Origin: a virus
Length of the DNA stretch: 64,000 bases
Reading direction: 5' to 3' (one strand)
IMG/VR virus record: IMGVR_UViG_3300026518_000006
Location: 1-64,000 of that record
The notes beneath the pieces were generated by a model. It ran no database searches, was not told where the DNA came from, and worked only from the letters and a program-made list of their open reading frames with translations. The stretch's first letter is position 1; every line of letters begins with the position of its first letter. Positions 1 through 64,000 of this stretch are shown piece after piece. Position numbers and translations under genes: made by a program.

Positions 1-114
1 CAATTATATTTAATATCACAAAGATTAAAACATTTTATGTTTTTAGAAAATATTGAGGTTCCTGATACAGAAATTATGAATTTGAGAGATAGATATTTAG
101 AGTATTTTATTTAA
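1..114 (+). CDS. C-terminal end of a small tailed accessory protein (5' partial)
   Basis: The frame is open from the first base and stops at TAA 112-114. The visible 37 residues are charged and end in RYLEYFI, the tail found on many early proteins of this window. The start lies upstream of the window. No function can be assigned. Confidence 0.6.
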   Translation, partial: QLYLISQRLKHFMFLENIEVPDTEIMNLRDRYLEYFI

Positions 115-163
115 AGTTTAAAGATAATATAATATTAAAACAATATAATAAAAAGAGGGTTTT

Positions 164-408
164 ATGAATATAGATGTGAAACTAACATACAACGATTTAA
201 AGTTATTCCTGAGTGATAAAGATGTTGAAGAAATTGAAAATTTTCCTACACCGACAATACAACAGGCTAAACAAATGAAAAAACTTTGGGAAAGAACATA
301 CGGCTCTACTCTTCTTAGAGGTGAAGATAGGGAAAGTATTATAGGGGGATTATTATGATGAAGCCATATTTAAAAGTCCTAAAAGAATACCCTGAACTGT
401 TTATATAA
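164..408 (+). pseudogene. small tailed protein split by a -1 frameshift
   Basis: An ORF starts at ATG 164 behind AAAAAGAGGG and stops at 356-358. The C-terminal tail (KEYPELFI) lies one frame back and reads to TAA 406-408. A -1 shift in the G5 run at 344-348 joins the two halves into a protein of about 80 residues. Either the G run has lost a base, the ribosome slips there, or the assembly has an error. TATAAT-like boxes lie just upstream (128-133 and 144-149). Function unknown. Confidence 0.55.
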
Positions 409-423
409 GAAGGATAATAAAAA

Positions 424-714
424 ATGAAAAATATAGAAAACGCCCCGTTTAGTGTAGGTTTAACAGTATATCACATAAAAGAGTTTAAGATAACAGAGTT
501 TATTGTGTTTAAACAGAGCAATAATTTTTTTATGGATATATTGGGGAATAGATATTCTAAAAAGAAGTGTTTTTCTGAGAAAAAATACGCTGAGTTTGAA
601 GTATATAAAAATATTAAAAGATTGCTGAATGATAACAAACTTACATTTGAAATGATTGATTCAATCAGAGAAAAGTATAATGAGTACAATAAGACAACAA
701 AACAAATAACATAA
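424..714 (+). CDS. hypothetical protein, 96 aa
   Basis: This ORF begins 15 bases after the previous gene behind an AAGGATAATAA leader and is followed 9 bases later by the next gene, so it sits in the same operon. It has an N-terminal beta-rich half and a charged helical C-terminal half (Lys/Glu/Asn-rich). Unlike most neighbours it ends in KQIT and lacks the shared tail. No family is recognised. Confidence 0.6.
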   Translation: MKNIENAPFSVGLTVYHIKEFKITEFIVFKQSNNFFMDILGNRYSKKKCFSEKKYAEFEVYKNIKRLLNDNKLTFEMIDSIREKYNEYNKTTKQIT

Positions 715-723
715 AGGATAACA

Positions 724-1125
724 ATGGATGATTTTATTAAATACAGAAATGCCCTGAATAATAACTATACAAATTATAATATCACTTACGACAAATATGA
801 GATTAAGTATTTACTTAGCCTTGGTAAAAAAGTTGAGATTATCGAAGTAAAAAAGTATGAATACTCAGACAAAAATACAGAAAAACTTATCGTTAATGGC
901 GTTATCCCTATTTATTTGGGTTGGAGAAAGACATTTAGAGGGGTTGATGATGGTGCAAAATATGGCGTGTATGTGGATAAAAATGATGTTTTAGCTGATA
1001 TTGTGGAGTATTATAAAATCAAGAAGTTGTTATTGAAGAAGTATAAAAAGAACTATGACAATACATTGAAATATATTAAAGATATAGAAGAGGTTATGAA
1101 AGGAAATGAGGAGTATATGATATGA
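724..1125 (+). CDS. small accessory protein, 133 aa, variant tail
   Basis: The start at ATG 724 follows AAAGGATAAC. The protein reads as a beta-rich N-terminal domain (residues about 20-80), then a Lys-rich helix, and ends NEEYMI, a variant of the shared tail. Its stop overlaps the start of the next gene at 1122 (ATGATATGA region), which suggests translational coupling. Function unknown. Confidence 0.65.
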   Translation: MDDFIKYRNALNNNYTNYNITYDKYEIKYLLSLGKKVEIIEVKKYEYSDKNTEKLIVNGVIPIYLGWRKTFRGVDDGAKYGVYVDKNDVLADIVEYYKIKKLLLKKYKKNYDNTLKYIKDIEEVMKGNEEYMI

Positions 1126-1496
1126 TTATTCAGTCTAATAAAGAGATAAAAATATTTTACAACCATTTTGTTGCTGAAGAATTGAATGAAGATGGGTCGC
1201 CAAAATACCAACCACCAACACCTCCTCATAAGATTGACTCTGAAGTGGATAGTTTTGTCCTGAGTAAATCTTTCATTCCTAAAGAGTTGCACATTAAGAT
1301 GGTTCCTGATTATTCAGTTAATGGTGATATAGATAACAGAGAGTATTTTTATGAGCTACACTTAATAGATTATACTATTACCAGTAGAAATTTACAGTTT
1401 ATCAGAATGTTGCTCAAAGTTATAGCTGATTATAGAGCGGAAAAAATTGACTATGATTATAATATTATTGAAAATTACCCCCAAATGTTTGTGTAG
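1122..1496 (+). CDS. small tailed accessory protein, 124 aa
   Basis: It starts at ATG 1122, overlapping the previous stop. The body has alternating beta and helical stretches and ends with NYPQMFV, matching the shared C-terminal tail. No domain is recognised. It belongs to the early plus-strand train of short genes. Confidence 0.65.
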   Translation: MIIQSNKEIKIFYNHFVAEELNEDGSPKYQPPTPPHKIDSEVDSFVLSKSFIPKELHIKMVPDYSVNGDIDNREYFYELHLIDYTITSRNLQFIRMLLKVIADYRAEKIDYDYNIIENYPQMFV

Positions 1497-1504
1497 GGTG
1501 AACA

Positions 1505-1826
1505 ATGTCCGACTTAGAAAAAAATAAGCTTGTTGAGGGTGGTGTATATAGCGTAGATTTTAGTGACTATAGTTTTAGTAGTGAAATAAGCCAAAAAAAA
1601 GAAATCTGTAATTCACATAAGAAGTATCAAAGAAGATAGTTTTATATTTGTATTTGTTATAACAAATAATAATCAACTGAATCCTAATTTTAAGCGTCTG
1701 CAAGCTAAATCCAAAAATTTAAAAATGAGGTATTTAGGGATAAATACAAAAACCGACTCTAATATTAAAACATACCCATTAATACAACAAGAAATAATAA
1801 ACAATTATCCTGAAATTTTAATTTAG
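1505..1826 (+). pseudogene. tailed accessory protein broken at an A8 run
   Basis: ATG 1505 opens a 44-codon frame (MSDLEKNKLVEGGVYSVDF). After the A8 run at 1593-1600 the coding signal continues in the +1 frame (KSVIHIRSIKEDSFIFVFV) to TAG 1824-1826 and ends NNYPEILI, a clear tail. Removing one A restores a single protein of about 106 residues. The break is genuine decay, a slippage-controlled gene, or a homopolymer error in the assembly. Confidence 0.55.
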
Positions 1827-1913
1827 TTTTGCTTTATTCGACTACCCATCTATATTTAAAGCTATATTAAATATTAATTGTGGTACACTTTTATAAAAGA
1901 GATAGGGGTGTTT

Positions 1914-2231
1914 ATGATAAAAGAACTAATTCCAAACAAAATATACTATAGAGGTAATACAAAACCACCATTTTATACAGAAGAAATGGCTACTGTGATA
2001 AATGATGATGGAACTTTTGGGGATGCAACCCATCCCCGTATAAACGCTATTGAGATAGCTTTAAAGTATTGGTGTGAAACAAAAGAAGAAGCAATAGAAA
2101 ATATGATTTCTTATTACTTTACTTTGCGTAATTACAAAGAAGATTTTAATAATAAATCAGATGCGTATAGGGATTTTGTTAACGATATGAAAGAGTATCT
2201 TATTAAACAACACCCTGAGTATTTAGTATAA
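1914..2231 (+). CDS. small tailed accessory protein, 105 aa
   Basis: I choose ATG 1914 (MIKELIPNKIYYRG) behind GAGATAGGGG rather than the in-frame ATG at 1878. Residues 1-50 look like a small beta barrel. They are followed by a T-K-E-E-A-I helix found in several neighbours (for example in the gene at 4285) and the tail KQHPEYLV. Function unknown. Confidence 0.65.
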   Translation: MIKELIPNKIYYRGNTKPPFYTEEMATVINDDGTFGDATHPRINAIEIALKYWCETKEEAIENMISYYFTLRNYKEDFNNKSDAYRDFVNDMKEYLIKQHPEYLV

Positions 2232-2257
2232 AATATCATAAAAATTGAGAGGATAAA

Positions 2258-2611
2258 ATGATTGATTTAGAAAATTTTGGGTATAAATGCTTCAACACAC
2301 AAGAAGACCCGATAATAACAACTACAGAATACCAAAAAAGAATGGACATAATACCTAAATATAAAGATTTCCCAAAGTGTAACACTAACAACAAAATTAT
2401 CATTAATATAGTCCACGCAATAGCACATATAAATGGTGAAAATTTTGAATCATATTCTATGTCTATAGTTCAAGATAGTAATGATATTTGGTGTAATTTA
2501 AAGTTTTATTCATTAAATGAGAAAGATATTTTAAAATACGGTCTTGATGAGTTTGAGGATAGACTTATAGAACTTTGGAAACACAATTATTTTTTACAGT
2601 ATCAGATTTAA
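2258..2611 (+). CDS. hypothetical protein, 117 aa
   Basis: ATG 2258 follows GAGAGGATAAA. The protein is mixed alpha/beta with a histidine-containing central strand and helix (IVHAIAHING) and ends HNYFLQYQI, at best a weak match to the shared tail. No family recognised. Confidence 0.6.
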   Translation: MIDLENFGYKCFNTQEDPIITTTEYQKRMDIIPKYKDFPKCNTNNKIIINIVHAIAHINGENFESYSMSIVQDSNDIWCNLKFYSLNEKDILKYGLDEFEDRLIELWKHNYFLQYQI

Positions 2612-2620
2612 AGAGTAAAT

Positions 2621-2967
2621 ATGAAATTGACAATCAATAACATTTCTATAGTAGATATGCCTATAAAAATAAACAATATCAACGAGCTTAGGCTATTTGC
2701 ACAACTAATAGAAGTTGATTATGATGAATATTTTAAACTTTACAAAGAAGTGGAGATAGAAACATCAAATGTAAGCGATAGGCATTATATGTTTCCTATG
2801 TTGGTTATGGTCAAAAAGAGACATTTTCACGAGAGGTTATGTATGAATTACTTCACAACCCGTATTATCCAACCAAAAAAGAAATGGAATTGTACAACTC
2901 AAAACATTGGCATAAGTACATAGAATTAAAGTGTTTTATTAATAAAGAAATGGAGTACTTCATATGA
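2621..2967 (+). pseudogene. tailed accessory protein with a -1 frameshift at AAAAAG
   Basis: ATG 2621 opens a frame that remains plausible to about residue 66 and then turns Cys/Asn-rich before stopping at 2923. At C-AAA-AAG (2812-2818) the -1 frame continues smoothly as KKETFSREVMYELLHNPYYP and ends KEMEYFI at TGA 2965-2967. The stop overlaps the next start (2964) as ATGA. One A lost from an A6 run, programmed slippage, or a sequencing error would each explain this. Confidence 0.6.
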
Positions 2968-3275
2968 ATTTAATTTTATCCAATCAATTCTGTGAAGAAT
3001 ATAAAAACAAAAAAGAAATATTACATAAAGGTGATATTGTTATTTATAAAGATATAGATACAAAGAGATGGGAAAACTATATTGTAATAGGAAAAGTTGT
3101 ATATACAAGTGCAATTAAAAGCGATAAAGTTAGAATTTTGGCTATTAAGTCATTTGGAAATGATAACTTGAATATGATTTCGGATTATGGGTATGTTATA
3201 ACTAAAAAAATGATAATGTATAAGATAATAGATTTTGAGTTATTTCTTGAAAATAATTCAGAGCATTTTATATAG
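2964..3275 (+). CDS. tailed small protein, first of three tandem paralogs
   Basis: The protein begins NLILSNQFCEEYKNKK and continues HKGDIVIYKD, an SH3/KOW-like beta-barrel pattern, then ends NNSEHFI. The two following genes share the N-terminal element (NQF/DKFCEEYK), the K-G-D-x-V-x-Y strand and the tail, so this looks like a tandem duplication. The start overlaps the previous gene by four bases. Confidence 0.7.
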   Translation: MNLILSNQFCEEYKNKKEILHKGDIVIYKDIDTKRWENYIVIGKVVYTSAIKSDKVRILAIKSFGNDNLNMISDYGYVITKKMIMYKIIDFELFLENNSEHFI

Positions 3276-3284
3276 GTTGTTAAT

Positions 3285-3608
3285 ATGATTATATCAGATA
3301 AATTCTGTGAAGAATATAAATCACAACAAATTAAAAAAGGCGATTATGTGGTTTATAGGTATGAGGATGGTATAGCCCGATATTTAGATGAAGATTATCA
3401 CGAGTACCCTTTTTGTTTGATATATGGGGTAATTGTGTCGGTTTCTCCATTAAAAATAAAAGAGATATGTGTTGTGGGTGGCAAACTCCCTGATGGTCAA
3501 ACATTATGGTCTGATGAATTAGGGATAAGTTTAGATAACAGAAAGATAAAATATGTTATAATAGACAATATTTTGTTTGAACAAACTAATGCGGAGTATT
3601 TTGTATGA
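3285..3608 (+). CDS. tailed small protein, second tandem paralog
   Basis: It starts MIISDKFCEEYKSQQ, closely matching the preceding gene, followed by KKGDYVVYR and a beta-rich core, and ends NAEYFV. The final GTA-TGA overlaps the ATG of the next gene at 3605. No known function; the barrel-like core could bind nucleic acid or protein. Confidence 0.7.
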   Translation: MIISDKFCEEYKSQQIKKGDYVVYRYEDGIARYLDEDYHEYPFCLIYGVIVSVSPLKIKEICVVGGKLPDGQTLWSDELGISLDNRKIKYVIIDNILFEQTNAEYFV

Positions 3609-3913
3609 TTAAGTTTAATAAATTTGGTGTAGAAAAATACAACAATCAAAGGCTAAACAAAAATGATTGGATTATTTATCCTGTATGTAATGGGGAATCA
3701 CCTTATTATTTTAATAATGATTGTTGTTTTATGGTGAGTAAAATCAAAAAAGTAAATGTAGATGCAGTAAAAGCTAAAGAATATGTGCCATTGGGTAGAC
3801 TACCTAAAAATCAAAAAAAGTTTAAAAAAACATTAGTGCATAAAAATGAAATTCTATTTATCATAGCTGATTATAAACTATTCATAAAAAATAACGCAGA
3901 GTATTTTGTATAA
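3605..3913 (+). CDS. tailed small protein, third tandem paralog
   Basis: It begins KFNKFGVEKYNNQRLNKNDW, an eroded copy of the N-terminal element of the two genes before it, and ends with the same NNAEYFV. The start overlaps the previous stop. Divergence between the copies is high at the DNA level, while the tail is kept with different codons. Confidence 0.7.
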   Translation: MIKFNKFGVEKYNNQRLNKNDWIIYPVCNGESPYYFNNDCCFMVSKIKKVNVDAVKAKEYVPLGRLPKNQKKFKKTLVHKNEILFIIADYKLFIKNNAEYFV

Positions 3914-3943
3914 GGACTTAGTAAGGGTGACAAAAACACAGAA

Positions 3944-4288
3944 ATGAAGTGGCTTTTAACTATGGAGGGGGATAAACCCGCCATTTACAGGATTGTAGAT
4001 GAATTCGATGGCTCATATAAAATAGAAGAGAAAAAATACCAATATTACTCTTTCAAATATATAAAGAAACATAGACCAGTAAAACTCTTTAGAACCAAGG
4101 CTTTGGCTACAAAATATATGCGTAAAATAATACCTTTAATACCAAAGGCATTCGAAGAAGATGAAACTATTAAACAGAAAAAAACTGAAATCAAAAAACT
4201 TCAAAACGAATTAAGAGAATACAAGGAGCAAATTCGACACACATTAATTAAAAGAGCTGATAAAGTGTTTCCTGAGTATTTTATATGA
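3944..4288 (+). CDS. tailed accessory protein with coiled coil, 114 aa
   Basis: ATG 3944 (MKWLLTMEGDKPAIY) begins a beta-rich N-terminal half, followed by a predicted coiled coil from about residue 70 to 100 (KKTEIKKLQNELREYKEQI). The protein ends KVFPEYFI. The ATA-TGA stop overlaps the next ATG at 4285. Function unknown. Confidence 0.65.
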   Translation: MKWLLTMEGDKPAIYRIVDEFDGSYKIEEKKYQYYSFKYIKKHRPVKLFRTKALATKYMRKIIPLIPKAFEEDETIKQKKTEIKKLQNELREYKEQIRHTLIKRADKVFPEYFI

Positions 4289-4596
4289 GAACTACAAAAT
4301 TAAAAACAAACACCACCTATTATGTTTGGCATTCAAAATACCCATTTTATAAAGAAGTGGTAATACTTGGTTTTAGTCACGATAACACAAGGTATTATAC
4401 AAAAAAGAAAGAAAAATATGCTATGGTCAGAAATGCTGAAATAACTTTCAAAGATACTAAAGAGCAGGCTATAGCCGATACAGTTAGGAGATATTTTTAT
4501 TATAAACACACAGAAACAGACAGAACTTATTTTCAAGACGAGTTTTTAGAAGAAGTAGAAAAATATACGGACAATTTGCTTGAGTTCTTTGTGTGA
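4285..4596 (+). CDS. tailed accessory protein, 103 aa
   Basis: The start overlaps the previous stop. The N terminus (LKTNTTYYVWHSKYPFYKE) and the T-K-E-Q-A-I helix resemble the gene at 1914-2231, so the two are likely paralogs. It ends NLLEFFV. No family assigned. Confidence 0.65.
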   Translation: MRTTKLKTNTTYYVWHSKYPFYKEVVILGFSHDNTRYYTKKKEKYAMVRNAEITFKDTKEQAIADTVRRYFYYKHTETDRTYFQDEFLEEVEKYTDNLLEFFV

Positions 4597-4609
4597 ATAG
4601 GACAATTAA

Positions 4610-4899
4610 ATGAAACTGATGTTGATATTTCATCATAAAGATTGGTTCTCTAAACGATTTTTTAAAGATAGCGATGGTTGTTTTTGGGAAACAGAAACAT
4701 TAAGGAATGATTTTGAAATAGACAAAATGTTTTCATCACATTTAGAAAGTGAAGAGTTATATCCATCTATATGCCAAGAACTTCAAGGAGATTGTATTAT
4801 TATTGATAGTGATGATTTTAACCAAAAAATATATCAAGCTAAAATGTGGGGCATAAAAAAGTTGTAAATTCTGAGGAACATCCTCAATATTTCATATAA
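4610..4899 (+). pseudogene. tailed protein with its tail behind an A-AAA-AAG slip site
   Basis: ATG 4610 opens an 85-codon frame ending WGIKKL. The heptamer A-AAA-AAG at 4855-4861 is in the phase required for -1 frameshifting. The -1 product continues KKVVNSEEHPQYFI to TAA 4897-4899, a perfect tail. The alternative is a missing A in the run. Either way the full-length product appears to carry the shared tail. Confidence 0.55.
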
Positions 4900-4910
4900 C
4901 TCTATTAAAT

Positions 4911-4935
4911 ATTTTACTTTTTAAAAAAGTAAAAT
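4911..4935. repeat. AT palindrome upstream of an early promoter
   Basis: An inverted repeat of the form ATTTTACTTTTT/AAAAAAGTAAAAT lies between the end of the upstream gene and the promoter at 4969. It is one of six related copies. It could act as a terminator or an operator. Confidence 0.6.
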
Positions 4936-4968
4936 CTTTAAAAGTACTCAAATAGCACTCAAAAACAC

Positions 4969-4997
4969 TTGACTTCTTCTAAAGATTATTGTATAAT
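4969..4997 (+). promoter_or_regulatory. early promoter TTGACT-17-TATAAT
   Basis: TTGACT at 4969-4974 and TATAAT at 4992-4997 are separated by 17 bases. The spacer contains the AAAGATTATTG core shared by the other early promoters. It drives the gene at 5025. Confidence 0.85.
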
Positions 4998-5024
4998 AGG
5001 TATAAAAAGAGATAAAGGATTGAA

Positions 5025-5234
5025 ATGAAGAAAGTAGCTGTTGTTTTTGATGGAAAAAGAGGATATATGTTCTACCGAATTAATGGTGGTTGTAATGATG
5101 GAAAATACAACCAAATGGGATATATCACCAATGAAAACGAGTTGAAAAGTCGAGATGCAGTGTTTTTTGAGAGTGTTGTAGACGCAGGTAATTATATCAC
5201 TGCAAAAAGACGAGAAGCCTATAATCTATGCTAA
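5025..5234 (+). CDS. hypothetical early protein, 69 aa
   Basis: It lies 27 bases downstream of a strong early promoter, with AAAGGA before ATG 5025. The protein (KKVAVVFDGKRGYMFYRING) is beta-rich, small and basic, and ends YNLC without the shared tail. Its last 9 bases overlap the convergent endolysin gene. Function unknown. Confidence 0.7.
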   Translation: MKKVAVVFDGKRGYMFYRINGGCNDGKYNQMGYITNENELKSRDAVFFESVVDAGNYITAKRREAYNLC

Positions 5235-5888
5235 ACCCGCTATCCACATATATATTTCTTTTCGTTTTTCGTAACTATCTGTATATCTATTTATTTTCTT
5301 AGTAACACAGTCTATATGGTCGCATTCGTAACATTTATTTGTATACCAAAAGGCTAAAGCAGTTAATGTGGATACTTCTATAGTATTTATTTCAGCTTCC
5401 AATAATTCAGGAGTTAAGTGTTTTCCTAAAACTTTATTTATTACTTCAGTCATTTTTTCATAATTTTCACGACCTGTTAGTTGAAAATATCCACCCCCTC
5501 TAAATCGATACCCATCACCTGAGTTTATATCCCCATTTCCAATTCTATTTGCATATGCAATATTTCCTATGTTCACTTTGTTCGCTTTCTGTATATATTC
5601 TCTACCCCGCTTTATATAACCATCTCTTTCTGCCCATTTGGGGTTATTTCTATACCGTTTAAAGATTGATTTTAACGCAGACACAGAATAATTAAGATTT
5701 TCTCTTTTTGGTTTTAGGTCATAACCAGTTTCTGCTACTATTTGTGCAAGAAAGAAATTCTCTTGTACTTCAGTTTTAACACCAAATGCTTCTGCCTTTG
5801 AACTAAATACTTTATAAAAAGCATCTATATCTTCTTCAGAAGCCTTTTTAAAAATTTTTTTTAATTTATCTTTAGTTGTATGAATCAT
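5226..5888 (-). CDS. GH19 chitinase-like endolysin
   Basis: This is the probable cell-wall hydrolase for lysis. The 220-residue protein shows the glycoside hydrolase 19 pattern: a catalytic-Glu segment AQIVAETGYD (about residues 47-57) and GDGYRFRGGGYFQLTGRENY (about 123-142), typical of phage GH19 muramidase/chitinase-like lysins. No signal peptide is seen. A small membrane protein is encoded immediately upstream, and a TATAAATA late promoter lies at 6235-6242, consistent with late lysis expression. Confidence 0.85.
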   Translation of the reverse strand: MIHTTKDKLKKIFKKASEEDIDAFYKVFSSKAEAFGVKTEVQENFFLAQIVAETGYDLKPKRENLNYSVSALKSIFKRYRNNPKWAERDGYIKRGREYIQKANKVNIGNIAYANRIGNGDINSGDGYRFRGGGYFQLTGRENYEKMTEVINKVLGKHLTPELLEAEINTIEVSTLTALAFWYTNKCYECDHIDCVTKKINRYTDSYEKRKEIYMWIAGLA

Positions 5889-5905
5889 ATGTTTTCCTTA
5901 TAATA

Positions 5906-6208
5906 TTACTTTTTGTTGTTGTTCAAATAGTCTTTTAAGCTTTCAAGTCTATATATCAATATTCTTTGATTTGAAACTAAATCTTTTTCTAAATTTAGCA
6001 TTTCTCTTAACAATGATGCTATTTCTTTCTCATCTTTAGCACGGTTATAGTCAGAAGAAATTATATTTCTATTCATTTCTTGTATTTCTTGTTTATTTTT
6101 CATTAGCATATTTTGTTGATAATTTTCCATAAAAATAACAACAGCACTAGCTATCAGCATCATCAGACGCTCCAATCCTATATGTTCGTCTTTTTTCTTT
6201 TCTTCCAC
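5906..6208 (-). CDS. small membrane protein, holin or lysis-accessory candidate
   Basis: The 100-residue protein has one hydrophobic segment near residues 14-28 (MMLIASAVVIFM), then a long charged coiled-coil-like region. It shares the late promoter at 6235 with the endolysin 17 bases downstream. Position and single membrane span suggest a holin, antiholin or spanin-like role, but no family motif confirms it. Confidence 0.55.
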   Translation of the reverse strand: MEEKKKDEHIGLERLMMLIASAVVIFMENYQQNMLMKNKQEIQEMNRNIISSDYNRAKDEKEIASLLREMLNLEKDLVSNQRILIYRLESLKDYLNNNKK

Positions 6209-6234
6209 AAGAATTCCTTTCTTTCTAAGTAAGG

Positions 6235-6242
6235 TATTTATA
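6235..6242 (-). promoter_or_regulatory. late promoter TATAAATA (minus strand)
   Basis: A perfect T4-type late box lies 27 bases upstream of the membrane protein and endolysin genes. Confidence 0.7.
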
Positions 6243-6269
6243 ACAATAGTTATATCATCTAAAATATAC

Positions 6270-6734
6270 TCATTTCACACCTAATTCTTTTTCCCCCATA
6301 ACCTTCCAAATAATATTTCTCTCTTTACAAAACTTCTCTGCTTCTTTCCATTTAGCTTGATTTATAGGGTCACTCCATTGTTTTTGTGGCTTTACCTCTA
6401 TCAACATTTTTTTGCCGTCTTTCCACTTCACTAAAAAGTCAGGAAAATATCGGTGCTCTTGTCCATCTTTTGGGCTTATGTATGGGATAGAAAATGGTTC
6501 ACAAGTCCAATATTCAACATCTGTGTTTGTGTCGAGGTATTTCATAAGTTTAAGTTCCCAACCACTTCTATATTCAGGATATACCCCTTTATTCATATAG
6601 TTGTCAAAGGGTTGTTTATACTTATTTTCATTAATAGGTTTATAAAACCCTTTTTTAAATTTGCTTCTGCCTCCATCTTCTTGAACTTGTCGTCTTTTTC
6701 GTTTTCGTGAAAATCGTCTCCCTCTACTAATCAA
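6270..6734 (-). CDS. 4: head completion nuclease, T4 gp4-like
   Basis: The 154-residue protein has a basic N terminus followed by YRSGWELKLMKYLD, a D-V-x-Y-W strand, YFPDFLVKWKDGK and LIEVKP. This is the E...D...ExK nuclease pattern of the T4 gp4 (50/65) head-completion family (T4 gp4 is 150 residues). The family finishes filled heads before tail joining. A TATAAATA late box lies 57 bases upstream at 6791-6798. Confidence 0.85.
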   Translation of the reverse strand: MISRGRRFSRKRKRRQVQEDGGRSKFKKGFYKPINENKYKQPFDNYMNKGVYPEYRSGWELKLMKYLDTNTDVEYWTCEPFSIPYISPKDGQEHRYFPDFLVKWKDGKKMLIEVKPQKQWSDPINQAKWKEAEKFCKERNIIWKVMGEKELGVK

Positions 6735-6790
6735 TGTCTTTCCTTAATAAGTATTTAAACTAAATTTCGCTATAGTGGTTTAATCCAAAA

Positions 6791-6798
6791 TATTTATA
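6791..6798 (-). promoter_or_regulatory. late promoter TATAAATA (minus strand)
   Basis: Perfect late box upstream of the gp4-like gene, inside the divergent intergenic region. Confidence 0.65.
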
Positions 6799-6808
6799 AG
6801 GCTTTAAG

Positions 6809-7366
6809 ATGAGAAAAAACAAAATAAGAAAAATTAAAAAGCAACAACTAAAAACAAAAAGCAAAATTCTAAAAGAGAAACAAGAAACACTCAAAACCTA
6901 TAAGCTAAATTCAGAATATAAAGAGGAAACCCCCAACTTTAATTTTTATGATTATTTTTCAAAATATCTAATAAAAGAAATAAGTGATGATATTACTAAC
7001 AATACTGTCACTTATACTCCTCTGTCAGAAATTGAAAATATTGAAGTAAGTTTCACTTTTGACACTTCAGCATTTCTAAGCGTATACAATGATGATATTC
7101 TTGGTAGTCTTACTGATAGAGATAAAAAGAAAATGAAAGTTTCTGAAACATTGGATGAATATGATAAAGATATAGAACGGCTTCAAAAAATTAAGTACAG
7201 TCTTCCAAATAAATATGGAGGTAGGTCAAATAATAAAAAAAAATTTAGTGGCTATGAAGATAGAAGTAGAATAGCCAATGAAGAAATCAGATTAGATAAA
7301 AAAATCAAAAAATTAATAAAAGAAAAGGAAAATTTCTATAATGAGCACCTTGAATACTTCATATAA
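6809..7366 (+). CDS. tailed coiled-coil protein, 185 aa
   Basis: ATG 6809 follows AAGGCTTTAAG. Residues 1-30 form a strongly basic helix, the centre is beta-rich, and the C-terminal third is a Lys-rich coiled coil ending NEHLEYFI. It is among the longest proteins carrying the shared tail. Function unknown. Confidence 0.7.
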   Translation: MRKNKIRKIKKQQLKTKSKILKEKQETLKTYKLNSEYKEETPNFNFYDYFSKYLIKEISDDITNNTVTYTPLSEIENIEVSFTFDTSAFLSVYNDDILGSLTDRDKKKMKVSETLDEYDKDIERLQKIKYSLPNKYGGRSNNKKKFSGYEDRSRIANEEIRLDKKIKKLIKEKENFYNEHLEYFI

Positions 7367-7604
7367 TTTTCCTTTGACTGTTGATGAAAGAGAAATGTTG
7401 TTAGAAAAAGCCAAAACAAATATATTGGTAATTAAATATGTTAAAAAAGACATAGAAAAACACAAAGAAAGAGAAAAGTTAATCAAGAATTATTTAGAAG
7501 AGAGAGCTTGGGGCAAAAAACTACAAGCTCTTGAGAATAAATTAAATGATTTTGAAAAAGAACTCCAAGAGGTAATTGATAAAGCTCCTGAGCTCTTTAT
7601 TTGA
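7341..7604 (+). CDS. tailed coiled-coil protein, 87 aa
   Basis: The frame starts at ATG 7341, inside the last codons of the previous gene, so the true start may be later. The body is almost entirely helical and charged and ends KAPELFI. The last bases overlap the convergent gene at 7597. Function unknown. Confidence 0.6.
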   Translation: MSTLNTSYNFPLTVDEREMLLEKAKTNILVIKYVKKDIEKHKEREKLIKNYLEERAWGKKLQALENKLNDFEKELQEVIDKAPELFI

Positions 7605-8127
7605 AATCTTTATCTGCATAGTGCCACTCAGGGAAACTTATAGACGCTGAAGCCAACCACATATCTTCAGGCATTTGAATTACTTTTTGTGAGACTCTTC
7701 GTATTGCATATCTTCTTAATATAGGGGTGCCCTCAAATCTTTTAATTAAAGGCTTCACATCTTCATACATTAAATCAGGCTTCTTTTCCAACATTTCCAA
7801 TACCAACGAAGCCAATAGTACCCGCTGTTTTTCAGGCATCCAATGAATATTAAGTCCTAAAAAGTGTTTTTTATTCTGTCTTGAAAGCCCTAAAGACACA
7901 ACCAAAGGGTTTTTATCAAACTTTTTATCTTTATGAATCGCATCATATTTGAATGTTATCAGACTCCCAGGTTTAAAATTCTTAGGTGTTTTCTTTGTGG
8001 TGTACTCTTTTTTGTTTTTAATAATACTTTTTTTGATTTTCTTTAAGGTTTTCTTTGTGGCTTTAAAAAAGTCTTTTGCTTTTTTATAAGCTTTTTTAAA
8101 TATGTTTTCATTTAGGCAGTCACTCAT
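7597..8127 (-). CDS. late phage protein of unknown function, 176 aa
   Basis: A very basic N-terminal region (residues 9-45) precedes a domain with FKPGSLITFKYDA, DKNPLVVSLGL and FLGLNIHWMP. This motif set is familiar from uncharacterised virion-associated proteins of T4-like marine phages. It lies directly downstream of another late minus-strand gene and probably shares the late box at 8848. A DNA-binding head or tail component is possible but not shown. Confidence 0.6.
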   Translation of the reverse strand: MSDCLNENIFKKAYKKAKDFFKATKKTLKKIKKSIIKNKKEYTTKKTPKNFKPGSLITFKYDAIHKDKKFDKNPLVVSLGLSRQNKKHFLGLNIHWMPEKQRVLLASLVLEMLEKKPDLMYEDVKPLIKRFEGTPILRRYAIRRVSQKVIQMPEDMWLASASISFPEWHYADKDFK

Positions 8128-8135
8128 AAATATCC

Positions 8136-8843
8136 TTATATTTTTAAAGGTGTTTTGGGATTTGTTGGTATAAATTTACCGTCTTTAAATCTTGGGGTCA
8201 TAGACCACTTCATTATTTTTTCTTGATTTCTTAGAATTTTATAGTTTATCTCAGCTTCAAGATGTCCTAATTTTTGCTTACCTTGCTTCTCCAACAACAC
8301 ATCACCAACAGGTATTCCATTTTTTATGTTTCTATCAAATGCCATAGCTAATCTGATACTTCCATTTATATATTTACCAAGAGGAAAAATAAGACCGTAT
8401 GGCTTTGAGAGAGAAAATAACTGCTCTTTATTGATATAATTAAATATTATCACATAATCTTGAGATAAAGCATAATCAAAGACGTCATTGTTGATATAGT
8501 CTCTAATGTTGCTTTGTTTATTCGTTATTCTATATAATTTAACTTCATCATTTTGTTTGACGGGCTTAACTTTTTGAACACACCAACGCCACTCATTACC
8601 ATTTATAGTGTCGTAATTCATCATAATTGGTTTTTGTCCACCATCTAATAACAAAAAGAAGTTATATGGAGATAATACATTTATGTACTCTGTGTATTCC
8701 ACTCCATTATTTTCAAGAGCATTCAGCGATTCATTATATTGAGAAATAGAATAGTAGTTGTCAATTGTAAATAAATCTGAACGCTTTGGTATAGCTTCAT
8801 TTATTGCTGTTTTTGGTTCTAAGTCTTGTCTTGTATTTTCCAT
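8136..8843 (-). CDS. late phage protein of unknown function, 235 aa
   Basis: This soluble mixed alpha/beta protein has aromatic-rich segments (YNFFLLLDGGQKPIMMNYD). It is preceded by a perfect TATAAATA box overlapping its 5' edge and is co-oriented with the gene at 7597. The late promoter suggests a structural or assembly role. No family recognised. Confidence 0.55.
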   Translation of the reverse strand: MENTRQDLEPKTAINEAIPKRSDLFTIDNYYSISQYNESLNALENNGVEYTEYINVLSPYNFFLLLDGGQKPIMMNYDTINGNEWRWCVQKVKPVKQNDEVKLYRITNKQSNIRDYINNDVFDYALSQDYVIIFNYINKEQLFSLSKPYGLIFPLGKYINGSIRLAMAFDRNIKNGIPVGDVLLEKQGKQKLGHLEAEINYKILRNQEKIMKWSMTPRFKDGKFIPTNPKTPLKI

Positions 8844-8847
8844 ACTC

Positions 8848-8855
8848 TATTTATA
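8848..8855 (-). promoter_or_regulatory. late promoter TATAAATA (minus strand)
   Basis: Perfect late box 5 bases upstream of ATG 8843. It is close to the start codon, so either the leader is very short or initiation occurs at an internal Met. Confidence 0.55.
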
Positions 8856-8924
8856 TCTAATTACTATTAACCTAATATTAAGGTTATTTAAATACAATAC
8901 AAAATTAAGATAAAAGGAATTACT

Positions 8925-9830
8925 ATGAATGAGCCTATTGCTGTTGATATCGGATATAGTTCAACAAAAGTTTCATATAGAGGAAAACAGGTAAGATTTC
9001 CTACTGCAATCAGTTTTGCTACTGATATTGGTACTCAATTTGGGCAGGAGAATGTATATAAATTTGAGGGTGAAAAATATTATGTAGGACAAGAAGCTGT
9101 ATCAGAGGAGAGCTTTACTACTACTGACTACAAATTTCTGCGTAAATTTGCACCGCTACTAATCTTTCATATTTTGAAGAAATTTGACGAGCATAATCTT
9201 GATATGCCTATTGTTGTTAAAACAGGACTTGCCATCTCGGATTGGGATAAGCGAGATGACTTTAAACAAAGATTGTCAACTATTGAAGTTGATGGTAAAA
9301 AAATTGATTTACAGGTCACTGTGATACCTCAAGGAGCAGGGGCAATTATTGATTGGGTTAACAACGAAAATAATGGGGTTTACCCTGACAGAATTTCAGT
9401 TATAGATATCGGTCACAATACTATTAATTTTTTATCATATGTAAATGGAAGACCTGTAAAAAAAGACATTAGTGGCTACCCAGGACACGGCATATCATCT
9501 ATCATAAAGCCGTTTACAAATTATCTTGAAAATACATATAAAATGAATTTCAGCCAACAAGAAGCTATCCAAATATTCATAAAAAACAAGTTTATGTTTA
9601 ATGGTGAAGACCAAGAGAATGTTAGGGAAATGATTACTCAACTTAAAAAACAGTTTGTGTCTAAGCTTTTTAATAGTGTTTTGGTGAATGATAAGAAAAT
9701 TATCGGCATTAGTGATATTGTGCTTTTGGCAGGGGGTGGGGCTCTACTGCTTCAAGATGTAGACTTTCCCCCTCAATACAAAATTATACAAGAACCAGTG
9801 TTCGCTAATGTAAGAGGGTACGCAGTATGA
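8925..9830 (+). CDS. ParM/StbA-like actin-fold ATPase
   Basis: The 301-residue protein has the actin-superfamily signature: phosphate-1 loop AVDIGYSSTK near the N terminus, phosphate-2 loop VIDIGHNTINF near residue 160, and adenosine motif LLAGGGALLL near residue 280. This matches the ParM/Alp branch. Such proteins polymerise to move plasmids or, in phages, replicated genomes or replication compartments. The following methyltransferase overlaps its stop, and a candidate DNA-binding adaptor follows at 10449. Confidence 0.85.
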   Translation: MNEPIAVDIGYSSTKVSYRGKQVRFPTAISFATDIGTQFGQENVYKFEGEKYYVGQEAVSEESFTTTDYKFLRKFAPLLIFHILKKFDEHNLDMPIVVKTGLAISDWDKRDDFKQRLSTIEVDGKKIDLQVTVIPQGAGAIIDWVNNENNGVYPDRISVIDIGHNTINFLSYVNGRPVKKDISGYPGHGISSIIKPFTNYLENTYKMNFSQQEAIQIFIKNKFMFNGEDQENVREMITQLKKQFVSKLFNSVLVNDKKIIGISDIVLLAGGGALLLQDVDFPPQYKIIQEPVFANVRGYAV

Positions 9831-10423
9831 GTTCAGATAAAAAAACAATTGGTGGTAGTTTAGCAGGCGGAAGCGGTATTTTTGAACGCATTAAGGATGA
9901 TTTTTATGCGACTGACCCATCAAGTACAAGAAGTTTATTTGAAAATGCAGATATTAATGGGAATAGTTTTTATGAGCCTTGTATTGGACAGGGTCATATT
10001 GCTGAAGTAATCAAAGAGTATTTTCCTGATGCTGAAATTATTGGGAGTGATTTGGTTGATAGAGGCTATCCGAATACTATTGTTTGTGATTATCTTACAT
10101 CAAATCCAAAACAAGTAGATTGGGTTGTAACAAATCCGCCATACAAATTGGCAAAAGAGTTTGTTGATAAAGCATTATCCCATACTAACAAAGGTGTGGC
10201 TATGTTTTTAAAGATACAGTTTTTAGAGGGTATGGGCAGAAAAGAGTGGCTTCAAAATTCTCCTCTAAAATATGTGTATGTTTTTAGTAAAAGACAAAAC
10301 CCATTAAGAGACGGTCAATCTATCAATCCTAAAACCAACAAGCCTTGGGCAAGCACTATGTGCTTTGCTTGGTTTATATGGGAGCAGGGTTATACAGGAG
10401 AGCCAACTATTCGTTGGATTTAA
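9827..10423 (+). CDS. N6-adenine DNA methyltransferase-like protein
   Basis: The protein has a SAM-binding motif FYEPCIGQGHIAE (about residues 47-59) and catalytic NPPY in WVVTNPPYKLA (about 99-110), the gamma-type adenine methylase pattern, with a YATDP element near residue 28. At 198 residues it lacks a separate target-recognition domain. It overlaps the ParM-like gene by four bases. It may protect phage DNA or mark origins. Confidence 0.8.
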   Translation: MSSDKKTIGGSLAGGSGIFERIKDDFYATDPSSTRSLFENADINGNSFYEPCIGQGHIAEVIKEYFPDAEIIGSDLVDRGYPNTIVCDYLTSNPKQVDWVVTNPPYKLAKEFVDKALSHTNKGVAMFLKIQFLEGMGRKEWLQNSPLKYVYVFSKRQNPLRDGQSINPKTNKPWASTMCFAWFIWEQGYTGEPTIRWI

Positions 10424-10448
10424 AAATAACAAGTATAAAGGAAAAAAT

Positions 10449-10721
10449 ATGGCAAAAGCAGTACAAGTAAATTTTGATGACAACAGTCAAAGCATCCTAA
10501 AAGAAGTTGATGCTATCCATAGAGATAGTCTTATCAATATGGGGTTGGCATTAGTATCAAGAACAGAATACTATAAAACACTGACGGGAAAAATAAACGA
10601 TGATGTTTCTAAAGTGGCTTCACTTTCATCGTTAGATGAGCTTGAAAAAGAGCTTAATGAAGAGCCTGTGAAGCCAAAAACAGCCAATGCACCAACGAGC
10701 TCAGATTGGGATGATTTTTAA
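10449..10721 (+). CDS. candidate ParR-like adaptor, 90 aa
   Basis: ATG 10449 behind AAAGGAAAAAAT is preferred over the in-frame ATG at 10365, which lies inside the methylase. The N terminus (KAVQVNFDDNSQSILKEV) followed by two short helices fits a ribbon-helix-helix DNA-binding fold, and the C-terminal third is acidic and disordered, ending SSDWDDF. A small RHH protein with an acidic tail next to a ParM-like gene resembles ParR, which couples filament ends to DNA. The link is inference from position and shape. Confidence 0.55.
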   Translation: MAKAVQVNFDDNSQSILKEVDAIHRDSLINMGLALVSRTEYYKTLTGKINDDVSKVASLSSLDELEKELNEEPVKPKTANAPTSSDWDDF

Positions 10722-10732
10722 TATTTTGAGTT

Positions 10733-10764
10733 TTAACTTCTTTTAAAGATTATCCTGATATAAT
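10733..10764 (+). promoter_or_regulatory. early promoter variant with extended -10
   Basis: TTAACT (10733-10738) and TGATATAAT (box 10759-10764) flank the common AAAGATTAT core, with a long 20-base spacer. The TGA before TATAAT may act as an extended -10. It lies just upstream of the gene at 10795. Confidence 0.5.
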
Positions 10765-10794
10765 TAGGTATCTTAAAAGAGAAAAGGATTGAAA

Positions 10795-10962
10795 ATGCAA
10801 ATCAACTTTAAAGAGATGTTGAGATTGGTTCGGCTTCGTATGCTTCAAATTGATGATGCTTCTAAAGAGTATGAGACTTTCAACAAAGAGTGGCGTAACC
10901 TTAAAGATATTGAATCTTCTTTAGTTAAAATTATCAAAGAAGAGCACAAAAGAAATTTTTAA
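10795..10962 (+). CDS. small helical protein, 55 aa
   Basis: ATG 10795 sits behind AAAAGGATTG, the same leader used by other early genes. The 55-residue product (MQINFKEMLRLVRLRM...) is almost all helix and strongly charged. Function unknown. Confidence 0.6.
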   Translation: MQINFKEMLRLVRLRMLQIDDASKEYETFNKEWRNLKDIESSLVKIIKEEHKRNF

Positions 10963-10980
10963 AAATTTTTAAAAAAGTAG

Positions 10981-11009
10981 TTGACTTTTGAAGAATATTT
11001 GGTTATAAT
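10981..11009 (+). promoter_or_regulatory. early promoter TTGACT-17-TATAAT
   Basis: TTGACT 10981-10986 and TATAAT 11004-11009 with a 17-base spacer. It reads into the leader ORF and the dam gene. Confidence 0.85.
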
Positions 11010-11069
11010 CGGGTATCTTGAAAGGGAAATACCCACAGAACTTGATATAAAAATAAAAAAAGGATTAGT

Positions 11070-11135
11070 ATGGGGATTATAGCGATAGATGATGTAAGTT
11101 TAATAGTTGAAAAAAATAACAAAGAGCAGAGATGA
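11070..11135 (+). CDS. 21-residue leader ORF upstream of dam
   Basis: ATG 11070 follows AAAAAGGATT. The 21-codon ORF ([20 protein letters not shown]) ends in TGA overlapping the ATG of the methylase at 11132. The tight ATGA coupling suggests a leader peptide or a small protein made with Dam. Confidence 0.5.
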
Positions 11136-11998
11136 AAATTTTTGTTCCTCCTATAAAATCACAGGGTATTAAAACAAAGTTAGTTCCTTGGATTAAACAG
11201 ATTGTTCCAAAAAATTTTAATGGCACTTGGGTAGAACCTTTTATGGGAACAGGAGTAGTTGCTTTTAATATCAAACCTAAAAAAGCCATTCTCTGTGATA
11301 CAAACCCTCACCTAATAAATTTTTATAACTCTTTAAAAGATGAAACAATAACTCCTAATATCGTAAGAGCCTTTTTAGAAGAAGAAGGTGTTAAACTACA
11401 ACATATTGAAGATTATTATTATCAAGTTAGAGAAAGATTTAATGAAAAGCACAATCCATTAGATTTTTTATTTATAAATCGTGCAGGTTTTAATGGTATG
11501 ATTAGGTTTAATTCAAAAGGAAAACATAATGTCCCATTTTGTAAAAAGCCCGAGAGATTTTCCAAAGCATATATTACAAAAATAGTTAATCAAGTTGAGT
11601 ATGTCTATAAGCTTATAAAACAAAACGACTATACCTTTTTATGTCAAGATTTCCAAAAGACTATAAATGAAACAAATGGTAAAGAGATAATATATTGTGA
11701 CCCACCTTATATAGATAGACACACAGACTATTTTAATAGTTGGAATGAAGAAGATGAATATAAGTTATTTAATAGTTTAAAAGACTTTCAAGGTAAATTT
11801 ATATTATCCACTTGGCACAACAATAAATACAGAAAAAATCTCTATATTGATAAGTTATGGAGTGAATTTAATCTCTTTACAAGAAAGCATTTTTATCATC
11901 TTGGAGGAAATATAAACAATAGAAATAGTATGATTGAAGCGATAATTACCAATTATACTGTTGATATATTAGAAGAGAAAGAGATAAAACAATACTAA
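11132..11998 (+). CDS. dam: Dam-type N6-adenine DNA methyltransferase
   Basis: This is a D12-class adenine methylase of 288 residues. Motif I appears as [15 protein letters not shown] (about residues 33-47), motif IV as [15 protein letters not shown] (about 188-202), and the N-terminal [15 protein letters not shown] resembles the family's P-x-x-x-G-x-K-x-x-L start. It is expected to methylate adenine in a short target such as GATC, though specificity cannot be read here. It is translated from an early promoter with an overlapping leader ORF. Confidence 0.85.
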
Positions 11999-12115
11999 AA
12001 TTCCTTTTTAATACAAATATTTGAAGGTTTGCAATCAAAATAACATATGACACAAATCTTTTCTTTAGTTATATTTTATTTTCTAAAAAAAAAGTTCTAA
12101 AAATTTTTAAAACAC

Positions 12116-12144
12116 TTGACTTTTAAAGATTATTAGGTTATAAT
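12116..12144 (+). promoter_or_regulatory. early promoter TTGACT-17-TATAAT
   Basis: TTGACT 12116-12121 and TATAAT 12139-12144, spacer 17, upstream of the gene at 12175. Confidence 0.85.
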
Positions 12145-12174
12145 TAGGTATCTTAAAAGAGAAAAGGATTGAAA

Positions 12175-12504
12175 ATGGCAAGACTTACTATTCACACAAA
12201 GACAGGGCGTTTGACAAGAGATGCACAAAGAAAAATTACAGAAGCGGTTGAACTCGACAGAAAAATTGCAGAACTTAAAGCGCAAGCTGATGGCATCAAG
12301 GTGCAACTCAAAGAGGCTATCGAAGCTGAAGGTATCAATGGTATTGAAACAGAAAACTATAAAGTTATCTACAAAGCACCAACGGTAAGAAACGGTGTTG
12401 ATACAAAAAGAATGAAGACAGAAGCACCTGAGCTTTACAAAAAATATTTGAAGACTTCTAAGGTGGCTTCTTCCATCTCTATCAAAAATTTGGAGCAAGC
12501 GTAA
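12175..12504 (+). CDS. coiled-coil phage protein, 109 aa
   Basis: I choose ATG 12175 (MARLTIHTKTGRL) behind AAAAGGATTG. A coiled coil (KIAELKAQADGIKVQLKEAI, about residues 31-50) leads into NGIETENYKVIYKAPTVRNG and D-T-K-R-M-K. This architecture is common in small phage proteins of unknown role: a helix hairpin followed by a beta domain ending near K-x-S-S-I-S-I-K. Early expression suggests takeover or recombination functions; no assignment is made. Confidence 0.65.
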   Translation: MARLTIHTKTGRLTRDAQRKITEAVELDRKIAELKAQADGIKVQLKEAIEAEGINGIETENYKVIYKAPTVRNGVDTKRMKTEAPELYKKYLKTSKVASSISIKNLEQA

Positions 12505-12511
12505 TCTCTCT

Positions 12512-12721
12512 ATGAGGCTCTTCGGTAAATGTATATGGCATAGGTGGCGGTACAAAATCGTTGCCTATGATTATACAGATATATGTGTATGGTCTAATGG
12601 GATTGAGAAGTACAGACAATGTGAGGATTGTGGGATAACTCAAATTAAAGTTTCTGTACTCAAGAATGACGATACAGACCCTATAATATTTTGGAAAAAT
12701 ACTTCTCATAAAGTCTTTTAA
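12512..12721 (+). CDS. small putative zinc-binding protein, 69 aa
   Basis: The 69-residue protein has Cys and His near the N terminus (GKCIWHRW) and a CEDCG knuckle near residue 38, typical of small phage zinc-binding proteins. It starts 8 bases after the previous stop. Function unknown. Confidence 0.55.
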   Translation: MRLFGKCIWHRWRYKIVAYDYTDICVWSNGIEKYRQCEDCGITQIKVSVLKNDDTDPIIFWKNTSHKVF

Positions 12722-12786
12722 AATTTTCTAAAATCTTTAAAAGTCCTCAAAAAGTCCTCAAAACACACAAAAAATCTCTAAAACTA

Positions 12787-12815
12787 CTTGACTTCTATTA
12801 AAGATTATTATATAA
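12787..12815 (+). promoter_or_regulatory. early promoter TTGACT-17-TATAAT
   Basis: TTGACT 12787-12792 and TATAAT 12810-12815, spacer 17. It is preceded by the CTCAAA-rich leader found in the regulatory cassettes, and drives the repeat gene at 12845. Confidence 0.85.
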
Positions 12816-12844
12816 TTAGGTATAAAAAGAGATAAAGGACTCAA

Positions 12845-13573
12845 ATGACATTTAAAGACCTCTATGGAGACAAATCAAATGAAGTCTATTATGGAGACCT
12901 TAATATCTCTGATAAAGGATTAACTTCATTAGAGGGTTGTTATAAAAAAGTTGAGGGCAATTTTGATTGTAGTTATAACAAAATAACTTCATTTAAGTAC
13001 TGTCCTGATATTAGTGGTGACTTTTATTGTAATAGAAACAACATAGCTGCATTTAAGTTTTGTCCTGATGTTGAGGGTGATTTTGATTGTAGTTATAACA
13101 AAATAACTTCCTTTAAGTACTGTCCTGATGTTAAGGGTGACTTTTATTGTAATGGAAACAACATAGCTTCATTTGAATACTGTCCTGATATTAGTGGTGA
13201 CTTTAATTGTAGTGATAATCAAATAACTTCATTTAAGTTTTGTCCTGATGTTGAGGGTGATTTTGATTGTTATAATAACAAAATAACTTCCTTTGAATAC
13301 TGTCCTGATATTAGTGGTGACTTTAATTGTAGTGATAATCAAATAACTTCATTTAAATACTGTCCTGATATTGAGGGTAATTTTTATTGTAGTAGAAACA
13401 AAATAACTTCCTTTAAGTTTTGTCCTGATATTAAGGGTAATTTTAATTGTAATCATAATCAAATAACCTCATTTGAAAACAAATACTATTACCCTAATGT
13501 AGAGTTAGACAAAGACATTAAACAAAAATATATTGAGTTCGGTAAAAAATATTTTCCTCAGTATTTTATTTGA
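12845..13573 (+). CDS. leucine-rich-like repeat protein A with tail
   Basis: The protein has a conserved cap (MTFKDLYGDKSNEVYYGDL), then a degenerate unit and eight exact 20-residue repeats of the form ITSFKYCPDISGDFYCNGNN, and closes with a helical end KDIKQKYIEFGKKYFPQYFI. Each repeat carries two regularly placed Cys, a Pro-Asp turn and an Asn near the end, as in the phage and bacterial LRR-like solenoids that read SLxGCPxxVxGDFxCxxNxL. The likely role is protein binding. It has two paralogs in the window (20273 and 37017) and an early promoter of its own. Confidence 0.8.
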   Translation: MTFKDLYGDKSNEVYYGDLNISDKGLTSLEGCYKKVEGNFDCSYNKITSFKYCPDISGDFYCNRNNIAAFKFCPDVEGDFDCSYNKITSFKYCPDVKGDFYCNGNNIASFEYCPDISGDFNCSDNQITSFKFCPDVEGDFDCYNNKITSFEYCPDISGDFNCSDNQITSFKYCPDIEGNFYCSRNKITSFKFCPDIKGNFNCNHNQITSFENKYYYPNVELDKDIKQKYIEFGKKYFPQYFI

Positions 13574-13620
13574 GTACTTTAGTTGAATACTTTAGTTGAA
13601 TACTTTATTTAAGTACTTTC
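13561..13620 (+). repeat. 13-bp tandem array built from the tail codons
   Basis: Four full 13-bp units and a partial unit run from the last codons of the repeat gene downstream. They are GTATTTTATTTGA, GTACTTTAGTTGA, ATACTTTAGTTGA, ATACTTTATTTAA and GTACTTTC. The first unit encodes the YFI-stop end of the protein. Because 13 is not a multiple of 3, successive units present Y-F-(I/S)-stop in different frames. Confidence 0.8.
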
Positions 13621-13636
13621 CCATACCTCTTCAAGA

Positions 13637-13662
13637 GATTTTACTTTTTAAAAAGTAAAATC
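13637..13662. repeat. 26-bp perfect AT palindrome
   Basis: Two half-sites GATTTTACTTTTT meet head to head. It lies between the repeat gene and the promoter at 13705 and could be an operator or a terminator hairpin. Confidence 0.7.
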
Positions 13663-13704
13663 TTTAAAAGTCCTCAAAAAATACTCAAAAATTTCTAAAA
13701 CTAC

Positions 13705-13733
13705 TTGACTTCTACTAAAGATTATTGTATAAT
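13705..13733 (+). promoter_or_regulatory. early promoter TTGACT-17-TATAAT
   Basis: TTGACT 13705-13710 and TATAAT 13728-13733, spacer 17, upstream of the HD hydrolase. Confidence 0.85.
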
Positions 13734-13761
13734 AGGGTATAAAAAGAGATAAAGGATGTAT

Positions 13762-14253
13762 ATGGATTTAAAGAAATTAAAAGCTATTTTAGTTACCACT
13801 TTTTGGAAGCAGAACGCTTGGCACAAGCACGGTGTTTTAGTTCATAGTTTAAGAGTAACTTGGGAGCTTTTCAAAAAGGGTCACTATAAGATGTTAATGG
13901 CGGGTCTACTCCACGATATCGGAAAACCTTTGGTTGCTTTTCAAAAACCTGCTGATATTAAAAGAGGTGAATACAGCTTTACTGACCACGAAGAAGCAAG
14001 TTATAATGTTATCAAAAATTGGTGGTTTATAAGTGATTACACAAAAACTTTGGTTCGTTACCACTATCTAATTCGTGATATGGATTTAGGTTTAAAAAAG
14101 GGTAATGGTAGATATGAGTTGAAAAAGCCTATTTGGGATAGCTTAGATGACAAAATGAAAGAAGATTTAAGACTGTTTCTTGAGTGTGATGACCTTGGAA
14201 AAGGAACTGACTTTGATGAAGTTATGGCTAAAAGAAAAGCTGAGAAGAAATAA
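13762..14253 (+). CDS. HD-domain phosphohydrolase
   Basis: ATG 13762 is chosen because AAAGG at 13751-13755 is spaced correctly for it and abuts the alternative ATG 13756. The 163-residue protein shows the HD metal-binding pattern: VHSLRVTWELF, then GLLHDIGKPL and a later HEEASYNVI and RYHYLIRDMD. The family hydrolyses nucleotides or cyclic nucleotides. In a phage it may trim the dNTP pool or degrade signalling nucleotides, which is inference. Confidence 0.8.
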   Translation: MDLKKLKAILVTTFWKQNAWHKHGVLVHSLRVTWELFKKGHYKMLMAGLLHDIGKPLVAFQKPADIKRGEYSFTDHEEASYNVIKNWWFISDYTKTLVRYHYLIRDMDLGLKKGNGRYELKKPIWDSLDDKMKEDLRLFLECDDLGKGTDFDEVMAKRKAEKK

Positions 14254-14275
14254 AAAAAAAACTCCCTATTGGAAG

Positions 14276-14304
14276 TTGCTCTCTTTTAAAGATTATGTCA
14301 TAAT
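14276..14304 (+). promoter_or_regulatory. early promoter, imperfect boxes
   Basis: TTGCTC 14276-14281 and CATAAT 14299-14304 with a 17-base spacer containing TTTTAAAGATTATG, the core of the other early promoters. Confidence 0.7.
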
Positions 14305-14327
14305 AGTGCATATTTAAAGGAGAGATT

Positions 14328-14585
14328 ATGAATTACAAACTACAAAAGAAAGCTTTCAACAAAACATTAAAACTCACTCACGAAAACCTTGAAAAGAAGA
14401 TGTGGGATTACTATATGAGTCTTCCTAAAGAAGACCGAAGCAAACTTGGCAAACTCCTCGCACACCCTACCTGTAGTAGTACTCTTAAACGGTGGTATAA
14501 TTTTTGGGGCGATAAGATTGAAATGCTTGATATTCACAGAGAGTACTTTGAGTTTGTTCTTGAAAAACTCAAGACTTATAAATAA
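14328..14585 (+). CDS. hypothetical early protein, 85 aa
   Basis: ATG 14328 follows AAAGGAGAGATT, the strongest Shine-Dalgarno in this part. The product is helical and basic, with one HPTC element. It has no recognisable domain and no tail. The late promoter of the next operon overlaps its 3' end. Confidence 0.65.
   Translation: MNYKLQKKAFNKTLKLTHENLEKKMWDYYMSLPKEDRSKLGKLLAHPTCSSTLKRWYNFWGDKIEMLDIHREYFEFVLEKLKTYK
14577..14584 (+). promoter_or_regulatory. late promoter TATAAATA
   Basis: Perfect late box 20 bases upstream of the capsid-targeted gene at 14604, overlapping the previous stop codon. Confidence 0.7.
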
Positions 14586-14603
14586 AATAAAACAAGGACT
14601 ATT

Positions 14604-15047
14604 ATGTTTAAAGAAATCTTCGAGGAGAGTATTACCTCCAAAGGAAACAATGAGGCAAGAACTCCAAAAGAGCTTCCACAAGAGTATAAAAATATGGTAA
14701 GATATATACCATCAGGAGCACAGATAATTGCTGAACTTGATGAAAAAAGTCTTAAACTTAAAATAATTACTTCTCTTTCAACTCCTACTGCATATACAGA
14801 TTTTGTAAGAAATCACGATAAAGATTTAAAAAGAAACACTGAAAAATTTGTCAAAGATGTAGAGGCAGTCATTAATCTTAAAAAGGCAATTCACGGAGCT
14901 TACATATTCATTTCGGGTGGCGATGGGTACATTGACTATACTCAATCACTTGAACTTATAGTTAATAGTAAAACAGAAGGTAAAAAATTAGCACTTCTAT
15001 ATGAAGCACTATCATTTTACATTGGTAGAAAAGCCCCGATGAGATAA
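14604..15047 (+). CDS. putative internal head protein with capsid-targeting N terminus, 147 aa
   Basis: The N terminus MFKEIFEESITSK matches the T4 capsid-targeting pattern (short amphipathic stretch, hydrophobic-x-E, then a small residue; T4 IPIII is MKTYQEFIAEA). In T4, protease gp21 cleaves after that Glu and the mature protein is packaged and injected. The rest is alpha/beta with no recognised domain. The late promoter at 14577 fits a virion protein. Two further genes and another capsid-targeted gene follow in the same direction. Confidence 0.6.
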   Translation: MFKEIFEESITSKGNNEARTPKELPQEYKNMVRYIPSGAQIIAELDEKSLKLKIITSLSTPTAYTDFVRNHDKDLKRNTEKFVKDVEAVINLKKAIHGAYIFISGGDGYIDYTQSLELIVNSKTEGKKLALLYEALSFYIGRKAPMR

Positions 15048-15056
15048 GGATTTGAT

Positions 15057-15779
15057 ATGGCTGTAGATACATTTAGAATGAAGAGTACTATTGAAGATAT
15101 TATTAAAGATACTCTAAAAGAAAACCCAAAGGCTACAATGGCATATATACTCAACAACCTACACTATGAAATAGGTAGAGGTAAATATGACTCTGTAGCA
15201 GAAAAAGAAATTAAAAAAATGCCACTAAAAGATAGAGATGAATGGTTTAAGCGTTTAATTGAGCCGTTTAAAGTACCAAAAGGAAAACTTACTGAAAGTT
15301 TTTTAGATATGATTTTACAAGAATCTAAAACAATTTCAGAAGCACTAAACGAAGAAAATTTTTGCCAAACATTAGAAAAAGAATTCCGACAATATTTTCC
15401 AAATGGTTATTTTTATTGTGAGCGTGGACAAAGTTTAGGGTTGGAATACTTTACAATTGCCTTTGGGATGGTAAAAAATGAAAAAGATTTACCGCACAAC
15501 ATAAGACAAAATGACCCAATGTATCATAAAATTTTGGTTTATATCAATGGAGATGATGACCTTGAAATTAATGTTTTACAGGGTGGTTTATATGTTAAAC
15601 CTGAAGTTGGCTCTTGGAAAGCGATGGATTTAATAAAAACAGGGTTTAGAAATGTGAAAAAAACCACATTTAAAAACACAGAGAAAAAATTTAAAACATT
15701 CTTCAAAAAACTCCACACTATTGTAAAAGATAATCAGCATAAGTTGGCTTCAGATATCCCAACAAAATATTATATATAA
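15057..15779 (+). CDS. hypothetical protein in late operon, 240 aa
   Basis: This ORF begins 9 bases after the previous gene. The N-terminal 90 residues are helical. An internal LDMILQESKTISEALNEE segment resembles a capsid-targeting site, and the C-terminal half is beta-rich. It ends IPTKYYI, distantly like the early tail. Co-transcription with a capsid-targeted gene and the intein-bearing kinase suggests a late role. Function unknown. Confidence 0.6.
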   Translation: MAVDTFRMKSTIEDIIKDTLKENPKATMAYILNNLHYEIGRGKYDSVAEKEIKKMPLKDRDEWFKRLIEPFKVPKGKLTESFLDMILQESKTISEALNEENFCQTLEKEFRQYFPNGYFYCERGQSLGLEYFTIAFGMVKNEKDLPHNIRQNDPMYHKILVYINGDDDLEINVLQGGLYVKPEVGSWKAMDLIKTGFRNVKKTTFKNTEKKFKTFFKKLHTIVKDNQHKLASDIPTKYYI

Positions 15780-15801
15780 CAAAAGAATAAAAGGAAATAT
15801 T

Positions 15802-17952
15802 ATGCAACTATCAAATTTTAAATCATTTAAACAAGATATCAATGAAGTCTTAATTACATTTGGAAATAAAGCCTACCCAAAATTCGGAAACATTGTTATC
15901 TTAGCAGGCGGAGCAGGTTGTTACCCAAAAGGAACAGAATATTTTAACGGTACTTCTTGGGTACCAATCGAAGATTATGATGGGGGTAAAATTTTACAGT
16001 ATAACCCAACAGACGGTAAAGCAACACTAACTAAACCAACCGACTATATTGTTCTTCCTACTGACCAATTTTATCGTATTAAAAACAGAAGAGTTGACTT
16101 TGTTACATCTGAGACACACAAACATATACTTATCAACGAGAAAACAAACAAAAAAGAGGTTTTAACAACTAAAGATATTTATGCTAAACACAATACACTA
16201 TCAAGAGGAAATAAAGCTAAACTAATCACTTCTTTTGATTATAGTGGCGATGGAATAGATTTAGATGATAATGAGATTAAATTGAGAATAGCTGTAATTG
16301 CAGATGGTCACATTCTACCTGTAAAAAAAGGACATAAAGTAAGAATATCTTTTAATAAAGATAGAAAGATTGAATATTTTAAAGAACTTCTTATTAACTC
16401 AAAGAAAGATTATAAAGAATACAAAGAAATTATTAACGGTGTAGAATTTACGAGATTTGAATTTTATCATACAACAAATGAAAAAGAGTTCCAAGATTAT
16501 TGGTATAATGCTTCTAAAAAACAACTCAAACTTATTACAGAAGAGATTCTAAAATGGGATGGCTCTATATCAAATAGAGCGGGTAGAAAAGAAGCAAAGA
16601 GATTTAGTTCAAACTCTAAAAAGAGCATAGATTTCGTTCAATTTGCATTCCATAGTATTGGAAAAACAGCTACACTATCAGTTGATAATCGTGTCGATAA
16701 AAATATCAATTACTCTTTGGTTATAAATCATAGCGATGGTTTGGGTATTTCTAAGAATGATAGAGCTGTTTCCACTACCAAAATCGAAAAGGTTAAAGCT
16801 TCAGATGAGATGTATTGTTTTACTGTAGATAGTGGTTTTTTTGTAGTCAGACAAAAGGGTAGAGTATATGTTTCAGGCAATTCAGGCAAAGGTTATGTTC
16901 AAGACAAACTAATGGGAATAGAGGGGAAAGCACTAGATGTAGATTTCTTAAAAAAGATGGCTCTAAAAGCACCTGAACTACAAAAAAAGGTAAAAGAGAA
17001 ATTTGGAAAAGACCTCAGCGAATTCAACTTAAAGCGTCCTCAAGATGTGAAAGATTTGCACGAGATTATTAAAAAGATGGGTCTTTCAGATGCAAAGAAA
17101 GAAAACCTCTATACTTCTATTTTAGCAGGAAATCCCGAAAGAAAACCAAACTTAATCTTTGATGTTACCTTAGATAGTTTTAGTAAATTTGAAGAGATAA
17201 CAAAAAAAGCCGATGAATTAGGGTATAAAAAAGAAAATATTCATATTGTGTGGGTGGTAAATGATATTAAAGTAGCAATGGAACAGAACAGAGGGCGTGA
17301 CCGTATTGTACCTGAAGACATTTTGATTAGCACTCACAAAGGGGCTTCTCTAACAATGGATAAAATACTTTCGCAATCTAAAAAAATCACAAAATATATG
17401 AATGGAGTGATAGTTCTTGCTTTCAATAAAAAAGGTGAAGATAGTGTTGTTAGAAAGTCTAAATTGCCGAATATTGCAGATTTACAAAAAAAGCTTAAAA
17501 AAGCTGAGGATAAAGGTGATTTTGACGCTATGCACAGTATCGAAAAAGAAATCGAAGATTTCAAAGCTGAATACGGTAATAAAGGTATCAGACAAGGTTC
17601 AGGTGGTTTCTATGTAGTAGAAGCCAATTATGTGGTTGTAAAGGAAAAAGGAAAGCCTATTGATGAAAAGAAACTTGGACGAAAACTTCTTGTAAAAATT
17701 AAAGACTATACCCCAAATGAGAAAGATTTTCCTACCCCTAAAAAAGAAAGTCACGAAGCCGATGTAACTGATGTGATTGTAGAAAAAAACTCATTAGAAG
17801 CAATCCGTGAGCTTACTGATGAACTATCTCAACTAGGTAAAATACTCACCACAGAGTACAAAAAACAAAGAGAAAATCTTAAACACAATGTAGAAGATGT
17901 GGAAAAGAAGATGTTGGTTTTAACCAAAAAACTACAAAAAGAGCTTTCGTAG
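15802..17952 (+). CDS. P-loop kinase-like protein interrupted by an intein
   Basis: The precursor is 716 residues. Residues 1-39 end NIVILAGGAG and the host protein resumes at residue 361 with SGKGYVQDKL, so splicing rebuilds the Walker A loop GGAGSGKG. The 395-residue spliced product resembles the zeta-toxin/kinase-like P-loop proteins of T4-type phages, with later FDVTLDSFSKF, HIVWVVNDI and NRGRDR (lid-like Arg), and a helical C terminus. Without splicing the ATPase should be dead. It lies in a late operon and ends inside an intrinsic terminator. Confidence 0.8.
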   Translation: MQLSNFKSFKQDINEVLITFGNKAYPKFGNIVILAGGAGCYPKGTEYFNGTSWVPIEDYDGGKILQYNPTDGKATLTKPTDYIVLPTDQFYRIKNRRVDFVTSETHKHILINEKTNKKEVLTTKDIYAKHNTLSRGNKAKLITSFDYSGDGIDLDDNEIKLRIAVIADGHILPVKKGHKVRISFNKDRKIEYFKELLINSKKDYKEYKEIINGVEFTRFEFYHTTNEKEFQDYWYNASKKQLKLITEEILKWDGSISNRAGRKEAKRFSSNSKKSIDFVQFAFHSIGKTATLSVDNRVDKNINYSLVINHSDGLGISKNDRAVSTTKIEKVKASDEMYCFTVDSGFFVVRQKGRVYVSGNSGKGYVQDKLMGIEGKALDVDFLKKMALKAPELQKKVKEKFGKDLSEFNLKRPQDVKDLHEIIKKMGLSDAKKENLYTSILAGNPERKPNLIFDVTLDSFSKFEEITKKADELGYKKENIHIVWVVNDIKVAMEQNRGRDRIVPEDILISTHKGASLTMDKILSQSKKITKYMNGVIVLAFNKKGEDSVVRKSKLPNIADLQKKLKKAEDKGDFDAMHSIEKEIEDFKAEYGNKGIRQGSGGFYVVEANYVVVKEKGKPIDEKKLGRKLLVKIKDYTPNEKDFPTPKKESHEADVTDVIVEKNSLEAIRELTDELSQLGKILTTEYKKQRENLKHNVEDVEKKMLVLTKKLQKELS
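15919..16881 (+). mobile_element. intein with LAGLIDADG-type homing endonuclease
   Basis: The 321-residue element starts with catalytic Cys (CYPKGTEYFNGTSWVPIEDY, block A), has TSETHKHIL (block B, with T and H), and ends YCFTVDSGFFVV plus RVYVSGN followed by Ser+1. Between these are two endonuclease motifs, RIAVIADGHI and ITEEILKWDGSI. The penultimate residue is Gly instead of the usual His, so Asn cyclisation may be slow or assisted. Insertion at a Walker A loop is a classical intein site. Confidence 0.85.
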
Positions 17953-17961
17953 CTCTTTTTT
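17936..17961 (+). terminator. intrinsic terminator after the kinase-intein gene
   Basis: AAAAAGAGCT, a TTCG-type loop and AGCTCTTTTTT form a 9-10 bp stem with a T run. The stop codon of the upstream gene lies in the loop region. The next gene follows within 20 bases, so termination may be partial. Confidence 0.8.
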
Positions 17962-17979
17962 GGATAACAAAGGACTTAT

Positions 17980-18207
17980 ATGTTTAAAGAATTATTTGCT
18001 GAAGCCATCAAAAAATTAAGCGATGAATCAATGGACAAAATACTTAGAGGAAAAACAGTTCAAACATTTGATTACAATCAAAAAGCTATATATGCGCTTG
18101 GAAAAGTAACAGATGTATATATAGCAAAAGATAAAAAATTCTTTCATATAGAGCCGTCAGAAGAAACTGAAAAAATAATAAAAGACCTTCAACTTAAACA
18201 AAAATAA
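17980..18207 (+). CDS. putative internal head protein with capsid-targeting N terminus, 75 aa
   Basis: MFKELFAEAIKKLSDES is a near-ideal T4-type capsid-targeting sequence with the cleavage point expected after LFAE. The mature part would be about 67 basic residues, the size of T4 internal proteins. It lies directly after the terminator at 17936 and has AAAGGA before ATG. Target or activity unknown. Confidence 0.6.
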   Translation: MFKELFAEAIKKLSDESMDKILRGKTVQTFDYNQKAIYALGKVTDVYIAKDKKFFHIEPSEETEKIIKDLQLKQK

Positions 18208-18274
18208 TCTTGTATTCAACTCCTTTTAATCTTTACTACAGTATACTACTGTATAACGATAAAAAGGATAAAGT

Positions 18275-18691
18275 ATGACATACAAAGACCTCATCAACAA
18301 AATTGAATCAAAAAATTACACACTCACTAAACTATCACAAAAAATTGAAAAAGAACACGCTATAGCTACGGCAATTAGACGAACACTAAAAACTCTCTTT
18401 TTAGAAGCTGTCGAAAAATCAGGCAAAAAATATATTGGTTTATATGAAATGGGGGAAATCTATATGGAACAACCATATAACTTTCGTATAGGAATGAGCC
18501 TTAGTGAGTTTAGAGATAACCTGAAATCTATTATATCAAAAGAAACATCTTTGGATATTTTTTATCACGAAAATATAGAAGGGCTTTACAATATGTCTGT
18601 TAGTTTGTATAAATTTAGGGCTTACCGTGATGTTCTTATTTCAAAACTTAATATATTAGATTACAATTATTTCAACGCTGAGGAGTTATAA
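18275..18691 (+). CDS. hypothetical protein, 138 aa
   Basis: ATG 18275 follows AAAAAGGATAAAGT. The N terminus MTYKDLINKIESK loosely resembles the capsid-targeting pattern but lacks a clear cleavage context. The body is helical. The stop overlaps the ATG of the next gene (18691), so the two are probably co-translated. Function unknown. Confidence 0.6.
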   Translation: MTYKDLINKIESKNYTLTKLSQKIEKEHAIATAIRRTLKTLFLEAVEKSGKKYIGLYEMGEIYMEQPYNFRIGMSLSEFRDNLKSIISKETSLDIFYHENIEGLYNMSVSLYKFRAYRDVLISKLNILDYNYFNAEEL

Positions 18692-19620
18692 TGTATTGCG
18701 TATATTGTGGGGACTATTTTTCTAATAACAAGTCTCTTGTAAACCATAGGAAAATTTGTAAATTGAACCCGAAAAGTGATACAGCAAAAGAAAGAGAAAC
18801 TAACAAAAAAGAAGAAGAATATCTCAATATTGTCAATAAAATAGAAAGCTTTAATGATATCATTAAAACTGTTGATGAGTATATGGCTGAGAGAGGGTAT
18901 GTAGTTCATTGGGAATCAATTCCATCTAATTTTAGTATAGATATAAATCACTACGAAAAAACTGTATCTAACAATAAAAAGACACAAAATGTTGGGTGGA
19001 AAGGTAATTGGAAAGGCAAAATCGAAAGAATACCTGATTTTAAAGGAGATAATTACAGAAGATGTAGTTTTTGGGATATAAATGGCGATATGTCGGGAAT
19101 ATACGATTTAAAATTCCTCCGTACAAACGGTGGTTCTTGGGGGAGTAGTTTTAGTGGAGAAGGTTATATTCTGCTAAATGATTTTCCTAAACTTATTAAA
19201 AAATATGAAAAACAGGCATCAAAAACTAAAATTAAGCAAGATTTGTCTGAAATAACAATTAGATTGGACAAACTTTATCAAAATAGAGAAAATGAGTACA
19301 TAAAAAATGACGAACTCAAAATAAAAGCTCACGAGATACAACAAAAAATGAGAAAAAATTTGGAAAATTTATCCACAGTTATAAGAAAAAGAGAGACTAC
19401 ACTTAGAAATAAGTTCAGAAATGAAACAACAATCCCATTGCCATCAATAGAGGATGATTTTCAAAATCTTAGTGGATATATGGAGCTAAAAAATAAATTT
19501 GCTTCAAATGAAAAAGTGGCTCTTGATGATGATGTAATCAAAGACGCTATCAAAGACCTTGAAGGTGTATATGCTGAATACAAGGCATTTACAAACGAAT
19601 ATTCAGAATTTTTTATATAG
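18691..19620 (+). CDS. tailed zinc-finger coiled-coil protein, 309 aa
   Basis: The N terminus CVYCGDYFSNNKSLVNHRKIC is a C2H2/C2HC-type zinc finger (residues 3-23). A middle domain follows (NVGWKGNWKGKIERI through FLRTNGGSWGSSFSGEGYIL), then a long coiled coil (about 170-260) and the tail EYSEFFI. The gene at 21787 is a broken paralog of the middle and C-terminal parts. The finger suggests nucleic-acid or protein binding in early infection. Confidence 0.7.
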   Translation: MYCVYCGDYFSNNKSLVNHRKICKLNPKSDTAKERETNKKEEEYLNIVNKIESFNDIIKTVDEYMAERGYVVHWESIPSNFSIDINHYEKTVSNNKKTQNVGWKGNWKGKIERIPDFKGDNYRRCSFWDINGDMSGIYDLKFLRTNGGSWGSSFSGEGYILLNDFPKLIKKYEKQASKTKIKQDLSEITIRLDKLYQNRENEYIKNDELKIKAHEIQQKMRKNLENLSTVIRKRETTLRNKFRNETTIPLPSIEDDFQNLSGYMELKNKFASNEKVALDDDVIKDAIKDLEGVYAEYKAFTNEYSEFFI

Positions 19621-19629
19621 GAGTTACAT

Positions 19630-19919
19630 ATGGAAATTGTAAAGCCAAGCTATAATTACGGAGATGTTGTTTACCCCCCCCCCAAAAAAAAGATATCTCT
19701 TGAGAAAATAAAAAGAGTGTATATCACTAAAGATTATGTACAACACACAGAGTACCATTTTAAGGGTGGTAAGTCTGCACCTGATTATAATGTTTTTGGT
19801 GATGTTAATGACATCAAAAAATGTTACTTCAGCTGATTGATGAAAAAATGGAAAACATAAAACTCTGTATAAAAACAGAACTTGAAATGGATTTGCCTAA
19901 TATAAAGGAATATTTTTGA
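19630..19919 (+). pseudogene. accessory ORF with C10-A8 tract and -1 frameshift
   Basis: ATG 19630 starts EIVKPSYNYGDVVYPPPKKK, a barrel-type N terminus whose PPPKKK is encoded by a C10 run (19674-19683) followed by A8 (19684-19691). The ORF stops at 19836, but a -1 shift at the A6 run in ATC-AAA-AAA-TGT continues MLLQLIDEKMENIKLC to NIKEYF and TGA 19917-19919. The homopolymers make this gene prone to length variation. Its stop overlaps the start of the next frame. Confidence 0.5.
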
Positions 19920-20137
19920 TTTATTTAATTAAGATATCGGAAGGATATAAAATAGTTGAGGGAAAATGCAATACTAACACTGTATGGTATGATGTTTTTG
20001 GGTCAAATAGACACTACTTTTACACTTATATTGAAGATTGAGAAAAGAAAGAGTTCAGCACATTTGATATAGTGGACAAAACAACATCAAAAAGTATAGA
20101 TTTTGCAAAGAAAAAATGGGCTGAGTATTTAATATAA
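19916..20137 (+). pseudogene. tailed protein with an in-frame TGA
   Basis: A frame beginning at TTG 19916 (overlapping the previous stop) runs IYLIKISEGYKIVEGK to TGA 20039-20041, then continues in the same frame EKKEFSTFDIVDKTTSKSID and ends KKWAEYLI at TAA 20135-20137. The tail after the TGA shows one original gene of about 73 codons. A TGG or CGA to TGA change fits. Readthrough is not excluded. Confidence 0.5.
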
Positions 20138-20159
20138 GAATTTGTTTTAAAGGATATTT

Positions 20160-20270
20160 ATGGGTCAAGATTGGATGTTATTGGTTTTTATTGTGGGTTA
20201 TGCGATTTTTATTTTTGGTATGAGTTGGCTATGTAATCATATGAATTGGTGTAAAGATATATTGGAGTGA
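20160..20270 (+). CDS. single-span membrane peptide, 36 aa
   Basis: ATG 20160 behind AAAGGATATTT opens a 36-residue peptide, MGQDWMLLVFIVGYAIFIFG and a short cytoplasmic or periplasmic end. Residues 6-24 form one membrane helix. Such peptides can inhibit host enzymes or modify the membrane, but there is no direct evidence. Its stop lies 2 bases before the next gene. Confidence 0.5.
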   Translation: MGQDWMLLVFIVGYAIFIFGMSWLCNHMNWCKDILE

Positions 20271-20272
20271 AA

Positions 20273-21001
20273 ATGACATTTAAAGACCTCTATGGAGACA
20301 AATCAAATGAAGTCTATTATGGAGACCTTAATATCTCTGATAAAGGATTAACTTCATTAGAGGGTTGTTATAAAAAAGTTGAGGGCAATTTTTATTGTAG
20401 TAGAAACAAAATAACTTCATTTGAGTATTGTCCTGATATTAAGGATAACTTTTATTGTAATGGAAACAAAATAACCTCATTTAAGTTTTGTCCTGATGTT
20501 GAGGGCAATTTTTATTGTAGTAGAAACAAAATAACTTCATTTGAGTATTGTCCTGATATTAAGGGTGATTTTTATTGTAGTGGAAATCAAATAACTTCCT
20601 TTGAGTATTGTCCTGATATTAAGGGTGATTTTTATTGTAGGGGAAACAAAATAACTTCCTTTGAGTATTGTCCTGATGTTAAGGGTAGCTTTAATTGTAG
20701 AGATAATCAAATAACTTCCTTTGAGTATTGTCCTGATATTAAGGGTGATTTTTATTGTAGGGGAAACAAAATAACTTCATTTAAATACTGTCCTGATATT
20801 AAGGGTAACTTTTATTGTAGTGGAAATCAAATAACTTCCTTTGAGTATTGTCCTGATATTAGTGGTGACTTTAGTTGTCGTAATAACAAAATAACTTCCT
20901 TTGAAAACGAGTATTACTATCCTAATGTAGAGTTAGACAAAGACATTAAACAAAAATATATTGAGTTCGGTAAAGAACACTTTCCTCAGTACTTTATTTG
21001 A
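20273..21001 (+). CDS. leucine-rich-like repeat protein B with tail
   Basis: I choose ATG 20273 (MTFKDLYGD) as in the paralogs, with GGAG just upstream. The cap and C-terminal end are almost identical to the protein at 12845. The eight central 20-residue repeats (ITSFEYCPDIKGDFYCRGNK type) are shuffled and vary mainly at surface positions. It ends HFPQYFI followed by a 13-bp tandem array. There is no TTGACT promoter directly upstream; it is read with the genes before it. Confidence 0.8.
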   Translation: MTFKDLYGDKSNEVYYGDLNISDKGLTSLEGCYKKVEGNFYCSRNKITSFEYCPDIKDNFYCNGNKITSFKFCPDVEGNFYCSRNKITSFEYCPDIKGDFYCSGNQITSFEYCPDIKGDFYCRGNKITSFEYCPDVKGSFNCRDNQITSFEYCPDIKGDFYCRGNKITSFKYCPDIKGNFYCSGNQITSFEYCPDISGDFSCRNNKITSFENEYYYPNVELDKDIKQKYIEFGKEHFPQYFI

Positions 21002-21061
21002 GTACTTTAGTTGAATACTTTATTTAAGTACTTTATCTGAGTACTTTATTTTAGTACTTTC
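20989..21061 (+). repeat. 13-bp tandem array built from the tail codons
   Basis: Five full units (GTACTTTATTTGA, GTACTTTAGTTGA, ATACTTTATTTAA, GTACTTTATCTGA, GTACTTTATTTTA) and a partial GTACTTTC extend from the last codons of the repeat gene. It has the same structure as at 13561, with one more unit. Confidence 0.8.
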
Positions 21062-21077
21062 TCATACCTCTTCAAGA

Positions 21078-21102
21078 GATTTTACTTTTTAAAAGTAAAA
21101 TC
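21078..21102. repeat. AT palindrome upstream of an early promoter
   Basis: GATTTTACTTTT, one central T, and AAAAGTAAAATC. It is the same element as at 13637, one base shorter. Confidence 0.65.
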
Positions 21103-21145
21103 TTTAAAAGTACTCAAATAGCACTCAAATAGCACTCAAAAACAC

Positions 21146-21174
21146 TTGACTTCTTATAAAGATTATTGTATAAT
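21146..21174 (+). promoter_or_regulatory. early promoter TTGACT-17-TATAAT
   Basis: TTGACT 21146-21151 and TATAAT 21169-21174, spacer 17. It is preceded by repeats of AGCACTCAAA and drives the gene at 21201. Confidence 0.85.
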
Positions 21175-21200
21175 TGGTATAAAAAGAGAAAAGGATTTAA

Positions 21201-21716
21201 ATGAAAACAAGAGTTGTAAAAAATAAAAATGGAAAATATATAGTTCAATTTAAACGAGAGATTTTCGGTATTTCTATGTTTTGGTGGACTACATCGGGCT
21301 ATCTTGAGTGTAGTGGAGGGGGCAACTGTTGGAATGAGCCCTATATATTCAAAACAGAAAATGAAGCTGTTGAATTTATGATTAAAATGGTTTTGGAGCG
21401 AGAAACAAAAGACAAATTGGCTGAAGAAGCGGGTGTTGTTGCTGAAGCAACAAGCGAAGAAGTAAGAGAAAAATTTCCGCAATTTTTATATAGAAATATG
21501 ATAAGAGTAAAGAAAGATAAAAATAATTTGTATATTATTGAGAGAAGAGTTGGGTTTCACGCCATAAAGATGTGGTGGCGTGCGGTGTCTTATTATAGAG
21601 GACTACCGTATGTTTTCGCTTCTGAAGAGGAGGCTGTAAAATACTTTGTAAAAAATCTTGCCACTGAGTATGATAAACAAATATTAAGTAAAATATACCC
21701 TGAATATATTATCTAA
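21201..21716 (+). CDS. tailed protein formed by fusion of two related units
   Basis: Residues 1-98 and 99-171 are related. Each has R-V-x-K-x-K-x-x-x-Y-I, then a tryptophan-rich strand (MFWWTTSGY / MWWRAVSYY), then an E-x-E-A-V helix. The first half closes REKFPQFLYR, which would be a tail plus stop (PQFFI) if the T5 run at 21483-21487 had one more T. ATG 21498 would then start the second gene. The whole ends IYPEYII. Confidence 0.65.
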   Translation: MKTRVVKNKNGKYIVQFKREIFGISMFWWTTSGYLECSGGGNCWNEPYIFKTENEAVEFMIKMVLERETKDKLAEEAGVVAEATSEEVREKFPQFLYRNMIRVKKDKNNLYIIERRVGFHAIKMWWRAVSYYRGLPYVFASEEEAVKYFVKNLATEYDKQILSKIYPEYII

Positions 21717-21786
21717 TTCAAAATGAAAGGACAGAAAAATAAAAAACACCAAAGCTAAAACAAAAACTACAGAACAACAAAGATAT

Positions 21787-22383
21787 ATGGAAGTTATCTC
21801 AAAAGTGAGAACAGTAAATGATATACCTCAAGTAGTTAATGAGATTCTTAAACCATACGGTCTGTATGTAGAATTTAAATCGTTTCCTAATAGTTGGTAT
21901 GATTCGGCATATTCAAGCCCACACCCAACACCACTATATAAAAATGAAGATAAAATCTACCAAGGTTGGAAAGGTCAATGGAAGGGTAGTGTTAAGCGTT
22001 TAGATGGAAAAATAACAACACTATTAGTTTTCACAACCTGTATTCTCTTTTTAGAGATGGTAAGAGTTTTCCTGCACTCACTTTTTTAAGAACTGGAACA
22101 GGCAATTGTGGTGTCGATTTTAACATTTCAGGGCATATATTAGTGGATGATTTCCCTTATTTACACAGAGCTTATTTTAAGAAAAGGTATGACTTAACTT
22201 ACAATAAAACTTTTCAACAACAGTTAAAGCAAATAGAAAAAGAAATGTCTGTAGAAGAAACTAAATTTGTTAATTCCAACAAAGACTATATCTCCTGATA
22301 TTGAACAAATCCTAAAAGAACTTAAGGAAAAGTCTGATAAATCAAAAGAGTTTGCGGATAAACATTTAGAGTACTTTATTTAA
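21787..22383 (+). pseudogene. broken paralog of the 18691 protein
   Basis: From ATG 21787 the protein reads IYQGWKGQWKGSVKRLDGK, matching the middle of the 18691 protein, then shifts by -1 at the A5 run 22008-22012 into TFLRTGTGNCGVDFNISGHI and LVDDFPYLHRAYF. A second shift before about 22290 restores the first frame, ending SPDIEQILKELKEK and KHLEYFI at TAA 22381-22383. Upstream coding signal continues to an ATA at 21739 (IKNTKAKTKTTEQQ) behind AAAGGA, so the start codon may be mutated too. Confidence 0.6.
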
Positions 22384-22416
22384 AATATATTTAAGACATT
22401 CATAAGAAGATTGAGG

Positions 22417-22422
22417 TATAAT
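22417..22422 (+). promoter_or_regulatory. possible -10 box upstream of the helicase
   Basis: TATAAT 22417-22422 sits 22 bases before the GTG start at 22444. No good -35 is seen at 17 bases, so this is a weak call. Confidence 0.35.
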
Positions 22423-22443
22423 TATATAAAAAACGGGCTTCTT

Positions 22444-23937
22444 GTGGATAAAATAATCTTTCTATGTATACACTATTTCACCCATAAAGGTTTCAAATTT
22501 TTGGAGTTTAATGGGAGTAGTGTCAAAGTGGAACTCGATGGTGATGAATATTTTTGGTACCCGTCAACACCATATAAAATGCGCCATAAACAAAAGTGGA
22601 AAGAGGTTGATGGTTTCAATGATATTACCAAACTCAAACAACACAAATTAAATTGGAAAATAAAGTGTAATAAAGAGTTAGAAGAGCTACTGACAAGAGA
22701 TTGTAAATTCACATATCAAATTCAGGTAGACACACAAAACTTAGATAGCCATTCTAAAGATGTGACTGATTTTCTAAACAACTACCAAATATTAAAAATC
22801 AGTTCGCCTATGGCTACACGAAAATCGAATATTATAGGCGAAGTTGTTTCTCAAGCACACAAAAACAATCAAAGAGTATTATTCATCACAAACAGAGTTT
22901 CATTGTCTGTGGATATTGCTGACAAATATGGTATTCCACACTATCAAAGAAACGACTACATCACAGGAAATTCACTAGTAGTACAGTTCGATTCTTTGTA
23001 TAAGTTCGTTAGTGAATTGGAAATGTTCGACATTATTATTTTAGATGAAGTGACATCACTACTTTTATATATGACCTCAACTTTTAAGGGCAAAGAAGAA
23101 AAGTACATAAAAAATATATTCGCTTTTATGAGCTTACGCTTAAAAAAGTTTGTGATAGCGGACAGTTTTATTATTGACTTTCCGTTTAAAGGCAGAACAC
23201 TAGGAATATATAACAACTTTAGAGAAAAGTTGAATGTTAAAGAGTATTTGGATAAAAATATGTTTATATCCAAAATCATTCAAAAATCAATGGACTCTTT
23301 GATATCAGTTTCATCAAATGAAAAAGGGTTTTTGGTCAAAACCAAAAAACTCTTAGAAGATAGAGGTAAAAAAGTAATATTGCTTACCGCTGATACTGAT
23401 GAGAAAGAAAGAGATAAAATTTACTCAATGTTCAATAATCAAAAAATAAATTGCGATGCTATTTTGTATAGCCCAACTCTAACCGTAGGTGTATCAATAT
23501 TTACTGATATAGAGCATCATTTCCACTATGATACAAGCGGGACGGTATCAGTTATTGATAGTATTCAAATGACTAGAAGAACCCGTGAAGCGAAATCTAT
23601 CCATATATTCATAAGAGGAAAGTCATCATTTAAAGATACAAACTTAAAGAATATCAAACGAAACTTAAAATCATTCCAAATAATTGATGAGTGGGGGAAC
23701 TCTGAAAAACTAACATACACAGGCGAAAAGTTGGCTGAATTAAAACAGATAAGAAATATACTCGACAACACCCACAAATATGCTTTTAAGTCGTTACTTG
23801 GCTATCAGTTTGAAGTGGTGGAGATTGTGGATAAACCTGAAAAGAGAGAAATTAAACTAACTCCTTTTGAGATAGAATTGATAGACAGAACAAAAGAGAA
23901 AATAGACAAAAATATTAAAATGAGAAGAAATCAATAA
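22444..23937 (+). CDS. SF2 helicase, origin-binding-protein-like
   Basis: I start at GTG 22444 because the longer TTG-initiated frame overlaps a TATAAT box. The 497-residue protein has motif I ISSPMATRKSN, motif Ia LFITNRVSLS, motif II DIIILDEVTS, motif III-like FVIADSFIID, motif V LYSPTLTVGVSIF and motif VI QMTRRTREAK. This set resembles the UL9/origin-of-replication-binding-protein helicases. It probably unwinds DNA during replication initiation or recombination. The Walker A is degenerate (PMATRKS), as in that family. Confidence 0.75.
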   Translation: MDKIIFLCIHYFTHKGFKFLEFNGSSVKVELDGDEYFWYPSTPYKMRHKQKWKEVDGFNDITKLKQHKLNWKIKCNKELEELLTRDCKFTYQIQVDTQNLDSHSKDVTDFLNNYQILKISSPMATRKSNIIGEVVSQAHKNNQRVLFITNRVSLSVDIADKYGIPHYQRNDYITGNSLVVQFDSLYKFVSELEMFDIIILDEVTSLLLYMTSTFKGKEEKYIKNIFAFMSLRLKKFVIADSFIIDFPFKGRTLGIYNNFREKLNVKEYLDKNMFISKIIQKSMDSLISVSSNEKGFLVKTKKLLEDRGKKVILLTADTDEKERDKIYSMFNNQKINCDAILYSPTLTVGVSIFTDIEHHFHYDTSGTVSVIDSIQMTRRTREAKSIHIFIRGKSSFKDTNLKNIKRNLKSFQIIDEWGNSEKLTYTGEKLAELKQIRNILDNTHKYAFKSLLGYQFEVVEIVDKPEKREIKLTPFEIELIDRTKEKIDKNIKMRRNQ

Positions 23938-24003
23938 TTTTGTAAGTGTATTTTAATAAAACTTGCACTATAATCTTTGTATAAAAACTACAAAGGATTA
24001 AAA

Positions 24004-24723
24004 ATGATTAGAAAAGAAATTCTAAAAGAAGATGGAAATTACCAAGTCATTAAGATTTGGATGAGTGGAGAGACATACTATCGTGTTCAAGAGAATAGGT
24101 ATGGCACAGAGTGGGATTGGGAAGACTTTGGGCTTGAGGAGGATGCAATAAAAAGTTTTGATGAAATCATCGCTAAAAAAGCATCAGAAAATGAAGAAGA
24201 GGGGTCGGCACTTTCATCAAGTACTGAATCGCCCGAAAGCCCCAACAGCACGGGCGTTGAAGCCGATGGGGACTTAGAAAAAAGTACTACTTTTTCTAAA
24301 AAAATCGAAGTACTTGACCTTAACAAAATTGAAAACCGATACAACCCAAACGGTAATTCAGATTATGTATATACAGATACTCAAGAAATTATAAATCCTG
24401 AAAGCATCAAACTAACAGTAGATGACATCATCAACAATTCAAAAATAACCTATTCATACATACAAGGTGCTACTGATGATTGGGGGTTTGATGAAGGAGA
24501 GTTGTTAGATGTATTTTTTATTCAAGTTGATTATGATGACAACTCACATTTTTCAATCTTTATGGACTTCTACAAACAAGTCAATCCAAACGAAAATGTA
24601 TCGTTCTTTGATGATGTAGATGAGCCTATGGAGTGTTTCTACTACTATCCTAATAATAGTGAAAACACACAGAAACTGATTGGATTTTTATCCAAAATTA
24701 ACGCTAAACAAACAAAATGGTAG
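24004..24723 (+). CDS. acidic phage protein with Ser-rich linker, 239 aa
   Basis: ATG 24004 (MIRKEILKEDGNYQVIKIWM) is chosen behind AAAGGATTAAA. A short N-terminal domain (about 1-58) is joined by an acidic Ser/Pro/Glu linker (about 60-100) to a C-terminal domain rich in Asp and aromatic residues. TATAAT at 23968-23973 may be its -10. Function unknown. Confidence 0.6.
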   Translation: MIRKEILKEDGNYQVIKIWMSGETYYRVQENRYGTEWDWEDFGLEEDAIKSFDEIIAKKASENEEEGSALSSSTESPESPNSTGVEADGDLEKSTTFSKKIEVLDLNKIENRYNPNGNSDYVYTDTQEIINPESIKLTVDDIINNSKITYSYIQGATDDWGFDEGELLDVFFIQVDYDDNSHFSIFMDFYKQVNPNENVSFFDDVDEPMECFYYYPNNSENTQKLIGFLSKINAKQTKW

Positions 24724-24731
24724 GGTTAAAA

Positions 24732-24998
24732 ATGAAAAATATCAAAAAAATCACAACATTATGTGTACTAATTGCTATTGGGGTATTTATCAGTGGTTGT
24801 ACAAACAGAACAGATGCCGAAAGAGCTTTGAAAGCCGAAGGCTTTAAAGATATAAAAATCACAGGATATGATTGGTTTAGTTGTAGTGAAGATGATTTTT
24901 ATCATACAGGTTTTGAAGCTACCAATCACAACGGTCTGAGAGTAAAAGGCACCGTTTGTTCGGGTCTTTTGTTTAAGAATGCGACAATTCGATATTAG
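24732..24998 (+). CDS. phage lipoprotein, 88 aa
   Basis: A signal peptide KKITTLCVLIAIGVFISGC with a lipobox ISGC places Cys at about residue 24, so the mature protein should be a lipoprotein. The 64-residue domain (ALKAEGFKDIKITGYDWFSC and TVCSGLLFKNATIR) belongs to a small-lipoprotein type seen in many phages, with paired cysteines. Superinfection exclusion by blocking a receptor is plausible for phage lipoproteins but is inferred. Confidence 0.75.
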   Translation: MKNIKKITTLCVLIAIGVFISGCTNRTDAERALKAEGFKDIKITGYDWFSCSEDDFYHTGFEATNHNGLRVKGTVCSGLLFKNATIRY

Positions 24999-25006
24999 GT
25001 GTTGAT

Positions 25007-25360
25007 ATGTTATTGACACCAAATGAATTGAAGGACTTTGAAAACTTCTATCTCCAAGAGAACGAAGTAGTTTTTGACAATTATTATAATAAGATATATT
25101 ATGATATTTTTAAACTAACTTTTGTAAAAAAATATACTATTTTTGGTATTTTTAATCGCACAAATAAGATTGAAAAAGAATATAAATTTAAAAGGAAGGT
25201 GACTCCAAGCAAAGAAGAAGGGTATATTGTAACCTCTATGTCTCCTGAAGCTGTTGAATTGAAAGACCAACTCAAACAAATAGTCTCCGATAAATGGCAC
25301 TGTATTTCTGATGAGAATTACGAGTTTTTTGTAAAAAAATTTCCTGAGAGGTTCGTGTGA
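25007..25360 (+). CDS. tailed accessory protein, 117 aa
   Basis: ATG 25007 lies 8 bases after the lipoprotein stop. The protein is beta-rich with a basic FNRTNKIEKEYKFKRK segment and ends KKFPERFV, a tail with Arg in place of the aromatic residue. GTG-TGA overlaps the next start at 25357. Function unknown. Confidence 0.6.
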   Translation: MLLTPNELKDFENFYLQENEVVFDNYYNKIYYDIFKLTFVKKYTIFGIFNRTNKIEKEYKFKRKVTPSKEEGYIVTSMSPEAVELKDQLKQIVSDKWHCISDENYEFFVKKFPERFV

Positions 25361-25692
25361 TGTGGGCGAATTTAAAATATAGAGATGTTTTTTATTTTAA
25401 AAGGAATAAGTTTGATGGTGAATCCACCTCATATATTGCTTTAGTACTAAATACATCAAAGCAGAAAAAATCAATAACAATTTCTATAATTTTGGAAGAT
25501 AACCAAATTAAAAATACATATAACCATCCTGAAACACTATCATTAGGAGATTTATATATGGACACAAACATTGAATTTTTAAAATTAATAGGGGCACTGA
25601 AAAATCAAGATGTAAAACATTTCAAAGAGTACCCTATTAAAAAATGGATTAATGAAGTATTTTCAAAAGAGTACCCCGAATACTTAGTGTAA
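25357..25692 (+). CDS. tailed accessory protein, 111 aa
   Basis: It begins MWANLKYRDVFYFKRNKFDG, a small-barrel start like others in the early train, and ends SKEYPEYLV. The start overlaps the previous stop. It is convergent with the ParB-like gene 9 bases away. Function unknown. Confidence 0.6.
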   Translation: MMWANLKYRDVFYFKRNKFDGESTSYIALVLNTSKQKKSITISIILEDNQIKNTYNHPETLSLGDLYMDTNIEFLKLIGALKNQDVKHFKEYPIKKWINEVFSKEYPEYLV

Positions 25693-25701
25693 CTTAGTAG
25701 C

Positions 25702-26427
25702 TTAGGCGTTTCTTTTATTTCCTATCGCATCACCATAAGCAAGAGATAGTGGAAGTAAAATTTCAATAGGTAAATCTATCACTAAACAATTTACTTTCAT
25801 TTCAGGGTTGTCAAGAATAGCACTCAAATATCTGTGATGACCATCAATAATAAAGTTATCAATAGAAACAATAAAAACGGTTTCTTTAGATGTCAAAAAT
25901 CTTTCACTCTCAGTCTCTCCATCTCTTGCAATATTTTCAATAGACTTATCAAAATAAATCTGTTCTTGAATAGGCATTAAATCACCTGCTCTTATTTTCT
26001 CCATATGAACACGAACTTTATCATCACTTTTAGAGCCGTCATATTTTCCAAGACCTGCTTTTAACCATTGTTCGGCTTCTTTTCCTGTCAATCCTTCAGG
26101 AAATGGGTTTTTATCATCAGTAAAAGGTGCATAGGGTTGTCTTATATCTAAATGCCCTTTTTTTAGTCGTTGTTGAAACAATTTTACATCTTTAAATGTG
26201 ATTACGGGCATATCTTTTCTTTTCGTATGTCCTACACCTGCTTGGGCTTGTGCATAAAGGTAATTTTTATCAAAATTAGGAATTTCTAAATCAAGATATC
26301 TACCATATTCTTTCATTCTTTCTTCAGCATATTTTCTTGCTTTTTCGACAGATGTCTTTCTCAACTCAAGCTTTCCTGCTTTAGCTCCGCCTTTACCGCC
26401 CTCTAAAAGATAAGCTCTAAAATTCAT
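25702..26427 (-). CDS. ParB-like domain protein with capsid-targeting N terminus
   Basis: The N terminus MNFRAYLLEGGKGGAKAG fits a capsid-targeting peptide with cleavage after YLLE. The C-terminal half carries the ParB/sulfiredoxin-like motif DGHHRYLSAI (about residue 198) after VRVHMEKIRAGDLMPIQEQIY. A paralog with the same layout is at 45831. ParB-like folds include nucleases and CTPases. If packaged, it could act on host DNA at once after injection. A TATAAATA box lies 21 bases upstream. Confidence 0.7.
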   Translation of the reverse strand: MNFRAYLLEGGKGGAKAGKLELRKTSVEKARKYAEERMKEYGRYLDLEIPNFDKNYLYAQAQAGVGHTKRKDMPVITFKDVKLFQQRLKKGHLDIRQPYAPFTDDKNPFPEGLTGKEAEQWLKAGLGKYDGSKSDDKVRVHMEKIRAGDLMPIQEQIYFDKSIENIARDGETESERFLTSKETVFIVSIDNFIIDGHHRYLSAILDNPEMKVNCLVIDLPIEILLPLSLAYGDAIGNKRNA

Positions 26428-26447
26428 ATCTACACCTATTTTTTCAT

Positions 26448-26455
26448 TATTTATA
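26448..26455 (-). promoter_or_regulatory. late promoter TATAAATA (minus strand)
   Basis: Perfect late box upstream of the ParB-like gene. Confidence 0.7.
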
Positions 26456-26482
26456 TTTAATTATATTATAAGTATCTTACGC

Positions 26483-26488
26483 TATAAT
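26483..26488 (+). promoter_or_regulatory. possible -10 box
   Basis: TATAAT lies 24 bases upstream of the phosphoesterase start. No -35 is evident. Confidence 0.4.
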
Positions 26489-26512
26489 TAAAATAAAATT
26501 TTAAGGTTAATA

Positions 26513-27379
26513 ATGAAAACTTATACTATTGATTTTATATCAGATATACACCTTGATTTTTGGCTTAAAGAAAAACAAGCCAACAAAAAACTAGAGAATA
26601 TTACTGAAAACTTCATTAAGACTGTGTTAAAACCTAAAGGTGATTATATACTTGTGATAGCGGGGGATTTGGGTCATTACTATACTCAAGATACAGAACT
26701 ATTAAGACAATTGAATAAGATATACAAACATATAATCATAGTAACAGGAAATCACGACCTTTATTTGGTTTCAACCAATCAGAAAAAGAAGTACCGTATG
26801 CACTCATACGCAAGAGTTGAAGAAATGAAGGCTTTCTGTGAAAAAGAGGGAATACACTACTTAGATGGTAATGTTGTGGATATTGATGGGTTAAAAATTG
26901 GTGGGACTGGTATGTGGTATGATTTAGACGGTTCACCTAAATTGGAGAAGTGGAATAAAGTAATGAATGACAGCAACCTTATTATGGAGGGTAGTGAACC
27001 TATTAAATATCAATATGGCTATGGGTCTTATGTAAAACAATCACAATGGGACACACAAGCACATTATATAAAAGAGGTTGATAAATTGGCGCAATTGATT
27101 TTTAAAGATGTTGATGTGCTAGTTACCCATATATTACCTGTCCTTATGCCTGAAGAAATTATGGTACCTCAATATAGAGGCGATGAAAACAATATCTTCT
27201 ATATGAGTGATAATATGGATATAGTGGAAGAAATTAATCCTGAAGTTGTTATTTTTGGTCACACTCACGAAACTTATGACTTTGATTTAAATGGTATTTG
27301 GTTTGTATGTAATCCATTGGGCTACCAATCTGAAAGAACAGGTAATGAAATCCGACAAATACAAATCACAAAATCCTAA
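26513..27379 (+). CDS. calcineurin-like metallophosphoesterase
   Basis: The 288-residue protein has the full metallophosphoesterase set: FISDIHLD (D-x-H), VIAGDLGHY (GD), IVTGNHDLYL (GNHD), VLVTHILPV (TH) and FGHTHETYD (GHxH). The family hydrolyses phosphomono- or diesters, including cyclic nucleotides and nucleic acid ends. Its place before the ClpP-like and polymerase genes suggests nucleotide or RNA end processing in early or middle infection. Substrate unknown. Confidence 0.85.
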   Translation: MKTYTIDFISDIHLDFWLKEKQANKKLENITENFIKTVLKPKGDYILVIAGDLGHYYTQDTELLRQLNKIYKHIIIVTGNHDLYLVSTNQKKKYRMHSYARVEEMKAFCEKEGIHYLDGNVVDIDGLKIGGTGMWYDLDGSPKLEKWNKVMNDSNLIMEGSEPIKYQYGYGSYVKQSQWDTQAHYIKEVDKLAQLIFKDVDVLVTHILPVLMPEEIMVPQYRGDENNIFYMSDNMDIVEEINPEVVIFGHTHETYDFDLNGIWFVCNPLGYQSERTGNEIRQIQITKS

Positions 27380-27471
27380 ACAAATCTGTACTAAAGTATA
27401 GGTTTTGTTTATATTTAAGAAATTCTTAAAATTGATTGTCTATAATCAGTAAACAAAACAGAAGGAAATAA

Positions 27472-28299
27472 ATGAAGTTATTTAAAACAAACAAAAATAA
27501 AAAAGAACATAAAAAACACCAAAATGAAGTTGTAGCCACACCAATTAGTATGCCTAATATTATGGGTTCTGATAATATCATTGAAAGTGACACACATACA
27601 TTAATAAGTGTGGAACAGCCCGCTGAAATGTTGCCTTTAATGGGCGAAGACGGCTCTATTCTACAAGGAATTTACCAAGAACAGCCTCAATTTACGCTTT
27701 ATAAGTTGTATTTGTCTGATTTTGAAGATGAAAGCAGACACGGGCTTCACAAAATAATCAGTAAACTACAAGAAGCAAATCCTGAAGATGTATTGGAGCT
27801 CCACATTGCAGGACACGGGGGATATATTTCCGAAGGTCTTGCTTTTTACAATCTGATTAGTTCTTTGTTTAGAGGGAGAACATCAGCCTATTTGACATAT
27901 GGGTATAGTATGAATGCTTTAGCCTTTTTATTCGCTGATGAAAGAATTGTTTATGAACACAGTGAAATTATGTTCCATACATATTCAGCAGGCTTTGGAG
28001 GAAAGCGTGATGATATTCTTTCTCAAATAGCACATACAGATAAGCATCTTCAAAAGTTCTTCAAAAAGATTTTGAGCCCATATTTTTCAGAAGAAGAAAT
28101 ACAGTCTATGGGGTCAAACAAAGACTTTTGGCTTAACTCACACGAGATGTTAGTTCGTGGTATTGCCACAGGAATAATCATTGATGGAGAGTATCTTAGT
28201 AGAGATGACTATTTTAAAAAATATAAGAAAAATGGAAAATTGAGAAAAAAATGGCTTAAAGAAAATAAGGAAAATAAAGATGGGCAAAGTACTGTATGA
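27472..28299 (+). CDS. ClpP-like serine protease
   Basis: After about 75 residues of low-complexity N terminus, the ClpP/crotonase core begins: LELHIAGHGGYISEGLAFYN, then TYGYSMNALAFLFA with the nucleophile Ser, and IMFHTYSAGFGG with the His. The C-terminal end is strongly basic. It may be an accessory or decoy ClpP acting on host or phage proteins. It is not the T4 gp21-type prohead protease. The next gene overlaps its 3' end. Confidence 0.8.
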   Translation: MKLFKTNKNKKEHKKHQNEVVATPISMPNIMGSDNIIESDTHTLISVEQPAEMLPLMGEDGSILQGIYQEQPQFTLYKLYLSDFEDESRHGLHKIISKLQEANPEDVLELHIAGHGGYISEGLAFYNLISSLFRGRTSAYLTYGYSMNALAFLFADERIVYEHSEIMFHTYSAGFGGKRDDILSQIAHTDKHLQKFFKKILSPYFSEEEIQSMGSNKDFWLNSHEMLVRGIATGIIIDGEYLSRDDYFKKYKKNGKLRKKWLKENKENKDGQSTV

Positions 28300-28495
28300 T
28301 TTAAATACAAATAGTGGAAATAGTGGTGGTATTGTTAGTACAACAATACCATTAACTACAACATCAGATACAGTAGCATTTCAATCTGATACAGGTGTTA
28401 GAATAGACATTGTACAACTACAAAAAAAAGTAGAAGAACTTGAAGAAATGGTCAACCTCCTTATATTAGAAGTTATGCCTGAAAGAGTAGTTTAA
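28280..28495 (+). CDS. small coiled-coil protein, 71 aa
   Basis: ATG 28280 sits behind AAGGAAAATAAAG within the end of the ClpP-like gene. Residues 1-45 are Ser/Thr/Gly-rich; the rest is a short leucine-zipper-like coil (VQLQKKVEELEEMVNLL), ending MPERVV. The overlap suggests coupling to the protease, and a partner or trimerising role is possible. Confidence 0.55.
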   Translation: MGKVLYDLNTNSGNSGGIVSTTIPLTTTSDTVAFQSDTGVRIDIVQLQKKVEELEEMVNLLILEVMPERVV

Positions 28496-28559
28496 AAATT
28501 AAACTTCTTTTTATTTTTATTTTAGTATAGTATTGAATTAAAAATAAAAGAGGTGAATT

Positions 28560-29249
28560 ATGATTCTGCACATACCACATTCAAGTGGCAATTTATTTGG
28601 TTTTGACAGACCACAAAAAGATTTGATACTCCTCACAGATTGGTATACTGATGAGCTATTTTTCCACGAAAATTCAGATAGGTTAGTGTTCGATACTTCA
28701 AGACTGTTATGTGATGTTGAGAGGTTTCCCGATGATAAAGAACCATTATTTAAAGATGGGTTTGGTATATGTTATACAAAAACAATAGACGGAAATAATA
28801 TCTCTTTTGATGAAAGTCATAAAAACATAATGCTCACAGCATATTATGAACATCACAAAAACTTAAATATACTCACCCAAAAGCAATTAACAATGAAGTC
28901 ATTTGTTGTAGTGGTTGATTGTCATAGCTTTGACCCAAAACTTTTTGGTGATGATGTGGATTTTTGTATAGGGGTTAATGATGATAAACACCCTGAATTA
29001 CTTGATAATGTGGTTAAGTTTATAGAGAACAACAAGTACTCTGTAAAAGTAAATGAGCCGTTTCAAGGGGCTATAGTTCCAACAAATCATACAGATAACA
29101 TTGATGTAACATCTATTATGATAGAAATTAACAAAAGATTATATCTTGAAGAAAACTCAAACAACAAAAACAAAGACTTTGAGAAAATTCAGTCCTTTAT
29201 AAATAAGATATTAAATATTATTTCGGAGTACGAAATATCTAAGGACTAG
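28560..29249 (+). CDS. N-formylglutamate amidohydrolase family protein
   Basis: The 229-residue protein shows LHIPHSSGNLF, LTDWYTDELF, VVVDCHSFDP and SIMIEINKRLYLEE, the zinc-peptidase-like signature of the FGase family, with metal ligands expected at H in PHSS, D in TDELF and H in DCHS. Cellular members deformylate N-formylglutamate. In phages the substrate is unknown and could be a cell-wall or signalling amide. An imperfect promoter-like leader precedes it. Confidence 0.75.
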   Translation: MILHIPHSSGNLFGFDRPQKDLILLTDWYTDELFFHENSDRLVFDTSRLLCDVERFPDDKEPLFKDGFGICYTKTIDGNNISFDESHKNIMLTAYYEHHKNLNILTQKQLTMKSFVVVVDCHSFDPKLFGDDVDFCIGVNDDKHPELLDNVVKFIENNKYSVKVNEPFQGAIVPTNHTDNIDVTSIMIEINKRLYLEENSNNKNKDFEKIQSFINKILNIISEYEISKD

Positions 29250-29251
29250 AG

Positions 29252-29833
29252 ATGGGATATTTTACAGATGTTTTTGAAACATTTAAAGAGCTTGGAAAGC
29301 TTTCGCCTGAAGAATTAAAAAAAGGGCAAAAGCTTGACAAAACCAAAGACAACTTATTTAAGCGGGTTACGGGTAGAGTTTTTTACAAAGTCATATCAAA
29401 AATTAAACAAAACGACTTAGCAAGAGGAGATAAAGCAAAAGGCTTAGACACACTTACTGTATACTCTCCATCAGATTATCAAAAAATGGATTGTTTTTTA
29501 GGGATAAACAACAGCTCAGGGTACTGCATCAAAGATGGAAATGAGCTTGTATCAGTTTTTAGCTCTCAGAAATCAAGTGGAGACGCTATTGTTAAAAGTG
29601 CTATAAAAAATGGTGCTACTCATCTTGATTGTTTTGCTAAACTCATTAATGGAGAAGTGAGTGGCGATTTATATTCGCTGTACTCAAGAAATGGTTTCAA
29701 AATAGACAAAGACCTAAATGTTGGTAAATATGGTGAACCATATGCCATCAGAAAAGGAATATCACACTTTGTTAATGATAAAGGTGAAGTGGAGATGGAC
29801 AACGAAAATGTTGTCGTTTTTATGAAGCTGTAA
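29252..29833 (+). CDS. GNAT-like acetyltransferase candidate
   Basis: The 193-residue protein starts 2 bases after the previous stop. The segment GYCIKDGNELVSVFSSQKSS followed by SAIKNGATHLDCFAK and LYSLYSRNGFKI has the GNAT order of strand, acyl-CoA helix and C-terminal Y-x-x-x-G-F. The pyrophosphate loop is weak, so the activity is uncertain. A phage role in modifying a host protein is possible. Confidence 0.55.
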   Translation: MGYFTDVFETFKELGKLSPEELKKGQKLDKTKDNLFKRVTGRVFYKVISKIKQNDLARGDKAKGLDTLTVYSPSDYQKMDCFLGINNSSGYCIKDGNELVSVFSSQKSSGDAIVKSAIKNGATHLDCFAKLINGEVSGDLYSLYSRNGFKIDKDLNVGKYGEPYAIRKGISHFVNDKGEVEMDNENVVVFMKL

Positions 29834-29869
29834 AAAATTAAACCTCATTTTATATTATTGTGATATAAT

Positions 29870-29875
29870 ATCAAA
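29870..29875 (+). promoter_or_regulatory. extended -10 promoter of the polymerase gene
   Basis: TATAAT preceded by TGA (extended -10 type) lies 20 bases upstream of the DNA polymerase start. TTAAAC further upstream is a poor -35 with a 20-base spacer. Confidence 0.5.
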
Positions 29876-29895
29876 TTAATATAAAAGAGGTTGAA

Positions 29896-32800
29896 ATGGC
29901 TAAAGTTTACGAACATATTTTTAAATACGGAAAGTATGGAAAAAACATCTGTATAAGAGAATACGATACTGATACTAAACAAGTAACTTTCAATACAAAC
30001 ATTGCTACAAACGAATTTATCCCAACATTATACTCTCCTAAACCAAAAAGCGGTTTTAAAAAATCTTCTATGGTTACATTTGAAGATGATTCGCCTTTAT
30101 GGGAAAAAAATTTTGAAAAAATGGGCGACCTCACAAAAATAATAAACCCTGAAAAAAGAACCGATGAAGAAAAGGAATTATTGGAGATTCAAGAAGAAGT
30201 TGGTCTTACTGAAGCACAAGAAGAGCGTCTTAATTTTTTAAGAAAAATGAGAAGTGAAGCCAACAAAAAAGTACAAGATGAATATTACGGAAACCCCGAC
30301 AGAGTTCAACAGGTAATTAGAGAGAAATATCCTGATGCAGTTAAATATGACCACGATTTTCACACTATCTTTATCGATATAGAGACTCGTTCAGGAGTAA
30401 ACTCAAATAGATTCCCTGAAGCTGAACACGCTCTTGAAGAAGTGACAGTAATTCAAATGTATTGTACTAAGAGAAAACAGTTCTACATTTTTGGTACAAA
30501 GGATTGGACTGGTACTTATAATAGTCGTTTTGGAAATATAAATTATGTCAAATTTAGAAACGAGAAAGACTTACTCAGAGGATTTGTAGAGTTTATATCA
30601 AATGATTATCCCGCTTCTCTGTTTGGATTTAACGCACAGGCTTTTGATTACCCTTATTTGGTTAATAGAATTGCAAACAACTATAAGGACATCGACTATA
30701 AAAAACTTTCTCCTGTAGGTGAGGTTACTCTTAATGTAAAGAAAAAGACATTTGATGACCGTGAATTTTTAGGGGTTGACATTAATGGTATTTTCTTATT
30801 AGACCAAAGAGACTTGGTTTTAAAATATGCCTTTTTGTCATTGGCTAACTATGGTCTTCAAGATGTAGCTTTTGCTTATGGACTAAAAGGAAAGTCATCT
30901 CAAGAAAGTTATGAATATCAAAGTTTTGACGGCAACTATACAGGAGAAGGGTGGGTAAAACTAATATCCGATATAGACCGTGTTCCTGATGACGAAAAGA
31001 TGGTATGGAAGCTACAAGACGCTAAACAAAAATGTATGCGAACAGCTCCTGAAAAATGGACACCTGAGCTACAAAAACGATTAGAACAAGCGGTTTATAA
31101 TACTTTTATGGACTATTCTATTCGTGATGTTGAGCTTATGTTAGAGATTGAAGAACAGAGTAAACTTATAGGTATCGCTAAATGGATTGCTTATACTTGT
31201 GGTGTCAATATTACCGATGTTATGGGAACATATAAGCAATGGCACTCATATACTTTTAATGACGCTATAAAGGATGGCAGAGTACTTCCATTAACTCAAA
31301 AAAATGGCGATGATGAAGCTGTATATAAAGCAGGGTTTGTAACAGCATTTCCTGGAATTTACAAGTATGTTTTATCGGTTGACTTCGCATCACTATTTCC
31401 TAATGTATTCCAAGCTGTTAATATCGGGGCTGATACAATTATACCTGAAGATAAAATGCCTAAAGATTTGTTAGAAATCAGAGAAAAGTATTTTCACTTC
31501 TTTACTAATGAAAACTTTTATGATACAGCTCAGAGAAAAACCGAAAGTGATGCCCACCACGAAGAGAGAATTAAAGGTAAAAAAGACGGGAAGCTAATAG
31601 CTAAATATGGTTCTGATGGGTGTAATGACCTACAAGAAGAGCGTGATTATTATGTTTGGTTGTTAAATCAAGATTTCAGTGAAACACTAAGAAAACATAA
31701 TGTTTCTGTTTCACCTAATGGCTACTTCTATTCTCATCATAAACAAAGCTATACTTCAAGAGCTATGGAAAACGGCATTAAAAAGAGATATGAAGCCAAA
31801 TACAAAGGTATCAAATTAGCGGGTGTTGTAGAAGATATTAAGAAGGTGCAAGCACAGAGAAAAGAAGGCAAACATCCTGAGTTATTTACAGATGTAAGTG
31901 ATGAAAAACTTCAATCTATTTTGGAGACGACTATCAAGGAAATGGAATATGAAGATAGTCTTTCGTTGGCATTGAAGATTTTTATTAACAGTAACTATGG
32001 CTCACAAGCTATGTCTATGAACGCTTTTAGTAATGGTAGATTAACGGGTGCTTCAGTAACAATTACCGCAAGATTGTTAATACAAACTGTAGCCAATGCA
32101 CTTTCTAATGAGATTAGACGATTTTTGGGTGAAGAGCCGACTTTTGATTTGGGTGAGATAGTACAAATGGACACCGATAGTGCTTATTTGTGTTTGGATA
32201 GACTTATTGAGGCGAAGCTACCTAATGCGACAGAAGCTCAAATATTACAGTTTATTCAAAATCTCTTCAAAAGTAAATTGGCACCTGTAATTCAAAACAC
32301 CATCAACGACATTGGTAAGCGTCTGAATTTTATGAAGCCTGAAGTTTTAAAAATGGACCAAGAAATTGTATCAAATAGCTTCGTATCATTAGCGTTGAAG
32401 CGTTATTTTGCGAGAGTGATTATGAGTGATGGAAATGTATTGGCTACACCAAAGATAAAAATGACAGGTATTTCATTAGTCAGTAGAAGTACTCCTGATG
32501 AAGTGAAGCTTATTCTAAAGCCCACTTTGGATTACTTTCTGAACAACGACCAAGCAGGGCTGAATAAATATTTGAATGACCATTTTCAAGACTTTAAAAA
32601 TATTGACCCAAGCAGACTTTCAAGACCTCAATCTGTAGCAAGCCTTGACTACAAACCTTATTACGATAAACGAGAAGTAAAAGATTGGAAGATTGCTAAT
32701 AAATTTGCAAGACCAATGAGAGATAAAAAGAAAAGTATCGCTGAAGGTAGAAAGGTAATGAAACTACAAACAGCACCACTGAATTCAAAAGCTTCTATTG

Positions 32801-33096
32801 TTCACAACCATTTAGTATTGGAAGCAGGATTAGAAGGGAAATATGAGCTTATCAGAAATGCTGATAAAATACGAATAGTTTACTTAAAGACACCAAACCC
32901 TGTAACAAATAATATCGATGCTATTGCTTATAAAGATAGTCAAGCGTTGAAAGATTTGGGTGTGTTACCGTATGTGGATTTCCAAACAATTTGGGATAAA
33001 GAACTTATTAAAAAAGTAGATATTATTGCTGAGAAAGTAGGTTGGAAGATTGGAGTAAGAACAGCAACTACTGAAAGAGCGGATGAGCCTTGGTAG
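29896..33096 (+). CDS. 43: family B DNA polymerase, T4 gp43-like
   Basis: At 1066 residues it is longer than T4 gp43 (898). Exonuclease motif Exo I is FIDIETRSG (near residue 160), polymerase motif A is SVDFASLFPNV (near 495), motif B is INSNYGSQAMSM (near 700) and motif C is QMDTDSAYLC (near 758). Proofreading and polymerase sites therefore look intact. The extra length includes a charged N-terminal insertion (about residues 60-145). TGATATAAT at 29867-29875 is a likely extended -10 promoter. It replicates the phage genome. Confidence 0.95.
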   Translation: MAKVYEHIFKYGKYGKNICIREYDTDTKQVTFNTNIATNEFIPTLYSPKPKSGFKKSSMVTFEDDSPLWEKNFEKMGDLTKIINPEKRTDEEKELLEIQEEVGLTEAQEERLNFLRKMRSEANKKVQDEYYGNPDRVQQVIREKYPDAVKYDHDFHTIFIDIETRSGVNSNRFPEAEHALEEVTVIQMYCTKRKQFYIFGTKDWTGTYNSRFGNINYVKFRNEKDLLRGFVEFISNDYPASLFGFNAQAFDYPYLVNRIANNYKDIDYKKLSPVGEVTLNVKKKTFDDREFLGVDINGIFLLDQRDLVLKYAFLSLANYGLQDVAFAYGLKGKSSQESYEYQSFDGNYTGEGWVKLISDIDRVPDDEKMVWKLQDAKQKCMRTAPEKWTPELQKRLEQAVYNTFMDYSIRDVELMLEIEEQSKLIGIAKWIAYTCGVNITDVMGTYKQWHSYTFNDAIKDGRVLPLTQKNGDDEAVYKAGFVTAFPGIYKYVLSVDFASLFPNVFQAVNIGADTIIPEDKMPKDLLEIREKYFHFFTNENFYDTAQRKTESDAHHEERIKGKKDGKLIAKYGSDGCNDLQEERDYYVWLLNQDFSETLRKHNVSVSPNGYFYSHHKQSYTSRAMENGIKKRYEAKYKGIKLAGVVEDIKKVQAQRKEGKHPELFTDVSDEKLQSILETTIKEMEYEDSLSLALKIFINSNYGSQAMSMNAFSNGRLTGASVTITARLLIQTVANALSNEIRRFLGEEPTFDLGEIVQMDTDSAYLCLDRLIEAKLPNATEAQILQFIQNLFKSKLAPVIQNTINDIGKRLNFMKPEVLKMDQEIVSNSFVSLALKRYFARVIMSDGNVLATPKIKMTGISLVSRSTPDEVKLILKPTLDYFLNNDQAGLNKYLNDHFQDFKNIDPSRLSRPQSVASLDYKPYYDKREVKDWKIANKFARPMRDKKKSIAEGRKVMKLQTAPLNSKASIVHNHLVLEAGLEGKYELIRNADKIRIVYLKTPNPVTNNIDAIAYKDSQALKDLGVLPYVDFQTIWDKELIKKVDIIAEKVGWKIGVRTATTERADEPW

Positions 33097-33151
33097 TGGA
33101 ATAGGTGTTTATAATATTTAAATTTAAGGTTTAAATGTTATATTGTTAAAA

Positions 33152-33159
33152 TATAAATA
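33152..33159 (+). promoter_or_regulatory. late promoter TATAAATA
   Basis: Perfect late box 14 bases upstream of the gene at 33174. Confidence 0.7.
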
Positions 33160-33173
33160 CTAAAAGGATTTTT

Positions 33174-33845
33174 ATGACATTAGGTAAAATTTTACAAGAG
33201 AGGTATGAGATTGATAGCTATGGTACTATTGACGAAAGTGGCGCAGGTATTTCCCGTGTATTAAAAACACTTGAAGATGGTAATGATTTCTTAATTATCA
33301 CTGCTTCAAGGGGTAAATTCTCAAAGAAAGAGAACGCTAAAAGAAACAGCCAACTCATTAAAAGTATTAGAGATGAACTTGGTGTCAAAAGTGGTGCATA
33401 TAAGCTTGTTGGGCATTGGAAAGAGTGTAACCATAAACTTGAAGATGGTCAAAAGATTTCGGATTGCAAAGGAGCTATTAAAGATGAGCTTGAAGAAAGT
33501 TGGTTAATCCCAAAACCAAAAAATATCGCACCTGAAGAGTTCTTAGATATCGCTAAAAAAGTCGCTAAAAAATATGACCAAGATGCTTTTGTCATCCGTC
33601 TTGATGGAAAACTTACACTAAATGGTAAAGATGGTACGGTATGGGAAGACTTAGGCAAAGCAGATAAAAAGTCTATTTCAACAGGTTTCAGTCGTATTAT
33701 CGATGTTCAAGGTTACTCAGAATTAAAGAAGCAACGAAATAAAGGTAGAAATATCAACATCATCTTTGAAGATATAGCTTTGGTTGTGCCGAAAGACAAC
33801 AACAATTCTAAGAGGCTGTTTGCTTCCGCAAACATCTTGTACTGA
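33174..33845 (+). CDS. putative packaged protein with capsid-targeting N terminus, 223 aa
   Basis: MTLGKILQERYEID matches the capsid-targeting start shared with the genes at 46458 and 47395 (MTLGKLLNE, MSLGKILNE). The mature domain includes FLIITASRGKFSKKENAKRN and KLVGHWKECN, a pattern I associate with an uncharacterised family in T4-like phages. The C terminus is basic. The late box at 33152 supports virion packaging. Activity unknown. Confidence 0.6.
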   Translation: MTLGKILQERYEIDSYGTIDESGAGISRVLKTLEDGNDFLIITASRGKFSKKENAKRNSQLIKSIRDELGVKSGAYKLVGHWKECNHKLEDGQKISDCKGAIKDELEESWLIPKPKNIAPEEFLDIAKKVAKKYDQDAFVIRLDGKLTLNGKDGTVWEDLGKADKKSISTGFSRIIDVQGYSELKKQRNKGRNINIIFEDIALVVPKDNNNSKRLFASANILY

Positions 33846-33966
33846 CATTTTCTCAAGAGTATAAGTTTGGAAAGCTTTTTAAAACTAAAAATAAAGGCAC
33901 TAATTAGTTATCACTGAGAACGCAAATTAACAATAGGGTTATATTTAATTTATGCTCTCTTTGAAA

Positions 33967-33993
33967 GATTTTACTTTTTCAAAAAGTAAAATC
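33967..33993. repeat. AT palindrome
   Basis: GATTTTACTTTTT and AAAAAGTAAAATC flank a single C. It lies between the end of the late gene and the early genes at 34076, in a 230-base gene-free stretch that otherwise shows only AT-rich sequence and a poor promoter. Confidence 0.6.
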
Positions 33994-34075
33994 TTCAAAA
34001 CAACTCAACATACTTTGTTTTTAAAGTTTTTATGGTATAGTAATATTATCAAATACAAGAAAGGATTATTCTAAA

Positions 34076-34306
34076 ATGGAGTTCGAAACAAAATTTAGTG
34101 TAGGCGATTCTGTTTTTTACTTCAGAAGTTCTCTTTTGGAATACGAGATAGAAGAGATTTATTATCGCTATAGAGACGATGAGGAGTCTTTTCACTACAC
34201 AATAAAAAACAAAGAAAATGGCGAAACAATAAGATATGTAGGAGAAAATAATCTGTTTATATCAAAAGCACAAGCCGTAGCAAAGTATCTAAAGGAATTT
34301 AAATGA
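34076..34306 (+). CDS. small barrel-like accessory protein, 76 aa
   Basis: The protein begins EFETKFSVGDSVFYFRS, the small-barrel pattern of the early accessory genes, then a K-A-Q-A-V-A helix, and ends KEFK without the tail. The next gene overlaps its stop (ATGA at 34303). Function unknown. Confidence 0.6.
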   Translation: MEFETKFSVGDSVFYFRSSLLEYEIEEIYYRYRDDEESFHYTIKNKENGETIRYVGENNLFISKAQAVAKYLKEFK

Positions 34307-34551
34307 AAATGACATTTAAATATAATAAAGGCGATATTGTTTATATTATTGGTAATGGTGATTTAAATAAAGCTTCTATAGAAGGCGTTACTCTTTTGGC
34401 TAACAAAGAAGGTATTTTTTACCAATACTATATAAAAACATCATACGATGACGCAGTAAAGAAAAGAGAAGATGAAATATTCGATACAAAGCTTGATTGC
34501 GTAAAAGCGTTCTTGGGTGTAGAAGGTGATTTTGATGAGGCGATGATATAA
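34303..34551 (+). CDS. small barrel-like accessory protein, 82 aa
   Basis: It starts MKMTFKYNKGDIVYIIGNGD (ATG 34309 is an alternative), again a K-G-D-x-V-Y barrel start, and ends DFDEAMI, a weak tail. It is coupled to the gene before it. Function unknown. Confidence 0.6.
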   Translation: MKMTFKYNKGDIVYIIGNGDLNKASIEGVTLLANKEGIFYQYYIKTSYDDAVKKREDEIFDTKLDCVKAFLGVEGDFDEAMI

Positions 34552-34593
34552 ATGGATAAAACAAAACCTATTAAATAAATTAAAGGGTGAACA

Positions 34594-34905
34594 ATGGGTA
34601 TAAAATTATTTTCAAGTGGTAGAAGTGATTGTGGTGTTGTATATCCGACAGACCCAAATCCAAGTGTTTTTAAAATTGTTTCAATTCAAGAGTTCAGCGA
34701 ATACACTTTAGTAGTGGTTGACTATCCAAATTGTACTAATTTTGAGGGCAGAAAAGTTTTAGTGATGGATATGAGTGCTAATGATATTATGAGTATGGAA
34801 AAATTAGACCCTCATTTTATAGAGGGGAATAATATTATAGCGAGATTTGTGCCGACCAAAAAAGGCATAAGATTAGCTAAAAAAATATGTAAAGGTTGTA
34901 AATGA
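34594..34905 (+). CDS. hypothetical protein, 103 aa
   Basis: ATG 34594 follows AAAGGGTGAACA. The protein is beta-rich with Cys at both ends (SDCGVVYP and CKGCK). It overlaps the methylase start at 34902. No family recognised. Confidence 0.6.
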   Translation: MGIKLFSSGRSDCGVVYPTDPNPSVFKIVSIQEFSEYTLVVVDYPNCTNFEGRKVLVMDMSANDIMSMEKLDPHFIEGNNIIARFVPTKKGIRLAKKICKGCK

Positions 34906-35918
34906 TTAAATTATTTAATGGTGATGCTCTTGATGTAATGGATAAGCTGATAGAAAAGGGTATTAAGGTGGACGCTATCATTACTGACCCACCGTATGGT
35001 ACTACAGCCTGTTCTTGGGATTCAGTAATTCCTTTTGATGAAATGTGGAAAAGATTAAATATTATTATGAAATCTAACGGGACAATCGCTTTGTTCGGTT
35101 CTGAGCCTTTTAGTAGTGCTTTGAGGATGAGTAATATAGAAATGTTTAAGTATGATTGGATATGGGAAAAATCTCAAGGTGCAAATTTTGCATTAGTAAA
35201 ACATCAACCATATAAGGTGCACGAAATTATATCTGTATTTTATAATGACCTCAGTAAAACTACATACTCAACAAAAGCGTTTAAAGAATTGAGAAGATAT
35301 TTCAAAGACCTATTAAATTATATCGGATTACCAAAGTCAAAGATAGTAAATGATGTCGGGGGAAGAGCTGACCATTGTTTTAGAAGCGATAGCTCACAGT
35401 GGTGTATTCCATCAGAAGAAACATATAATATACTGATTAACAAATACAATATAGACAAATATAAAGGATTTAAAACATATTCGGAATTAAATTTGATATA
35501 CGAAGATGAATTAAAATCATTTAAAAAAACCTACAATTATATTACTACAGATGGAAAGAAATATATATCAGGCAAAGGGCATAGTGGGGAAACAACTGGT
35601 AATTTTAAAAAAACACAAACAATAAATAACGGGAAGAGATTTCCAAGAAGTATTCAAAAATTTGCACAAAACAAAACCATTTCCTTTCACCCAACCCAAA
35701 AGCCTGTTGAATTGATGGAATATTTGATACGAACATATACAAATGAGGGAGAATTAGTTTTAGATTTCACTATGGGTTCAGGGACAACTTTAGTCGCCTG
35801 TAAACAGCTAAATAGAAATGGTATAGGTATTGAGTTAAATGAGGACTATTTTAAAATAGCACAACAAAGAGTAGACGAAGCCGTAGAGGGTTCATCTTTA
35901 AATAAGGATGTGGAATGA
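34902..35918 (+). CDS. beta-class N6-adenine/N4-cytosine DNA methyltransferase
   Basis: The 338-residue enzyme has catalytic DPPY in IITDPPYGTT (about residues 26-35), and the SAM motifs follow later: HPTQKPVELMEYLI and LVLDFTMGSGTTLVAC (about 285-300), the beta-class permuted order. The centre (about 110-235) is a likely target-recognition domain. It overlaps both neighbours, so it is in an early operon. A role in protection from host restriction is likely. Confidence 0.85.
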   Translation: MIKLFNGDALDVMDKLIEKGIKVDAIITDPPYGTTACSWDSVIPFDEMWKRLNIIMKSNGTIALFGSEPFSSALRMSNIEMFKYDWIWEKSQGANFALVKHQPYKVHEIISVFYNDLSKTTYSTKAFKELRRYFKDLLNYIGLPKSKIVNDVGGRADHCFRSDSSQWCIPSEETYNILINKYNIDKYKGFKTYSELNLIYEDELKSFKKTYNYITTDGKKYISGKGHSGETTGNFKKTQTINNGKRFPRSIQKFAQNKTISFHPTQKPVELMEYLIRTYTNEGELVLDFTMGSGTTLVACKQLNRNGIGIELNEDYFKIAQQRVDEAVEGSSLNKDVE

Positions 35919-36145
35919 GTGAGCCGAAAAAAAGAGATTTTTTAGGACAAGAGATTAATGTTGGCGATTTTGCTTGTTGTTCGAGTGCTTCAGCCTCAAC
36001 AGGAATGTATATAGGAAAAGTGATAAAAATCACAGACCACAAGGTACAACTAACAGCTTTAGACGGCAAAAAACATATGAAATCTTTTGATAAAGTTTTT
36101 ATAGTAACTAAACAAATTGAGGAAATTCCTGAGATGTTGATTTAG
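35915..36145 (+). CDS. tailed small barrel protein, 76 aa
   Basis: The start overlaps the methylase stop. EINVGDFACCSSASASTGMY followed by GKVIKITDHKVQL is a clear SH3/KOW-like fold, and the end IPEMLI is a variant tail. It is convergent with the gene at 36151. It could be a cofactor of the methylase, from position only. Confidence 0.6.
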   Translation: MSEPKKRDFLGQEINVGDFACCSSASASTGMYIGKVIKITDHKVQLTALDGKKHMKSFDKVFIVTKQIEEIPEMLI

Positions 36146-36150
36146 TTATC

Positions 36151-36852
36151 TTAGATGCCTTTTGTGGTTTTTATTTTTTTATTTAGTTTTTTAGCTAATG
36201 ATACTAATACACCACCTATAAAATGATGTGATGTTGCTCCTGCCCAAGGGAAACTTAAACCTAAAGCACCTCCTGTAATTAGCAACATCAACATCTTCAA
36301 TCCCTCTTCGCCTGCAAATAAATCACTCAAAGAATAGTTGCCCGATAATGCTTCTATTACATCATCAAAATTCATATCATAGGTTATATCTCCTGTAAAA
36401 CTCATATTAAGCCAAATAAAGATTAAAATGCCACTCACCGCAACACCACCTAATGCTTTTATTTTTGGGTTATTCTGAAGCCATTTGTCGAGTGCTCTCA
36501 ATTTATCTTCACTCCATTTCCCTACATTTGAATCAGCTATATATTTTGGAATTAGCCCTATAATGGTTTGGTATGCTTTGAAACCTCTCTTAACAATATC
36601 ATATAGTCGTTTAAAAGACCAATGAATAGTAGTGAAAAATTTATACACTCTACTATCTCTAAAGAAATTTACAGCTTCTTTAAATGACATACCAACTTTA
36701 TCAGAAATTTCTTTAATGAAGTCAATCTTTTTCTTTACTGTAGATGGAATGGATATTTCGTTTAGTTTGTGAAAATCTTCTGTATATAATAAAAACTGAT
36801 TATACTGATACTGATAATTATACTCTTTGATATTTATTGCTTTTGAGTTCAT
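36151..36852 (-). CDS. late membrane protein, 233 aa
   Basis: The N-terminal 110 residues are charged and helical. Hydrophobic segments lie at about 134-150 (GVAVSGILIFIWLNMSF) and 186-225 (LKMLMLLITGGALGLSFPWAGA). The C-terminal half (DITYDMNFDDVIEALSG, SLSDLFAG) resembles proteins seen in other T4-like marine phages, of unknown function. A late box at 36870 suggests a virion or lysis-stage protein, possibly ejected into the membrane. Confidence 0.6.
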   Translation of the reverse strand: MNSKAINIKEYNYQYQYNQFLLYTEDFHKLNEISIPSTVKKKIDFIKEISDKVGMSFKEAVNFFRDSRVYKFFTTIHWSFKRLYDIVKRGFKAYQTIIGLIPKYIADSNVGKWSEDKLRALDKWLQNNPKIKALGGVAVSGILIFIWLNMSFTGDITYDMNFDDVIEALSGNYSLSDLFAGEEGLKMLMLLITGGALGLSFPWAGATSHHFIGGVLVSLAKKLNKKIKTTKGI

Positions 36853-36869
36853 ATAATAATCCTTTGTTG

Positions 36870-36877
36870 TATTTATA
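36870..36877 (-). promoter_or_regulatory. late promoter TATAAATA (minus strand)
   Basis: Perfect late box 18 bases upstream of the membrane-protein gene. Confidence 0.65.
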
Positions 36878-36904
36878 AAGGTTTGTATCGAGGCGTGAAT
36901 AGCT

Positions 36905-36947
36905 CTTTGAGATATTTTGCTTTTTTAAAAAGTAAAATATCTCAAAG
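36905..36947. repeat. extended AT palindrome
   Basis: CTTTGAGATATTTT and its complement AAAATATCTCAAAG flank a CTTTTT/AAAAAG core with one mismatch. It is the longest of the six related palindromes and lies 13 bases before the early promoter at 36960. Confidence 0.65.
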
Positions 36948-36959
36948 TACTCAAAACTC

Positions 36960-36988
36960 TTGACTTCTTTCAAAGATTATTATATAAT
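36960..36988 (+). promoter_or_regulatory. early promoter TTGACT-17-TATAAT
   Basis: TTGACT 36960-36965 and TATAAT 36983-36988, spacer 17, upstream of the third repeat gene. Confidence 0.85.
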
Positions 36989-37016
36989 AGGGTACAAAAA
37001 GAGATAAAGGACTCAA

Positions 37017-37865
37017 ATGACATTCAAAGACCTCTATGGAGACAAATCAAATGAAGTCTATTATGGAAACCTTGATATCTCTGATAAAGGATTAACTTCA
37101 TTGGAAGGTTGTTATAAAAGAGTTGAGGGCGATTTTAATTGTAGTTATAACCAAATAACTTCATTCAAGTATTGTCCTGATATTAGTGGTGACTTTTATT
37201 GTGGTTATAATCAGATAACCTCATTTGAGTTTTGTCCTGATGTTGAGGGCAATTTTTATTGTAGTAGAAACAAAATAACTTCATTTGAGTTTTGCCCTGA
37301 TGTTAAGGGCGATTTTGATTGTAGGGGAAACAAAATAACTTCATTTAAATACTGTCCTGATGTTGAGGGTAATTTTTATTGTAGTTATAACAAAATAACT
37401 TCATTTAAGTTTTGTCCTGATATTAAGGGGAATTTTTATTGCAGTTATAATCAGATAACTTCATTCAAATGCTGTCCTGATATTAGTGGTGACTTTTATT
37501 GTGGTTATAATCAAATAACTTCATTTGAGTTTTGTCATGATATTAACGGTGTCTTTAATTGTAATGGTAATCAAATAGCTTCATTTAAATACTGTCCTGA
37601 TATTAAGGGGGATTTTTATTGTTATAATAACAAAATAGATTCCTTTAAGTATTGTCCTGATGTTAAAGGTGATATTAATTGTAGTGATAATCAAATAGCT
37701 TCATTTAAATACTGTCCTGATATTAAGGGTAATTTTAATTGTAATCATAATCAAATAACCTCATTTGAAAACAAATACTATTACCCTAATGTAGAGTTAG
37801 ACGAAGACATCAAAAAACGCTATGTTGAGTTCGGTAAAAAACACTTTCCTCAGTATTTCATATAG
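37017..37865 (+). CDS. leucine-rich-like repeat protein C with tail
   Basis: The cap and C-terminal end match those at 12845 and 20273, but there are ten central 20-residue repeats, so the 282-residue protein is exactly two units longer than its 242-residue paralogs. One unit has lost its Pro (FCHDINGVFNC). It ends HFPQYFI. No 13-bp array follows, but a palindrome and early promoter do. Unequal exchange between repeats would explain the length difference. Confidence 0.8.
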   Translation: MTFKDLYGDKSNEVYYGNLDISDKGLTSLEGCYKRVEGDFNCSYNQITSFKYCPDISGDFYCGYNQITSFEFCPDVEGNFYCSRNKITSFEFCPDVKGDFDCRGNKITSFKYCPDVEGNFYCSYNKITSFKFCPDIKGNFYCSYNQITSFKCCPDISGDFYCGYNQITSFEFCHDINGVFNCNGNQIASFKYCPDIKGDFYCYNNKIDSFKYCPDVKGDINCSDNQIASFKYCPDIKGNFNCNHNQITSFENKYYYPNVELDEDIKKRYVEFGKKHFPQYFI

Positions 37866-37874
37866 CTCTTCAAG

Positions 37875-37901
37875 AGATTTTACTTTTTCAAAAAGTAAAA
37901 T
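37875..37901. repeat. AT palindrome upstream of an early promoter
   Basis: AGATTTTACTTTTT and AAAAAGTAAAATATT around a single C. Sixth copy of the element. Confidence 0.6.
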
Positions 37902-37945
37902 ATTCAAAAGTCCTCAAAAAAATACTCAAAAATCTCTAAAACTAC

Positions 37946-37974
37946 TTGACTTCTATTAAAGATTATTGTATAAT
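37946..37974 (+). promoter_or_regulatory. early promoter TTGACT-17-TATAAT
   Basis: TTGACT 37946-37951 and TATAAT 37969-37974, spacer 17, upstream of the gene at 38002. Confidence 0.85.
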
Positions 37975-38001
37975 TAGGTATCTTAAAAATAAAGGCTTTC
38001 T

Positions 38002-38304
38002 ATGGATATTGAAAACAAACTCCTGAACTACATCGATGCTCTCAATGAACTTAATGAAATTCAAGAGTGTGATTATGTTTTTAAGCTGACTATCAACAAA
38101 TCTTATGCTAGAATCTCAAAGGTAGACAATTATGGAAAAGGTCAAGAAAGTGCTTACGCTTTTGTAACTCTGACCAATAAGAAGTTTCCTGTGGGTAGTA
38201 TTTTGAAACCCGCTAGTTGGAAAACCCCTGCCCTGAACTTTGTGAGAGGTAGTATTATGGGAACTCATAAAGAGTACAATCTTAAAAGTGTTTTTGGGTT
38301 ATAA
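38002..38304 (+). CDS. small phage protein, 100 aa
   Basis: ATG 38002 sits behind AAAGGCTTTCT. Helical residues 1-22 lead to a beta domain with ISKVDNYGKGQESAYAFV and LKPASWKTPALNFVRGSI. This G-x-x-x-x-x-Y-x-F ... K-x-A-S-W-K-x-P-A layout recurs in many phages without known function. The late promoter of the next gene overlaps its end. Confidence 0.65.
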   Translation: MDIENKLLNYIDALNELNEIQECDYVFKLTINKSYARISKVDNYGKGQESAYAFVTLTNKKFPVGSILKPASWKTPALNFVRGSIMGTHKEYNLKSVFGL

Positions 38305-38312
38305 TATAAATA
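38305..38312 (+). promoter_or_regulatory. late promoter TATAAATA
   Basis: Perfect late box 28 bases upstream of the gene at 38341. Confidence 0.7.
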
Positions 38313-38340
38313 AACAAACCAATATTAATAAGGATAAATT

Positions 38341-38745
38341 ATGAGTTTTAGAGAAGTTTTTGTATGTGAGTCAACAAATGTGAATATATCGCGTTTTAAA
38401 AATAGTGATGAATATTATATGGATGTTAATACAACATCATTAGAAAAAATGTTAAAAGACAAATTGTTTAATAAAGTTATATCTATATTATTTAAAACAA
38501 AAAATTTTTATTCAGATATAAATGATGAGTATTTAAGAATTGATGACGGTATTGTTGTTGATGGAAAAAAAATAACAAATATATACTTTAAAAACAAAAA
38601 TGTAAAAAACGAAGTGGTTAATATTTTAATTCATCAGAATCTTGAATACGGTATTAGAAAAATATATGGGGATATTTCTATGACAAAAATAAAAAATACA
38701 AAAGAATATAAACAAAATGCAAACCTTGTAGATAAAATAAAATAA
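38341..38745 (+). CDS. putative packaged protein with capsid-targeting N terminus, 134 aa
   Basis: MSFREVFVCESTNVN resembles the capsid-targeting start (hydrophobic-x-E then Ser). The body is Lys/Asn-rich and basic, like T4 internal proteins. It has a late box and the leader ATTAATAAGGATAAATT, which recurs before the gene at 38859. Function unknown. Confidence 0.55.
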   Translation: MSFREVFVCESTNVNISRFKNSDEYYMDVNTTSLEKMLKDKLFNKVISILFKTKNFYSDINDEYLRIDDGIVVDGKKITNIYFKNKNVKNEVVNILIHQNLEYGIRKIYGDISMTKIKNTKEYKQNANLVDKIK

Positions 38746-38787
38746 AATACTGAGCACATTAAAAAGTTTATGTTAAAAAATAACATA

Positions 38788-38811
38788 AGTAGAAGTAGAA
38801 GTAGAAGTAGA
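38788..38811 (+). repeat. GTAGAA hexanucleotide repeat
   Basis: About four copies of GTAGAA lie just upstream of the late box at 38814, a simple repeat in a 110-base intergenic gap. Confidence 0.6.
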
Positions 38812-38813
38812 AA

Positions 38814-38821
38814 TATAAATA
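38814..38821 (+). promoter_or_regulatory. late promoter TATAAATA
   Basis: Perfect late box 37 bases upstream of the gene at 38859. Confidence 0.7.
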
Positions 38822-38858
38822 ATGTTGTTGTAACAAATAATATTAATAAGGATAAATT

Positions 38859-39101
38859 ATGTTTAGAGAAATGTTTATTGAGAGTAATCTTAAAGATATT
38901 CAAGAGGGAAAAGGTGTCGATAACTTAATTCGCATTATGGATGGTTGGTTAAAACAAGGATGGAGCTTAAAAGATATATATGATGAGGTATTGAAATTTT
39001 TAGGCAAAGAGGACGGAGACTTAATTTTCTACAAATTTGTGCACACTCACAAAAACAACAAAAAGTTTATGAAGGAATTTAACAGAACCATATTTAATTA
39101 A
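38859..39101 (+). CDS. putative packaged protein with capsid-targeting N terminus, 80 aa
   Basis: MFREMFIESNLKDIQEG fits the capsid-targeting pattern with cleavage after MFIE. The mature part would be about 72 residues, helical and charged. It is preceded by a late box and the same leader as the gene before it. Function unknown. Confidence 0.6.
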   Translation: MFREMFIESNLKDIQEGKGVDNLIRIMDGWLKQGWSLKDIYDEVLKFLGKEDGDLIFYKFVHTHKNNKKFMKEFNRTIFN

Positions 39102-39147
39102 AGCTACATTTAAGTATAGCCATATATACTCACAAAAAAGGGTATAT

Positions 39148-39609
39148 ATGGCTTCTCACAAAACAGGCAATTACAACTTCAATCAAGATTTACAAATAGC
39201 CCAAAAAACAGAGAAAGAAATCTCTGAACTCTTAGAGCAACACAATTTCAAAACTATCAAATTTAATAATGATAATCAATACGATTTACTTGTTGAGAAA
39301 AACAACATAAAATATAAAATCGAAATCAAAGAAGATTTTCAATGTGGAACCACAGGCAATGTGGCTGTTGAGTATCAAAGCAGAGGAAAACTAAGTGGAA
39401 TATTTACTTCCAAAAGTGATATATACATTTACAAAATGCACCTCAATCCCACTCAATATTTTATAATGACAAAACAAAATTTATTAAAAATAATTAAAGA
39501 AAAGAAATACTTTAAAATAGTTAATGGTGGTGATTACGGAAGCAATACAATGATGTATTTATTTAAGGTGAAAGAATTGGCTGATATATCAGTAGTTATA
39601 AATAAATAA
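39148..39609 (+). CDS. PD-(D/E)XK nuclease-like protein
   Basis: The 153-residue protein has QYDLLVEKNN (catalytic-type D), KYKIEIKEDFQ (E-x-K) and GNVAVEYQSRGKLSGI, the order seen in small PD-(D/E)XK nucleases of phages. It could be a resolvase-like or restriction-type nuclease used in DNA processing. The late box at 39597 overlaps its 3' end and belongs to what follows. Confidence 0.65.
   Translation: MASHKTGNYNFNQDLQIAQKTEKEISELLEQHNFKTIKFNNDNQYDLLVEKNNIKYKIEIKEDFQCGTTGNVAVEYQSRGKLSGIFTSKSDIYIYKMHLNPTQYFIMTKQNLLKIIKEKKYFKIVNGGDYGSNTMMYLFKVKELADISVVINK
39597..39604 (+). promoter_or_regulatory. late promoter-like TATAAATA
   Basis: Perfect late box overlapping the end of the nuclease gene. 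It would read into the RNA-rich island. Confidence 0.45.
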
Positions 39610-39960
39610 AAAATTAATCTTATTATATTTAAGGATAAATTAAGAATTTGTAGGTTATAATACGACTATCAAGGGTTTTAGAAAAGTGGCAAAGTTGCAA
39701 TATAGCCCGTAAGGGCACTTTGTCCCCCTTGTGGATTGTGTTGGTTTCTTCCATTCCCCGCACAATTCTTTTTCAATCCTTTTGTTTGTGCGTTCCCTTT
39801 CTTTCGCACATTCTTGGTTAATACCTCTCTTTTGATGTGGGTGTGTTTACCAGTGCACACCCATTATCTGAAAAGATAAAAGGTAAATTATAAATAATAA
39901 CAATATTATTCAGCATCTCTACGGAGTGCTGATAGTGTTGTTAAACACAAAAGATTAAAT
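39610..39960. other. gene-free structured stretch, possible non-coding RNA
   Basis: No convincing ORF is present on either strand. A TATAAT at 39656-39661 is followed by a less AT-rich stretch with GCCCGTAAGGGC (small hairpin), pyrimidine-rich runs, and TGGGTGTG/CACACCCA forming an 8-bp stem near 39838-39863. This composition is unlike the coding regions and could be a structured transcript. I cannot match it to a known RNA. Confidence 0.35.
39889..39896 (+). promoter_or_regulatory. late promoter TATAAATA
   Basis: Perfect late box 80 bases upstream of the small ORF at 39977. Confidence 0.6.
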
Positions 39961-39976
39961 ACTCAAGGAGATAGTG

Positions 39977-40099
39977 ATGTATGCAGGTGCTATATATGAC
40001 AACATTGTTGCAAACAATACCACCATAGATAATACTATACAGAATTATATCCAAACTCAAGATATCCAAACGGATATTGAAAACGAGTATATCTTCTAA
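39977..40099 (+). CDS. small late ORF, 40 aa
   Basis: ATG 39977 is preceded by AAGGAG with good spacing. The peptide MYAGAIYDNIVANNTTIDNT is polar and ends ENEYIF. A strong hairpin follows its stop. It has no known relatives that I recognise. Confidence 0.45.
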   Translation: MYAGAIYDNIVANNTTIDNTIQNYIQTQDIQTDIENEYIF

Positions 40100-40108
40100 G
40101 TGACCTAT

Positions 40109-40138
40109 TTCAAAGGTCGCTTAAAAGTGACCTTTGAA
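40109..40138 (+). terminator. stem-loop after the 39977 ORF
   Basis: TTCAAAGGTC and GACCTTTGAA form a perfect 10-bp stem with a 10-base loop, 9 bases after the stop codon. There is no T run, so it may be a processing or stability hairpin ahead of the tRNAs. Confidence 0.6.
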
Positions 40139-40176
40139 TGGGCTCCCCCTCACTTCAAATCTCACTTTTAAACTAT

Positions 40177-40252
40177 TCCGCAGTAGTCAAATGGTAAGGA
40201 CGGCAAGCTGTTAACTTGTGCGATATTGGAGCGTAACCAATCTACGGAGCCA
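40177..40252 (+). tRNA. tRNA-Asn (GTT) with atypical T-loop
   Basis: Acceptor TCCGCAG/CTACGGA (one mismatch), anticodon arm CAAG-CTGTTAA-CTTG giving GTT, and encoded CCA at 40250-40252. The T-arm ATTGG/CCAAT closes a loop AGCGTAA lacking the usual TTCRA, so folding or function may be unusual. Confidence 0.75.
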
Positions 40253-40287
40253 TTAAATTATAACTGTTAATTAAAATATCTATTTCT

Positions 40288-40295
40288 TATAAATA
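40288..40295 (+). promoter_or_regulatory. late promoter TATAAATA
   Basis: Perfect late box 18 bases before the HNH gene at 40314. Confidence 0.6.
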
Positions 40296-40313
40296 ATCCA
40301 AAAGGCTTAACAG

Positions 40314-41003
40314 TTGGATTATTTAAGAATGTATAATATTATTATAGAAAATAGGTTGTCAAATCCTTACCAAGGATATGTAGAAAAGCACCATATTAAA
40401 CCAAAGAGTTTAGGTGGGGATAATTCTAAATCAAATTTGGTGTCATTGACAGCAAGAGAGCATTTCATATGTCATTTTTTATTAACTAAAATATACAAAA
40501 AAGGAAGTAATGAGTGGTATAAAATGACTCGTGCTTTTATGATGATGAAAATGTCATCATTAAACCAAAATAGATATTTTAATTCACACTTATATGAAAC
40601 CAAAAGAGAAGACTTTAGTTTGGTTATGAGTACCAATCAAAAAGGTAAAGGCAACTCTCAATATGGTACTATGTGGATTTACAACTTAGAGCTTGATGAA
40701 GTTCTAAAAATTAAAAAAGAAGACTTTCCTAAATACAAAGATTTGGGTTGGCTGAGAGGTCGTAAAAACAAAAGTGAAGTCAAAAAAACTCTCATTAAAA
40801 AAGAGGATAAACAAAAAGCTTCACAAGCAAAAAAAGAAGAAAAGAAATTGTTATATAGTGAGTATTATTCTATATACAAAGAAGTTGGTTTTGAAAAATT
40901 TGTTGAGATAACAAAATATGATAAATCTAAACAAAATTTAGTACAAATGTTTTCAAAATGGGTTCAAGAATTTGTTCCTCAAAATGGAAAACGAAGATGT
41001 TAG
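40314..41003 (+). CDS. HNH homing endonuclease, 229 aa
   Basis: TTG 40314 (MDYLRMYNIIIENRL) is chosen because this N terminus is typical of phage HNH homing enzymes; ATG 40329 is the alternative. The nuclease motif is VEKHHIKPKSLGGDNSKSNL followed by TAREHFICHFLL. The C-terminal half is basic and probably reads the DNA target. It sits between two tRNA genes, and its stop touches the 5' end of tRNA-Glu. Confidence 0.8.
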   Translation: MDYLRMYNIIIENRLSNPYQGYVEKHHIKPKSLGGDNSKSNLVSLTAREHFICHFLLTKIYKKGSNEWYKMTRAFMMMKMSSLNQNRYFNSHLYETKREDFSLVMSTNQKGKGNSQYGTMWIYNLELDEVLKIKKEDFPKYKDLGWLRGRKNKSEVKKTLIKKEDKQKASQAKKEEKKLLYSEYYSIYKEVGFEKFVEITKYDKSKQNLVQMFSKWVQEFVPQNGKRRC

Positions 41004-41077
41004 GCTCCATCATCTAATGGTTAGGATGTTGGCTTTTCAAGCCAGTCATATGGGTTCAAATCCCGTTGGAGTCACCA
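41003..41077 (+). tRNA. tRNA-Glu (TTC)
   Basis: Acceptor GGCTCCA/TGGAGTC, anticodon arm TTGGC-TTTTCAA-GCCAG giving TTC, T-loop TTCAAAT, and encoded CCA. Confidence 0.9.
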
Positions 41078-41082
41078 TTTAT

Positions 41083-41157
41083 AGCGGGGTGTAGCAGTGG
41101 TAGCTTGCAAGGCTCATACCCTTGATGTCGGTGGTTCAAATCCACCCCCCGAAACCA
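41083..41157 (+). tRNA. tRNA-Met-like (CAT), initiator-like D-arm
   Basis: Anticodon arm CAAGG-CTCATAC-CCTTG gives CAT, T-arm GGTGG-TTCAAAT-CCACC, CCA encoded. The D-arm region TGTAGCAGTGGTAGCTTG resembles bacterial initiator tRNA. The acceptor pairs well only at positions 3-7 (CGGGG/CCCCG) with mismatches at 1-72 and 2-71. An unpaired 1-72 is a hallmark of initiators, but 2-71 is unusual. Confidence 0.75.
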
Positions 41158-41227
41158 CACTGAATGAAGCGTGTAGCTATAGGAATTTGTGGGAGATAAA
41201 AGTATTATCATTACACCACATTGAACG

Positions 41228-41256
41228 AATACGCCTGTTCGGTATTTTTTGAGGAG
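41228..41256 (+). repeat. tRNA-spacer hairpin, copy 1
   Basis: ACGAATACGCCTGTTCGGTA forms a short stem (CGAATA/TGTTCG) followed by T6, directly upstream of tRNA-Tyr. A near copy precedes the class II tRNA at 42691. Confidence 0.5.
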
Positions 41257-41335
41257 TTGGGTGAACGGTTAAACCATCAGACTGTAAATCTGACGCTTTT
41301 TAGCATTCTTGGTTCAAATCCAAGGCTCCTCACCA
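41251..41335 (+). tRNA. tRNA-Tyr (GTA)
   Basis: Class II tRNA of 85 bases: acceptor GAGGAGT/GCTCCTC, anticodon arm CAGA-CTGTAAA-TCTG giving GTA, long variable arm, T-loop TTCAAAT, and encoded CCA. Confidence 0.9.
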
Positions 41336-41343
41336 TTATTTTT

Positions 41344-41420
41344 GGAGCTGTAGTTCAGTTGGTTAGAACGCTTGCCTGTCACGCAAGAGGTCGTGGGTTC
41401 GAGTCCCATCAGCTTCGCCA
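41344..41420 (+). tRNA. tRNA-Asp (GTC)
   Basis: Acceptor GGAGCTG/CAGCTTC, anticodon arm TTGC-CTGTCAC-GCAA giving GTC, T-loop TTCGAGT, discriminator G, and encoded CCA. Confidence 0.92.
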
Positions 41421-41486
41421 TAAAAGATATATTTGGGTGGTTCCTTAAAAATAAAGTGGAGTGATGGGCAACACCCATCACATTAT

Positions 41487-41564
41487 TGTGGACTAACTCA
41501 ATTTGGTTAGAGTGCTCGACTGATAATCGGGTGGTTACAGGTTCAAGTCCTGTGTCCACAACCA
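41487..41564 (+). tRNA. tRNA-Ile (GAT)
   Basis: Acceptor TGTGGAC/GTCCACA, anticodon arm CTCGA-CTGATAA-TCGGG giving GAT, T-loop TTCAAGT, and encoded CCA. Confidence 0.9.
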
Positions 41565-41577
41565 ATAAGGAATTATT

Positions 41578-41781
41578 ATGAATGAAAGGCATATATTGAA
41601 GCGTATGGTTAATAAAAACCAAATACCTTTAAAAGAATGTTATTCGTTATTGATTAACAATCCAATAAAGAGTAAGTTAACAAGACAGTCTGAATATTTG
41701 CACGACAATTTCTATAAAGATGAGATTTCTAATCTTTGTCACATATATTTAAAGCCTGAATTAAGCAAATATAGACTATAA
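41578..41781 (+). CDS. small basic protein inside the tRNA cluster, 67 aa
   Basis: ATG 41578 follows AAGGAATTATT. The product (MNERHILKRMVNKNQIPLKE) is basic and helical, with one late Cys/His pair. It lies between tRNA-Ile and tRNA-Thr on the same strand. Function unknown. Confidence 0.55.
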   Translation: MNERHILKRMVNKNQIPLKECYSLLINNPIKSKLTRQSEYLHDNFYKDEISNLCHIYLKPELSKYRL

Positions 41782-41805
41782 TAACATATATTAAAATTAT
41801 TAGTT

Positions 41806-41881
41806 GCTACATTAGCTCAATTGGTAGAGCACCTGATTTGTAATCAGGAGGTTACAAGTTCGATTCTTGTATGTAGCTCCA
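41806..41881 (+). tRNA. tRNA-Thr (TGT)
   Basis: Acceptor GCTACAT/ATGTAGC, anticodon arm CTGAT-TTGTAAT-CAGG giving TGT, T-loop TTCGATT, and encoded CCA. Confidence 0.92.
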
Positions 41882-41889
41882 TATTTTAA

Positions 41890-41936
41890 TGGGCTGTAGT
41901 GTAATTGGTAACGCAAACTGGTTTTGCTACAGTTAT
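41890..41936 (+). pseudogene. 5' half of a tRNA, truncated
   Basis: TGGGCTGTAGTGTAATTGG starts like an acceptor and D-arm, and AACTG/CAGTT closes a loop containing TTTTG (Gln-like). No T-arm or 3' acceptor follows; the sequence passes into the leader of the HNH gene at 41985. Confidence 0.55.
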
Positions 41937-41984
41937 TTCAAAATTTAATATATTTACGATATAATTAAATAAAAAAGAAATAAA

Positions 41985-42464
41985 ATGAAAGTCAATTGTG
42001 CTACCTGTAATAAAGAAATAAATAGAAAACCAAGTTATGTTAAAAAACATAAACCATATTGTTCACAAAAGTGTCGTAAACAATCAATGTTAAAAGGCAA
42101 TATGATAAAATGTGAAACTTGTGGCAAAGAAGTATGGAAAACACCAACAGATATTAAAAAAGCAAAAAATGGAAAATTATTTTGCAGTCATTCTTGTTCA
42201 GCAAAATATTCAAATAAACAAAGGGGGAGAAATAGATATAACCATAGGGAAATAGCATTTTCAAATTTCGAACACAAATGTGATATATGTGGATATAACA
42301 AAATTATAGATATATTACAAGTACATCACATAAATAGAAACAGAAGAGATAATTCTATTAAAAATTTGCAAATATTATGTCCAAATTGTCATAATGAAAT
42401 TCATTATAAAGATAATGATGGATTGTTTTGGAATAATAAAAAAAAAACAAAGATTGTCCCATAG
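41985..42464 (+). CDS. HNH endonuclease with zinc knuckles, 159 aa
   Basis: Two N-terminal Cys4-type modules (CATCNKEI...YCSQKC and CETCGKEV...FCSHSC) precede the HNH core CDICGYN, LQVHHINRNRRDNSIKNLQI and LCPNCHNEIHY. This is the layout of free-standing homing endonucleases. Its stop codon (CCATAG) lies inside the tRNA-Gln gene, and a truncated tRNA half is just upstream, so the gene inserted into the tRNA cluster. Confidence 0.85.
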   Translation: MKVNCATCNKEINRKPSYVKKHKPYCSQKCRKQSMLKGNMIKCETCGKEVWKTPTDIKKAKNGKLFCSHSCSAKYSNKQRGRNRYNHREIAFSNFEHKCDICGYNKIIDILQVHHINRNRRDNSIKNLQILCPNCHNEIHYKDNDGLFWNNKKKTKIVP

Positions 42465-42530
42465 TATAATTGGCATTACGCCTGATTTTGGCTCAGGAGA
42501 TTTCAGGTTCGAATCCTGATGGGACATCCA
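42455..42530 (+). tRNA. tRNA-Gln (TTG)
   Basis: Acceptor TGTCCCA/TGGGACA, anticodon arm CCTGA-TTTTGGC-TCAGG giving TTG, T-loop TTCGAAT, and encoded CCA. Its first ten bases are also the end of the HNH gene. Confidence 0.9.
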
Positions 42531-42554
42531 TTATATAAAATACCTATAAGCATT

Positions 42555-42601
42555 ATCAGTGGTAGGCATTATCGAAGGTTCGAGTCCTACTTGTGGAGCC
42601 A
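42555..42601 (+). pseudogene. 3' half of a tRNA
   Basis: AGG-TTCGAGT-CCT is a T-arm, followed by a 3' acceptor strand and GCCA. No matching D-arm or 5' acceptor lies upstream, so this is a remnant. Confidence 0.45.
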
Positions 42602-42651
42602 TTTATAATATGAGGTGTGCCATCATTGGAAAGATGACTGCCCTATATTCG

Positions 42652-42690
42652 CTTTACCACGCTGAACGAATACGCTTATTCGGTAAATAA
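42652..42690 (+). repeat. tRNA-spacer hairpin, copy 2
   Basis: TTTACCACGCTGAACGAATA and CGCTTATTCGGTAAATAA nearly repeat the spacer before tRNA-Tyr at 41228 and form the CGAATA/TATTCG stem. Confidence 0.5.
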
Positions 42691-42776
42691 GGGCAGTTGC
42701 TCCGAATGGAAAAGGAAAGCGGCTCATAACCGCTCGCAATGTGCTTTGAGAGGTTCGATTCCTCCACTGCCCACCA
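42691..42776 (+). tRNA. class II tRNA with CAT anticodon
   Basis: The acceptor GGGCAGT/ACTGCCC is perfect, discriminator A, CCA encoded. The anticodon arm AGCGG-CTCATAA-CCGCT gives CAT. The D-arm (TCC...GGA) and a variable arm with a GCA/TGC stem are class II features, as in Ser, Leu and Tyr tRNAs. A CAT anticodon on such a body is unexpected. Charging identity cannot be decided from sequence alone. Confidence 0.75.
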
Positions 42777-42778
42777 TA

Positions 42779-42816
42779 CTCATAACCTATAGGTTCGAGT
42801 CCTATCACATCCACCA
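42779..42816 (+). pseudogene. 3' half of a CAT tRNA
   Basis: CTCATAA anticodon-loop sequence, T-arm ATAGG-TTCGAGT-CCTAT, a 3' acceptor strand and CCA follow the class II tRNA directly. The 5' half is absent. Confidence 0.45.
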
Positions 42817-42914
42817 ACCTTCATATTAACCCCAACTTTTTTTTAATATTAATATAAGAAAATAAATGTATAATCATTTAATTTCTAAGTTAATTTCTAA
42901 ATAAGGGTTGTGTA

Positions 42915-43697
42915 GTGTCAAATAAAATAGAACTAGATAAGTATTATACACCAAAAGATACAGCTTTGTATTGTACAAACAAAACAAAAGAGATTGTACC
43001 TGATATTTCTGAGTTTATAGAGCCTAGTGCAGGAAATGGAAGTTTTAGTTCCCAAATTGTTAACTGTATAGCCTATGATATAGCTCCTGAAGCTGATGGT
43101 ATAATTAAACAAGACTTTTTAGAACTTGATATTGAATATAAACCAAAAAGATGTGTTATAGGCAATCCACCTTTTGGAAGCAGATTAAATTTAGCTCAAA
43201 AATTCTTCAAAAAATCTATCGAAATTGCAGATTATATAGCTTTCATTTTACCTATTAGTCAGCTCCAAAATACAAACTCTTTGTATGAGTTTGATTTAAT
43301 ACATAGTGAAGATTTGGGTAAAATTCACTACTCTGATAGAAATTTGCACTGCTGTTTTAATATATATAAAAGACCCAAAAACGGGCTTAATAAAAAGAAA
43401 CCAAATAAACTTAAAACAGTCGAAATAGTACGACAAGATAGCAAAAAATATCCCGATTTTAAGGCGGATATTGTGATGTGCTATTGGGGGAACGGTAGTG
43501 CAGGTAAAATATTGAAAGAGAACGAAACTTACAGTGCAATGTATAAAATAAAGGTCGCTGATGAGTTCAAAGATGATGTGAAAAGAGTTTTAAGTGAAGT
43601 AGATTGGTTCAAAGAATTGAACTGTATAGCTATGTTGAAAATTCAACAGTTTCATATTATTAATGTGCTTAAAAAACATATCCCGAATATTTACTAA
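42915..43697 (+). CDS. N6-adenine DNA methyltransferase-like protein, 260 aa
   Basis: GTG 42915 is the start. DKYYTPKDTA near the N terminus, motif I EFIEPSAGNGSFSSQI (about 32-47) and motif IV VIGNPPFGSRLN (about 82-93) define a gamma-type adenine methylase. The C-terminal half has no clear recognition domain. It is the fourth methylase of the window in map order. Confidence 0.75.
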   Translation: MSNKIELDKYYTPKDTALYCTNKTKEIVPDISEFIEPSAGNGSFSSQIVNCIAYDIAPEADGIIKQDFLELDIEYKPKRCVIGNPPFGSRLNLAQKFFKKSIEIADYIAFILPISQLQNTNSLYEFDLIHSEDLGKIHYSDRNLHCCFNIYKRPKNGLNKKKPNKLKTVEIVRQDSKKYPDFKADIVMCYWGNGSAGKILKENETYSAMYKIKVADEFKDDVKRVLSEVDWFKELNCIAMLKIQQFHIINVLKKHIPNIY

Positions 43698-43708
43698 AAA
43701 GATTTCAT

Positions 43709-44233
43709 ATGAGTCATACAGAAAAACCTGAAATACCGTTAAAATATTGTCAAATGTGTGAGCAATATTTACCAAGAGAGGCTTTTAGAAGGTATAGTTG
43801 GACAAAAGCAAAATATTGTAAAAAATGCAGAGAGCACCACCAAATTATATTGAATTATAAAAATAAACAAAGAAAAGAAGAACAAGATAGACAAAAAAAA
43901 GAAGCTGATTTATATTATAAACGAGAGAAAAGTTCAAAATTTTCTATATTAACAGAAATAGAAAAATTAGCTCTACATTATAATCAGATTGAATCATTAA
44001 AACGCTTAGACAATAATAAATTTTATACTAAAGATGAGCTTAGTAAATTAATATTCCCTTTCAACATCCAACCAAAAAAAATAAATAATATGCTTTATTT
44101 TCTACAAAAAATAGGGTATTTAAGATATAGAAAGATTAACACAAAAATAGTTCAATACAACATTATAATGTACAACAATAAAGATGAACCTGATTTAAGC
44201 TTTTGGTCATTAGTTAAAAGAGAGTTATTATAA
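43709..44233 (+). CDS. zinc-ribbon protein, 174 aa
   Basis: The N terminus has YCQMCEQYLPREAFRRY and KYCKKCREHH, a Cys4 knuckle familiar from phage HNH-associated and DNA-binding proteins. A charged coil follows, and residues about 85-150 look like a winged-helix domain (DELSKLIFPF, MLYFLQKIGYLRY). A DNA-binding regulator is plausible; no family confirmed. Confidence 0.55.
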   Translation: MSHTEKPEIPLKYCQMCEQYLPREAFRRYSWTKAKYCKKCREHHQIILNYKNKQRKEEQDRQKKEADLYYKREKSSKFSILTEIEKLALHYNQIESLKRLDNNKFYTKDELSKLIFPFNIQPKKINNMLYFLQKIGYLRYRKINTKIVQYNIIMYNNKDEPDLSFWSLVKRELL

Positions 44234-44253
44234 CAAATATTATAGGAGATATT

Positions 44254-44436
44254 ATGAAACAACCAACAATAAACGACATTCACAGTTACACTATATTCGC
44301 CAATATTGACAAACGAAATGGTAAAATAGAAGGACACCAAATGTATCTTACTCAACTTCAAATGGAGGCTATTGAGCAGATTATTTTAAGTGATAAGATA
44401 AAAGTGGATGAAAACCCAAGTTATGAGGTTGAATAA
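44254..44436 (+). CDS. hypothetical protein, 60 aa
   Basis: ATG 44254 follows AGGAGATATT. The protein is a short mixed alpha/beta product with no recognised motif. Its stop overlaps the next methylase start (TAATG), so the two are probably co-translated. Confidence 0.6.
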   Translation: MKQPTINDIHSYTIFANIDKRNGKIEGHQMYLTQLQMEAIEQIILSDKIKVDENPSYEVE

Positions 44437-45446
44437 TGAAAGACCTTTTTGATAATTCTACTTTATCAATTAATAAGAAGTATTGGAAAGATTTATCTAA
44501 ATCTGAATTGGAACAATTTAGAGATGAGATTTTTAATTGGTATAGAGTAAAAGGTTTCCCATATTTTGATACATCCAAATCGTTTAGAGACAAAGAGTAT
44601 AAAAAACTTCACAACTATGACTTCAAAAAAACCATCAATAAAGAAGATAAAGTAATCACTCAGACTATGCACGGACTAAGTTTAGCTTGGTCTTATATGC
44701 CACACAGTTGGGATATAAGATGTAATAAACAAAAAACACCTCTTGAAGCTTTTAATGATGATGAAATTTTTATGAAAGTAATTGAAAAGCGTTTGAGATT
44801 TGGGGACAACATCTCTGATAATGGCATTAGAAAAATGCTCAAAATTTTTACAGGTGTCCAGTCAGTTTCTAATTTCAGACCAACAGCTTCAGCTTCTATC
44901 TACTCTCTATTTTGTAATGAAGGGGACACAGTTTGGGATATGTCGTGTGGATTTGGTGGTAGACTATTAGGGGCGGATTTAGCTAAAGTAAAATATATAG
45001 GAACAGAACCATCTACAAAAACATTCAATGGACTTAAAGAGATTATAAGAGATTATAATATAAATGCCACAATACTAAACATAGGTAGTGAAGATTTTAT
45101 TCCTGAAGACGGCACTTTAGATTTTTGTTTTACCTCACCACCTTATTTTGATACAGAAGAGTACAGTAACGAAGATACACAGAGCTATATCAAATATCCC
45201 ACAAAAGAGGAATGGATAAACGGATTTCTTAAGCAGACATTTGAAAATTGCTATAAGGGTTTAAAAGATGGAAAGTTTATGGTAATTAATATAGCCAATG
45301 TCAAGTCCTTTAAGAATATTGAAGAGGAAACCCAAAGAGTTGCTTTAGAAGTTGGTTTTACTTTGGATTGCACTTGGAAATTAGCATTGTCTAAATTGGG
45401 CGGAAAAGACTTCAAGTATGAACCTCTATTTGTTTTTAAGAAATAA
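44436..45446 (+). CDS. DNA methyltransferase, SPPY type, 336 aa
   Basis: Motif I DMSCGFGGRLLGADL (about residue 167) precedes catalytic TSPPYFDTEEYS (about 231), an amino-methyltransferase order with SPPY as in many N4-cytosine enzymes. The N-terminal 140 residues are probably target recognition and include HGLSLAWSYMPHSWDIRCN. It could also modify host DNA or RNA. It is the fifth methylase of the window. Confidence 0.7.
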   Translation: MKDLFDNSTLSINKKYWKDLSKSELEQFRDEIFNWYRVKGFPYFDTSKSFRDKEYKKLHNYDFKKTINKEDKVITQTMHGLSLAWSYMPHSWDIRCNKQKTPLEAFNDDEIFMKVIEKRLRFGDNISDNGIRKMLKIFTGVQSVSNFRPTASASIYSLFCNEGDTVWDMSCGFGGRLLGADLAKVKYIGTEPSTKTFNGLKEIIRDYNINATILNIGSEDFIPEDGTLDFCFTSPPYFDTEEYSNEDTQSYIKYPTKEEWINGFLKQTFENCYKGLKDGKFMVINIANVKSFKNIEEETQRVALEVGFTLDCTWKLALSKLGGKDFKYEPLFVFKK

Positions 45447-45486
45447 TCTTTAATAGAACCAAAAGCTTTGTTTTGGTATACTATCT

Positions 45487-45494
45487 TATAAATA
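45487..45494 (+). promoter_or_regulatory. late promoter TATAAATA
   Basis: Perfect late box 20 bases upstream of the gene at 45515. It heads the run of five capsid-targeted genes. Confidence 0.7.
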
Positions 45495-45514
45495 AAGAAA
45501 AACAAAGGCATATT

Positions 45515-45829
45515 ATGGAATTTAGAAAAGTTTTTGAAAACTCAGAAATCAAAGTTGGTCAATGGGACGACTCAAACAAAAAGTTGAGAATTTATAGAAA
45601 AGACAAAAATAAGTTCTTTTTGGTTGATGATAGTGATGGCACAAGTGACGAATTAAATGGTCTTATTACTTGGGTAAAAACCCAAAAAGAAGCAGAAAAA
45701 GCCCAAAAACTTGTTAAATACCCAAAAAAGTTTTATGACTATATGAAAAAAGTAGATAAAAAAATATTTGATTATATGTCTATTTCTGAAATAGACGAAT
45801 GGATAGCCTCCCTACAAGGGGAAAGATAA
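45515..45829 (+). CDS. putative packaged protein, 104 aa
   Basis: ATG 45515 (MEFRKVFENSEIKVG) is chosen over the upstream in-frame start, because it follows AAAGGCATATT and the late box. The N terminus resembles MSFREVFVCES at 38341 and MFREMFIES at 38859. The rest is a small beta domain and a Lys-rich helix. Function unknown. Confidence 0.6.
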   Translation: MEFRKVFENSEIKVGQWDDSNKKLRIYRKDKNKFFLVDDSDGTSDELNGLITWVKTQKEAEKAQKLVKYPKKFYDYMKKVDKKIFDYMSISEIDEWIASLQGER

Positions 45830-45830
45830 T

Positions 45831-46415
45831 ATGACACTTACACAAATCAACGAAAATGCTCAAGAGATAGCAAACACAATCGGCAAACAAATAGGTGGTC
45901 TGAATAAAGTAAAGGCTATGACAGGAGCTAAAGATTTTGTTGCTTTGGGCAACGGATTGGCATTCAAATACCCAAGAGGTAAATATGTGAAAATCACACT
46001 CAATGGGAAAGACTCAATCGGGAAATTTCCTACGAAAATCAAAAAGAAAGACCGTGATATATGGTTGAACTCAGGGGAACACGATGGTGAAACTGAAGAT
46101 GACAAAGTTAATGCTAAATTTGAAACAGTCAAAGCCAAAGATTTAACACCTGTTCAAGCACAAATCTATCTGAGTAAAGCGATTGTGAACTTCGAGAAAT
46201 TTGGTGTTACTGAGGACGGCAATTTCTTAACTCAAAAGACACTTATTGTTGATAGTAACAATATGATTATTGATGGTCATCACAGATGGGCAACAGCAAT
46301 GATTGCAGACCCCAACATCAAGATGAAAGTCCTAAAAGTGGATTTGAAGTTGAGCAAACTTCTAAAGGTCTCTAAGAGCTTTGGGGTTGCTATGGGCAAT
46401 AAGCAGAACAAATAG
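45831..46415 (+). CDS. ParB-like domain protein with capsid-targeting N terminus, paralog
   Basis: MTLTQINENAQEIANTIG fits the targeting pattern. The C-terminal half repeats the layout of the 25702 protein: VNAKFETVKAKDLTPVQAQIYLSK, then IIDGHHRWATAMIADP. The DGHHR motif is the ParB/sulfiredoxin-fold active-site strand. Two divergent copies in one phage, both with putative packaging signals, suggest an injected DNA-acting protein. Confidence 0.7.
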   Translation: MTLTQINENAQEIANTIGKQIGGLNKVKAMTGAKDFVALGNGLAFKYPRGKYVKITLNGKDSIGKFPTKIKKKDRDIWLNSGEHDGETEDDKVNAKFETVKAKDLTPVQAQIYLSKAIVNFEKFGVTEDGNFLTQKTLIVDSNNMIIDGHHRWATAMIADPNIKMKVLKVDLKLSKLLKVSKSFGVAMGNKQNK

Positions 46416-46424
46416 TACGAATGA

Positions 46425-46432
46425 TATAAATA
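46425..46432 (+). promoter_or_regulatory. late promoter TATAAATA
   Basis: Perfect late box 25 bases upstream of the gene at 46458. Confidence 0.7.
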
Positions 46433-46457
46433 CAATAATAAATACAAGGACACAAAA

Positions 46458-46952
46458 ATGACATTGGGCAAACTATTAAATGAAGCTACAAGTGAGGATT
46501 TAACAGAAACCAAATCAAAAAAGCTCTTAGGTGACTTACAAGTAGCTTGGAATAAGTACAAGTTCAACCTTGATACTAAGCCCTCTGAAGCGGTGAAGTG
46601 GCAAGAGAAAGCATATAAGCTTTGGAAACAAGTTCAAAAAATGGATATAAATGCTCGTAATAGTGCAGGTAAGCTTTGGAAAGATGTTATTGATGCTGAT
46701 ATAAGTGTCGGTGGTAGAACTCCTAAGATGGTCAAAATATCTGAGAAGTCAATTAACTACAAAATTGATAAGAAAAATCCAAATACCGCTTACTTTAAAC
46801 ATAAGGGTGAGTCATTTGAGATGGCTAAATACAAGGACGGTAGCATTGGCATTTTCATAGATGTTGCAAACCACAGAACACATTTATTTGATGTTGATGC
46901 CGAGAATTTTGATGAAGCGATAGACCAATTCATATATAGATATAAAGGATAA
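46458..46952 (+). CDS. putative packaged protein with capsid-targeting N terminus, 164 aa
   Basis: MTLGKLLNEATSEDLTETK is almost identical in pattern to MTLGKILQE (33174) and MSLGKILNE (47395), with cleavage expected after LLNE. The mature protein has a helical first half (WQEKAYKLWKQVQKMD) and a beta-rich second half. Function unknown. Confidence 0.65.
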   Translation: MTLGKLLNEATSEDLTETKSKKLLGDLQVAWNKYKFNLDTKPSEAVKWQEKAYKLWKQVQKMDINARNSAGKLWKDVIDADISVGGRTPKMVKISEKSINYKIDKKNPNTAYFKHKGESFEMAKYKDGSIGIFIDVANHRTHLFDVDAENFDEAIDQFIYRYKG

Positions 46953-46956
46953 TAAA

Positions 46957-47382
46957 ATGACATTAAGTGAAATTTTCAATGAAGCTAGAACAAAAAGTGT
47001 TAGTAAAGCTCTGATTAAAAAAACTCTGCCTACAGGATGGGGGGAAGTTGAAGTAAGACAACACAAAGATAGAGCGGGCAATCTGCTTGGAACAGATTTT
47101 AAAGCATATAAAGATATCGCATATGATGTCTTCGGTTCCGAAGAAGAGATGGCAGATATGCTTGATGGTAATTCAAGATTATCAAAAAGATATAAAGAAA
47201 AATATGGCGTTAGTAACTACGAAGAGTACCTTACTTATATTGCAAAAGAGAGAGCTAAAGAACAAGATGAGCTGTCCAAAACTGTTAAAAAACTACAAAC
47301 TTTAGATGGTGTGACATCTGTAGAGAGCGGTTTGGGTGATAAATCAGCATATATAGTAGTTTTTACAAAACCAAGTAAATAA
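46957..47382 (+). CDS. putative packaged protein with capsid-targeting N terminus, 141 aa
   Basis: MTLSEIFNEARTKSVSKAL is a near-textbook T4-type capsid-targeting peptide with cleavage after IFNE. The mature protein has a beta-rich first half and a charged helix followed by a ferredoxin-like end (LQTLDGVTSVESGLGDKSAY). It starts 4 bases after the previous stop. Function unknown. Confidence 0.65.
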   Translation: MTLSEIFNEARTKSVSKALIKKTLPTGWGEVEVRQHKDRAGNLLGTDFKAYKDIAYDVFGSEEEMADMLDGNSRLSKRYKEKYGVSNYEEYLTYIAKERAKEQDELSKTVKKLQTLDGVTSVESGLGDKSAYIVVFTKPSK

Positions 47383-47394
47383 AAAGGAATACAA

Positions 47395-48144
47395 ATGTCA
47401 TTAGGTAAAATTTTAAATGAAAATACAGAGGCAAGAGAAGCTATTTCCTCATTATTCTTGGAAGCGGGTAAATTTTTTGACCCATCAGAGTTTGATAAAG
47501 AATTCGTCAAAATTTTTAAACCTATATATGACAAATATGAGAAAAAAGATTTCTTTGGTCATAAAGCACTCTGCAAGATTTATATAGACAACTATAATAA
47601 TGCGACAATGGAGCAAAAGGCAAAATTGCCTGCACAAGGCATTAATACTGCTGAAGAATTTGCAAAAGCAAAACTTGACTTAGAGAAGATGAAGGCATAT
47701 AGAAATTGGTATGACCTATATAATGCTATTAAGTCTAAAAATATTGATGTTATTCTTTCTAAAGCAGGGTCAAAAAGAAACGAAATTTCAAGAGAGCTTT
47801 TTGGTGTACTAACAGGCATCAAAGGTGTAAAATCTATGAGTGATAAAGCTTTTAGACCTCTTGTTCAAAAGTGGGTCTCCACAAATGAAAATTATATTCC
47901 TGAAAGTATTTTAATAGAGGGTGAAATGTCTGAATAATATGCTGAAACAATCTCAAAAAGATTAGGACTAAGAAGTAAATTTGTTCTTGATTTTATGAAA
48001 AAAAATGATATTGACGGGTATAAACTACTAACTATTATGACAGGTAGAAAGCCTAAAATGCAACCTCTTGATGTAGCAACAGCATTAATGGGAACTCCCA
48101 ACAATACATACTATAAAAAGTTGATGAAGCTTTTAGGAAAATAA
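47395..48144 (+). pseudogene. capsid-targeted protein with an in-frame TAA
   Basis: MSLGKILNENTEAREAISS opens a 180-codon frame that stops at TAA 47935-47937. The same frame then continues YAETISKRLGLRSKFVLDFM and DVATALMGTPNNTYYKKLMK to TAA 48142-48144. The continuation has normal phage composition, so a single CAA or GAA to TAA change probably truncated a 249-residue protein. The truncated form may still be packaged. Confidence 0.55.
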
Positions 48145-48221
48145 AAATTAATCGGCAATTTAAGGTTATTTTAAGAGATAATCAGCTATAATTGCATTAA
48201 TAAAAATATAAAGGACAGCGT

Positions 48222-48275
48222 ATGAAATCTATGAAGATTCAAGACGCATCCACTAAAGAAGATGGTGATTTATAG
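48222..48275 (+). CDS. 17-residue leader-type ORF
   Basis: ATG 48222 follows AAAGGACAGCGT. The peptide MKSMKIQDASTKEDGDL ends just before a pair of alternative RNA hairpins. It could be a leader peptide controlling those structures; otherwise it is chance. Confidence 0.3.
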   Translation: MKSMKIQDASTKEDGDL

Positions 48276-48286
48276 TCGCTAATCTT

Positions 48287-48347
48287 GGGTGCGTCTTTAA
48301 ATAAACACAAGACGCACCCACCTCCAAATACAATCCAAAGGTGGGTG
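48287..48347 (+). ncRNA. mutually exclusive RNA hairpins upstream of tRNA-Lys
   Basis: GGGTGCGTCTT (48287-48297) pairs with AAGACGCACCC (48309-48319). CACCCACCT (48315-48323) pairs with AGGTGGGTG (48339-48347). The two stems share 48315-48319, so only one can form at a time. In an AT-rich genome these GC-rich stems stand out. A switch, attenuator or processing signal is possible. Confidence 0.5.
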
Positions 48348-48356
48348 TTATCAAAA

Positions 48357-48433
48357 GGGTGTGTAGCTCAGTTGGTAGTAGCACTCGACTTTTAATCGAG
48401 GGGTCACAGGCTCAAACCCTGTCACACCCACCA
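48357..48433 (+). tRNA. tRNA-Lys (TTT)
   Basis: Acceptor GGGTGTG/CACACCC, anticodon arm CTCGA-CTTTTAA-TCGAG giving TTT, and encoded CCA. The D-loop is slightly long and the T-loop is CTCAAAC rather than TTCAAAC. Confidence 0.88.
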
Positions 48434-48436
48434 TTT

Positions 48437-48509
48437 GGCATATGTCTTTGGAGAACACCTGAACCTCATAAGTTTAGGAAATAAGGGTCAGAACCTTGAT
48501 ATGCCACCA
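48437..48509 (+). tRNA. CAT tRNA with degenerate T-loop
   Basis: Acceptor GGCATAT/ATATGCC is perfect and CCA is encoded. Anticodon arm TGAAC-CTCATAA-GTTTA gives CAT. The T-arm AAGG/CCTT closes GTCAGAA, lacking TTC, and the D-stem is weak. It may be an Ile2 (AUA), a Met tRNA or a decaying gene. Confidence 0.65.
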
Positions 48510-48563
48510 TCCTAACTAAACTCTCATAATATTACTCCACAATTTACACTCATTAAATCACAT

Positions 48564-48592
48564 TTGACTTTTTATTAAGATTATTGTATAAT
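48564..48592 (+). promoter_or_regulatory. early promoter TTGACT-17-TATAAT
   Basis: TTGACT 48564-48569 and TATAAT 48587-48592, spacer 17, upstream of the broken gene at 48624. Confidence 0.85.
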
Positions 48593-48623
48593 CTTAATAT
48601 AAACAAAAAAAGAGGGGCAAAAA

Positions 48624-48914
48624 ATGGGTCTATATGTAAATCCACCATATGATAAAAGGCAATGGCTTATTGACAACTCAGAAACAAAACCACTAAAACA
48701 GAGCGATTTCTTGCTTGATAGTGTTGCTAATGATGAATTTCTTGTAGTTCTTGTCGATAATGGTCTTTTTAATGCAGGAGGGTAGTGTACTCTGAAAGAG
48801 AGTATGTTGATTTTACATCTCCTTCGGATTCAAGACCGAAAGAGTTTTTTATTGTCAAAAAAGAAAAATTAAAACCATACTGTCAAGAGTGGGAATTATA
48901 TGTGGATGAATAGA
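48624..48914 (+). pseudogene. phage protein with an in-frame TAG
   Basis: ATG 48624 opens MGLYVNPPYDKRQWLIDNSE and stops at TAG 48783-48785 after FLVVLVDNGLFNAGG. The same frame continues VYSEREYVDFTSPSDSRPKE and FFIVKKEKLKPYC to TAG 48912-48914. The two halves read as one about 96-residue phage protein of a type where VDNG-F-x-A is followed by YxERE and RPK-x-x-x-V-x-x-EKL. A CAG to TAG change is the simplest cause. Confidence 0.6.
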
Positions 48915-48946
48915 ACCTATTAACCCTATTAAAAACACTTGGGTAT

Positions 48947-49207
48947 TTGCAAATGAAAAAGAAATTGAACTTTAAAAATGGCGACATCTTGTTTGTTGTA
49001 AAAAAAGGATTTGGTGCATATATATGTGCAGTGAAAGGTATATTTCAGTCACTATCTGATACATCTATAACATATAAATGTTCTGTAATATATTCAAAAA
49101 ACAAAAATAATAGTAATGAGGTGATGGTTAATCCTGAAGATATAAAAGCCTATTTAGGTGATGATATTGATGAGGCTGTTGAACAATATGCCGAATATTT
49201 TATATAA
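48947..49207 (+). CDS. tailed small barrel protein, 86 aa
   Basis: The start may be 48947 or ATG 48953; neither has a strong ribosome binding site. LNFKNGDILFVVKKGFGAYI is a barrel-type start, followed by a D-D-I-D-E-A-V helix and the tail QYAEYFI. It is probably read from the early promoter at 48564. Confidence 0.6.
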   Translation: MQMKKKLNFKNGDILFVVKKGFGAYICAVKGIFQSLSDTSITYKCSVIYSKNKNNSNEVMVNPEDIKAYLGDDIDEAVEQYAEYFI

Positions 49208-49226
49208 CCCCTTTCGGGGCTATATA
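49201..49226. terminator. bidirectional terminator between convergent genes
   Basis: CCCCTTTCGGGG flanked by TATA-rich arms lies exactly between the plus-strand tailed gene and the minus-strand tail sheath gene. Confidence 0.7.
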
Positions 49227-49230
49227 GTGG

Positions 49231-51252
49231 TTAAGCACCAATAACAGAGCTGAATGAGCGAGTTCCCACATTGTTAAATGTAAGGATAATAAACTCAGTA
49301 GCATAATTAGGTTTAATATAGATATCCACACGAAGTTCATTACGAGCGATTACTTCAGGTGTGTTGTTTGTTTCATCACATACAACCAAGAAATCTTGAA
49401 TACCACGCCCTGCTTTAACACTTGAAAGGTATGGGTTAAACATAGCCAATACAGCATTACGAGTGAACGGGTCATTAAACTCAAATAGTGTGCTACGAGA
49501 AGCTTTAGCCATAGCTCTTTCGATTGTGTTGAAAAGACCTCTAACATTAATTCTATCAAAAGAAGAAGCATAGTTTAGGAGTGTTTTTTGACCCCATACC
49601 AAGTTACCTTCTCCTGGAAATGAAACAATAGGGTTAATGCTGTTTCTATATAACGCATCTCTTTGAGCTAAATTAGGCGAAAACGCAATTTTGTCAATGT
49701 TACGAATTACTCCTCTACGAAGCCCTGCTGAAGCCCACCAAGAGGCGTTATTTGAGTTTGTATTAGAACGAAGTCCTGCCATATCTCCTGCAACATTAAT
49801 CCAACGGAATTTTTTAGCATAGTTGTCATAAATTCTAAAGTAATTGCCAAAGAAAGAACTAAACATTGTGCGAAGTGGAGCATCAGAACTATTCATATAT
49901 TGAAGTAAATTATCTACAGCTACTGCTGATTTTTTACCAACAACATCTTCATATCTTGCCCCAAGGAATGCAATACAGTCAGCACGGGTATTAGCAAGTT
50001 CTCCTGCTCCTACACCATTATCATATTCATTTCCAATAACAACATCAATTTCATATACTTCTTTATCTTCTACTTCAAAATAAGCATCTTTAATATCTCC
50101 AACAGACACAAGTGGTGATTCCCCACCAAAAGTAGAAAGATTTCCAAGACCATCTATTCCTTGAGCGGTTCTATAAATGTATGAGTTTATATATGTCTCA
50201 TAAGTCTTGTTGTCATTAGGGTCTTCATACTCTTCAGTAACCGTAGTTTTTCCAATTGAATCATTTACAGCTACATATACTAGTTTTGAATTATGATTGA
50301 TTAAATTCTCAATATATTTAGATTTGTTATTAGCGTCTACAGCATCTTTATCAAATGAACATATATAGGTTTCTAATGCAGTGCCTTTACGAATAACAAC
50401 ACCGATTTCTTCACCTACAGGTGGGTATTCAAAAAGACTAAGAAGAGAAACACCTTCGAATGCTTGTGCTAAAGAAGCACCTCCATTGGCTCCTGCCTCT
50501 CTAGGAATGTAAGGGTAGAAGTCATAAGGGTTACATATAGCAATATCAATGTCATTTAAAACTTCGCCCGCTGTTTGAGCTGTAAATGTAAGTTTGACAT
50601 CATAATTGAAGTCAAATGTAGCTTCTTTTGTTTCATAATCACTCAGATTTTTAATTAACTGATGATTTTGAGCAAAAGGCGGCACAATTCTATCAAGAGC
50701 ATCTGTGTCTTTATAGTTTCTATAAGCATCAATACTTGCATTTAAGTGACTTTGGAAAATTACTATACTTGTGTCCACAGGGATGTTATCTGTAAGTGGT
50801 TCACCCAAATAAACCAAATATTCATCTGTAGTCTGATTAAACTCAAGGTTTGTTACACTATAAGTATTGGCATCGAAACCAACAAAACCAATTTTTAACC
50901 CTTTGTGAATGCCGTCAATACTTTGAAGTTTGATTAGTGTGGTTCCACTTGAGTATGTCTCATATGTTTTGTGTTTTGAAATCAGTGGATTTCCCTCTGT
51001 GAAAGCACGAGAAACTACAAGTTGATTACTGTAGTCGAAGAACTTATAGCACTGAAACCATTCGTTATAATTTTTGTTTGTTGGTTGTCCAAAGTAAAAT
51101 TCCAATTCATCTTTATTTGTGATAATAAAAGGTTGCTCAATAGGACCTTTTGTAAAATTACCCGCAAAGAAAGCCACAGAATTTGAAACAGTTGGTACAA
51201 TTGCTGAATTGTCTACCTCTTTTACATAGACACCTGCTGATAAATAAGCCAT
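49231..51252 (-). CDS. 18: tail sheath protein, T4 gp18-like
   Basis: The 673-residue protein begins MAYLSAGVYVKEVDNSAIVP, a typical sheath N terminus, and ends with the conserved C-terminal domain (GRGIQDFLVVCDETNNTPE, then LRVDIYIKPNYATEFIILTF). T4 gp18 is 659 residues. It forms the contractile sheath around the tube. A late box lies 123 bases upstream at 51375. Confidence 0.92.
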   Translation of the reverse strand: MAYLSAGVYVKEVDNSAIVPTVSNSVAFFAGNFTKGPIEQPFIITNKDELEFYFGQPTNKNYNEWFQCYKFFDYSNQLVVSRAFTEGNPLISKHKTYETYSSGTTLIKLQSIDGIHKGLKIGFVGFDANTYSVTNLEFNQTTDEYLVYLGEPLTDNIPVDTSIVIFQSHLNASIDAYRNYKDTDALDRIVPPFAQNHQLIKNLSDYETKEATFDFNYDVKLTFTAQTAGEVLNDIDIAICNPYDFYPYIPREAGANGGASLAQAFEGVSLLSLFEYPPVGEEIGVVIRKGTALETYICSFDKDAVDANNKSKYIENLINHNSKLVYVAVNDSIGKTTVTEEYEDPNDNKTYETYINSYIYRTAQGIDGLGNLSTFGGESPLVSVGDIKDAYFEVEDKEVYEIDVVIGNEYDNGVGAGELANTRADCIAFLGARYEDVVGKKSAVAVDNLLQYMNSSDAPLRTMFSSFFGNYFRIYDNYAKKFRWINVAGDMAGLRSNTNSNNASWWASAGLRRGVIRNIDKIAFSPNLAQRDALYRNSINPIVSFPGEGNLVWGQKTLLNYASSFDRINVRGLFNTIERAMAKASRSTLFEFNDPFTRNAVLAMFNPYLSSVKAGRGIQDFLVVCDETNNTPEVIARNELRVDIYIKPNYATEFIILTFNNVGTRSFSSVIGA

Positions 51253-51374
51253 TTTAATTTCCTTGTTTTTGTAATCAATAGTGAAAGTGTAATTTTCCGT
51301 ACCTTTTCTTTGGTCACAAGCTCTTCACTCATAACAGCACTTCAAAGCCTTGCACTATTCATCTATTGTTAAAC

Positions 51375-51382
51375 TATTTATA
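51375..51382 (-). promoter_or_regulatory. late promoter TATAAATA (minus strand)
   Basis: Perfect late box upstream of the sheath gene. Confidence 0.65.
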
Positions 51383-51399
51383 AAGATTGTATTTTGGAG

Positions 51400-51420
51400 A
51401 AAGGGCTTCAAAAGCCCTTT
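51400..51420. terminator. hairpin between tail tube and sheath genes
   Basis: AAAGGGCTT and AAGCCCTTT form a 9-bp stem with a 3-base loop, downstream of the tube gene on the minus strand. No T run follows in that direction, so the role may be RNA stabilisation. Confidence 0.55.
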
Positions 51421-51439
51421 TAAAAAGGAGCATCAGGGT

Positions 51440-52015
51440 TTAGAGAGCATTATCGTTTTTTGTTGCTTTAGGTATAGTATAGTCTGAAAATTCTTTTGTA
51501 CCTGTTACCCAATCACTATACGCAAATACAACATTAAACTCAGCAGGTGTATCAGCACTATCATCACCATATGAAATATCACCTATTGTTTGAGGGAAAC
51601 AGTTGTGCATAGTATATTGCGCTGTTACATTTCCCGCACTATCGAGCTGTTCTACTCTTAGGTCTGTAAAAATGGCTCTTGGGTTTCCTGAGTGTTTGTT
51701 CTTTTGAAAGTTATCACAAGCATCTGCCCATTTAATCAAATCATATCTAAGACTATGGTCTTCTGTAAGGTAAAAATCTACAGACCAAGCATTGTCAAAA
51801 GATGTATCTCCAGGAATTATAAGCTTGCGCCCTTGATTCCATAACTCTATTTGACCGATTTCCTTTTGTGGTGCCACAGCGGTTTTAGCCAATACATCCA
51901 CATCACCCAATGAAGTATTCCCTGCTACTGATGGTGGGAATGAGAATGTTACACGATATTTATTTGCACGAGCTGTAGCCCCCAATACTGATGAAAGTTC
52001 TCTAATAGTTGACAT
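51440..52015 (-). CDS. 19: tail tube protein, T4 gp19-like
   Basis: The 191-residue protein begins STIRELSSVLGATARANKYR and has the T4 gp19 order: NKYRVTFSFP, LIIPGDTSFDNAWSVDFYLT, then AIFTDLRVEQLDSAGN and TMHNCFPQTIGDISYGDDSA. T4 gp19 is 163 residues. It forms stacked hexamers of the inner tube. It lies next to the sheath gene, as usual. Confidence 0.9.
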   Translation of the reverse strand: MSTIRELSSVLGATARANKYRVTFSFPPSVAGNTSLGDVDVLAKTAVAPQKEIGQIELWNQGRKLIIPGDTSFDNAWSVDFYLTEDHSLRYDLIKWADACDNFQKNKHSGNPRAIFTDLRVEQLDSAGNVTAQYTMHNCFPQTIGDISYGDDSADTPAEFNVVFAYSDWVTGTKEFSDYTIPKATKNDNAL

Positions 52016-52041
52016 TATTGTTTCCTTTTAATTTATTATCT

Positions 52042-52049
52042 TATTTATA
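52042..52049 (-). promoter_or_regulatory. late promoter TATAAATA (minus strand)
   Basis: Perfect late box 27 bases upstream of the tail tube gene. Confidence 0.7.
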
Positions 52050-52051
52050 TA

Positions 52052-52726
52052 TTAAAATAAATTACCAAGTTCATTACCTATTAATTCTTGGGCAAATGTA
52101 GTTCCTGCACTTCCATCAACTTCAACATCTGTATAAGCAAAAGTAACTGTTGTAGTCGAAACTTCTCCATTTGAGTCTTTGTATTCAATGGCACTAACAT
52201 CAGTTGGAAAAGCACCTATGAGTTTTACATAAGTTGTTCCCTCTCCATTCCAATTCAACTGCTCTATTTTCAAGTCTCTTTGATATACAGGCTGTATTCC
52301 TGTCATTAGAGATAGAGGGTTCTCAACAATACCCTTAACAGCATCAATTGTACCCTTAACAGCTCTGACAGCTGAATTTAAACTTATTCCACCAATACTC
52401 AAACCCCCCAAAAGACCTGCACTATTCATATTTGTATCGTGGACTTGGTTCATCCAATCAATAAAATAGTTTCTTGTTTTCATATCTTCTGTATTAAAGA
52501 AAGTCATTTCCCAAGCACCATTGAAGGACATTTCACCTCTTAAATATGTCTTTCGCCCTCTCACTATCACTTCTGTTGGGATTAATGTTTTTCCAGGAAG
52601 TGTGGTGGATTGCACAAGAACATCTAATTCTCCACCCAAGTCGTCATCCATAGGCACATATACTCTGTATTTGTTGTCTCTTGCTCCCGCACCTATAATG
52701 GTCTTTAATTCACTAATTGTTCCCAT
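52052..52726 (-). CDS. tail tube paralog, 224 aa
   Basis: I start at ATG 52726 (MGTISELKTIIGAGARDNKY), which aligns with the tube protein start; a TTG nine bases upstream is possible. It keeps NKYRVYVPMD, TYLRGEMSFNGAWEMTFFNT, DLKIEQLNWNG and GAFPTDVSAIEY. An insertion around residues 105-150 (SAGLLGGLSIGGISLNSAV) distinguishes it. It may cap, terminate or decorate the tube. Confidence 0.75.
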   Translation of the reverse strand: MGTISELKTIIGAGARDNKYRVYVPMDDDLGGELDVLVQSTTLPGKTLIPTEVIVRGRKTYLRGEMSFNGAWEMTFFNTEDMKTRNYFIDWMNQVHDTNMNSAGLLGGLSIGGISLNSAVRAVKGTIDAVKGIVENPLSLMTGIQPVYQRDLKIEQLNWNGEGTTYVKLIGAFPTDVSAIEYKDSNGEVSTTTVTFAYTDVEVDGSAGTTFAQELIGNELGNLF

Positions 52727-52728
52727 TA

Positions 52729-53472
52729 TTACCAACCATTTCCGAATATATCAACTGCTTTAACAAGACCTTTCCCAATACCACCTGTAACAGAGTTTAT
52801 TGCGCCTTGTATTTGACCTGTTACAAAGTTTTTAGCACCATTAACAATGTTATTTACTCCTCCTAATAAACTGTCCAATAAATCTATCCCTGTTTTGTTT
52901 ATAGCAAATGTAATAAAAGAAAATGTAACTGTAAGTTCTTGAGTCGAAGAAGGGCTATCTGTACTATATTGTATTTCACCAACACTGCTTGGATAAACAC
53001 CATAAAATGTGTATGTAGCCATTTCCTCATCTTCTTCCCAATTCATAGCCGAAAAGGTAAGAGTAGTATACATACCATCTATAGTTCCCGCTACCCCCAT
53101 ATCAAAAATACTACTACCACCACTGAAAGCTCCACCAGTGGATATATCTTCTCTTAAATCCATTCTAACCAACCACTCATCAAAAATAGATTTCATTCTG
53201 TGAGCGTCATCTAATATAAGTGTCATTGTGATTTGATTTATATTAGTGGTGGGTCCTGGAATTGGGGCGGTTCTACCTCTATACTTATAGTCTAATACTT
53301 CCACTTTTCTTTCAGGAATACTAAATCCTTTACAAAGAATATCCAAAGTTCTATCAGGGGGTAATGCCATACTCATAATACTTGTAGGAACACTGAGTTT
53401 TAATCTGTAACGAGTAGGTCTTGATAAATCACCACCTGCTGAATACAAGAGTGTGTTTACACGAGTAGCCAT
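52729..53472 (-). CDS. tail tube paralog, 247 aa
   Basis: This protein begins ATRVNTLLYSAGGDLSRPTR and keeps the tube-fold marks PIPGPTTNINQITMTLILDD and GVYPSSVGEIQYSTDSPSST. It has a Gly/Asn-rich C-terminal extension of about 50 residues (VNNIVNGAKNFVTGQIQGAI). It is the third gp19-like gene in a row and may start or end the tube. Confidence 0.75.
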   Translation of the reverse strand: MATRVNTLLYSAGGDLSRPTRYRLKLSVPTSIMSMALPPDRTLDILCKGFSIPERKVEVLDYKYRGRTAPIPGPTTNINQITMTLILDDAHRMKSIFDEWLVRMDLREDISTGGAFSGGSSIFDMGVAGTIDGMYTTLTFSAMNWEEDEEMATYTFYGVYPSSVGEIQYSTDSPSSTQELTVTFSFITFAINKTGIDLLDSLLGGVNNIVNGAKNFVTGQIQGAINSVTGGIGKGLVKAVDIFGNGW

Positions 53473-53493
53473 TATAATCCTTTAACTTTGTTT

Positions 53494-53507
53494 TATTTAT
53501 ATAAATA
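53494..53507. promoter_or_regulatory. overlapping divergent late promoters
   Basis: TATAAATA on the minus strand (53494-53501) and on the plus strand (53500-53507) overlap by two bases. They can drive the tube genes leftward and the baseplate genes rightward. Confidence 0.7.
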
Positions 53508-53524
53508 AGTAAAAAAGGAAGTAT

Positions 53525-54175
53525 ATGAGTGTAATTTCAACACTAAAAAATGCAAGTGCTTCTAATTGGACAAAAACAAATGAGTTCAGTTTTATGTATA
53601 TACAAAACCCAAATTTTAATCAGTTTACTTTAAAAGATTTTGTTTATATCCAAGGGTTAAGTGAAATTGAAATATTTGAAAAAAACACCATTTCTGTAGA
53701 TGTCCCCCAATTAACAGCGGGTGAATTAGATACTGTTCTTGGGGGTCAGAGAAGACCAAATATTCGTATGCAAGAATTATTCAGATTTCAGGCTAAATTT
53801 AGAGATGAAGATGGGCTTTCATTAAGACAATATTTTGAATCGCTATGGATTGCTACTCAGTATGAATATTTTGACGATATTAAAGGTATGGTGGTTATTC
53901 TTGATGTTGATGGAAATGTTGTTTTTGCTAGTTATGATGTTATTATAAACTCTGTTTCTCCTGTTCAGTTTGATAACAATAGTAGCCAAATTGTGGAATT
54001 TGATGTTCAATTTCTTTCACCAACATATTCTGATGGAGTTGTCACGAATTTTGGTAAAATGAAATATGGTGATAGTTTTTTCCAAATAGGGAATGGTAGT
54101 AGTAGTGAAACCACAGTTACCGAAGAAAACGGAAATACAGATTTAACCGATGATGAAGCTCTTGGGTTATTTTAA
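53525..54175 (+). CDS. tail tube-fold or baseplate protein, 216 aa
   Basis: The protein shows MQELFRFQAKFRDEDGLSLR and VIINSVSPVQFDNNSSQIVE plus FDVQFLSPTYSDG, which matches the gp19-like tube fold in order though not closely in sequence. It heads the rightward baseplate block behind a late box. A tube-initiation or hub-linking role is likely; exact T4 equivalent unclear. Confidence 0.6.
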   Translation: MSVISTLKNASASNWTKTNEFSFMYIQNPNFNQFTLKDFVYIQGLSEIEIFEKNTISVDVPQLTAGELDTVLGGQRRPNIRMQELFRFQAKFRDEDGLSLRQYFESLWIATQYEYFDDIKGMVVILDVDGNVVFASYDVIINSVSPVQFDNNSSQIVEFDVQFLSPTYSDGVVTNFGKMKYGDSFFQIGNGSSSETTVTEENGNTDLTDDEALGLF

Positions 54176-54205
54176 GATTTCTTTAAAAATAAGATAGTAT
54201 TATAA

Positions 54206-54213
54206 TATAAATT
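54206..54213 (+). promoter_or_regulatory. late promoter variant TATAAATT
   Basis: One mismatch to the TATAAATA box, 18 bases upstream of the TTG start at 54232. Confidence 0.45.
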
Positions 54214-54231
54214 AAATCAAGGAAAATAATT

Positions 54232-54891
54232 TTGAATGTAGTTTTGGGAGATAACAAAGAGGTTGAGATTAGACCTTGGAAAGCTAAAGATAAAAAAGCT
54301 TTTATTAAATTACTTGAAGATAAAGGTGAAAATGTCACGGGTGAAGATATTACAAATGTTTTAGTTAGAAGTTGTATGAGCGACCCTGAAATTTTTTTAA
54401 ATCCTGATGAAGCACAGTATTTGATTATGAAAATCAAAGAGATAAGTATTGGTAATAATATCTCTTTTGATATGGAGTGTGACAATCCCGACTGTGGCAA
54501 AAACTTTGATGTAAATATAACATTTGATGATATAACTCATTATCAACCATCAAAATTTCCACACCAAGGTAAGATTATCAGTTGGAGAGAAATACCGTCA
54601 CAAAAGATATTTGATGATGTTATAAAATCTACTGATGAAGCTTATGTGGATGTTGAAATGTTGTTACATATGGATAGTATTAATGGGCAACCAATAGCAA
54701 GTTTTCAGGAAGCTTTAGAAATAGTAGACGATATGGAATTAAAACAGACGGAGGAGATAGAGCAGGAATATTCCGAGGTAGTCGCCTTTCTTGAATTAGG
54801 CACAAAAATCAAATGTCCTCATTGTGGGTATGAAGATGACTACCAATTTGATATTATTCCCCACTTTTTTGATGAGTTGCTTCCTAACTAA
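54232..54891 (+). CDS. baseplate hub assembly protein, T4 gp26/gp51 family
   Basis: TTG 54232 is the start, behind AAGGAAAATAAT. The 219-residue protein has two Cys pairs, CDNPDCGKNF (about 83-92) and KCPHCGYEDD (about 195-204), and the helical framework of the T4_baseplate family that includes gp26 and gp51. These help build the central hub. The next gene is a second member. Confidence 0.7.
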   Translation: MNVVLGDNKEVEIRPWKAKDKKAFIKLLEDKGENVTGEDITNVLVRSCMSDPEIFLNPDEAQYLIMKIKEISIGNNISFDMECDNPDCGKNFDVNITFDDITHYQPSKFPHQGKIISWREIPSQKIFDDVIKSTDEAYVDVEMLLHMDSINGQPIASFQEALEIVDDMELKQTEEIEQEYSEVVAFLELGTKIKCPHCGYEDDYQFDIIPHFFDELLPN

Positions 54892-54899
54892 GGAAGATT

Positions 54900-55586
54900 A
54901 TGGAATTTAAATTAAATAGAACTCTTCAAGAATATAAAGACCTCTTAACTTATGAGGTCAGCCCCTACAATTCTTTTCAAGAAAAAACAGCCCTCATAAA
55001 ACAATCTGATGGCGAAAAAAATCCAATTAGAATAGCCAAAATTTTAGGACTAAACCCATCAAACAGATTTGAAGCAATCGCTATGATTTTTAAAGCAAGA
55101 GAAAACTCAGTAGATGACCTTATTGAGTTTAACTATAAATGTAAAGAATGTGGGTTTTTAGATTTAAAATCTATAAGTATTTCGGATATGTTCTTTAAAG
55201 ATGATATTGATGAATCATTGCCTATAGGAATATTTGAAACACTTGATGAGATAATAAGTGAAGAAGATATAAATAACCTAAGCATTAAAGAGTTTAATGA
55301 GCTTGAAAAAAAGCTTTTTAAAAACAATCTTGCTATCTTTGACCCATCAATTGTATTGACTTGTTCAAAGTGCAAGAATAGAGAGAAAACAGTTTTTGAC
55401 ATCAGTTCTGTTGTTTCAAAAACTACATTGAAAAACATATATGAACAATATTTGGATTTGACATATTTTAGTAATATGACCAAGTATGATGTTGACAATA
55501 TGTACCCATTTGAGCGTGAAGTGTTTTTAGGACTTATTCAAAAGAAAGAAGATGAAAAGGCACAGGCACAAGCACAACAACGATAA
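54900..55586 (+). CDS. baseplate hub assembly protein, second gp26/gp51-family member
   Basis: The 228-residue protein has two Cys pairs, YKCKECGFLD and TCSKCKNREK, in the same relative order as the gene before it, and similar length to T4 gp26 (208). It ends in an Ala/Gln repeat. It starts 8 bases after the previous stop. Confidence 0.7.
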   Translation: MEFKLNRTLQEYKDLLTYEVSPYNSFQEKTALIKQSDGEKNPIRIAKILGLNPSNRFEAIAMIFKARENSVDDLIEFNYKCKECGFLDLKSISISDMFFKDDIDESLPIGIFETLDEIISEEDINNLSIKEFNELEKKLFKNNLAIFDPSIVLTCSKCKNREKTVFDISSVVSKTTLKNIYEQYLDLTYFSNMTKYDVDNMYPFEREVFLGLIQKKEDEKAQAQAQQR

Positions 55587-55597
55587 AAGGAAATATT

Positions 55598-57922
55598 ATG
55601 GCAAGTGGTCACGGTGCTAATCGTAAATACAAACCGAGAAATTATAGTTACGAAGCGGTTGATAATCCTGTCGTTGATGCTTGGTATTTTTGGACTGATA
55701 GAAAAGAATGGAACAAAAGAAGAAGAGAAACTAACAGAAAATTAAAGCAGGGTAAACAGGACAGTTTTGCAAAAGGTTGGAATTCTATCAGTGAGTATGG
55801 ATTAAAAGCTACGCCTTGGGTTGCTCCAACAACAGCGTTAGACCCTACAAACAATGCTTCAATGGGCGAAAGAGCATTAGATTTAGCACTTACATTACCT
55901 ATGCTTAAACCATTAAAAACTTTGAAAGTAGGAAAAAGTGCGGTAAAAAATATAAGCAACTATAGTATGAAAGTTGCCGAAAAAACTTCACCTGCTGTAA
56001 AGGCAATCAAAAACTCAAAATATACAAATCAAGCCGTAAAGAAAATAAAAGAAGTTGCTAATACAGGTGCGAATAAAACTACTGAAAAAATACTGCAAGC
56101 TAAAGGTTTTAGCAAACAGGCTACTCAAAAATATGGAAAAAAACTATCTGAATTTATATCAAAAAAGGCAGGTAGTTATAAAAAAGCAAAAGAAATTAAG
56201 AAACTAGAAAAAGGTGCAAAACAATTAAAAAAAGGTAAAAAATCCTCACTTATAGGGAAGACGACAAAATATGGTATTTTGGGTGGAATAGGCTATGGAT
56301 TATATAGTGGCATCAGCGGGTTGTTTAATGGTGCTGTTGATGTTTTAGGAGGAAAAAGTGGTACTTTTGGATATCCACAAGGCGCAAGTGGTGCAGGTGG
56401 GAATGGTGGCTTCGGTGGTTTTGGAAGTTCAGGCAATTCAGCCAACTTTGGTATGGGGGCTGTTGGAGGGTATGTAGGTAGCAGATATGGTTTTAAACAA
56501 AATATGCGCTTTACCGATAAAAAACCTCTCACTGCTTTAAAAACAAATGCCTTAGAAGTTGGAAATCAAGCTAAATTGATTGGTAGTTGTTGTACTAATG
56601 ACCCACAAGAAAAGATAAAAATTCACGCTTTTAGAGATAAAGTTGAACATAGCTTAGAAATAATTGCTAAATCTGAAAAATCTGAGGCTGAATCATTAAA
56701 AAAAGCTACAAAGAAGAAGCAAAATGACCCACGATTTAAAAGACTGACAAGTAGTGTAATGGGAGCGGTTAAGTCCTTAGAAAAACAAATATCTTTAAAA
56801 AATATGGCAAAAGCAGTAGGTATAGGTATTATGGGGCTTTTAGGGGGTTGGGGTGTTCTTTGGCTTGTAGGTTTTGTTAAGCGAATGGGAGGGTGGTTTG
56901 GTCTGAAAAAGTGGCTCACAGACAGCATTATGTCTAAAGTTGAAAGTATGATGGATGCCTTAAAACAATGGTGGGAAGATAATGTTATCCCTATTGTTTG
57001 GTTAGTACTTGAGCAATTAGCAGTTGTTATGGAAAGTTTAGGGATAGATACCACTACTATCAGAACAGCACAAAAAAACTTAAATAACCCAACAGCTTCA
57101 GGTGGTGGCGGTGGTAGCCAACCATCTACGGTTCAACCCACACAAACCCCATCAGGTGTTACGCCCGCACCGAAACCATCGGGTGGTGGAAGTGGTGGAA
57201 GTGGAAAGTCACCATCAAAAACACCTATGATAAAGGTACCAACAGGAAATAGTGCCCCAATATCGGGCAAAATAGGAAGAGTCACAAGCGGGTATGGAGA
57301 AAGAAATATACACGGTAAGAAAGAATTCCATCACGGCATAGATTTATCCGCACCTATTGGTACACCTGTTCAATCAATAGATTACGGTATTGTTGTAGTA
57401 GCCGACACAAATCCAGGAGGAAGAGAGGGCAAATATGTGTCAATTTACAACCCAAGAACAAAGAAGAGAGTATCTTATATGCACCTTTCAAAGATATCGC
57501 CTGCTGTCCTAAAAGCATATAAAAACAAAACTGTTATTAAAGCAGGAGAAGTAATAGGTTGGAGTGGCGCAACAGGAACAAGAGTGACAGGACCACACAT
57601 TCATATTCAGGTTAAAAGCGGAAAAACAGGCGGTAAATTTATGAACCCACAGGCGTATGTAGATGAAGTTGCACCGTATAATACTGAACACCCAAATGAA
57701 GCATACTCTCAAGCTCACCCAGGAAGTAGCCCAATTCAGGCTAATAAAGCACCTAAAAAAATAAATCCCGCTCCAACAGGACAACATAGTGCGTTTATAT
57801 CTAAAGAAGAATTTGAGCTGTATAAAAAAAGTCAAGATGGTATAAATAAACATATAATGAATGTTGCTGTTACAGCAGGAACACAAGAAACAAAAAGTTT
57901 AAAACATACATTTACAGCGTAA
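55598..57922 (+). CDS. tape-measure/hub protein with M23 endopeptidase
   Basis: The 774-residue protein has a basic N terminus, helical and Gly-rich stretches with hydrophobic segments (GGIGYGLYSGISGLF near 230; GIMGLLGGWGVLWLVGF near 410), a Gly/Pro/Ser linker (about 500-550) and an M23/LytM domain with HHGIDLSAPIGTPV and GPHIHIQV, the paired zinc-binding H-x3-D and H-x-H. It should cut peptidoglycan cross-links during tail penetration. It occupies a tape-measure or hub position in the block. Confidence 0.75.
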   Translation: MASGHGANRKYKPRNYSYEAVDNPVVDAWYFWTDRKEWNKRRRETNRKLKQGKQDSFAKGWNSISEYGLKATPWVAPTTALDPTNNASMGERALDLALTLPMLKPLKTLKVGKSAVKNISNYSMKVAEKTSPAVKAIKNSKYTNQAVKKIKEVANTGANKTTEKILQAKGFSKQATQKYGKKLSEFISKKAGSYKKAKEIKKLEKGAKQLKKGKKSSLIGKTTKYGILGGIGYGLYSGISGLFNGAVDVLGGKSGTFGYPQGASGAGGNGGFGGFGSSGNSANFGMGAVGGYVGSRYGFKQNMRFTDKKPLTALKTNALEVGNQAKLIGSCCTNDPQEKIKIHAFRDKVEHSLEIIAKSEKSEAESLKKATKKKQNDPRFKRLTSSVMGAVKSLEKQISLKNMAKAVGIGIMGLLGGWGVLWLVGFVKRMGGWFGLKKWLTDSIMSKVESMMDALKQWWEDNVIPIVWLVLEQLAVVMESLGIDTTTIRTAQKNLNNPTASGGGGGSQPSTVQPTQTPSGVTPAPKPSGGGSGGSGKSPSKTPMIKVPTGNSAPISGKIGRVTSGYGERNIHGKKEFHHGIDLSAPIGTPVQSIDYGIVVVADTNPGGREGKYVSIYNPRTKKRVSYMHLSKISPAVLKAYKNKTVIKAGEVIGWSGATGTRVTGPHIHIQVKSGKTGGKFMNPQAYVDEVAPYNTEHPNEAYSQAHPGSSPIQANKAPKKINPAPTGQHSAFISKEEFELYKKSQDGINKHIMNVAVTAGTQETKSLKHTFTA
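57841..57848 (+). promoter_or_regulatory. internal late promoter-like TATAAATA
   Basis: Perfect late box inside the 3' end of the M23 gene, 83 bases upstream of the next gene. It could be a coding coincidence. Confidence 0.35.
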
Positions 57923-57931
57923 GGATAAATA

Positions 57932-58921
57932 ATGGCTACCAATACAGGAACACAAACGAAAACTTCTCAAAATCAATCAGCTATTGGCTACCAAGAAGAA
58001 TCGACTATGTTTAAATTTCCTTTCGATTTGAGTGAAGTTAGATATATGCAATTCAATTTTTTTGATGGAGTGAGTGGCGAGGATATCACTAATAAAATAT
58101 CTAATATAACAGCCAAAGCGATTTCTAAAAGTGAAAATACAAAAGAAGGTTATAAAGCTTTTGTTAAAAAGGCAAAAGATACATACAAAGAATATGGGTT
58201 AAAAGAGGGAGGTTTTATGGAGTTCTTAGACAAAACCCAAGAGAAAATAGATGACCCAACTAAACAGGAAGACTTAGAGTTGCCCGATGATGTGACTTCT
58301 AGAAGTGCTCTTGATAATGCAACTTTTGTAAACGCTATTTTTATGCCTTTGGTGAACAATTTGAGAGAAAGTATAAACCAAGGATATAACGCTGAAAATG
58401 GTGCACTTGCGTCTATGATGGGAGAATTAGAATCAAACAGCAAAATATCAGCTGTATCAAACTCATTATCTAACGCAGGTAAATTATTTGGAGCTAGAGT
58501 ATGGCAAAAAAACCCCGATTTTATTCAACAATATACAGGGTCAGCACTAAGAAGTTTTGTATTATCTTGGCAACTAACTCCAAATTCAAAAGATGAAGCA
58601 AAAGTTTTATTTGAAATTATTCGAATTTTTAAAAGAATGTCGTCTCCTATTAAGGCAGGTGGAGGTGTTTTTATAAAACCACCGTTATTTTGTAATATTC
58701 ATATAAACAACGAACATCTTCAGGACAGTATAAGAATGGATGAGATGGTTATTTCACAAATAAATGTTAATTATAGTGAGACAGGATATATGGAAACTTT
58801 CAAAGACGGAGTTCCAAAAGCAATTATGCTTGAAATGACTGTTAATGAAAGAAGAATGAAAACTGAAGAAGATTGGTCAACAGAATATGATTCTAGCAAC
58901 AGATTTTCTCAAAACTATTAA
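57932..58921 (+). CDS. baseplate tube cap/initiator, T4 gp48/gp54-like
   Basis: The 329-residue protein ends with a tube-like domain: YTGSALRSFVLSWQLTPNS, EAKVLFEIIRIFKRMSSPIK, IKPPLFCNIHINNE and ISQINVNYSETGYMETF. This matches the gp48/gp54 proteins (364 and 320 residues in T4), which sit on the hub and start tube growth. It precedes gp53 and gp27. Confidence 0.75.
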   Translation: MATNTGTQTKTSQNQSAIGYQEESTMFKFPFDLSEVRYMQFNFFDGVSGEDITNKISNITAKAISKSENTKEGYKAFVKKAKDTYKEYGLKEGGFMEFLDKTQEKIDDPTKQEDLELPDDVTSRSALDNATFVNAIFMPLVNNLRESINQGYNAENGALASMMGELESNSKISAVSNSLSNAGKLFGARVWQKNPDFIQQYTGSALRSFVLSWQLTPNSKDEAKVLFEIIRIFKRMSSPIKAGGGVFIKPPLFCNIHINNEHLQDSIRMDEMVISQINVNYSETGYMETFKDGVPKAIMLEMTVNERRMKTEEDWSTEYDSSNRFSQNY

Positions 58922-58933
58922 TAAGAGGTTATA

Positions 58934-59434
58934 ATGTATAATAAATGCTACTTATATGAAGAAAAAGTTTCTGAAGATAGCTACAAACTTAGAGACTACA
59001 CGTCATATTATTATGGTGGTATCACAAAAGAATTTGACAGAAATCCTGATTGGTTTTTTTATTTAGATGTTGATGACAACTTAAAAATTGAACAAATAGC
59101 TTATAAAGTATACGGCTCTGAAAACTATGCTGATGTGATTTTGGCTTGCAACCAAGAAGTGTTTTTATGGTCAATGCCGTACTCAACAGATATACTCCAA
59201 GAACAAAAAGAAGCTCTTGAAAAAATATTTTCCACAGAACTTGGTATTGGTGTTGGTGACGCTAGATTTGAAGATTTCCAAATATTTTTGGATTACATTG
59301 ATGAGGATGTAGAAAGAAGAAATACCAAAAAACGAAAGTTTAGATTGCCTAAAAAAGATAGTATAGACGATGTTATGAATTTAATAAGCAGTTATAGAAA
59401 AGGCAATAAAATAACACAATATGAGGAAGAATAA
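58934..59434 (+). CDS. 53: baseplate wedge protein, T4 gp53-like
   Basis: The 166-residue protein carries the gp53 LysM-like region DVDDNLKIEQIAYKVYGSEN followed by YADVILACNQEVFLWSMPYS. T4 gp53 (196 residues) joins wedges into the baseplate ring. The stop overlaps the start of the next gene. Confidence 0.8.
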   Translation: MYNKCYLYEEKVSEDSYKLRDYTSYYYGGITKEFDRNPDWFFYLDVDDNLKIEQIAYKVYGSENYADVILACNQEVFLWSMPYSTDILQEQKEALEKIFSTELGIGVGDARFEDFQIFLDYIDEDVERRNTKKRKFRLPKKDSIDDVMNLISSYRKGNKITQYEEE

Positions 59435-60606
59435 TGCCTGATTTAAGTGCGCACGATGTTTCTCCAACACTATCAGAGAGTGCTAAAATAAAAAACCTTT
59501 CTGTTATTATTAATGGGAAAGAGCTACGACCAAACAATATAGATGATTTAGAGATTGTTTTTGGGGTAGGTGGTAAAACAGGACATATAACTTTTCTTGA
59601 TGTTGATAACCTTAACGAGTTGGGCGCACTTATCCAAGGAGATATAATAATTTCTTATACTGATAGTTTGGGTGCATCATACAAAGAAGTATTTGCAATA
59701 GTGCAATCAAAAAATGCAAGAAATAAGTCAAGTGGAATTACAATCCAATTACAATTTGAGTCTTATATCACATACACATTAAAACAAACTTATCTTTCAT
59801 TGGGATTTAAAAACAAAACAATCGGTGAAGTTTTTGATGAGATTATGAAGAAGTTGGAATTACCTGTTGATATAGTAGAAAAAGAAGATTCTCACAAATT
59901 TGAGGGAATAGTTATACCGAAATCTATAAGTCTTTATGATTGGATGAATACAAAGATGAGCCTGATGAATATGGTTCTAATAGATACAAAAAAAGAAACA
60001 TCAATTGTATCAAAAGATTTGCTTGATTTCTCTAAACTCGATGAGCCTCAAGAAAGAGATTTCATACAAGGATTTAAAGGAGACAGACCTTTTCATAGTA
60101 TTCTTGAATTTAATGGTGATATTTCTAGCCGACAAAAACTTAATCAGGCACCTCCCACTCAAATAGAATATATTAAAGACAATGTATTGTCTTTGGTTAC
60201 TGAGGTAGTATCTTTGGAAACAGCATATGCCAGTCAAAAATTAAATGGGGGAGCAGGTGTAAAGGGTGCTAATATTGTAAATACATCCGCTTTCATTGGT
60301 CAAAAAACAGGTTCTCCTTTAGGGATAAATAAGAGACAAGGGCTTGATTATGATTATAGAGATGCCATAAATGAGAGTCAAGATGTATATATGATAGTAC
60401 AAGGAACAAATTTTGATAGATTATATACTAAAGTAAAGGTTAGTCTACACAGAACTGTTGATATTAAGGGTGGAGGTAAAGATGAAACTTTTAGTGGAAT
60501 ATTTGTTGTGACGAGATTTGTGGATAAAATAACAAGCGGTATATTTTATCAGAAACTAGTACTCCAAAGAAGTGACTTCGGAGAAGGAGACCCTAATGTT
60601 AAATAA
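59434..60606 (+). CDS. 27: baseplate hub protein, T4 gp27-like
   Basis: At 390 residues it matches T4 gp27 (391) closely in length. It has tail-tube-like beta domains (LEIVFGVGGKTGHITFLDVD) and FESYITYTLKQTYLSLGFKN with SISLYDWMNTKMSLMNMVL. The family forms the trimeric hub that holds the gp5 spike. The next gene overlaps its 3' end and is gp5-like. Confidence 0.8.
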   Translation: MPDLSAHDVSPTLSESAKIKNLSVIINGKELRPNNIDDLEIVFGVGGKTGHITFLDVDNLNELGALIQGDIIISYTDSLGASYKEVFAIVQSKNARNKSSGITIQLQFESYITYTLKQTYLSLGFKNKTIGEVFDEIMKKLELPVDIVEKEDSHKFEGIVIPKSISLYDWMNTKMSLMNMVLIDTKKETSIVSKDLLDFSKLDEPQERDFIQGFKGDRPFHSILEFNGDISSRQKLNQAPPTQIEYIKDNVLSLVTEVVSLETAYASQKLNGGAGVKGANIVNTSAFIGQKTGSPLGINKRQGLDYDYRDAINESQDVYMIVQGTNFDRLYTKVKVSLHRTVDIKGGGKDETFSGIFVVTRFVDKITSGIFYQKLVLQRSDFGEGDPNVK

Positions 60607-61450
60607 TATTTACCGATGTGTGGTAGAAGACAATAAAGACCCTAAATTTTTAGGTAGAGTTCGCATTAGAGTTGTCGGTGTACACGACAAAAGAGCAGAT
60701 TTAGTTCCAACAGATTGTTTGCCTTGGAGCGAAACGCTAAATCCTATTGATGGAGGAGGCGGTGGTGGTGTTGGTTCAAGCACCAATATTATCCAAGGTG
60801 TGTGGGGGTATTGTGTGCCTATGAACGAAGCACTTACTGAATTCCTCTTTATAGGTACTATGAATGGCAAAATGAACGAAATCCCAAAAGAAACAGATGA
60901 TGACGGCAATCCGATGGGGTTTAGAGACCCTGATGGAAACTTCCCACCAAAAGCAGGAGAAAGTACAAACAAATTAGCAAGAGGAGAGGCAAAAGAGGGA
61001 GTTACACAGGACAGAATTGAAGTAGAAGTTAATAAAACAAAATTTAAAGAGCCTGACGATACTGCACAAAACGCAAAATACCCAAATAATAAAGTTTATG
61101 AAGATTTGGCAGGAAATATTTTTGAAATAGATGGTACAAAAGGTAATGAAAGATTCAGATTACAACACTCTTCAGGTGCAAGAATTGAAATCAACAAAGA
61201 CGGAATAATAACTATTTCATCAAAATCTGATATGTTTATTAAGGGAAGTTTAATTGTGGATGGCACAATAAACATCAATGGAAATATTACTACCAATAGT
61301 GATATTCTTGCGGTAGGCAATGTTACAAGTAAATCTAATATATATTCTGAAGGAGATGTATTTGGCGATTCAAAAGGCACAAATATAAGTCTTGTTAACC
61401 ATAAACACACAGGAAATGATGGAGCCCCAACTTCTCCACCGCTTCCTTAG
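60596..61450 (+). CDS. 5: tail spike/hub protein, gp5-like without lysozyme domain
   Basis: ATG 60596 (MLNNIYRCVVEDNKDPKFLG) behind GGAGAAGGAG is preferred over an upstream in-frame start. An OB-fold (RVRIRVVGVHDKR, DCLPWSE) is followed by a Gly-rich loop and a spike domain (FEIDGTKGNERFRLQHSSGA, then IEINKDGIITISS) ending NHKHTGNDGAPTSPPLP. T4 gp5 has a lysozyme domain between OB-fold and spike; here there is none. The neighbouring M23 protein probably supplies wall cutting. Confidence 0.8.
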   Translation: MLNNIYRCVVEDNKDPKFLGRVRIRVVGVHDKRADLVPTDCLPWSETLNPIDGGGGGGVGSSTNIIQGVWGYCVPMNEALTEFLFIGTMNGKMNEIPKETDDDGNPMGFRDPDGNFPPKAGESTNKLARGEAKEGVTQDRIEVEVNKTKFKEPDDTAQNAKYPNNKVYEDLAGNIFEIDGTKGNERFRLQHSSGARIEINKDGIITISSKSDMFIKGSLIVDGTININGNITTNSDILAVGNVTSKSNIYSEGDVFGDSKGTNISLVNHKHTGNDGAPTSPPLP

Positions 61451-61465
61451 CAGTATAAAGTATTT

Positions 61466-61503
61466 ATCGGTTTAGACATACTCTGACCCTCATAAATACT
61501 TTA
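61466..61503. other. long-loop inverted repeat after the gp5 gene
   Basis: TAAAGTATTTAT and ATAAATACTTTA are 12-base perfect complements separated by roughly 33 bases, between the gp5 stop and the small minus-strand gene. It might act as a terminator for both directions. Boundaries are approximate. Confidence 0.4.
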
Positions 61504-61521
61504 AATGGTTTTAAACGGCAT

Positions 61522-61683
61522 TTACGCCTTATTCTTTATGTATTTTAACAATTCCTCTGAAGCTTCTATTATACTACCCCAATAAAAAATGGTGTCAACA
61601 AGTTTGTTTTTATTATTAAGATACTTTCCTTCTATTAAAACACTTGCTTTTCCATCTACTTCATTTATACAATATTTTATCAT
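61522..61683 (-). CDS. small antisense-oriented gene, 53 aa
   Basis: On the minus strand ATG 61683 is preceded by GGGAGAAATA. The product MIKYCINEVDGKASVLIEGK reads as a strand-rich half then a helix (IIEASEELLKYIKNKA). It is flanked by plus-strand baseplate genes and looks like an inserted accessory gene. Function unknown. Confidence 0.6.
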   Translation of the reverse strand: MIKYCINEVDGKASVLIEGKYLNNKNKLVDTIFYWGSIIEASEELLKYIKNKA

Positions 61684-61752
61684 TATTTCTCCCAACAAAT
61701 CTTTTATATTTGGTATAATACATTTATATTTTTAAACTATTATAAAATCACT

Positions 61753-61760
61753 TATAAATA
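61753..61760 (+). promoter_or_regulatory. late promoter TATAAATA
   Basis: Perfect late box 22 bases upstream of the gp25-like gene. Confidence 0.7.
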
Positions 61761-61782
61761 AGAAAAATAAGGAGATTAATTT

Positions 61783-62193
61783 ATGTCATATTATACTGAT
61801 ATAGTTCCGAAAACCAATGAAGAAGATGTTGTAGGATATAAACTAATCCACGATATAGACGCTGTTAAAAATTCACTAATAAACCTTTTTACAATAAGAA
61901 AAGGCGAAGTTCCAGGAAAACCTTGGTTGGGTAGCCCTTTAACCCCATACCTATTCGACAATATTGGTTTTTTTGAAGAAAAAGCAATACAAACCGCTTT
62001 TAAAAATACAGTAGCATTATACGAACCTAGAGTTGATATTCAGTCACTTAGAGTGGTGGCATCGCCTGAATACAATAGAATAACTGTTACTATAAAGTTT
62101 TATGTATTAATAAATAACACAAAGACTTTTGAAAACCTTAGATTTTCATTAGCCCATAACGAAATGACAAGTATCGTCACAAGACACGCATAA
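61783..62193 (+). CDS. 25: baseplate wedge protein, T4 gp25-like
   Basis: The 136-residue protein matches gp25 (132 in T4) with DIDAVKNSLINLFTIRKGEV and PWLGSPLTPYLFDN, then YEPRVDIQSLRVVASPEYNR. gp25 links the wedge to the sheath. It starts the block continuing with gp6. Confidence 0.92.
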   Translation: MSYYTDIVPKTNEEDVVGYKLIHDIDAVKNSLINLFTIRKGEVPGKPWLGSPLTPYLFDNIGFFEEKAIQTAFKNTVALYEPRVDIQSLRVVASPEYNRITVTIKFYVLINNTKTFENLRFSLAHNEMTSIVTRHA

Positions 62194-62203
62194 AGGAAAA
62201 CAA

Positions 62204-64000
62204 GTGAGCACAAACGAAAATATCGTAAAAGAAACTATACCTTTTACACAAAATGAGCTTGAACTAGAAGTTAAAAGACTACTACTTTCAAAAGGGCTAA
62301 CAGACATATTATATCCAGGTTCCACCGTAAGTCAATTGTCTGATGTAATGACCTACTTAGTCCACGCATTAAACACCAACACCGCTATAAACCTACAAGA
62401 AGTCATTTTACCTTTAGCTTCTAAAAGAATGAATGTACTTTTTGGTGCAAGACAACTTGGTTATGAGGCTGTACAAAAAACATCATACAGATATAAATTA
62501 AAAGTCCAAATTCGTGAGCAATTGGATGAAAATGGAGACCCTTTATTGGGTGACTTTAGAGTCCAAATTCCAAAATATACTGAGTTTACATCAAACGGAA
62601 ATACCTATTATTATCTTGGGGAAGACATTGATGTTGTAACTAACAATCAAGAAAGATTTGGTATAGAAATTGAGCTTGAAGTTAAAGAGGGAAAATTAAT
62701 CAGATATGATGATAATGAACTCCTAAGATTTAGAGCTTTTAATGTTGTTGATAAAAACGGAGATATAGTAACTAAGCAGAATTATCTTATTCCTTTTAGA
62801 GATATTGAAGAAAACGGATTGGAAGTATTTCTAACTTATGTTGATAAGTATGGTACAACAGTAGAGAAAGAGTTGTGGACTAAATCTGACCAATTCTTAA
62901 TCGATAGTTCATTTGACTACCAAAAAAGAAAATATATAAGATTGGAGAACTTTTTCTTACAATTCCCTATCATATTCTTTGAGATTGGGGGTTATGGAAA
63001 TCCCATTAGACTCAACACTTTGATAGAGGTAAATGCCCTGATATCAAAAGGTGCTGATGGAAAAGCAGGAGATGTATTCGAAGTTGTAGACCCACTTTTA
63101 AAAGAGCAGATATCGGTATCTCCTGGGGTTATTGTGCACTATGGTAGTAATGAGGAGCATATAGAAAGTATTAAAGAAAATGCCCCTATATTCCATAATA
63201 CTGCCAACCGTGCAGTGACAGCACTAGATTATGTTGCGTTAAGTCAAAGACACGAAGCTGTAAAATTAGCTTCTGTTTGGGGAGGGGAAGATGAAGTATC
63301 TAACCGTTTTGCCAATGTGTTGTTTAGTTTTACTCCTGAAAGAACTCAAAGAGTATTTTTGTCTACTGACCCAAATAAAGACTATAATTTACCTGATGAA
63401 AACTATGCCTTAAATGTTCAATATGATTTACAATACCTGCCAAGAAGACCAAAAATTCCTGACATCCAAGACCCAAATGCGTTTGGTGTGCCACCAAAAC
63501 CAACCAACCCTGATTGGATTCCACTACCATCTAACTATATGGAAAAACCTGACACTTGGGTTACAGGATTAACAGCAGAACCAACACCAGTAGTAAACCC
63601 CGGAGCAGGTCCTCAGTTCACTTGGATTCCTGAAAGAGACGCTTATAACCACGACAGTGCTTATCCAAACCCATTTCCTAATGGTTTGACTTTCCCTACA
63701 GATTGGGTTGAGAATCCTAATATTGATGAGCTTTATTTGTCTGACCCGACTAATCCTGATTGGGCTACACCTGAAGAAAAGGCTGTAATTAAAAATCAGA
63801 AGCAAAGTCAAGCATACGAAATTTACAAAGCACTTTCATTTGAAGTTGATGAGTTCGGAAATCCACTTTCTACTTGGACACAAGAACTAGAGGATAAAGA
63901 TAAAGAATGGTTTGCTAATGGTGGTGCTCCAATATACAGAGATTATATAAGAAGACAAGATGCCATTGATTATATCCAATGGAGAAGAGATACAACTATA
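62204..64000 (+). CDS. 6: baseplate wedge protein, T4 gp6-like (3' partial)
   Basis: GTG 62204 behind AAAGGAAAACAA opens a frame that runs past the window end (599 codons visible). It begins STNENIVKETIPFTQNELEL with ILYPGSTVSQLSDVMTYLVH, and has RAVTALDYVALSQRHEAVKL in the baseplate-J-like core. Order after gp25 and length support T4 gp6 (660 residues), the dimeric inner wedge protein. A Pro-rich insert (about residues 415-500) is an addition. Confidence 0.85.
   Translation, partial: MSTNENIVKETIPFTQNELELEVKRLLLSKGLTDILYPGSTVSQLSDVMTYLVHALNTNTAINLQEVILPLASKRMNVLFGARQLGYEAVQKTSYRYKLKVQIREQLDENGDPLLGDFRVQIPKYTEFTSNGNTYYYLGEDIDVVTNNQERFGIEIELEVKEGKLIRYDDNELLRFRAFNVVDKNGDIVTKQNYLIPFRDIEENGLEVFLTYVDKYGTTVEKELWTKSDQFLIDSSFDYQKRKYIRLENFFLQFPIIFFEIGGYGNPIRLNTLIEVNALISKGADGKAGDVFEVVDPLLKEQISVSPGVIVHYGSNEEHIESIKENAPIFHNTANRAVTALDYVALSQRHEAVKLASVWGGEDEVSNRFANVLFSFTPERTQRVFLSTDPNKDYNLPDENYALNVQYDLQYLPRRPKIPDIQDPNAFGVPPKPTNPDWIPLPSNYMEKPDTWVTGLTAEPTPVVNPGAGPQFTWIPERDAYNHDSAYPNPFPNGLTFPTDWVENPNIDELYLSDPTNPDWATPEEKAVIKNQKQSQAYEIYKALSFEVDEFGNPLSTWTQELEDKDKEWFANGGAPIYRDYIRRQDAIDYIQWRRDTTI

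Follow-up and report, generated by a model that had tools for sequence, protein, structure and literature searches.

A shared C-terminal peptide on unrelated small proteins of large phages, with a MoxR-VWA machine as candidate reader

Why should many small proteins of one phage, otherwise unrelated, end in the same few residues? The question arises from a stretch of 64,000 nucleotides (the window; positions 1 to 64,000 of IMG/VR record IMGVR_UViG_3300026518_000006), which is part of a T4-like phage genome of 235,593 bp (G000). A first-pass annotation, made from the letters alone, had reported a common tail on about 26 proteins and had offered four meanings for it: a sorting tag, a docking peptide for a phage hub protein, a PDZ-type ligand or a regulated degron. 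Using a home-made gene caller throughout, we found that the shared tail is real and that the count was slightly high, the tail being present on 21 of 103 genes called in the window, on the gene ending at 114 and on a minigene ending at 408 (Table 1). Eleven of the twelve tails quoted (ends 1496, 2231, 3608, 4288, 7604, 13573, 19620, 25360, 25692, 36145 and 49207) were recovered, with the stated residues, where called genes end, and the twelfth, LEYFI, ends a gene cut by the record start. Because the record ends repeat each other over about 127 bp, this gene could be equated with a complete one at the far end of the genome.

Table 1. Tailed genes of the window and the candidate reader genes elsewhere in G000.
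Position	Strand	Feature	C-terminal end	Remarks
1..114	+	3' end of gene cut by record start	LEYFI	= G000 235305-235577
354..408	+	17-codon minigene, MMKPYLKVLKEYPELFI, little beyond the tail	PELFI	DNA pattern match 391-408; overlaps stop of gene 164-358
1122..1496	+	tailed gene	YPQMFV	
1725..1826	+	33-aa tailed gene	YPEILI	
1914..2231	+	tailed gene	HPEYLV	
2964..3275	+	tailed gene	NSEHFI	family has tailed members in Va1, phiKT1024
3285..3608	+	tailed gene	NAEYFV	family of 2964..3275
3605..3913	+	tailed gene	NAEYFV	family of 2964..3275
3944..4288	+	tailed gene	FPEYFI	stop overlaps next start
4285..4596	+	tailed gene	LLEFFV	
6809..7366	+	tailed gene	HLEYFI	
7341..7604	+	tailed gene	APELFI	next gene on opposite strand
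12845..13573	+	LRR-like repeat protein, start MTFKDLYGD	FPQYFI	1 of 7 G000 paralogues
18691..19620	+	309-aa tailed protein	YSEFFI	tailed homologues in Va1, phiKT1024
20273..21001	+	LRR-like paralogue	FPQYFI	
21201..21716	+	tailed gene	YPEYII	
22267..22383	+	38-aa tailed ORF	HLEYFI	weakly called
25007..25360	+	tailed gene	FPERFV	tailed homologues in Va1, phiKT1024
25360..25692	+	tailed gene	YPEYLV	next gene on opposite strand
28280..28495	+	tailed gene	MPERVV	
35915..36145	+	KOW/SH3-like small protein	IPEMLI	family has tailed members in T4-like phages and a podovirus
37017..37865	+	LRR-like paralogue	FPQYFI	
48953..49207	+	tailed gene	YAEYFI	next gene on opposite strand
162243-163349	-	MoxR-like AAA+ ATPase		outside window
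176620-178179	-	zincin-VWA (DUF2201) protein		outside window

Tails were counted across G000 with a strict motif, [PA][EQ]x[FL][IV] at the C-terminus, and with a second, looser one. Of 388 genes, 47 end in the strict tail and 67 in the loose one, where random internal positions would predict 0.08 and 1.3. Inside proteins the pentapeptide was met just 5 times in 70,621 residues, a frequency at which 0.03 C-terminal occurrences would be expected. The bodies are unrelated, as had been proposed: clustering spreads the 67 tails over 59 body clusters. From 391 tails in 262 body clusters of 12 genomes we derived the consensus [LI][EK]x[LIF][KR][EK]x[YFH]-P-E-[YL]-[FL]-[IV]-COOH, in short roughly Tyr-Pro-Glu-Tyr-Phe-Ile. 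The last residue is I in 70%, V in 26% and L in 4%, figures partly conditioned by the search motif, and a quarter of the G000 tails have Gln at -4.

The tail marks small proteins, with only 1 of 54 G000 proteins above 300 aa carrying it. Replication, methylase and virion proteins of G000 are without it, in agreement with the annotation; one larger conserved protein of the podovirus G051 has a tail. A clamp- or SSB-type peptide was ruled out, since DNA polymerase, RNase H, SSB and partners end differently (ADEPW in the G000 polymerase, DDFGW in the phiKT1024 RNase H). Apart from LRR-like repeats, nothing about the role of the tailed proteins came from searches of Pfam, PHROGs and PADLOC, and nothing relevant was found in the literature on the peptide or on a phage C-terminal tag. 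Structures were predicted for window and IMG/VR sequences. The KOW protein was modelled as a small barrel with a C-terminal end of lower confidence (about 60), with which an exposed tail may be compatible.

The tail recurs in other phages: about 80 genes have it in each of the cultured Vibrio phages Va1 and phiKT1024, while the strict form is absent from T4, KVP40 and Campylobacter phage CP220. A DNA pattern that does not depend on the gene caller matched 26 times in G000, 67 times in Va1 and 65 times in phiKT1024, compared with 0-2 times in ten other large phages and 0-3 times for a reversed-pattern control. In the first 50 kb of phiKT1024, all 22 tailed genes coincide with coding sequences annotated by the depositors. 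Pro at -5 with Glu at -4 was present on 37 to 80 proteins per genome (G000, phiKT1024, Va1 and G048) where 0.4 to 1 was expected, and the excess persisted with one protein per body cluster; no such signal was seen in windows further upstream or in the tail-less comparison phages.

IMG/VR searches with the DNA polymerase and with the 309-aa tailed protein returned no relatives; a search with the capsid protein did. Scanning IMG/VR blind, for tail DNA alone, led to four AD45/N4-like podoviruses (G048, G050, G051 and G057). One AD45/N4-like podovirus has tails on 47 of 149 genes, and G050/G051 has 20 in 52 kb. Judged by sequence, the tag is present in two phage families that are unrelated to each other. 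Tailed genes cluster with one another, and four body clusters mix podovirus and T4-like members. G000 and G001 have only 3-4 tailed genes in common.

Is the peptide itself under selection? Codons vary between tail copies, as first noted. When Va1 is compared with phiKT1024, identity is 96% over the last five residues and 84-87% just upstream, and synonymous changes are normal. These figures strongly support selection at the level of the peptide, and we conclude from the sequences that the tag is a peptide-level feature under purifying selection, carried on unrelated bodies.

What, then, might read it? All four podoviruses recovered by the tail-DNA scan encode a MoxR-like ATPase and a VWA protein. 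Considering proteins common to G000, phiKT1024, Va1 and G017 and missing from tail-less phages (distant N4 homologues aside), G048 shares with these four, tailed proteins apart, only the VWA protein, MoxR and a 45-aa basic ORF; iterated HMM searches among the T4-like phages leave MoxR, VWA and a few others. The reciprocal search started from VWA: of 26 close homologues, 20 had tails no more than 7 kb away, compared with 0 of 19 distant homologues (p 7e-8). Tailed genes neighbour VWA or MoxR 25 times against 7.2 expected (p 5e-5), a count that includes the tail-poor genomes G009 and G057. Wherever coverage is complete, tail-bearing phages share MoxR and VWA, and most tailed genes are not shared.

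The association has exceptions. Six of the 26 close VWA loci are without a tail within 7 kb, among them that of G008 (127 kb), whose single possible tail lies elsewhere. In G000 itself, no tail by the definition used lies within two genes of VWA or MoxR; three QPYII/TPYLI variants lie beside MoxR. Four genomes that are all fragments (G001, G007, G049 and G052) have tails, with no MoxR found and no VWA where it was looked for. More distant MoxR/VWA proteins occur in N4, 121Q, MIJ3 and PBS1, with no tail in the stretches examined.

Other phage hubs were considered and rejected. Actin-like and GroES-like proteins have homologues also in the tail-less CP220 and G008, and phage ClpP has one in the tail-less KVP40 and CP220.

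Of the candidate pair, MoxR matches PF07728 (AAA_5; 1.2e-10 in G000, 9.4e-12 in phiKT1024) and has Walker A (GxHGIGKS) and Walker B (LFLDE) motifs in both phages; the VWA partner matches PF09967 in both. The metal-site (MIDAS) motif DxSxS is intact, as DxSGS, in 18 of 18 VWA homologues examined, and the structure model has a VWA fold matching integrin I domains and NorQD. An N-terminal zincin domain (DUF2201_N) precedes it, with HExxH in nearly all members. The MoxR and VWA genes are adjacent in AD45 and have a few genes between them in G051 and G057; in G000, Va1, phiKT1024 and G017 they are separate.

We infer that the reader is the phage MoxR/zincin-VWA pair, favoured because of its co-occurrence with the tail in two unrelated families, the reciprocal searches and gene order. 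The best reading, to which we give slightly better than an even chance, is that of a C-terminal docking tag read by this machine; of the four meanings offered, docking on a phage hub protein suits the data best. The first-pass annotation had not named the MoxR/VWA pair, whose genes lie outside the window. The tail would be a short linear docking tag on accessory, non-core small proteins, and the predicted reader an AAA+ remodelling machine composed of the MoxR-like ATPase and the zincin-VWA protein. The Glu at -4, which is nearly invariant, would be bound at the VWA MIDAS, and a groove nearby would take up Pro at -5 together with the aromatic/aliphatic end and its free carboxylate. At a guess, the tailed proteins could act as adaptors or effectors that replace one another in docking on the machine and direct its ATP-driven remodelling to different host or phage targets; alternatively, they may themselves be its clients. 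Against this reading stands the Gln at -4 in a quarter of the G000 tails, which would not be expected under the metal-site model.

Destruction rather than docking is an unlikely alternative: the tail could be a degron marking accessory proteins for ATP-dependent removal. The agent would be a host protease, or else MoxR and the zincin metallopeptidase working together as a protease of the FtsH type. Hydrophobic C-terminal peptides are classic signals for AAA+ proteases, the HExxH of the VWA partner suits such a role, and early proteins are plausible targets of timed removal. However, the zincin motif reads HNMLH in the tail-rich G050/G051, so that the catalytic Glu is lost and HExxH is not universal among tail-bearing phages. 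KVP40, which has the same host species and no strict tails, makes a purely host protease unlikely. Moreover, a degron would hardly require an invariant Pro-Glu or such conservation of the tail, and accessory genes of fast turnover would gain little by sharing one. An ssrA/ClpXP C-degron was rejected, as the tails end in [FL][IV] and not in LAA or similar.

Rather unlikely, too, is that the tag docks on some other phage or host factor and that MoxR/VWA merely travels with it as accessory blocks are exchanged between marine phages. The crossing of tailed genes between families and their clustering are consistent with this, and a reader that evolves fast could escape similarity searches, as could the 45-aa basic ORF. 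Most tailed genes are unshared, yet MoxR/VWA is always shared at complete coverage, and a search from VWA recovers tails. Because V. parahaemolyticus is a host of KVP40 too, and KVP40 is without strict tails, a receptor supplied by the host alone was judged unlikely, and a host receptor of PDZ type less likely. The tails do have the free hydrophobic C-terminus of PDZ ligands; no PDZ domain was found among the candidate hub proteins scanned against Pfam.

A packaging role, in which the tail would bring accessory proteins into the head so that they can be injected, appears improbable. The LRR-like proteins combine a capsid-targeting-like N-terminus with the tail, in a related Staphylococcus jumbo phage a MoxR-like ATPase co-purified with the virions (PMC10638138), and MoxR-vWA has been proposed to act in virion assembly (PMC7824862). 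Nevertheless, the N-terminal motif and the tail are mostly on different proteins, and 50-80 different tailed proteins per phage would be much cargo. Hidden homology, in which all tailed proteins would belong to a single family that has diverged except for a conserved strand at the C-terminus, is very improbable: several KOW/SH3-like and other small families do recur, but the body clusters include LRR repeats, helical-looking proteins, beta barrels and minigenes of 17-38 residues, and neither Pfam nor PHROGs indicates a common family. The motif is the extreme C-terminus, with no hydrophobic or basic anchor behind it, which makes a sorting tag unlikely.

Translation coupling, in which the tail codons provide a Shine-Dalgarno sequence and an overlapping start for the next gene, has a negligible chance of being the cause, as overlap with the next start is absent for 57 of 67 tails in G000 and for 53 of 81 in phiKT1024. 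The first-pass annotation had set such an artefact as its own refutation, and the outcome goes against it. Some face a gene on the opposite strand; for the gene at 7341..7604 this makes coupling impossible. Where stop and start overlap, the Glu codon is GAG in 71 of 80 cases and the end is often ATATGA, giving GGAG or GAGG at the right distance. Tails without overlap use GAA for this Glu in 124 of 174 cases (Fisher p 3e-20), the peptide being the same and the DNA different. Coupling was therefore rejected as the cause and accounts only for the synonymous choice between GAG and GAA.

Taken together, the docking reading suggests an undescribed phage tag-and-reader system. More tentatively, several large phages may run a tag-and-reader economy, with MoxR-VWA aimed by a fast-changing repertoire of small proteins. 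It is possible, if doubtful, that the docking peptide would then be specific to each lineage, PExFI being that of marine T4-like and AD45-like phages. Two jumbo phages with the same pair have other shared peptides, KTLxKLxxI in Bacillus BpSp and YLVKxNFK in Staphylococcus S6, which we would count, with similar reserve, as further lineage-specific tags. Small hypothetical proteins without known role make up most genes of large phages. If the docking reading is true, the tag joins a fifth to a third of these to one machine, phage MoxR-VWA pairs gain a function, and the peptide becomes a handle for fishing out host-takeover proteins, turning large-phage dark matter into a single testable system. 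The rule for genome scanning would be to seek shared C-termini, not shared folds.

Several known systems invite comparison. In PEP-CTERM, LPXTG, type IX CTD and PTS1 sorting, many unrelated proteins carry one C-terminal signal with a dedicated reader. The phage tail likewise is one signal across unrelated proteins; unlike them, it sits at the extreme C-terminus of cytosolic-looking small proteins of a phage, not a cell, with no transmembrane or basic segment, and the transmembrane helix and basic cluster that follow the PEP-CTERM and LPXTG motifs were not found. The T4 capsid-targeting sequence is also a short tag on many small phage proteins, but N-terminal, and a similar motif occurs in the same genome here on a largely different gene set. 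Closer in kind is SspB, in which a C-terminal peptide tethers the adaptor to ClpX. As in this and other AAA+ adaptor tethers, a short C-terminal peptide would tie adaptors to an AAA+ machine, with dozens of adaptors instead of one and with no sequence similarity expected. As for the proposed contact, acidic residues bind the MIDAS of integrin I domains. The VWA MIDAS of CbbQO likewise contacts an acidic residue, and sensing of the C-terminus of rubisco has been suggested there (PMC4660213). The MoxR and metallopeptidase-vWA proteins of group 2.2 jumbo phages have the same domain architecture in a phage context; virion assembly and proteolysis were proposed for them, in a text that contains neither 'C-terminal tail' nor 'C-terminal motif' (PMC7824862). 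RavA-ViaA, CbbQ-CbbO, NorQ-NorD and CobS-CobT resemble the phage pair in joining an AAA_5 ATPase to a partner with an intact VWA MIDAS; a difference is the zincin domain carried by the phage partner. Whereas these known pairs have one or a few dedicated clients, one phage pair would here serve 50-80 unrelated proteins.

The window covers bases 1-64,000 of a 235,593-bp IMG/VR virus record (G000), a T4-like phage of 31.9% GC; gene calling by dicodons plus RBS on the full record gave 388 genes. The tails listed in the first-pass annotation are present in the window at gene ends. Recordwide, 47 genes carry the strict tail [PA][EQ]x[FL][IV] (0.08 expected), and 67 match a looser version of it (1.3 expected). 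Inside proteins, the pentapeptide was found 5 times in 70,621 residues, which predicts 0.03 occurrences at ends. The 67 loose-tailed proteins fall into 59 clusters of related bodies (the protein minus its tail), with few Pfam or PHROGs matches apart from LRR-like repeats. The tail favors small proteins, being found on 1 of 54 longer than 300 residues. Gln replaces Glu at position -4 (counted from the C-terminus) in 16 of 68 G000 tails. The stop of one gene is overlapped by a 17-codon minigene encoding MMKPYLKVLKEYPELFI, a peptide that is nearly all tail. This may be the frameshifted end of the upstream gene or a decoy peptide.

The tail is likewise enriched in relatives. It was detected on 41 of 147 genes of G001, a contig with a capsid protein 80% identical to that of G000, and in the cultured Vibrio phages phiKT1024 (81/330) and Va1 (82/323). 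Strict tails were absent from T4, KVP40 and CP220, which gave 1, 4 and 0 loose matches, respectively. A caller-free DNA pattern matched 26 times in G000, 67 in Va1 and 65 in phiKT1024, compared to 0-2 in each of ten other phages (T4, KVP40, Aeromonas avDM6, MIJ3, 121Q, K367g2, P-SSM7, SonariX, Desulfovibrio 7757 and CP220). The consensus of 391 tails (262 body clusters, 12 genomes) is [LI][EK]x[LIF][KR][EK]x[YFH]PE[YL][FL][IV]; the search motif itself conditions positions -1, -2, -4 and -5, but the unconditioned positions -3 and -6 to -13 show the pattern too. Turnover of tailed genes is fast, G000 and G001 having only three or four in common.

In 67 tailed orthologue pairs of Va1 and phiKT1024, identity over the last five residues is 96%, compared to 84-87% just upstream, with Pro-5 and Glu-4 kept in 99% and 100%. 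Synonymous differences occur in the tails at about the upstream rate. Among 206 untailed pairs, conservation is lower at the C-terminus than in the body. This substitution pattern bears out the earlier proposal that selection acts on the peptide. Translation coupling as the origin of the tail, which would confine it to stop/start overlaps, was ruled out, since most tails do not overlap the next gene and several face a gene on the opposite strand. Coupling thus sets codons, not the peptide: Glu is encoded by GAG, which also serves as ribosome-binding site, in 71 of 80 tails whose stop overlaps the next start and by GAA in 124 of 174 others (p 3e-20).

Scanning IMG/VR with two DNA versions of the tail yielded about 25 stretches with at least 2 tails. 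Four of the records found in this way (G048, G050, G051 and G057) belong to a second phage family, unrelated to the first: they are AD45/N4-like podoviruses, as their large conserved genes, including those for head and DNA packaging, match Alteromonas phage AD45 and N4. G048 (103.5 kb) carries tails on 47 of 149 genes; in AD45-P1 itself, weaker versions of the tail occur three times (HPEYFL, WPEYCL and APELLL). Podovirus and T4-like members occur together in four body clusters, so tailed genes can pass from one family to the other.

Iterated profile searches identified few proteins common to G000, the phage record G017, phiKT1024 and Va1 yet missing in T4, KVP40 and CP220. Two of these are a MoxR AAA+ ATPase and a zincin-VWA protein (PF13203 and PF09967), the candidate reader of the tail. 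Among the T4-like phages examined, both were confined to tail-bearing records, with two exceptions: SonariX (MoxR 28% identical) and G008 (VWA present, at most one possible tail). Several tail-rich contigs are fragments on which the pair could not be scored. The tail-rich podoviruses have both proteins. With distant N4 homologues set aside, exactly three non-tailed proteins absent from tail-less phages are shared between G048 and all four T4-like tail carriers: VWA, MoxR and a 45-residue basic ORF.

In the reverse test, a search by VWA alone brought in 45 IMG/VR loci. Of 26 close VWA homologues, 20 have tails within 7 kb and 6 have none in that range, compared to 0 of 19 distant homologues with tails (p 7e-8), though the effective sample is smaller because some of the 26 are phages met earlier or near-duplicates. 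Strict tails numbered 55 in 610 genes around close homologues and 0 in 430 around distant ones. Tailed genes directly adjoin VWA or MoxR in 25 of 56 cases, versus 7.2 predicted from other large genes (p 5e-5; the effective sample is again smaller, Va1 and phiKT1024 being closely related), and this extends to the tail-poor records G009 and G057. In G000, neither VWA nor MoxR has a standard tailed gene next to it. Beside MoxR lie three genes with the endings TPYLI or QPYII, which may be a variant class of tail outside our counts. In the VWA tree, tail carriers lie in one clade, with N4, 121Q, MIJ3 and a Moorella phage outside; support for G000 with the other PExFI carriers is only moderate (83/85).

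As predicted, two further phages with the pair have shared C-termini of their own. In Bacillus jumbo phage BpSp (KTLxKLxxI), T-8/L-4 occurs on 42 proteins (1.4 expected), or 15 (1.1 expected) counting one per body cluster. In Staphylococcus phage S6 (YLVKxNFK), V-6/F-2 occurs on 17 (0.3 expected), and the tailed genes cluster around MoxR/VWA, following directly after them. The stretches examined of N4, PBS1, MIJ3, 121Q and the Moorella phage gave no comparable signal. Because the tails in BpSp and S6 have greater length and some of them sit on paralogues, lineage-specific shared C-termini as a general feature of MoxR/VWA phages count as a lead rather than a result. The MoxR/metallopeptidase-vWA pair was noted in a review of 224 jumbo phages, which proposes virion assembly (PMC7824862). 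The literature searched, largely outside subscription journals and preprints, makes no mention of the peptide or of a phage-wide C-terminal tag.

Other features of G000 are listed in the table. The end repeat makes it probable that we have the complete genome, either circular or terminally redundant. About a dozen window proteins share N-terminal motifs similar to the capsid-targeting sequence found on internal head proteins of T4; seven closely related, dispersed LRR-like repeat proteins each combine such a motif with the tail FPQYFI. The actin-like protein has homologues in Va1, phiKT1024, G017, CP220 and G008, and the NAD-salvage-like genes have relatives in KVP40 and G017. Va1-like phages encode another ClpP, nearer to cellular ClpP.

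Positions of features in the window, in the whole record (G000) and in phiKT1024
Feature	Position	Match or description
End repeat, about 127 bp	window 1-127; G000 235467-235593	
Minigene	window 354-408	overlaps stop of 164-358
Actin-like protein	window 8925-9830	ALP/ParM type, PF17989
N-terminal motif genes (starts)	window 12845, 14604, 17980, 18275, 20273, 33174, 37017, 38341, 38859, 45515, 46458, 46957, 47395	MTFKDLYGD / MTLGKILNE / MFKEIFEES-like
LRR-like FPQYFI paralogues	window 12845, 20273, 37017; G000 100661, 111144, 189284, 217687	
Long proteins, intein-/Hint-like by eye	window 15802-17952; G000 92529-94694, 125343-128573	kinase-like ATPase, RtcB-like ligase, ribonucleotide reductase
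ClpP-like serine protease	window 27472-28299	PF00574, 1.5e-11
ClpP of Va1-like phages	phiKT1024 132784-133368	4.4e-48
NAD-salvage-like genes	G000 114991-119866	nicotinamide phosphoribosyltransferase-like protein; nucleotidylyltransferase-Nudix fusion
TPYLI/QPYII genes near MoxR	G000 161265-162158 (minus strand)	

The MIDAS metal-site motif is intact in all VWA proteins examined and the zincin HExxH in most; the latter reads HNMLH in the tail-rich G050 and G051, which counts against proteolysis as the shared purpose. Diverse, fast-changing small proteins with one dock on a conserved machine would look like an adaptor or effector repertoire, and our guess is therefore that tailed proteins are adaptors or effectors of MoxR-VWA rather than its clients. 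The near-invariant Glu-4 would fit the MIDAS, and the free hydrophobic end a groove adjacent to it. Some observations sit poorly with MoxR-VWA as reader: the Gln at -4 in part of the G000 tails, the six close VWA homologues lacking nearby tails, the want of standard tails next to VWA and MoxR in G000, and the VWA of G008 in a record with at most one tail. VWA proteins use the MIDAS to hold acidic side chains, an interaction demonstrated for CbbO and rubisco, where the AAA+ partner may sense the rubisco C-terminus as well (PMC4660213); in NorQD, a VWA finger lies within the AAA+ pore (PMC13036017).

Follow-up and report, generated by a model that had tools for sequence, protein, structure and literature searches.

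A ParMR-like gene pair with an intervening methylase gene in a T4-like phage genome

Large virulent phages often bear a gene annotated as a "partition protein", with its partner unnamed. In plasmid systems of the ParMRC type (R1, pSK41, pB171) an actin-like motor is followed by a small protein, and the locus described here is similar in this order, in the predicted ribbon-helix-helix (RHH) arrangement of the small protein and in its conserved C-terminal tail. It differs from ParMRC in that it lies in a T4-like phage, a methylase gene stands between the two genes, a parC is unproven and the curated ParR models miss the phage small protein. The cassettes of Campylobacterota plasmids (pCIG1485E, pHRV44) are also alike, with the nearest plasmid ParMs and an aromatic C-terminal tip on the small protein. 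AlpAC of prophage CGP3 (Corynebacterium glutamicum) likewise couples a phage actin to an adaptor that binds DNA, a property predicted for the protein here, and the AlpAC pair helps phage DNA to be replicated and placed (PMC4446434). Its adaptor gene comes first (PMC4446434) and the pair is prophage-borne; the present locus has the ParMR order, with the motor gene ahead, and a search of the record turned up no phage integrase. Campylobacter CP220-type, Vibrio Va1 and Rhizobium Y65 phages encode a ParM/MreB-like protein of the same "partition protein" annotation (~21-26% identity), but no recognisable homologue of our small protein was seen near parM in them.

The window analysed is the first 64 kb (64,000 nucleotides) of a 235,593-bp virus record, IMGVR_UViG_3300026518_000006, which carries T4-type head genes (DNA end protector, head closure, T4 portal). 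An earlier note on this DNA had described a ParM-like actin, an adenine methylase and an RHH-like protein in one overlapping unit, and all three open reading frames are present where it placed them:

8925..9830, + strand: ParM-family actin-like ATPase, the motor (PHROG 691, Pfam, pCBH ParM, nucleotide motifs)
9827..10423, + strand: putative N6-adenine DNA methyltransferase (NPPY), PHROG 799 (E=4e-61); apparently an unconserved passenger
10449..10721, + strand: ParR-like adaptor (ten homologues downstream of ParM, AlphaFold2 helices, plasmid profile match)
10449-10590, + strand: predicted RHH N-terminal half of the adaptor, with a disordered tail after it (AlphaFold2 helices)
10677..10718, + strand: adaptor C-terminus (...TSSDWDDF), a tail suggested to bind ParM (aromatic tips in phages and plasmids)
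8844..8924, no strand: gap ahead of parM; a weak candidate for an operator/centromere, with an 11-bp periodicity and an inverted repeat

The description of one overlapping unit stood for the first two genes, which share a 4-base ATGA overlap, and failed for the third, which starts 25 nt past the methylase stop, behind its own AAAGGA-type ribosome site. We consider it probable (roughly 0.7) that parM and the small-protein gene are a phage-borne type II (actin) partition-like pair of the ParMR type that positions phage DNA during infection, and that the methylase gene was inserted into it.

The actin and its small partner protein

Judged by sequence, 8925-9830 encodes a true member of the ParM family of actins (301 aa) whose nucleotide motifs are intact, as the earlier note had proposed. 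It matches PHROG 691 ("partition protein", E=6e-37) and the Pfam families ALP_N (2e-17) and MreB-like_C (7e-10), and its nearest solved sequence is the ParM of plasmid pCBH (PDB, 1e-8). The phosphate-1 (DIGYSSTK), connect-1 (PQG), phosphate-2 (DIGHNTIN) and adenosine (AGGG) motifs are largely invariant across 8 homologues. Close homologues, at 45-66% identity, are found in eight IMG/VR contigs, in Yersinia phages GN1 and YerA41 and in Cobetia phage Carin-5; further out, at 21-26%, come homologues in phages of Campylobacter, Vibrio and Rhizobium, and a scan of genome contigs with ParM found no relatives. The nearest plasmid ParMs are those of Campylobacterota, 32-35% identical to the homologue of contig L024. 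In L027 the ParM (5001-5745) lacks residues ~244-284 and appears broken from its sequence; an HNH-like homing endonuclease gene then lies at 5791-6891.

A homologue of the small protein was found near ParM in all ten other ParM loci of the clade (L009, L010, L012 from GN1, L013 from Carin-5, L020, L021, L024, L026, L027 and L028), always downstream and on the same strand. These homologues were found by reading the ParM neighbourhoods; a search of the phage collection with the small-protein sequence alone found none, and a match in L011 was set aside as chance, being partial (residues 40-90) and inside an unrelated ORF. The two genes overlap by one base in L020 and are 16 nt apart in L028. At the 10 loci where ParM is intact, the pairwise identity matrices of ParM and the small protein are correlated (r=0.91, Mantel p=2e-4), so that by this sequence measure the two diverge in step across the clade. 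That the adaptor gene is linked to parM and kept with it as a conserved pair is thus well supported by the sequences, and this part of the proposed segregation-type cassette held; the methylase as a member of a functional three-gene unit did not. Three distant phages with a ParM of the same kind have a different small protein directly before parM (L016 2687-2992, L017 2498-2893, L015 2571-2900), with a KITIES..SINIDF-like start and an acidic tail, possibly another type of adaptor.

The 90-aa product of 10449-10721 has both the RHH-like start and the acidic, here also aromatic, end ascribed to it in the earlier note, and both are conserved. An AlphaFold2 monomer model built from nine sequences places helices at residues 11-19, 22-37 and 40-46 after an N-terminal extended segment, with pLDDT ~90 for residues 11-40 and low confidence beyond. 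This order fits that of ParR, beta1-alpha1-alpha2-alpha3 plus tail (PMC5016525), with beta1 unscored as a strand in the monomer model. The predicted architecture is therefore that of an RHH ParR: extended segment, alpha1, alpha2, alpha3 and disordered tail. No curated RHH or ParR family matched the protein, Foldseek with the monomer model gave nothing significant and the profile of the small-protein family had no match in the PDB. A fold unlike that of a DNA-binding protein, which the earlier note had named as a refuting result, did not emerge from the monomer model, though it keeps some probability. An aromatic C-terminal tip is present in 11/11 phage small proteins, mostly as W-[DNEG]-x-F; the tips are DWDDF, GFDDF, AWEGF, SWDSF, SWDAF, SWDTF, SWNDF, TWDSF and SWGQF, with GGFASW in L021.

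The proteins in the ParR position on plasmids share several of these traits. In plasmids of Campylobacter iguaniorum, C. upsaliensis, Nitrosophilus and Thermovibrio the small gene after parM overlaps it, as in the phage locus L020; the plasmid proteins are 86-110 aa long, and four of them have a W or F tip, at or next to the C-terminus. Aligned with hhalign, the phage and plasmid profiles match over 56 N-terminal columns (E=1.3e-4, probability 54%); the score was 28.4, and shuffling the columns 200 times gave no value higher than 15.1. The five plasmid proteins were also compared singly with the phage profile, beside a 184-protein control. L041 (22.7) and L043 (22.5) outscored every unrelated protein, and L040 (20.0) narrowly exceeded the highest unrelated score (19.3); L039 and L042 (2/5) gave no match. 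The first entry of the control list is in fact L041's own protein with an extended start, which the exclusion had failed to catch. We regard this as moderate, not conclusive, sequence evidence that the phage and plasmid proteins are distantly related by common descent.

Candidate sites and repeats

The earlier note suggested a search for iterated sites on either side of the cassette. Ahead of parM, near 8860-8925, a weak 11-bp periodicity is present at 8839-8924 (8839-8918 in a narrower delimitation), with z=3.0 at lag 11 relative to 500 dinucleotide-shuffled sequences. The stretch 8844-8924 ranks third among ~455 non-coding 80-bp windows of the genome (~p=0.007 at lag 11), and an AACCT-7-AGGTT inverted repeat occurs once, at 8869-8885. 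The periodicity was not seen upstream of parM in the phage relatives, and in relative G002 some windows distant from ParM are just as periodic. Stronger 11-bp periodic arrays precede parM in the Campylobacterota plasmids L039 and L041, and a 10-bp period is found in L043, whereas the phages have none or a weak one. We therefore treat 8844-8924 as a weak candidate for an operator/centromere. The non-coding DNA of the genome held no array of exact 10-mers, and no clear iterated centromere was found.

Several other candidates were rejected. Clusters at 177453 and 201248, considered as iterons, are both coding; the palindrome AACCTAATATTAAGGTT has one exact copy in the genome; and the repeat clusters of G002 include none near ParM. 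On the downstream side, near 10720-10790, the repeat at 10735-10798 was dismissed as a centromere, since the genome has ~20 such copies, placed ahead of genes. As it precedes genes and holds a TATAATTAGGTATC core, it is most likely a phage promoter. In the window this ~60-bp repeat is found at 10735-10798, 10985-11029, 12120-12177, 12788-12845, 21146-21201 and 37946-37988, and a core TATAATTAGGTATCTT in it is followed by a ribosome site. Genes built of 60-bp repeats (20-aa, CPDISGDFYCNRN-type) are also present in the window (12960-13474, 20382-20904, 37126-37766), with several paralogues in the genome.

Proposed mechanism and alternative readings

In the mechanism that we propose, the 10449 protein would form RHH dimers that bind phage DNA, and its disordered tail, ending in W-D/E-x-F, would dock on the end of the ParM filament, in the way that the tail of ParR engages R1 ParM; the conserved tip and the published ParR structure suggest this docking. 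Driven by ATP, ParM filaments could then shift phage DNA to or keep it at a position inside the infected cell or, alternatively, spread genomes during slow or carrier-state infection, and the methylase would be a cargo gene inserted between the pair. Against a partition-like pair, we know of no obvious need for partition in T4-like virulent phages. The conserved adaptor with its distinctive tail tip makes actin-filament DNA placement in such phages directly testable. More tentatively, and with the odds against it, this clade of T4-like phages may run a complete actin DNA-positioning machine, ParM with its own ParR, possibly without a fixed centromere array; if so, it would be an actin counterpart of the PhuZ spindle.

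The earlier note instead made the methylase a working part of the cassette, with methylation possibly marking a centromere-like site. The methylase gene's 198-aa product carries the NPPY motif (TNPPYK in translation). The ATGA overlap with parM speaks for this reading, as the two are probably co-translated. Among the ten relatives, however, none has a methylase between parM and the small gene. The space holds nothing in L009, L010, L020 and L028; in GN1 and Carin-5 it holds a gene annotated as dUTPase / NTP pyrophosphohydrolase (MazG-like); and, typed by reading translations, homing-endonuclease-like genes fill it in L021 and L027 and small unrelated ORFs in L024 and L026. The three-gene order is thus unconserved, a result that the earlier note had named as refuting its reading and that here tells against the methylase, and the inter-gene space accepts insertions. 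PHROG 799 is absent from 9/10 relatives' records, several of which are fragments; the sole match, at 75064-75690 of the L024 contig, lies ~15 kb from its ParM cassette. Homologues of this family occur in 592 phage records from many hosts. Since the methylase lies outside the conserved cassette, methylation of a centromere is left unsupported, and we hold that role to be highly improbable. From these comparisons the gene looks like a passenger outside the functional unit, one that more likely protects phage DNA from restriction, and the case shows that a four-base overlap can make an inserted gene look like part of an operon.

Two further readings concern the small protein, and we judge both unlikely, the second rather more so. 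It might be only an RHH autoregulator linked to ParM, which would use another adaptor or be a plain cytoskeletal filament: RHH proteins often act as repressors, parM is preceded by an inverted repeat and a weak periodicity, and some ParMs have no recognisable ParR (PMC12270681). Yet L009, L010 and L021 have a gap of no more than ~10-20 nt ahead of parM, which leaves little room for a conserved operator, and repression needs no disordered tail with a conserved aromatic tip. Alternatively, the filament might serve another role in infection, such as capsid or host-cell organisation, with the small protein linking protein cargo to it. In jumbo phages, filaments of the tubulin PhuZ transport capsids (PMC7950403), the DNA-binding role is drawn from fold order alone and the searches gave no DNA site; the homology signal to the plasmid ParR-position proteins, some of whose plasmids have 10-11-bp periodic repeats upstream, argues against this reading.

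Methyltransferases and palindrome avoidance in the record

A second adenine methyltransferase gene of the D12 family (2e-48) lies nearby, at 11132-11998 of the window, and is absent from the records of all ten relatives. Over the whole record (the window and L029-L037), short palindromes are extremely avoided, with observed (expected) counts of 0 (652) for GATC, 0 (174) for GGCC, 3 (605) for CATG, 5 (219) for ACGT, 4 (70) for CGCG and 9 (142) for CCGG; CCAG/CTGG, GCWGC and GGWCC are also low. This scarcity would fit a phage under strong pressure from restriction, with methylases that act against it. Avoidance is only mild in relative G002, and the L020 and L024 loci, like the present record, are without GATC.
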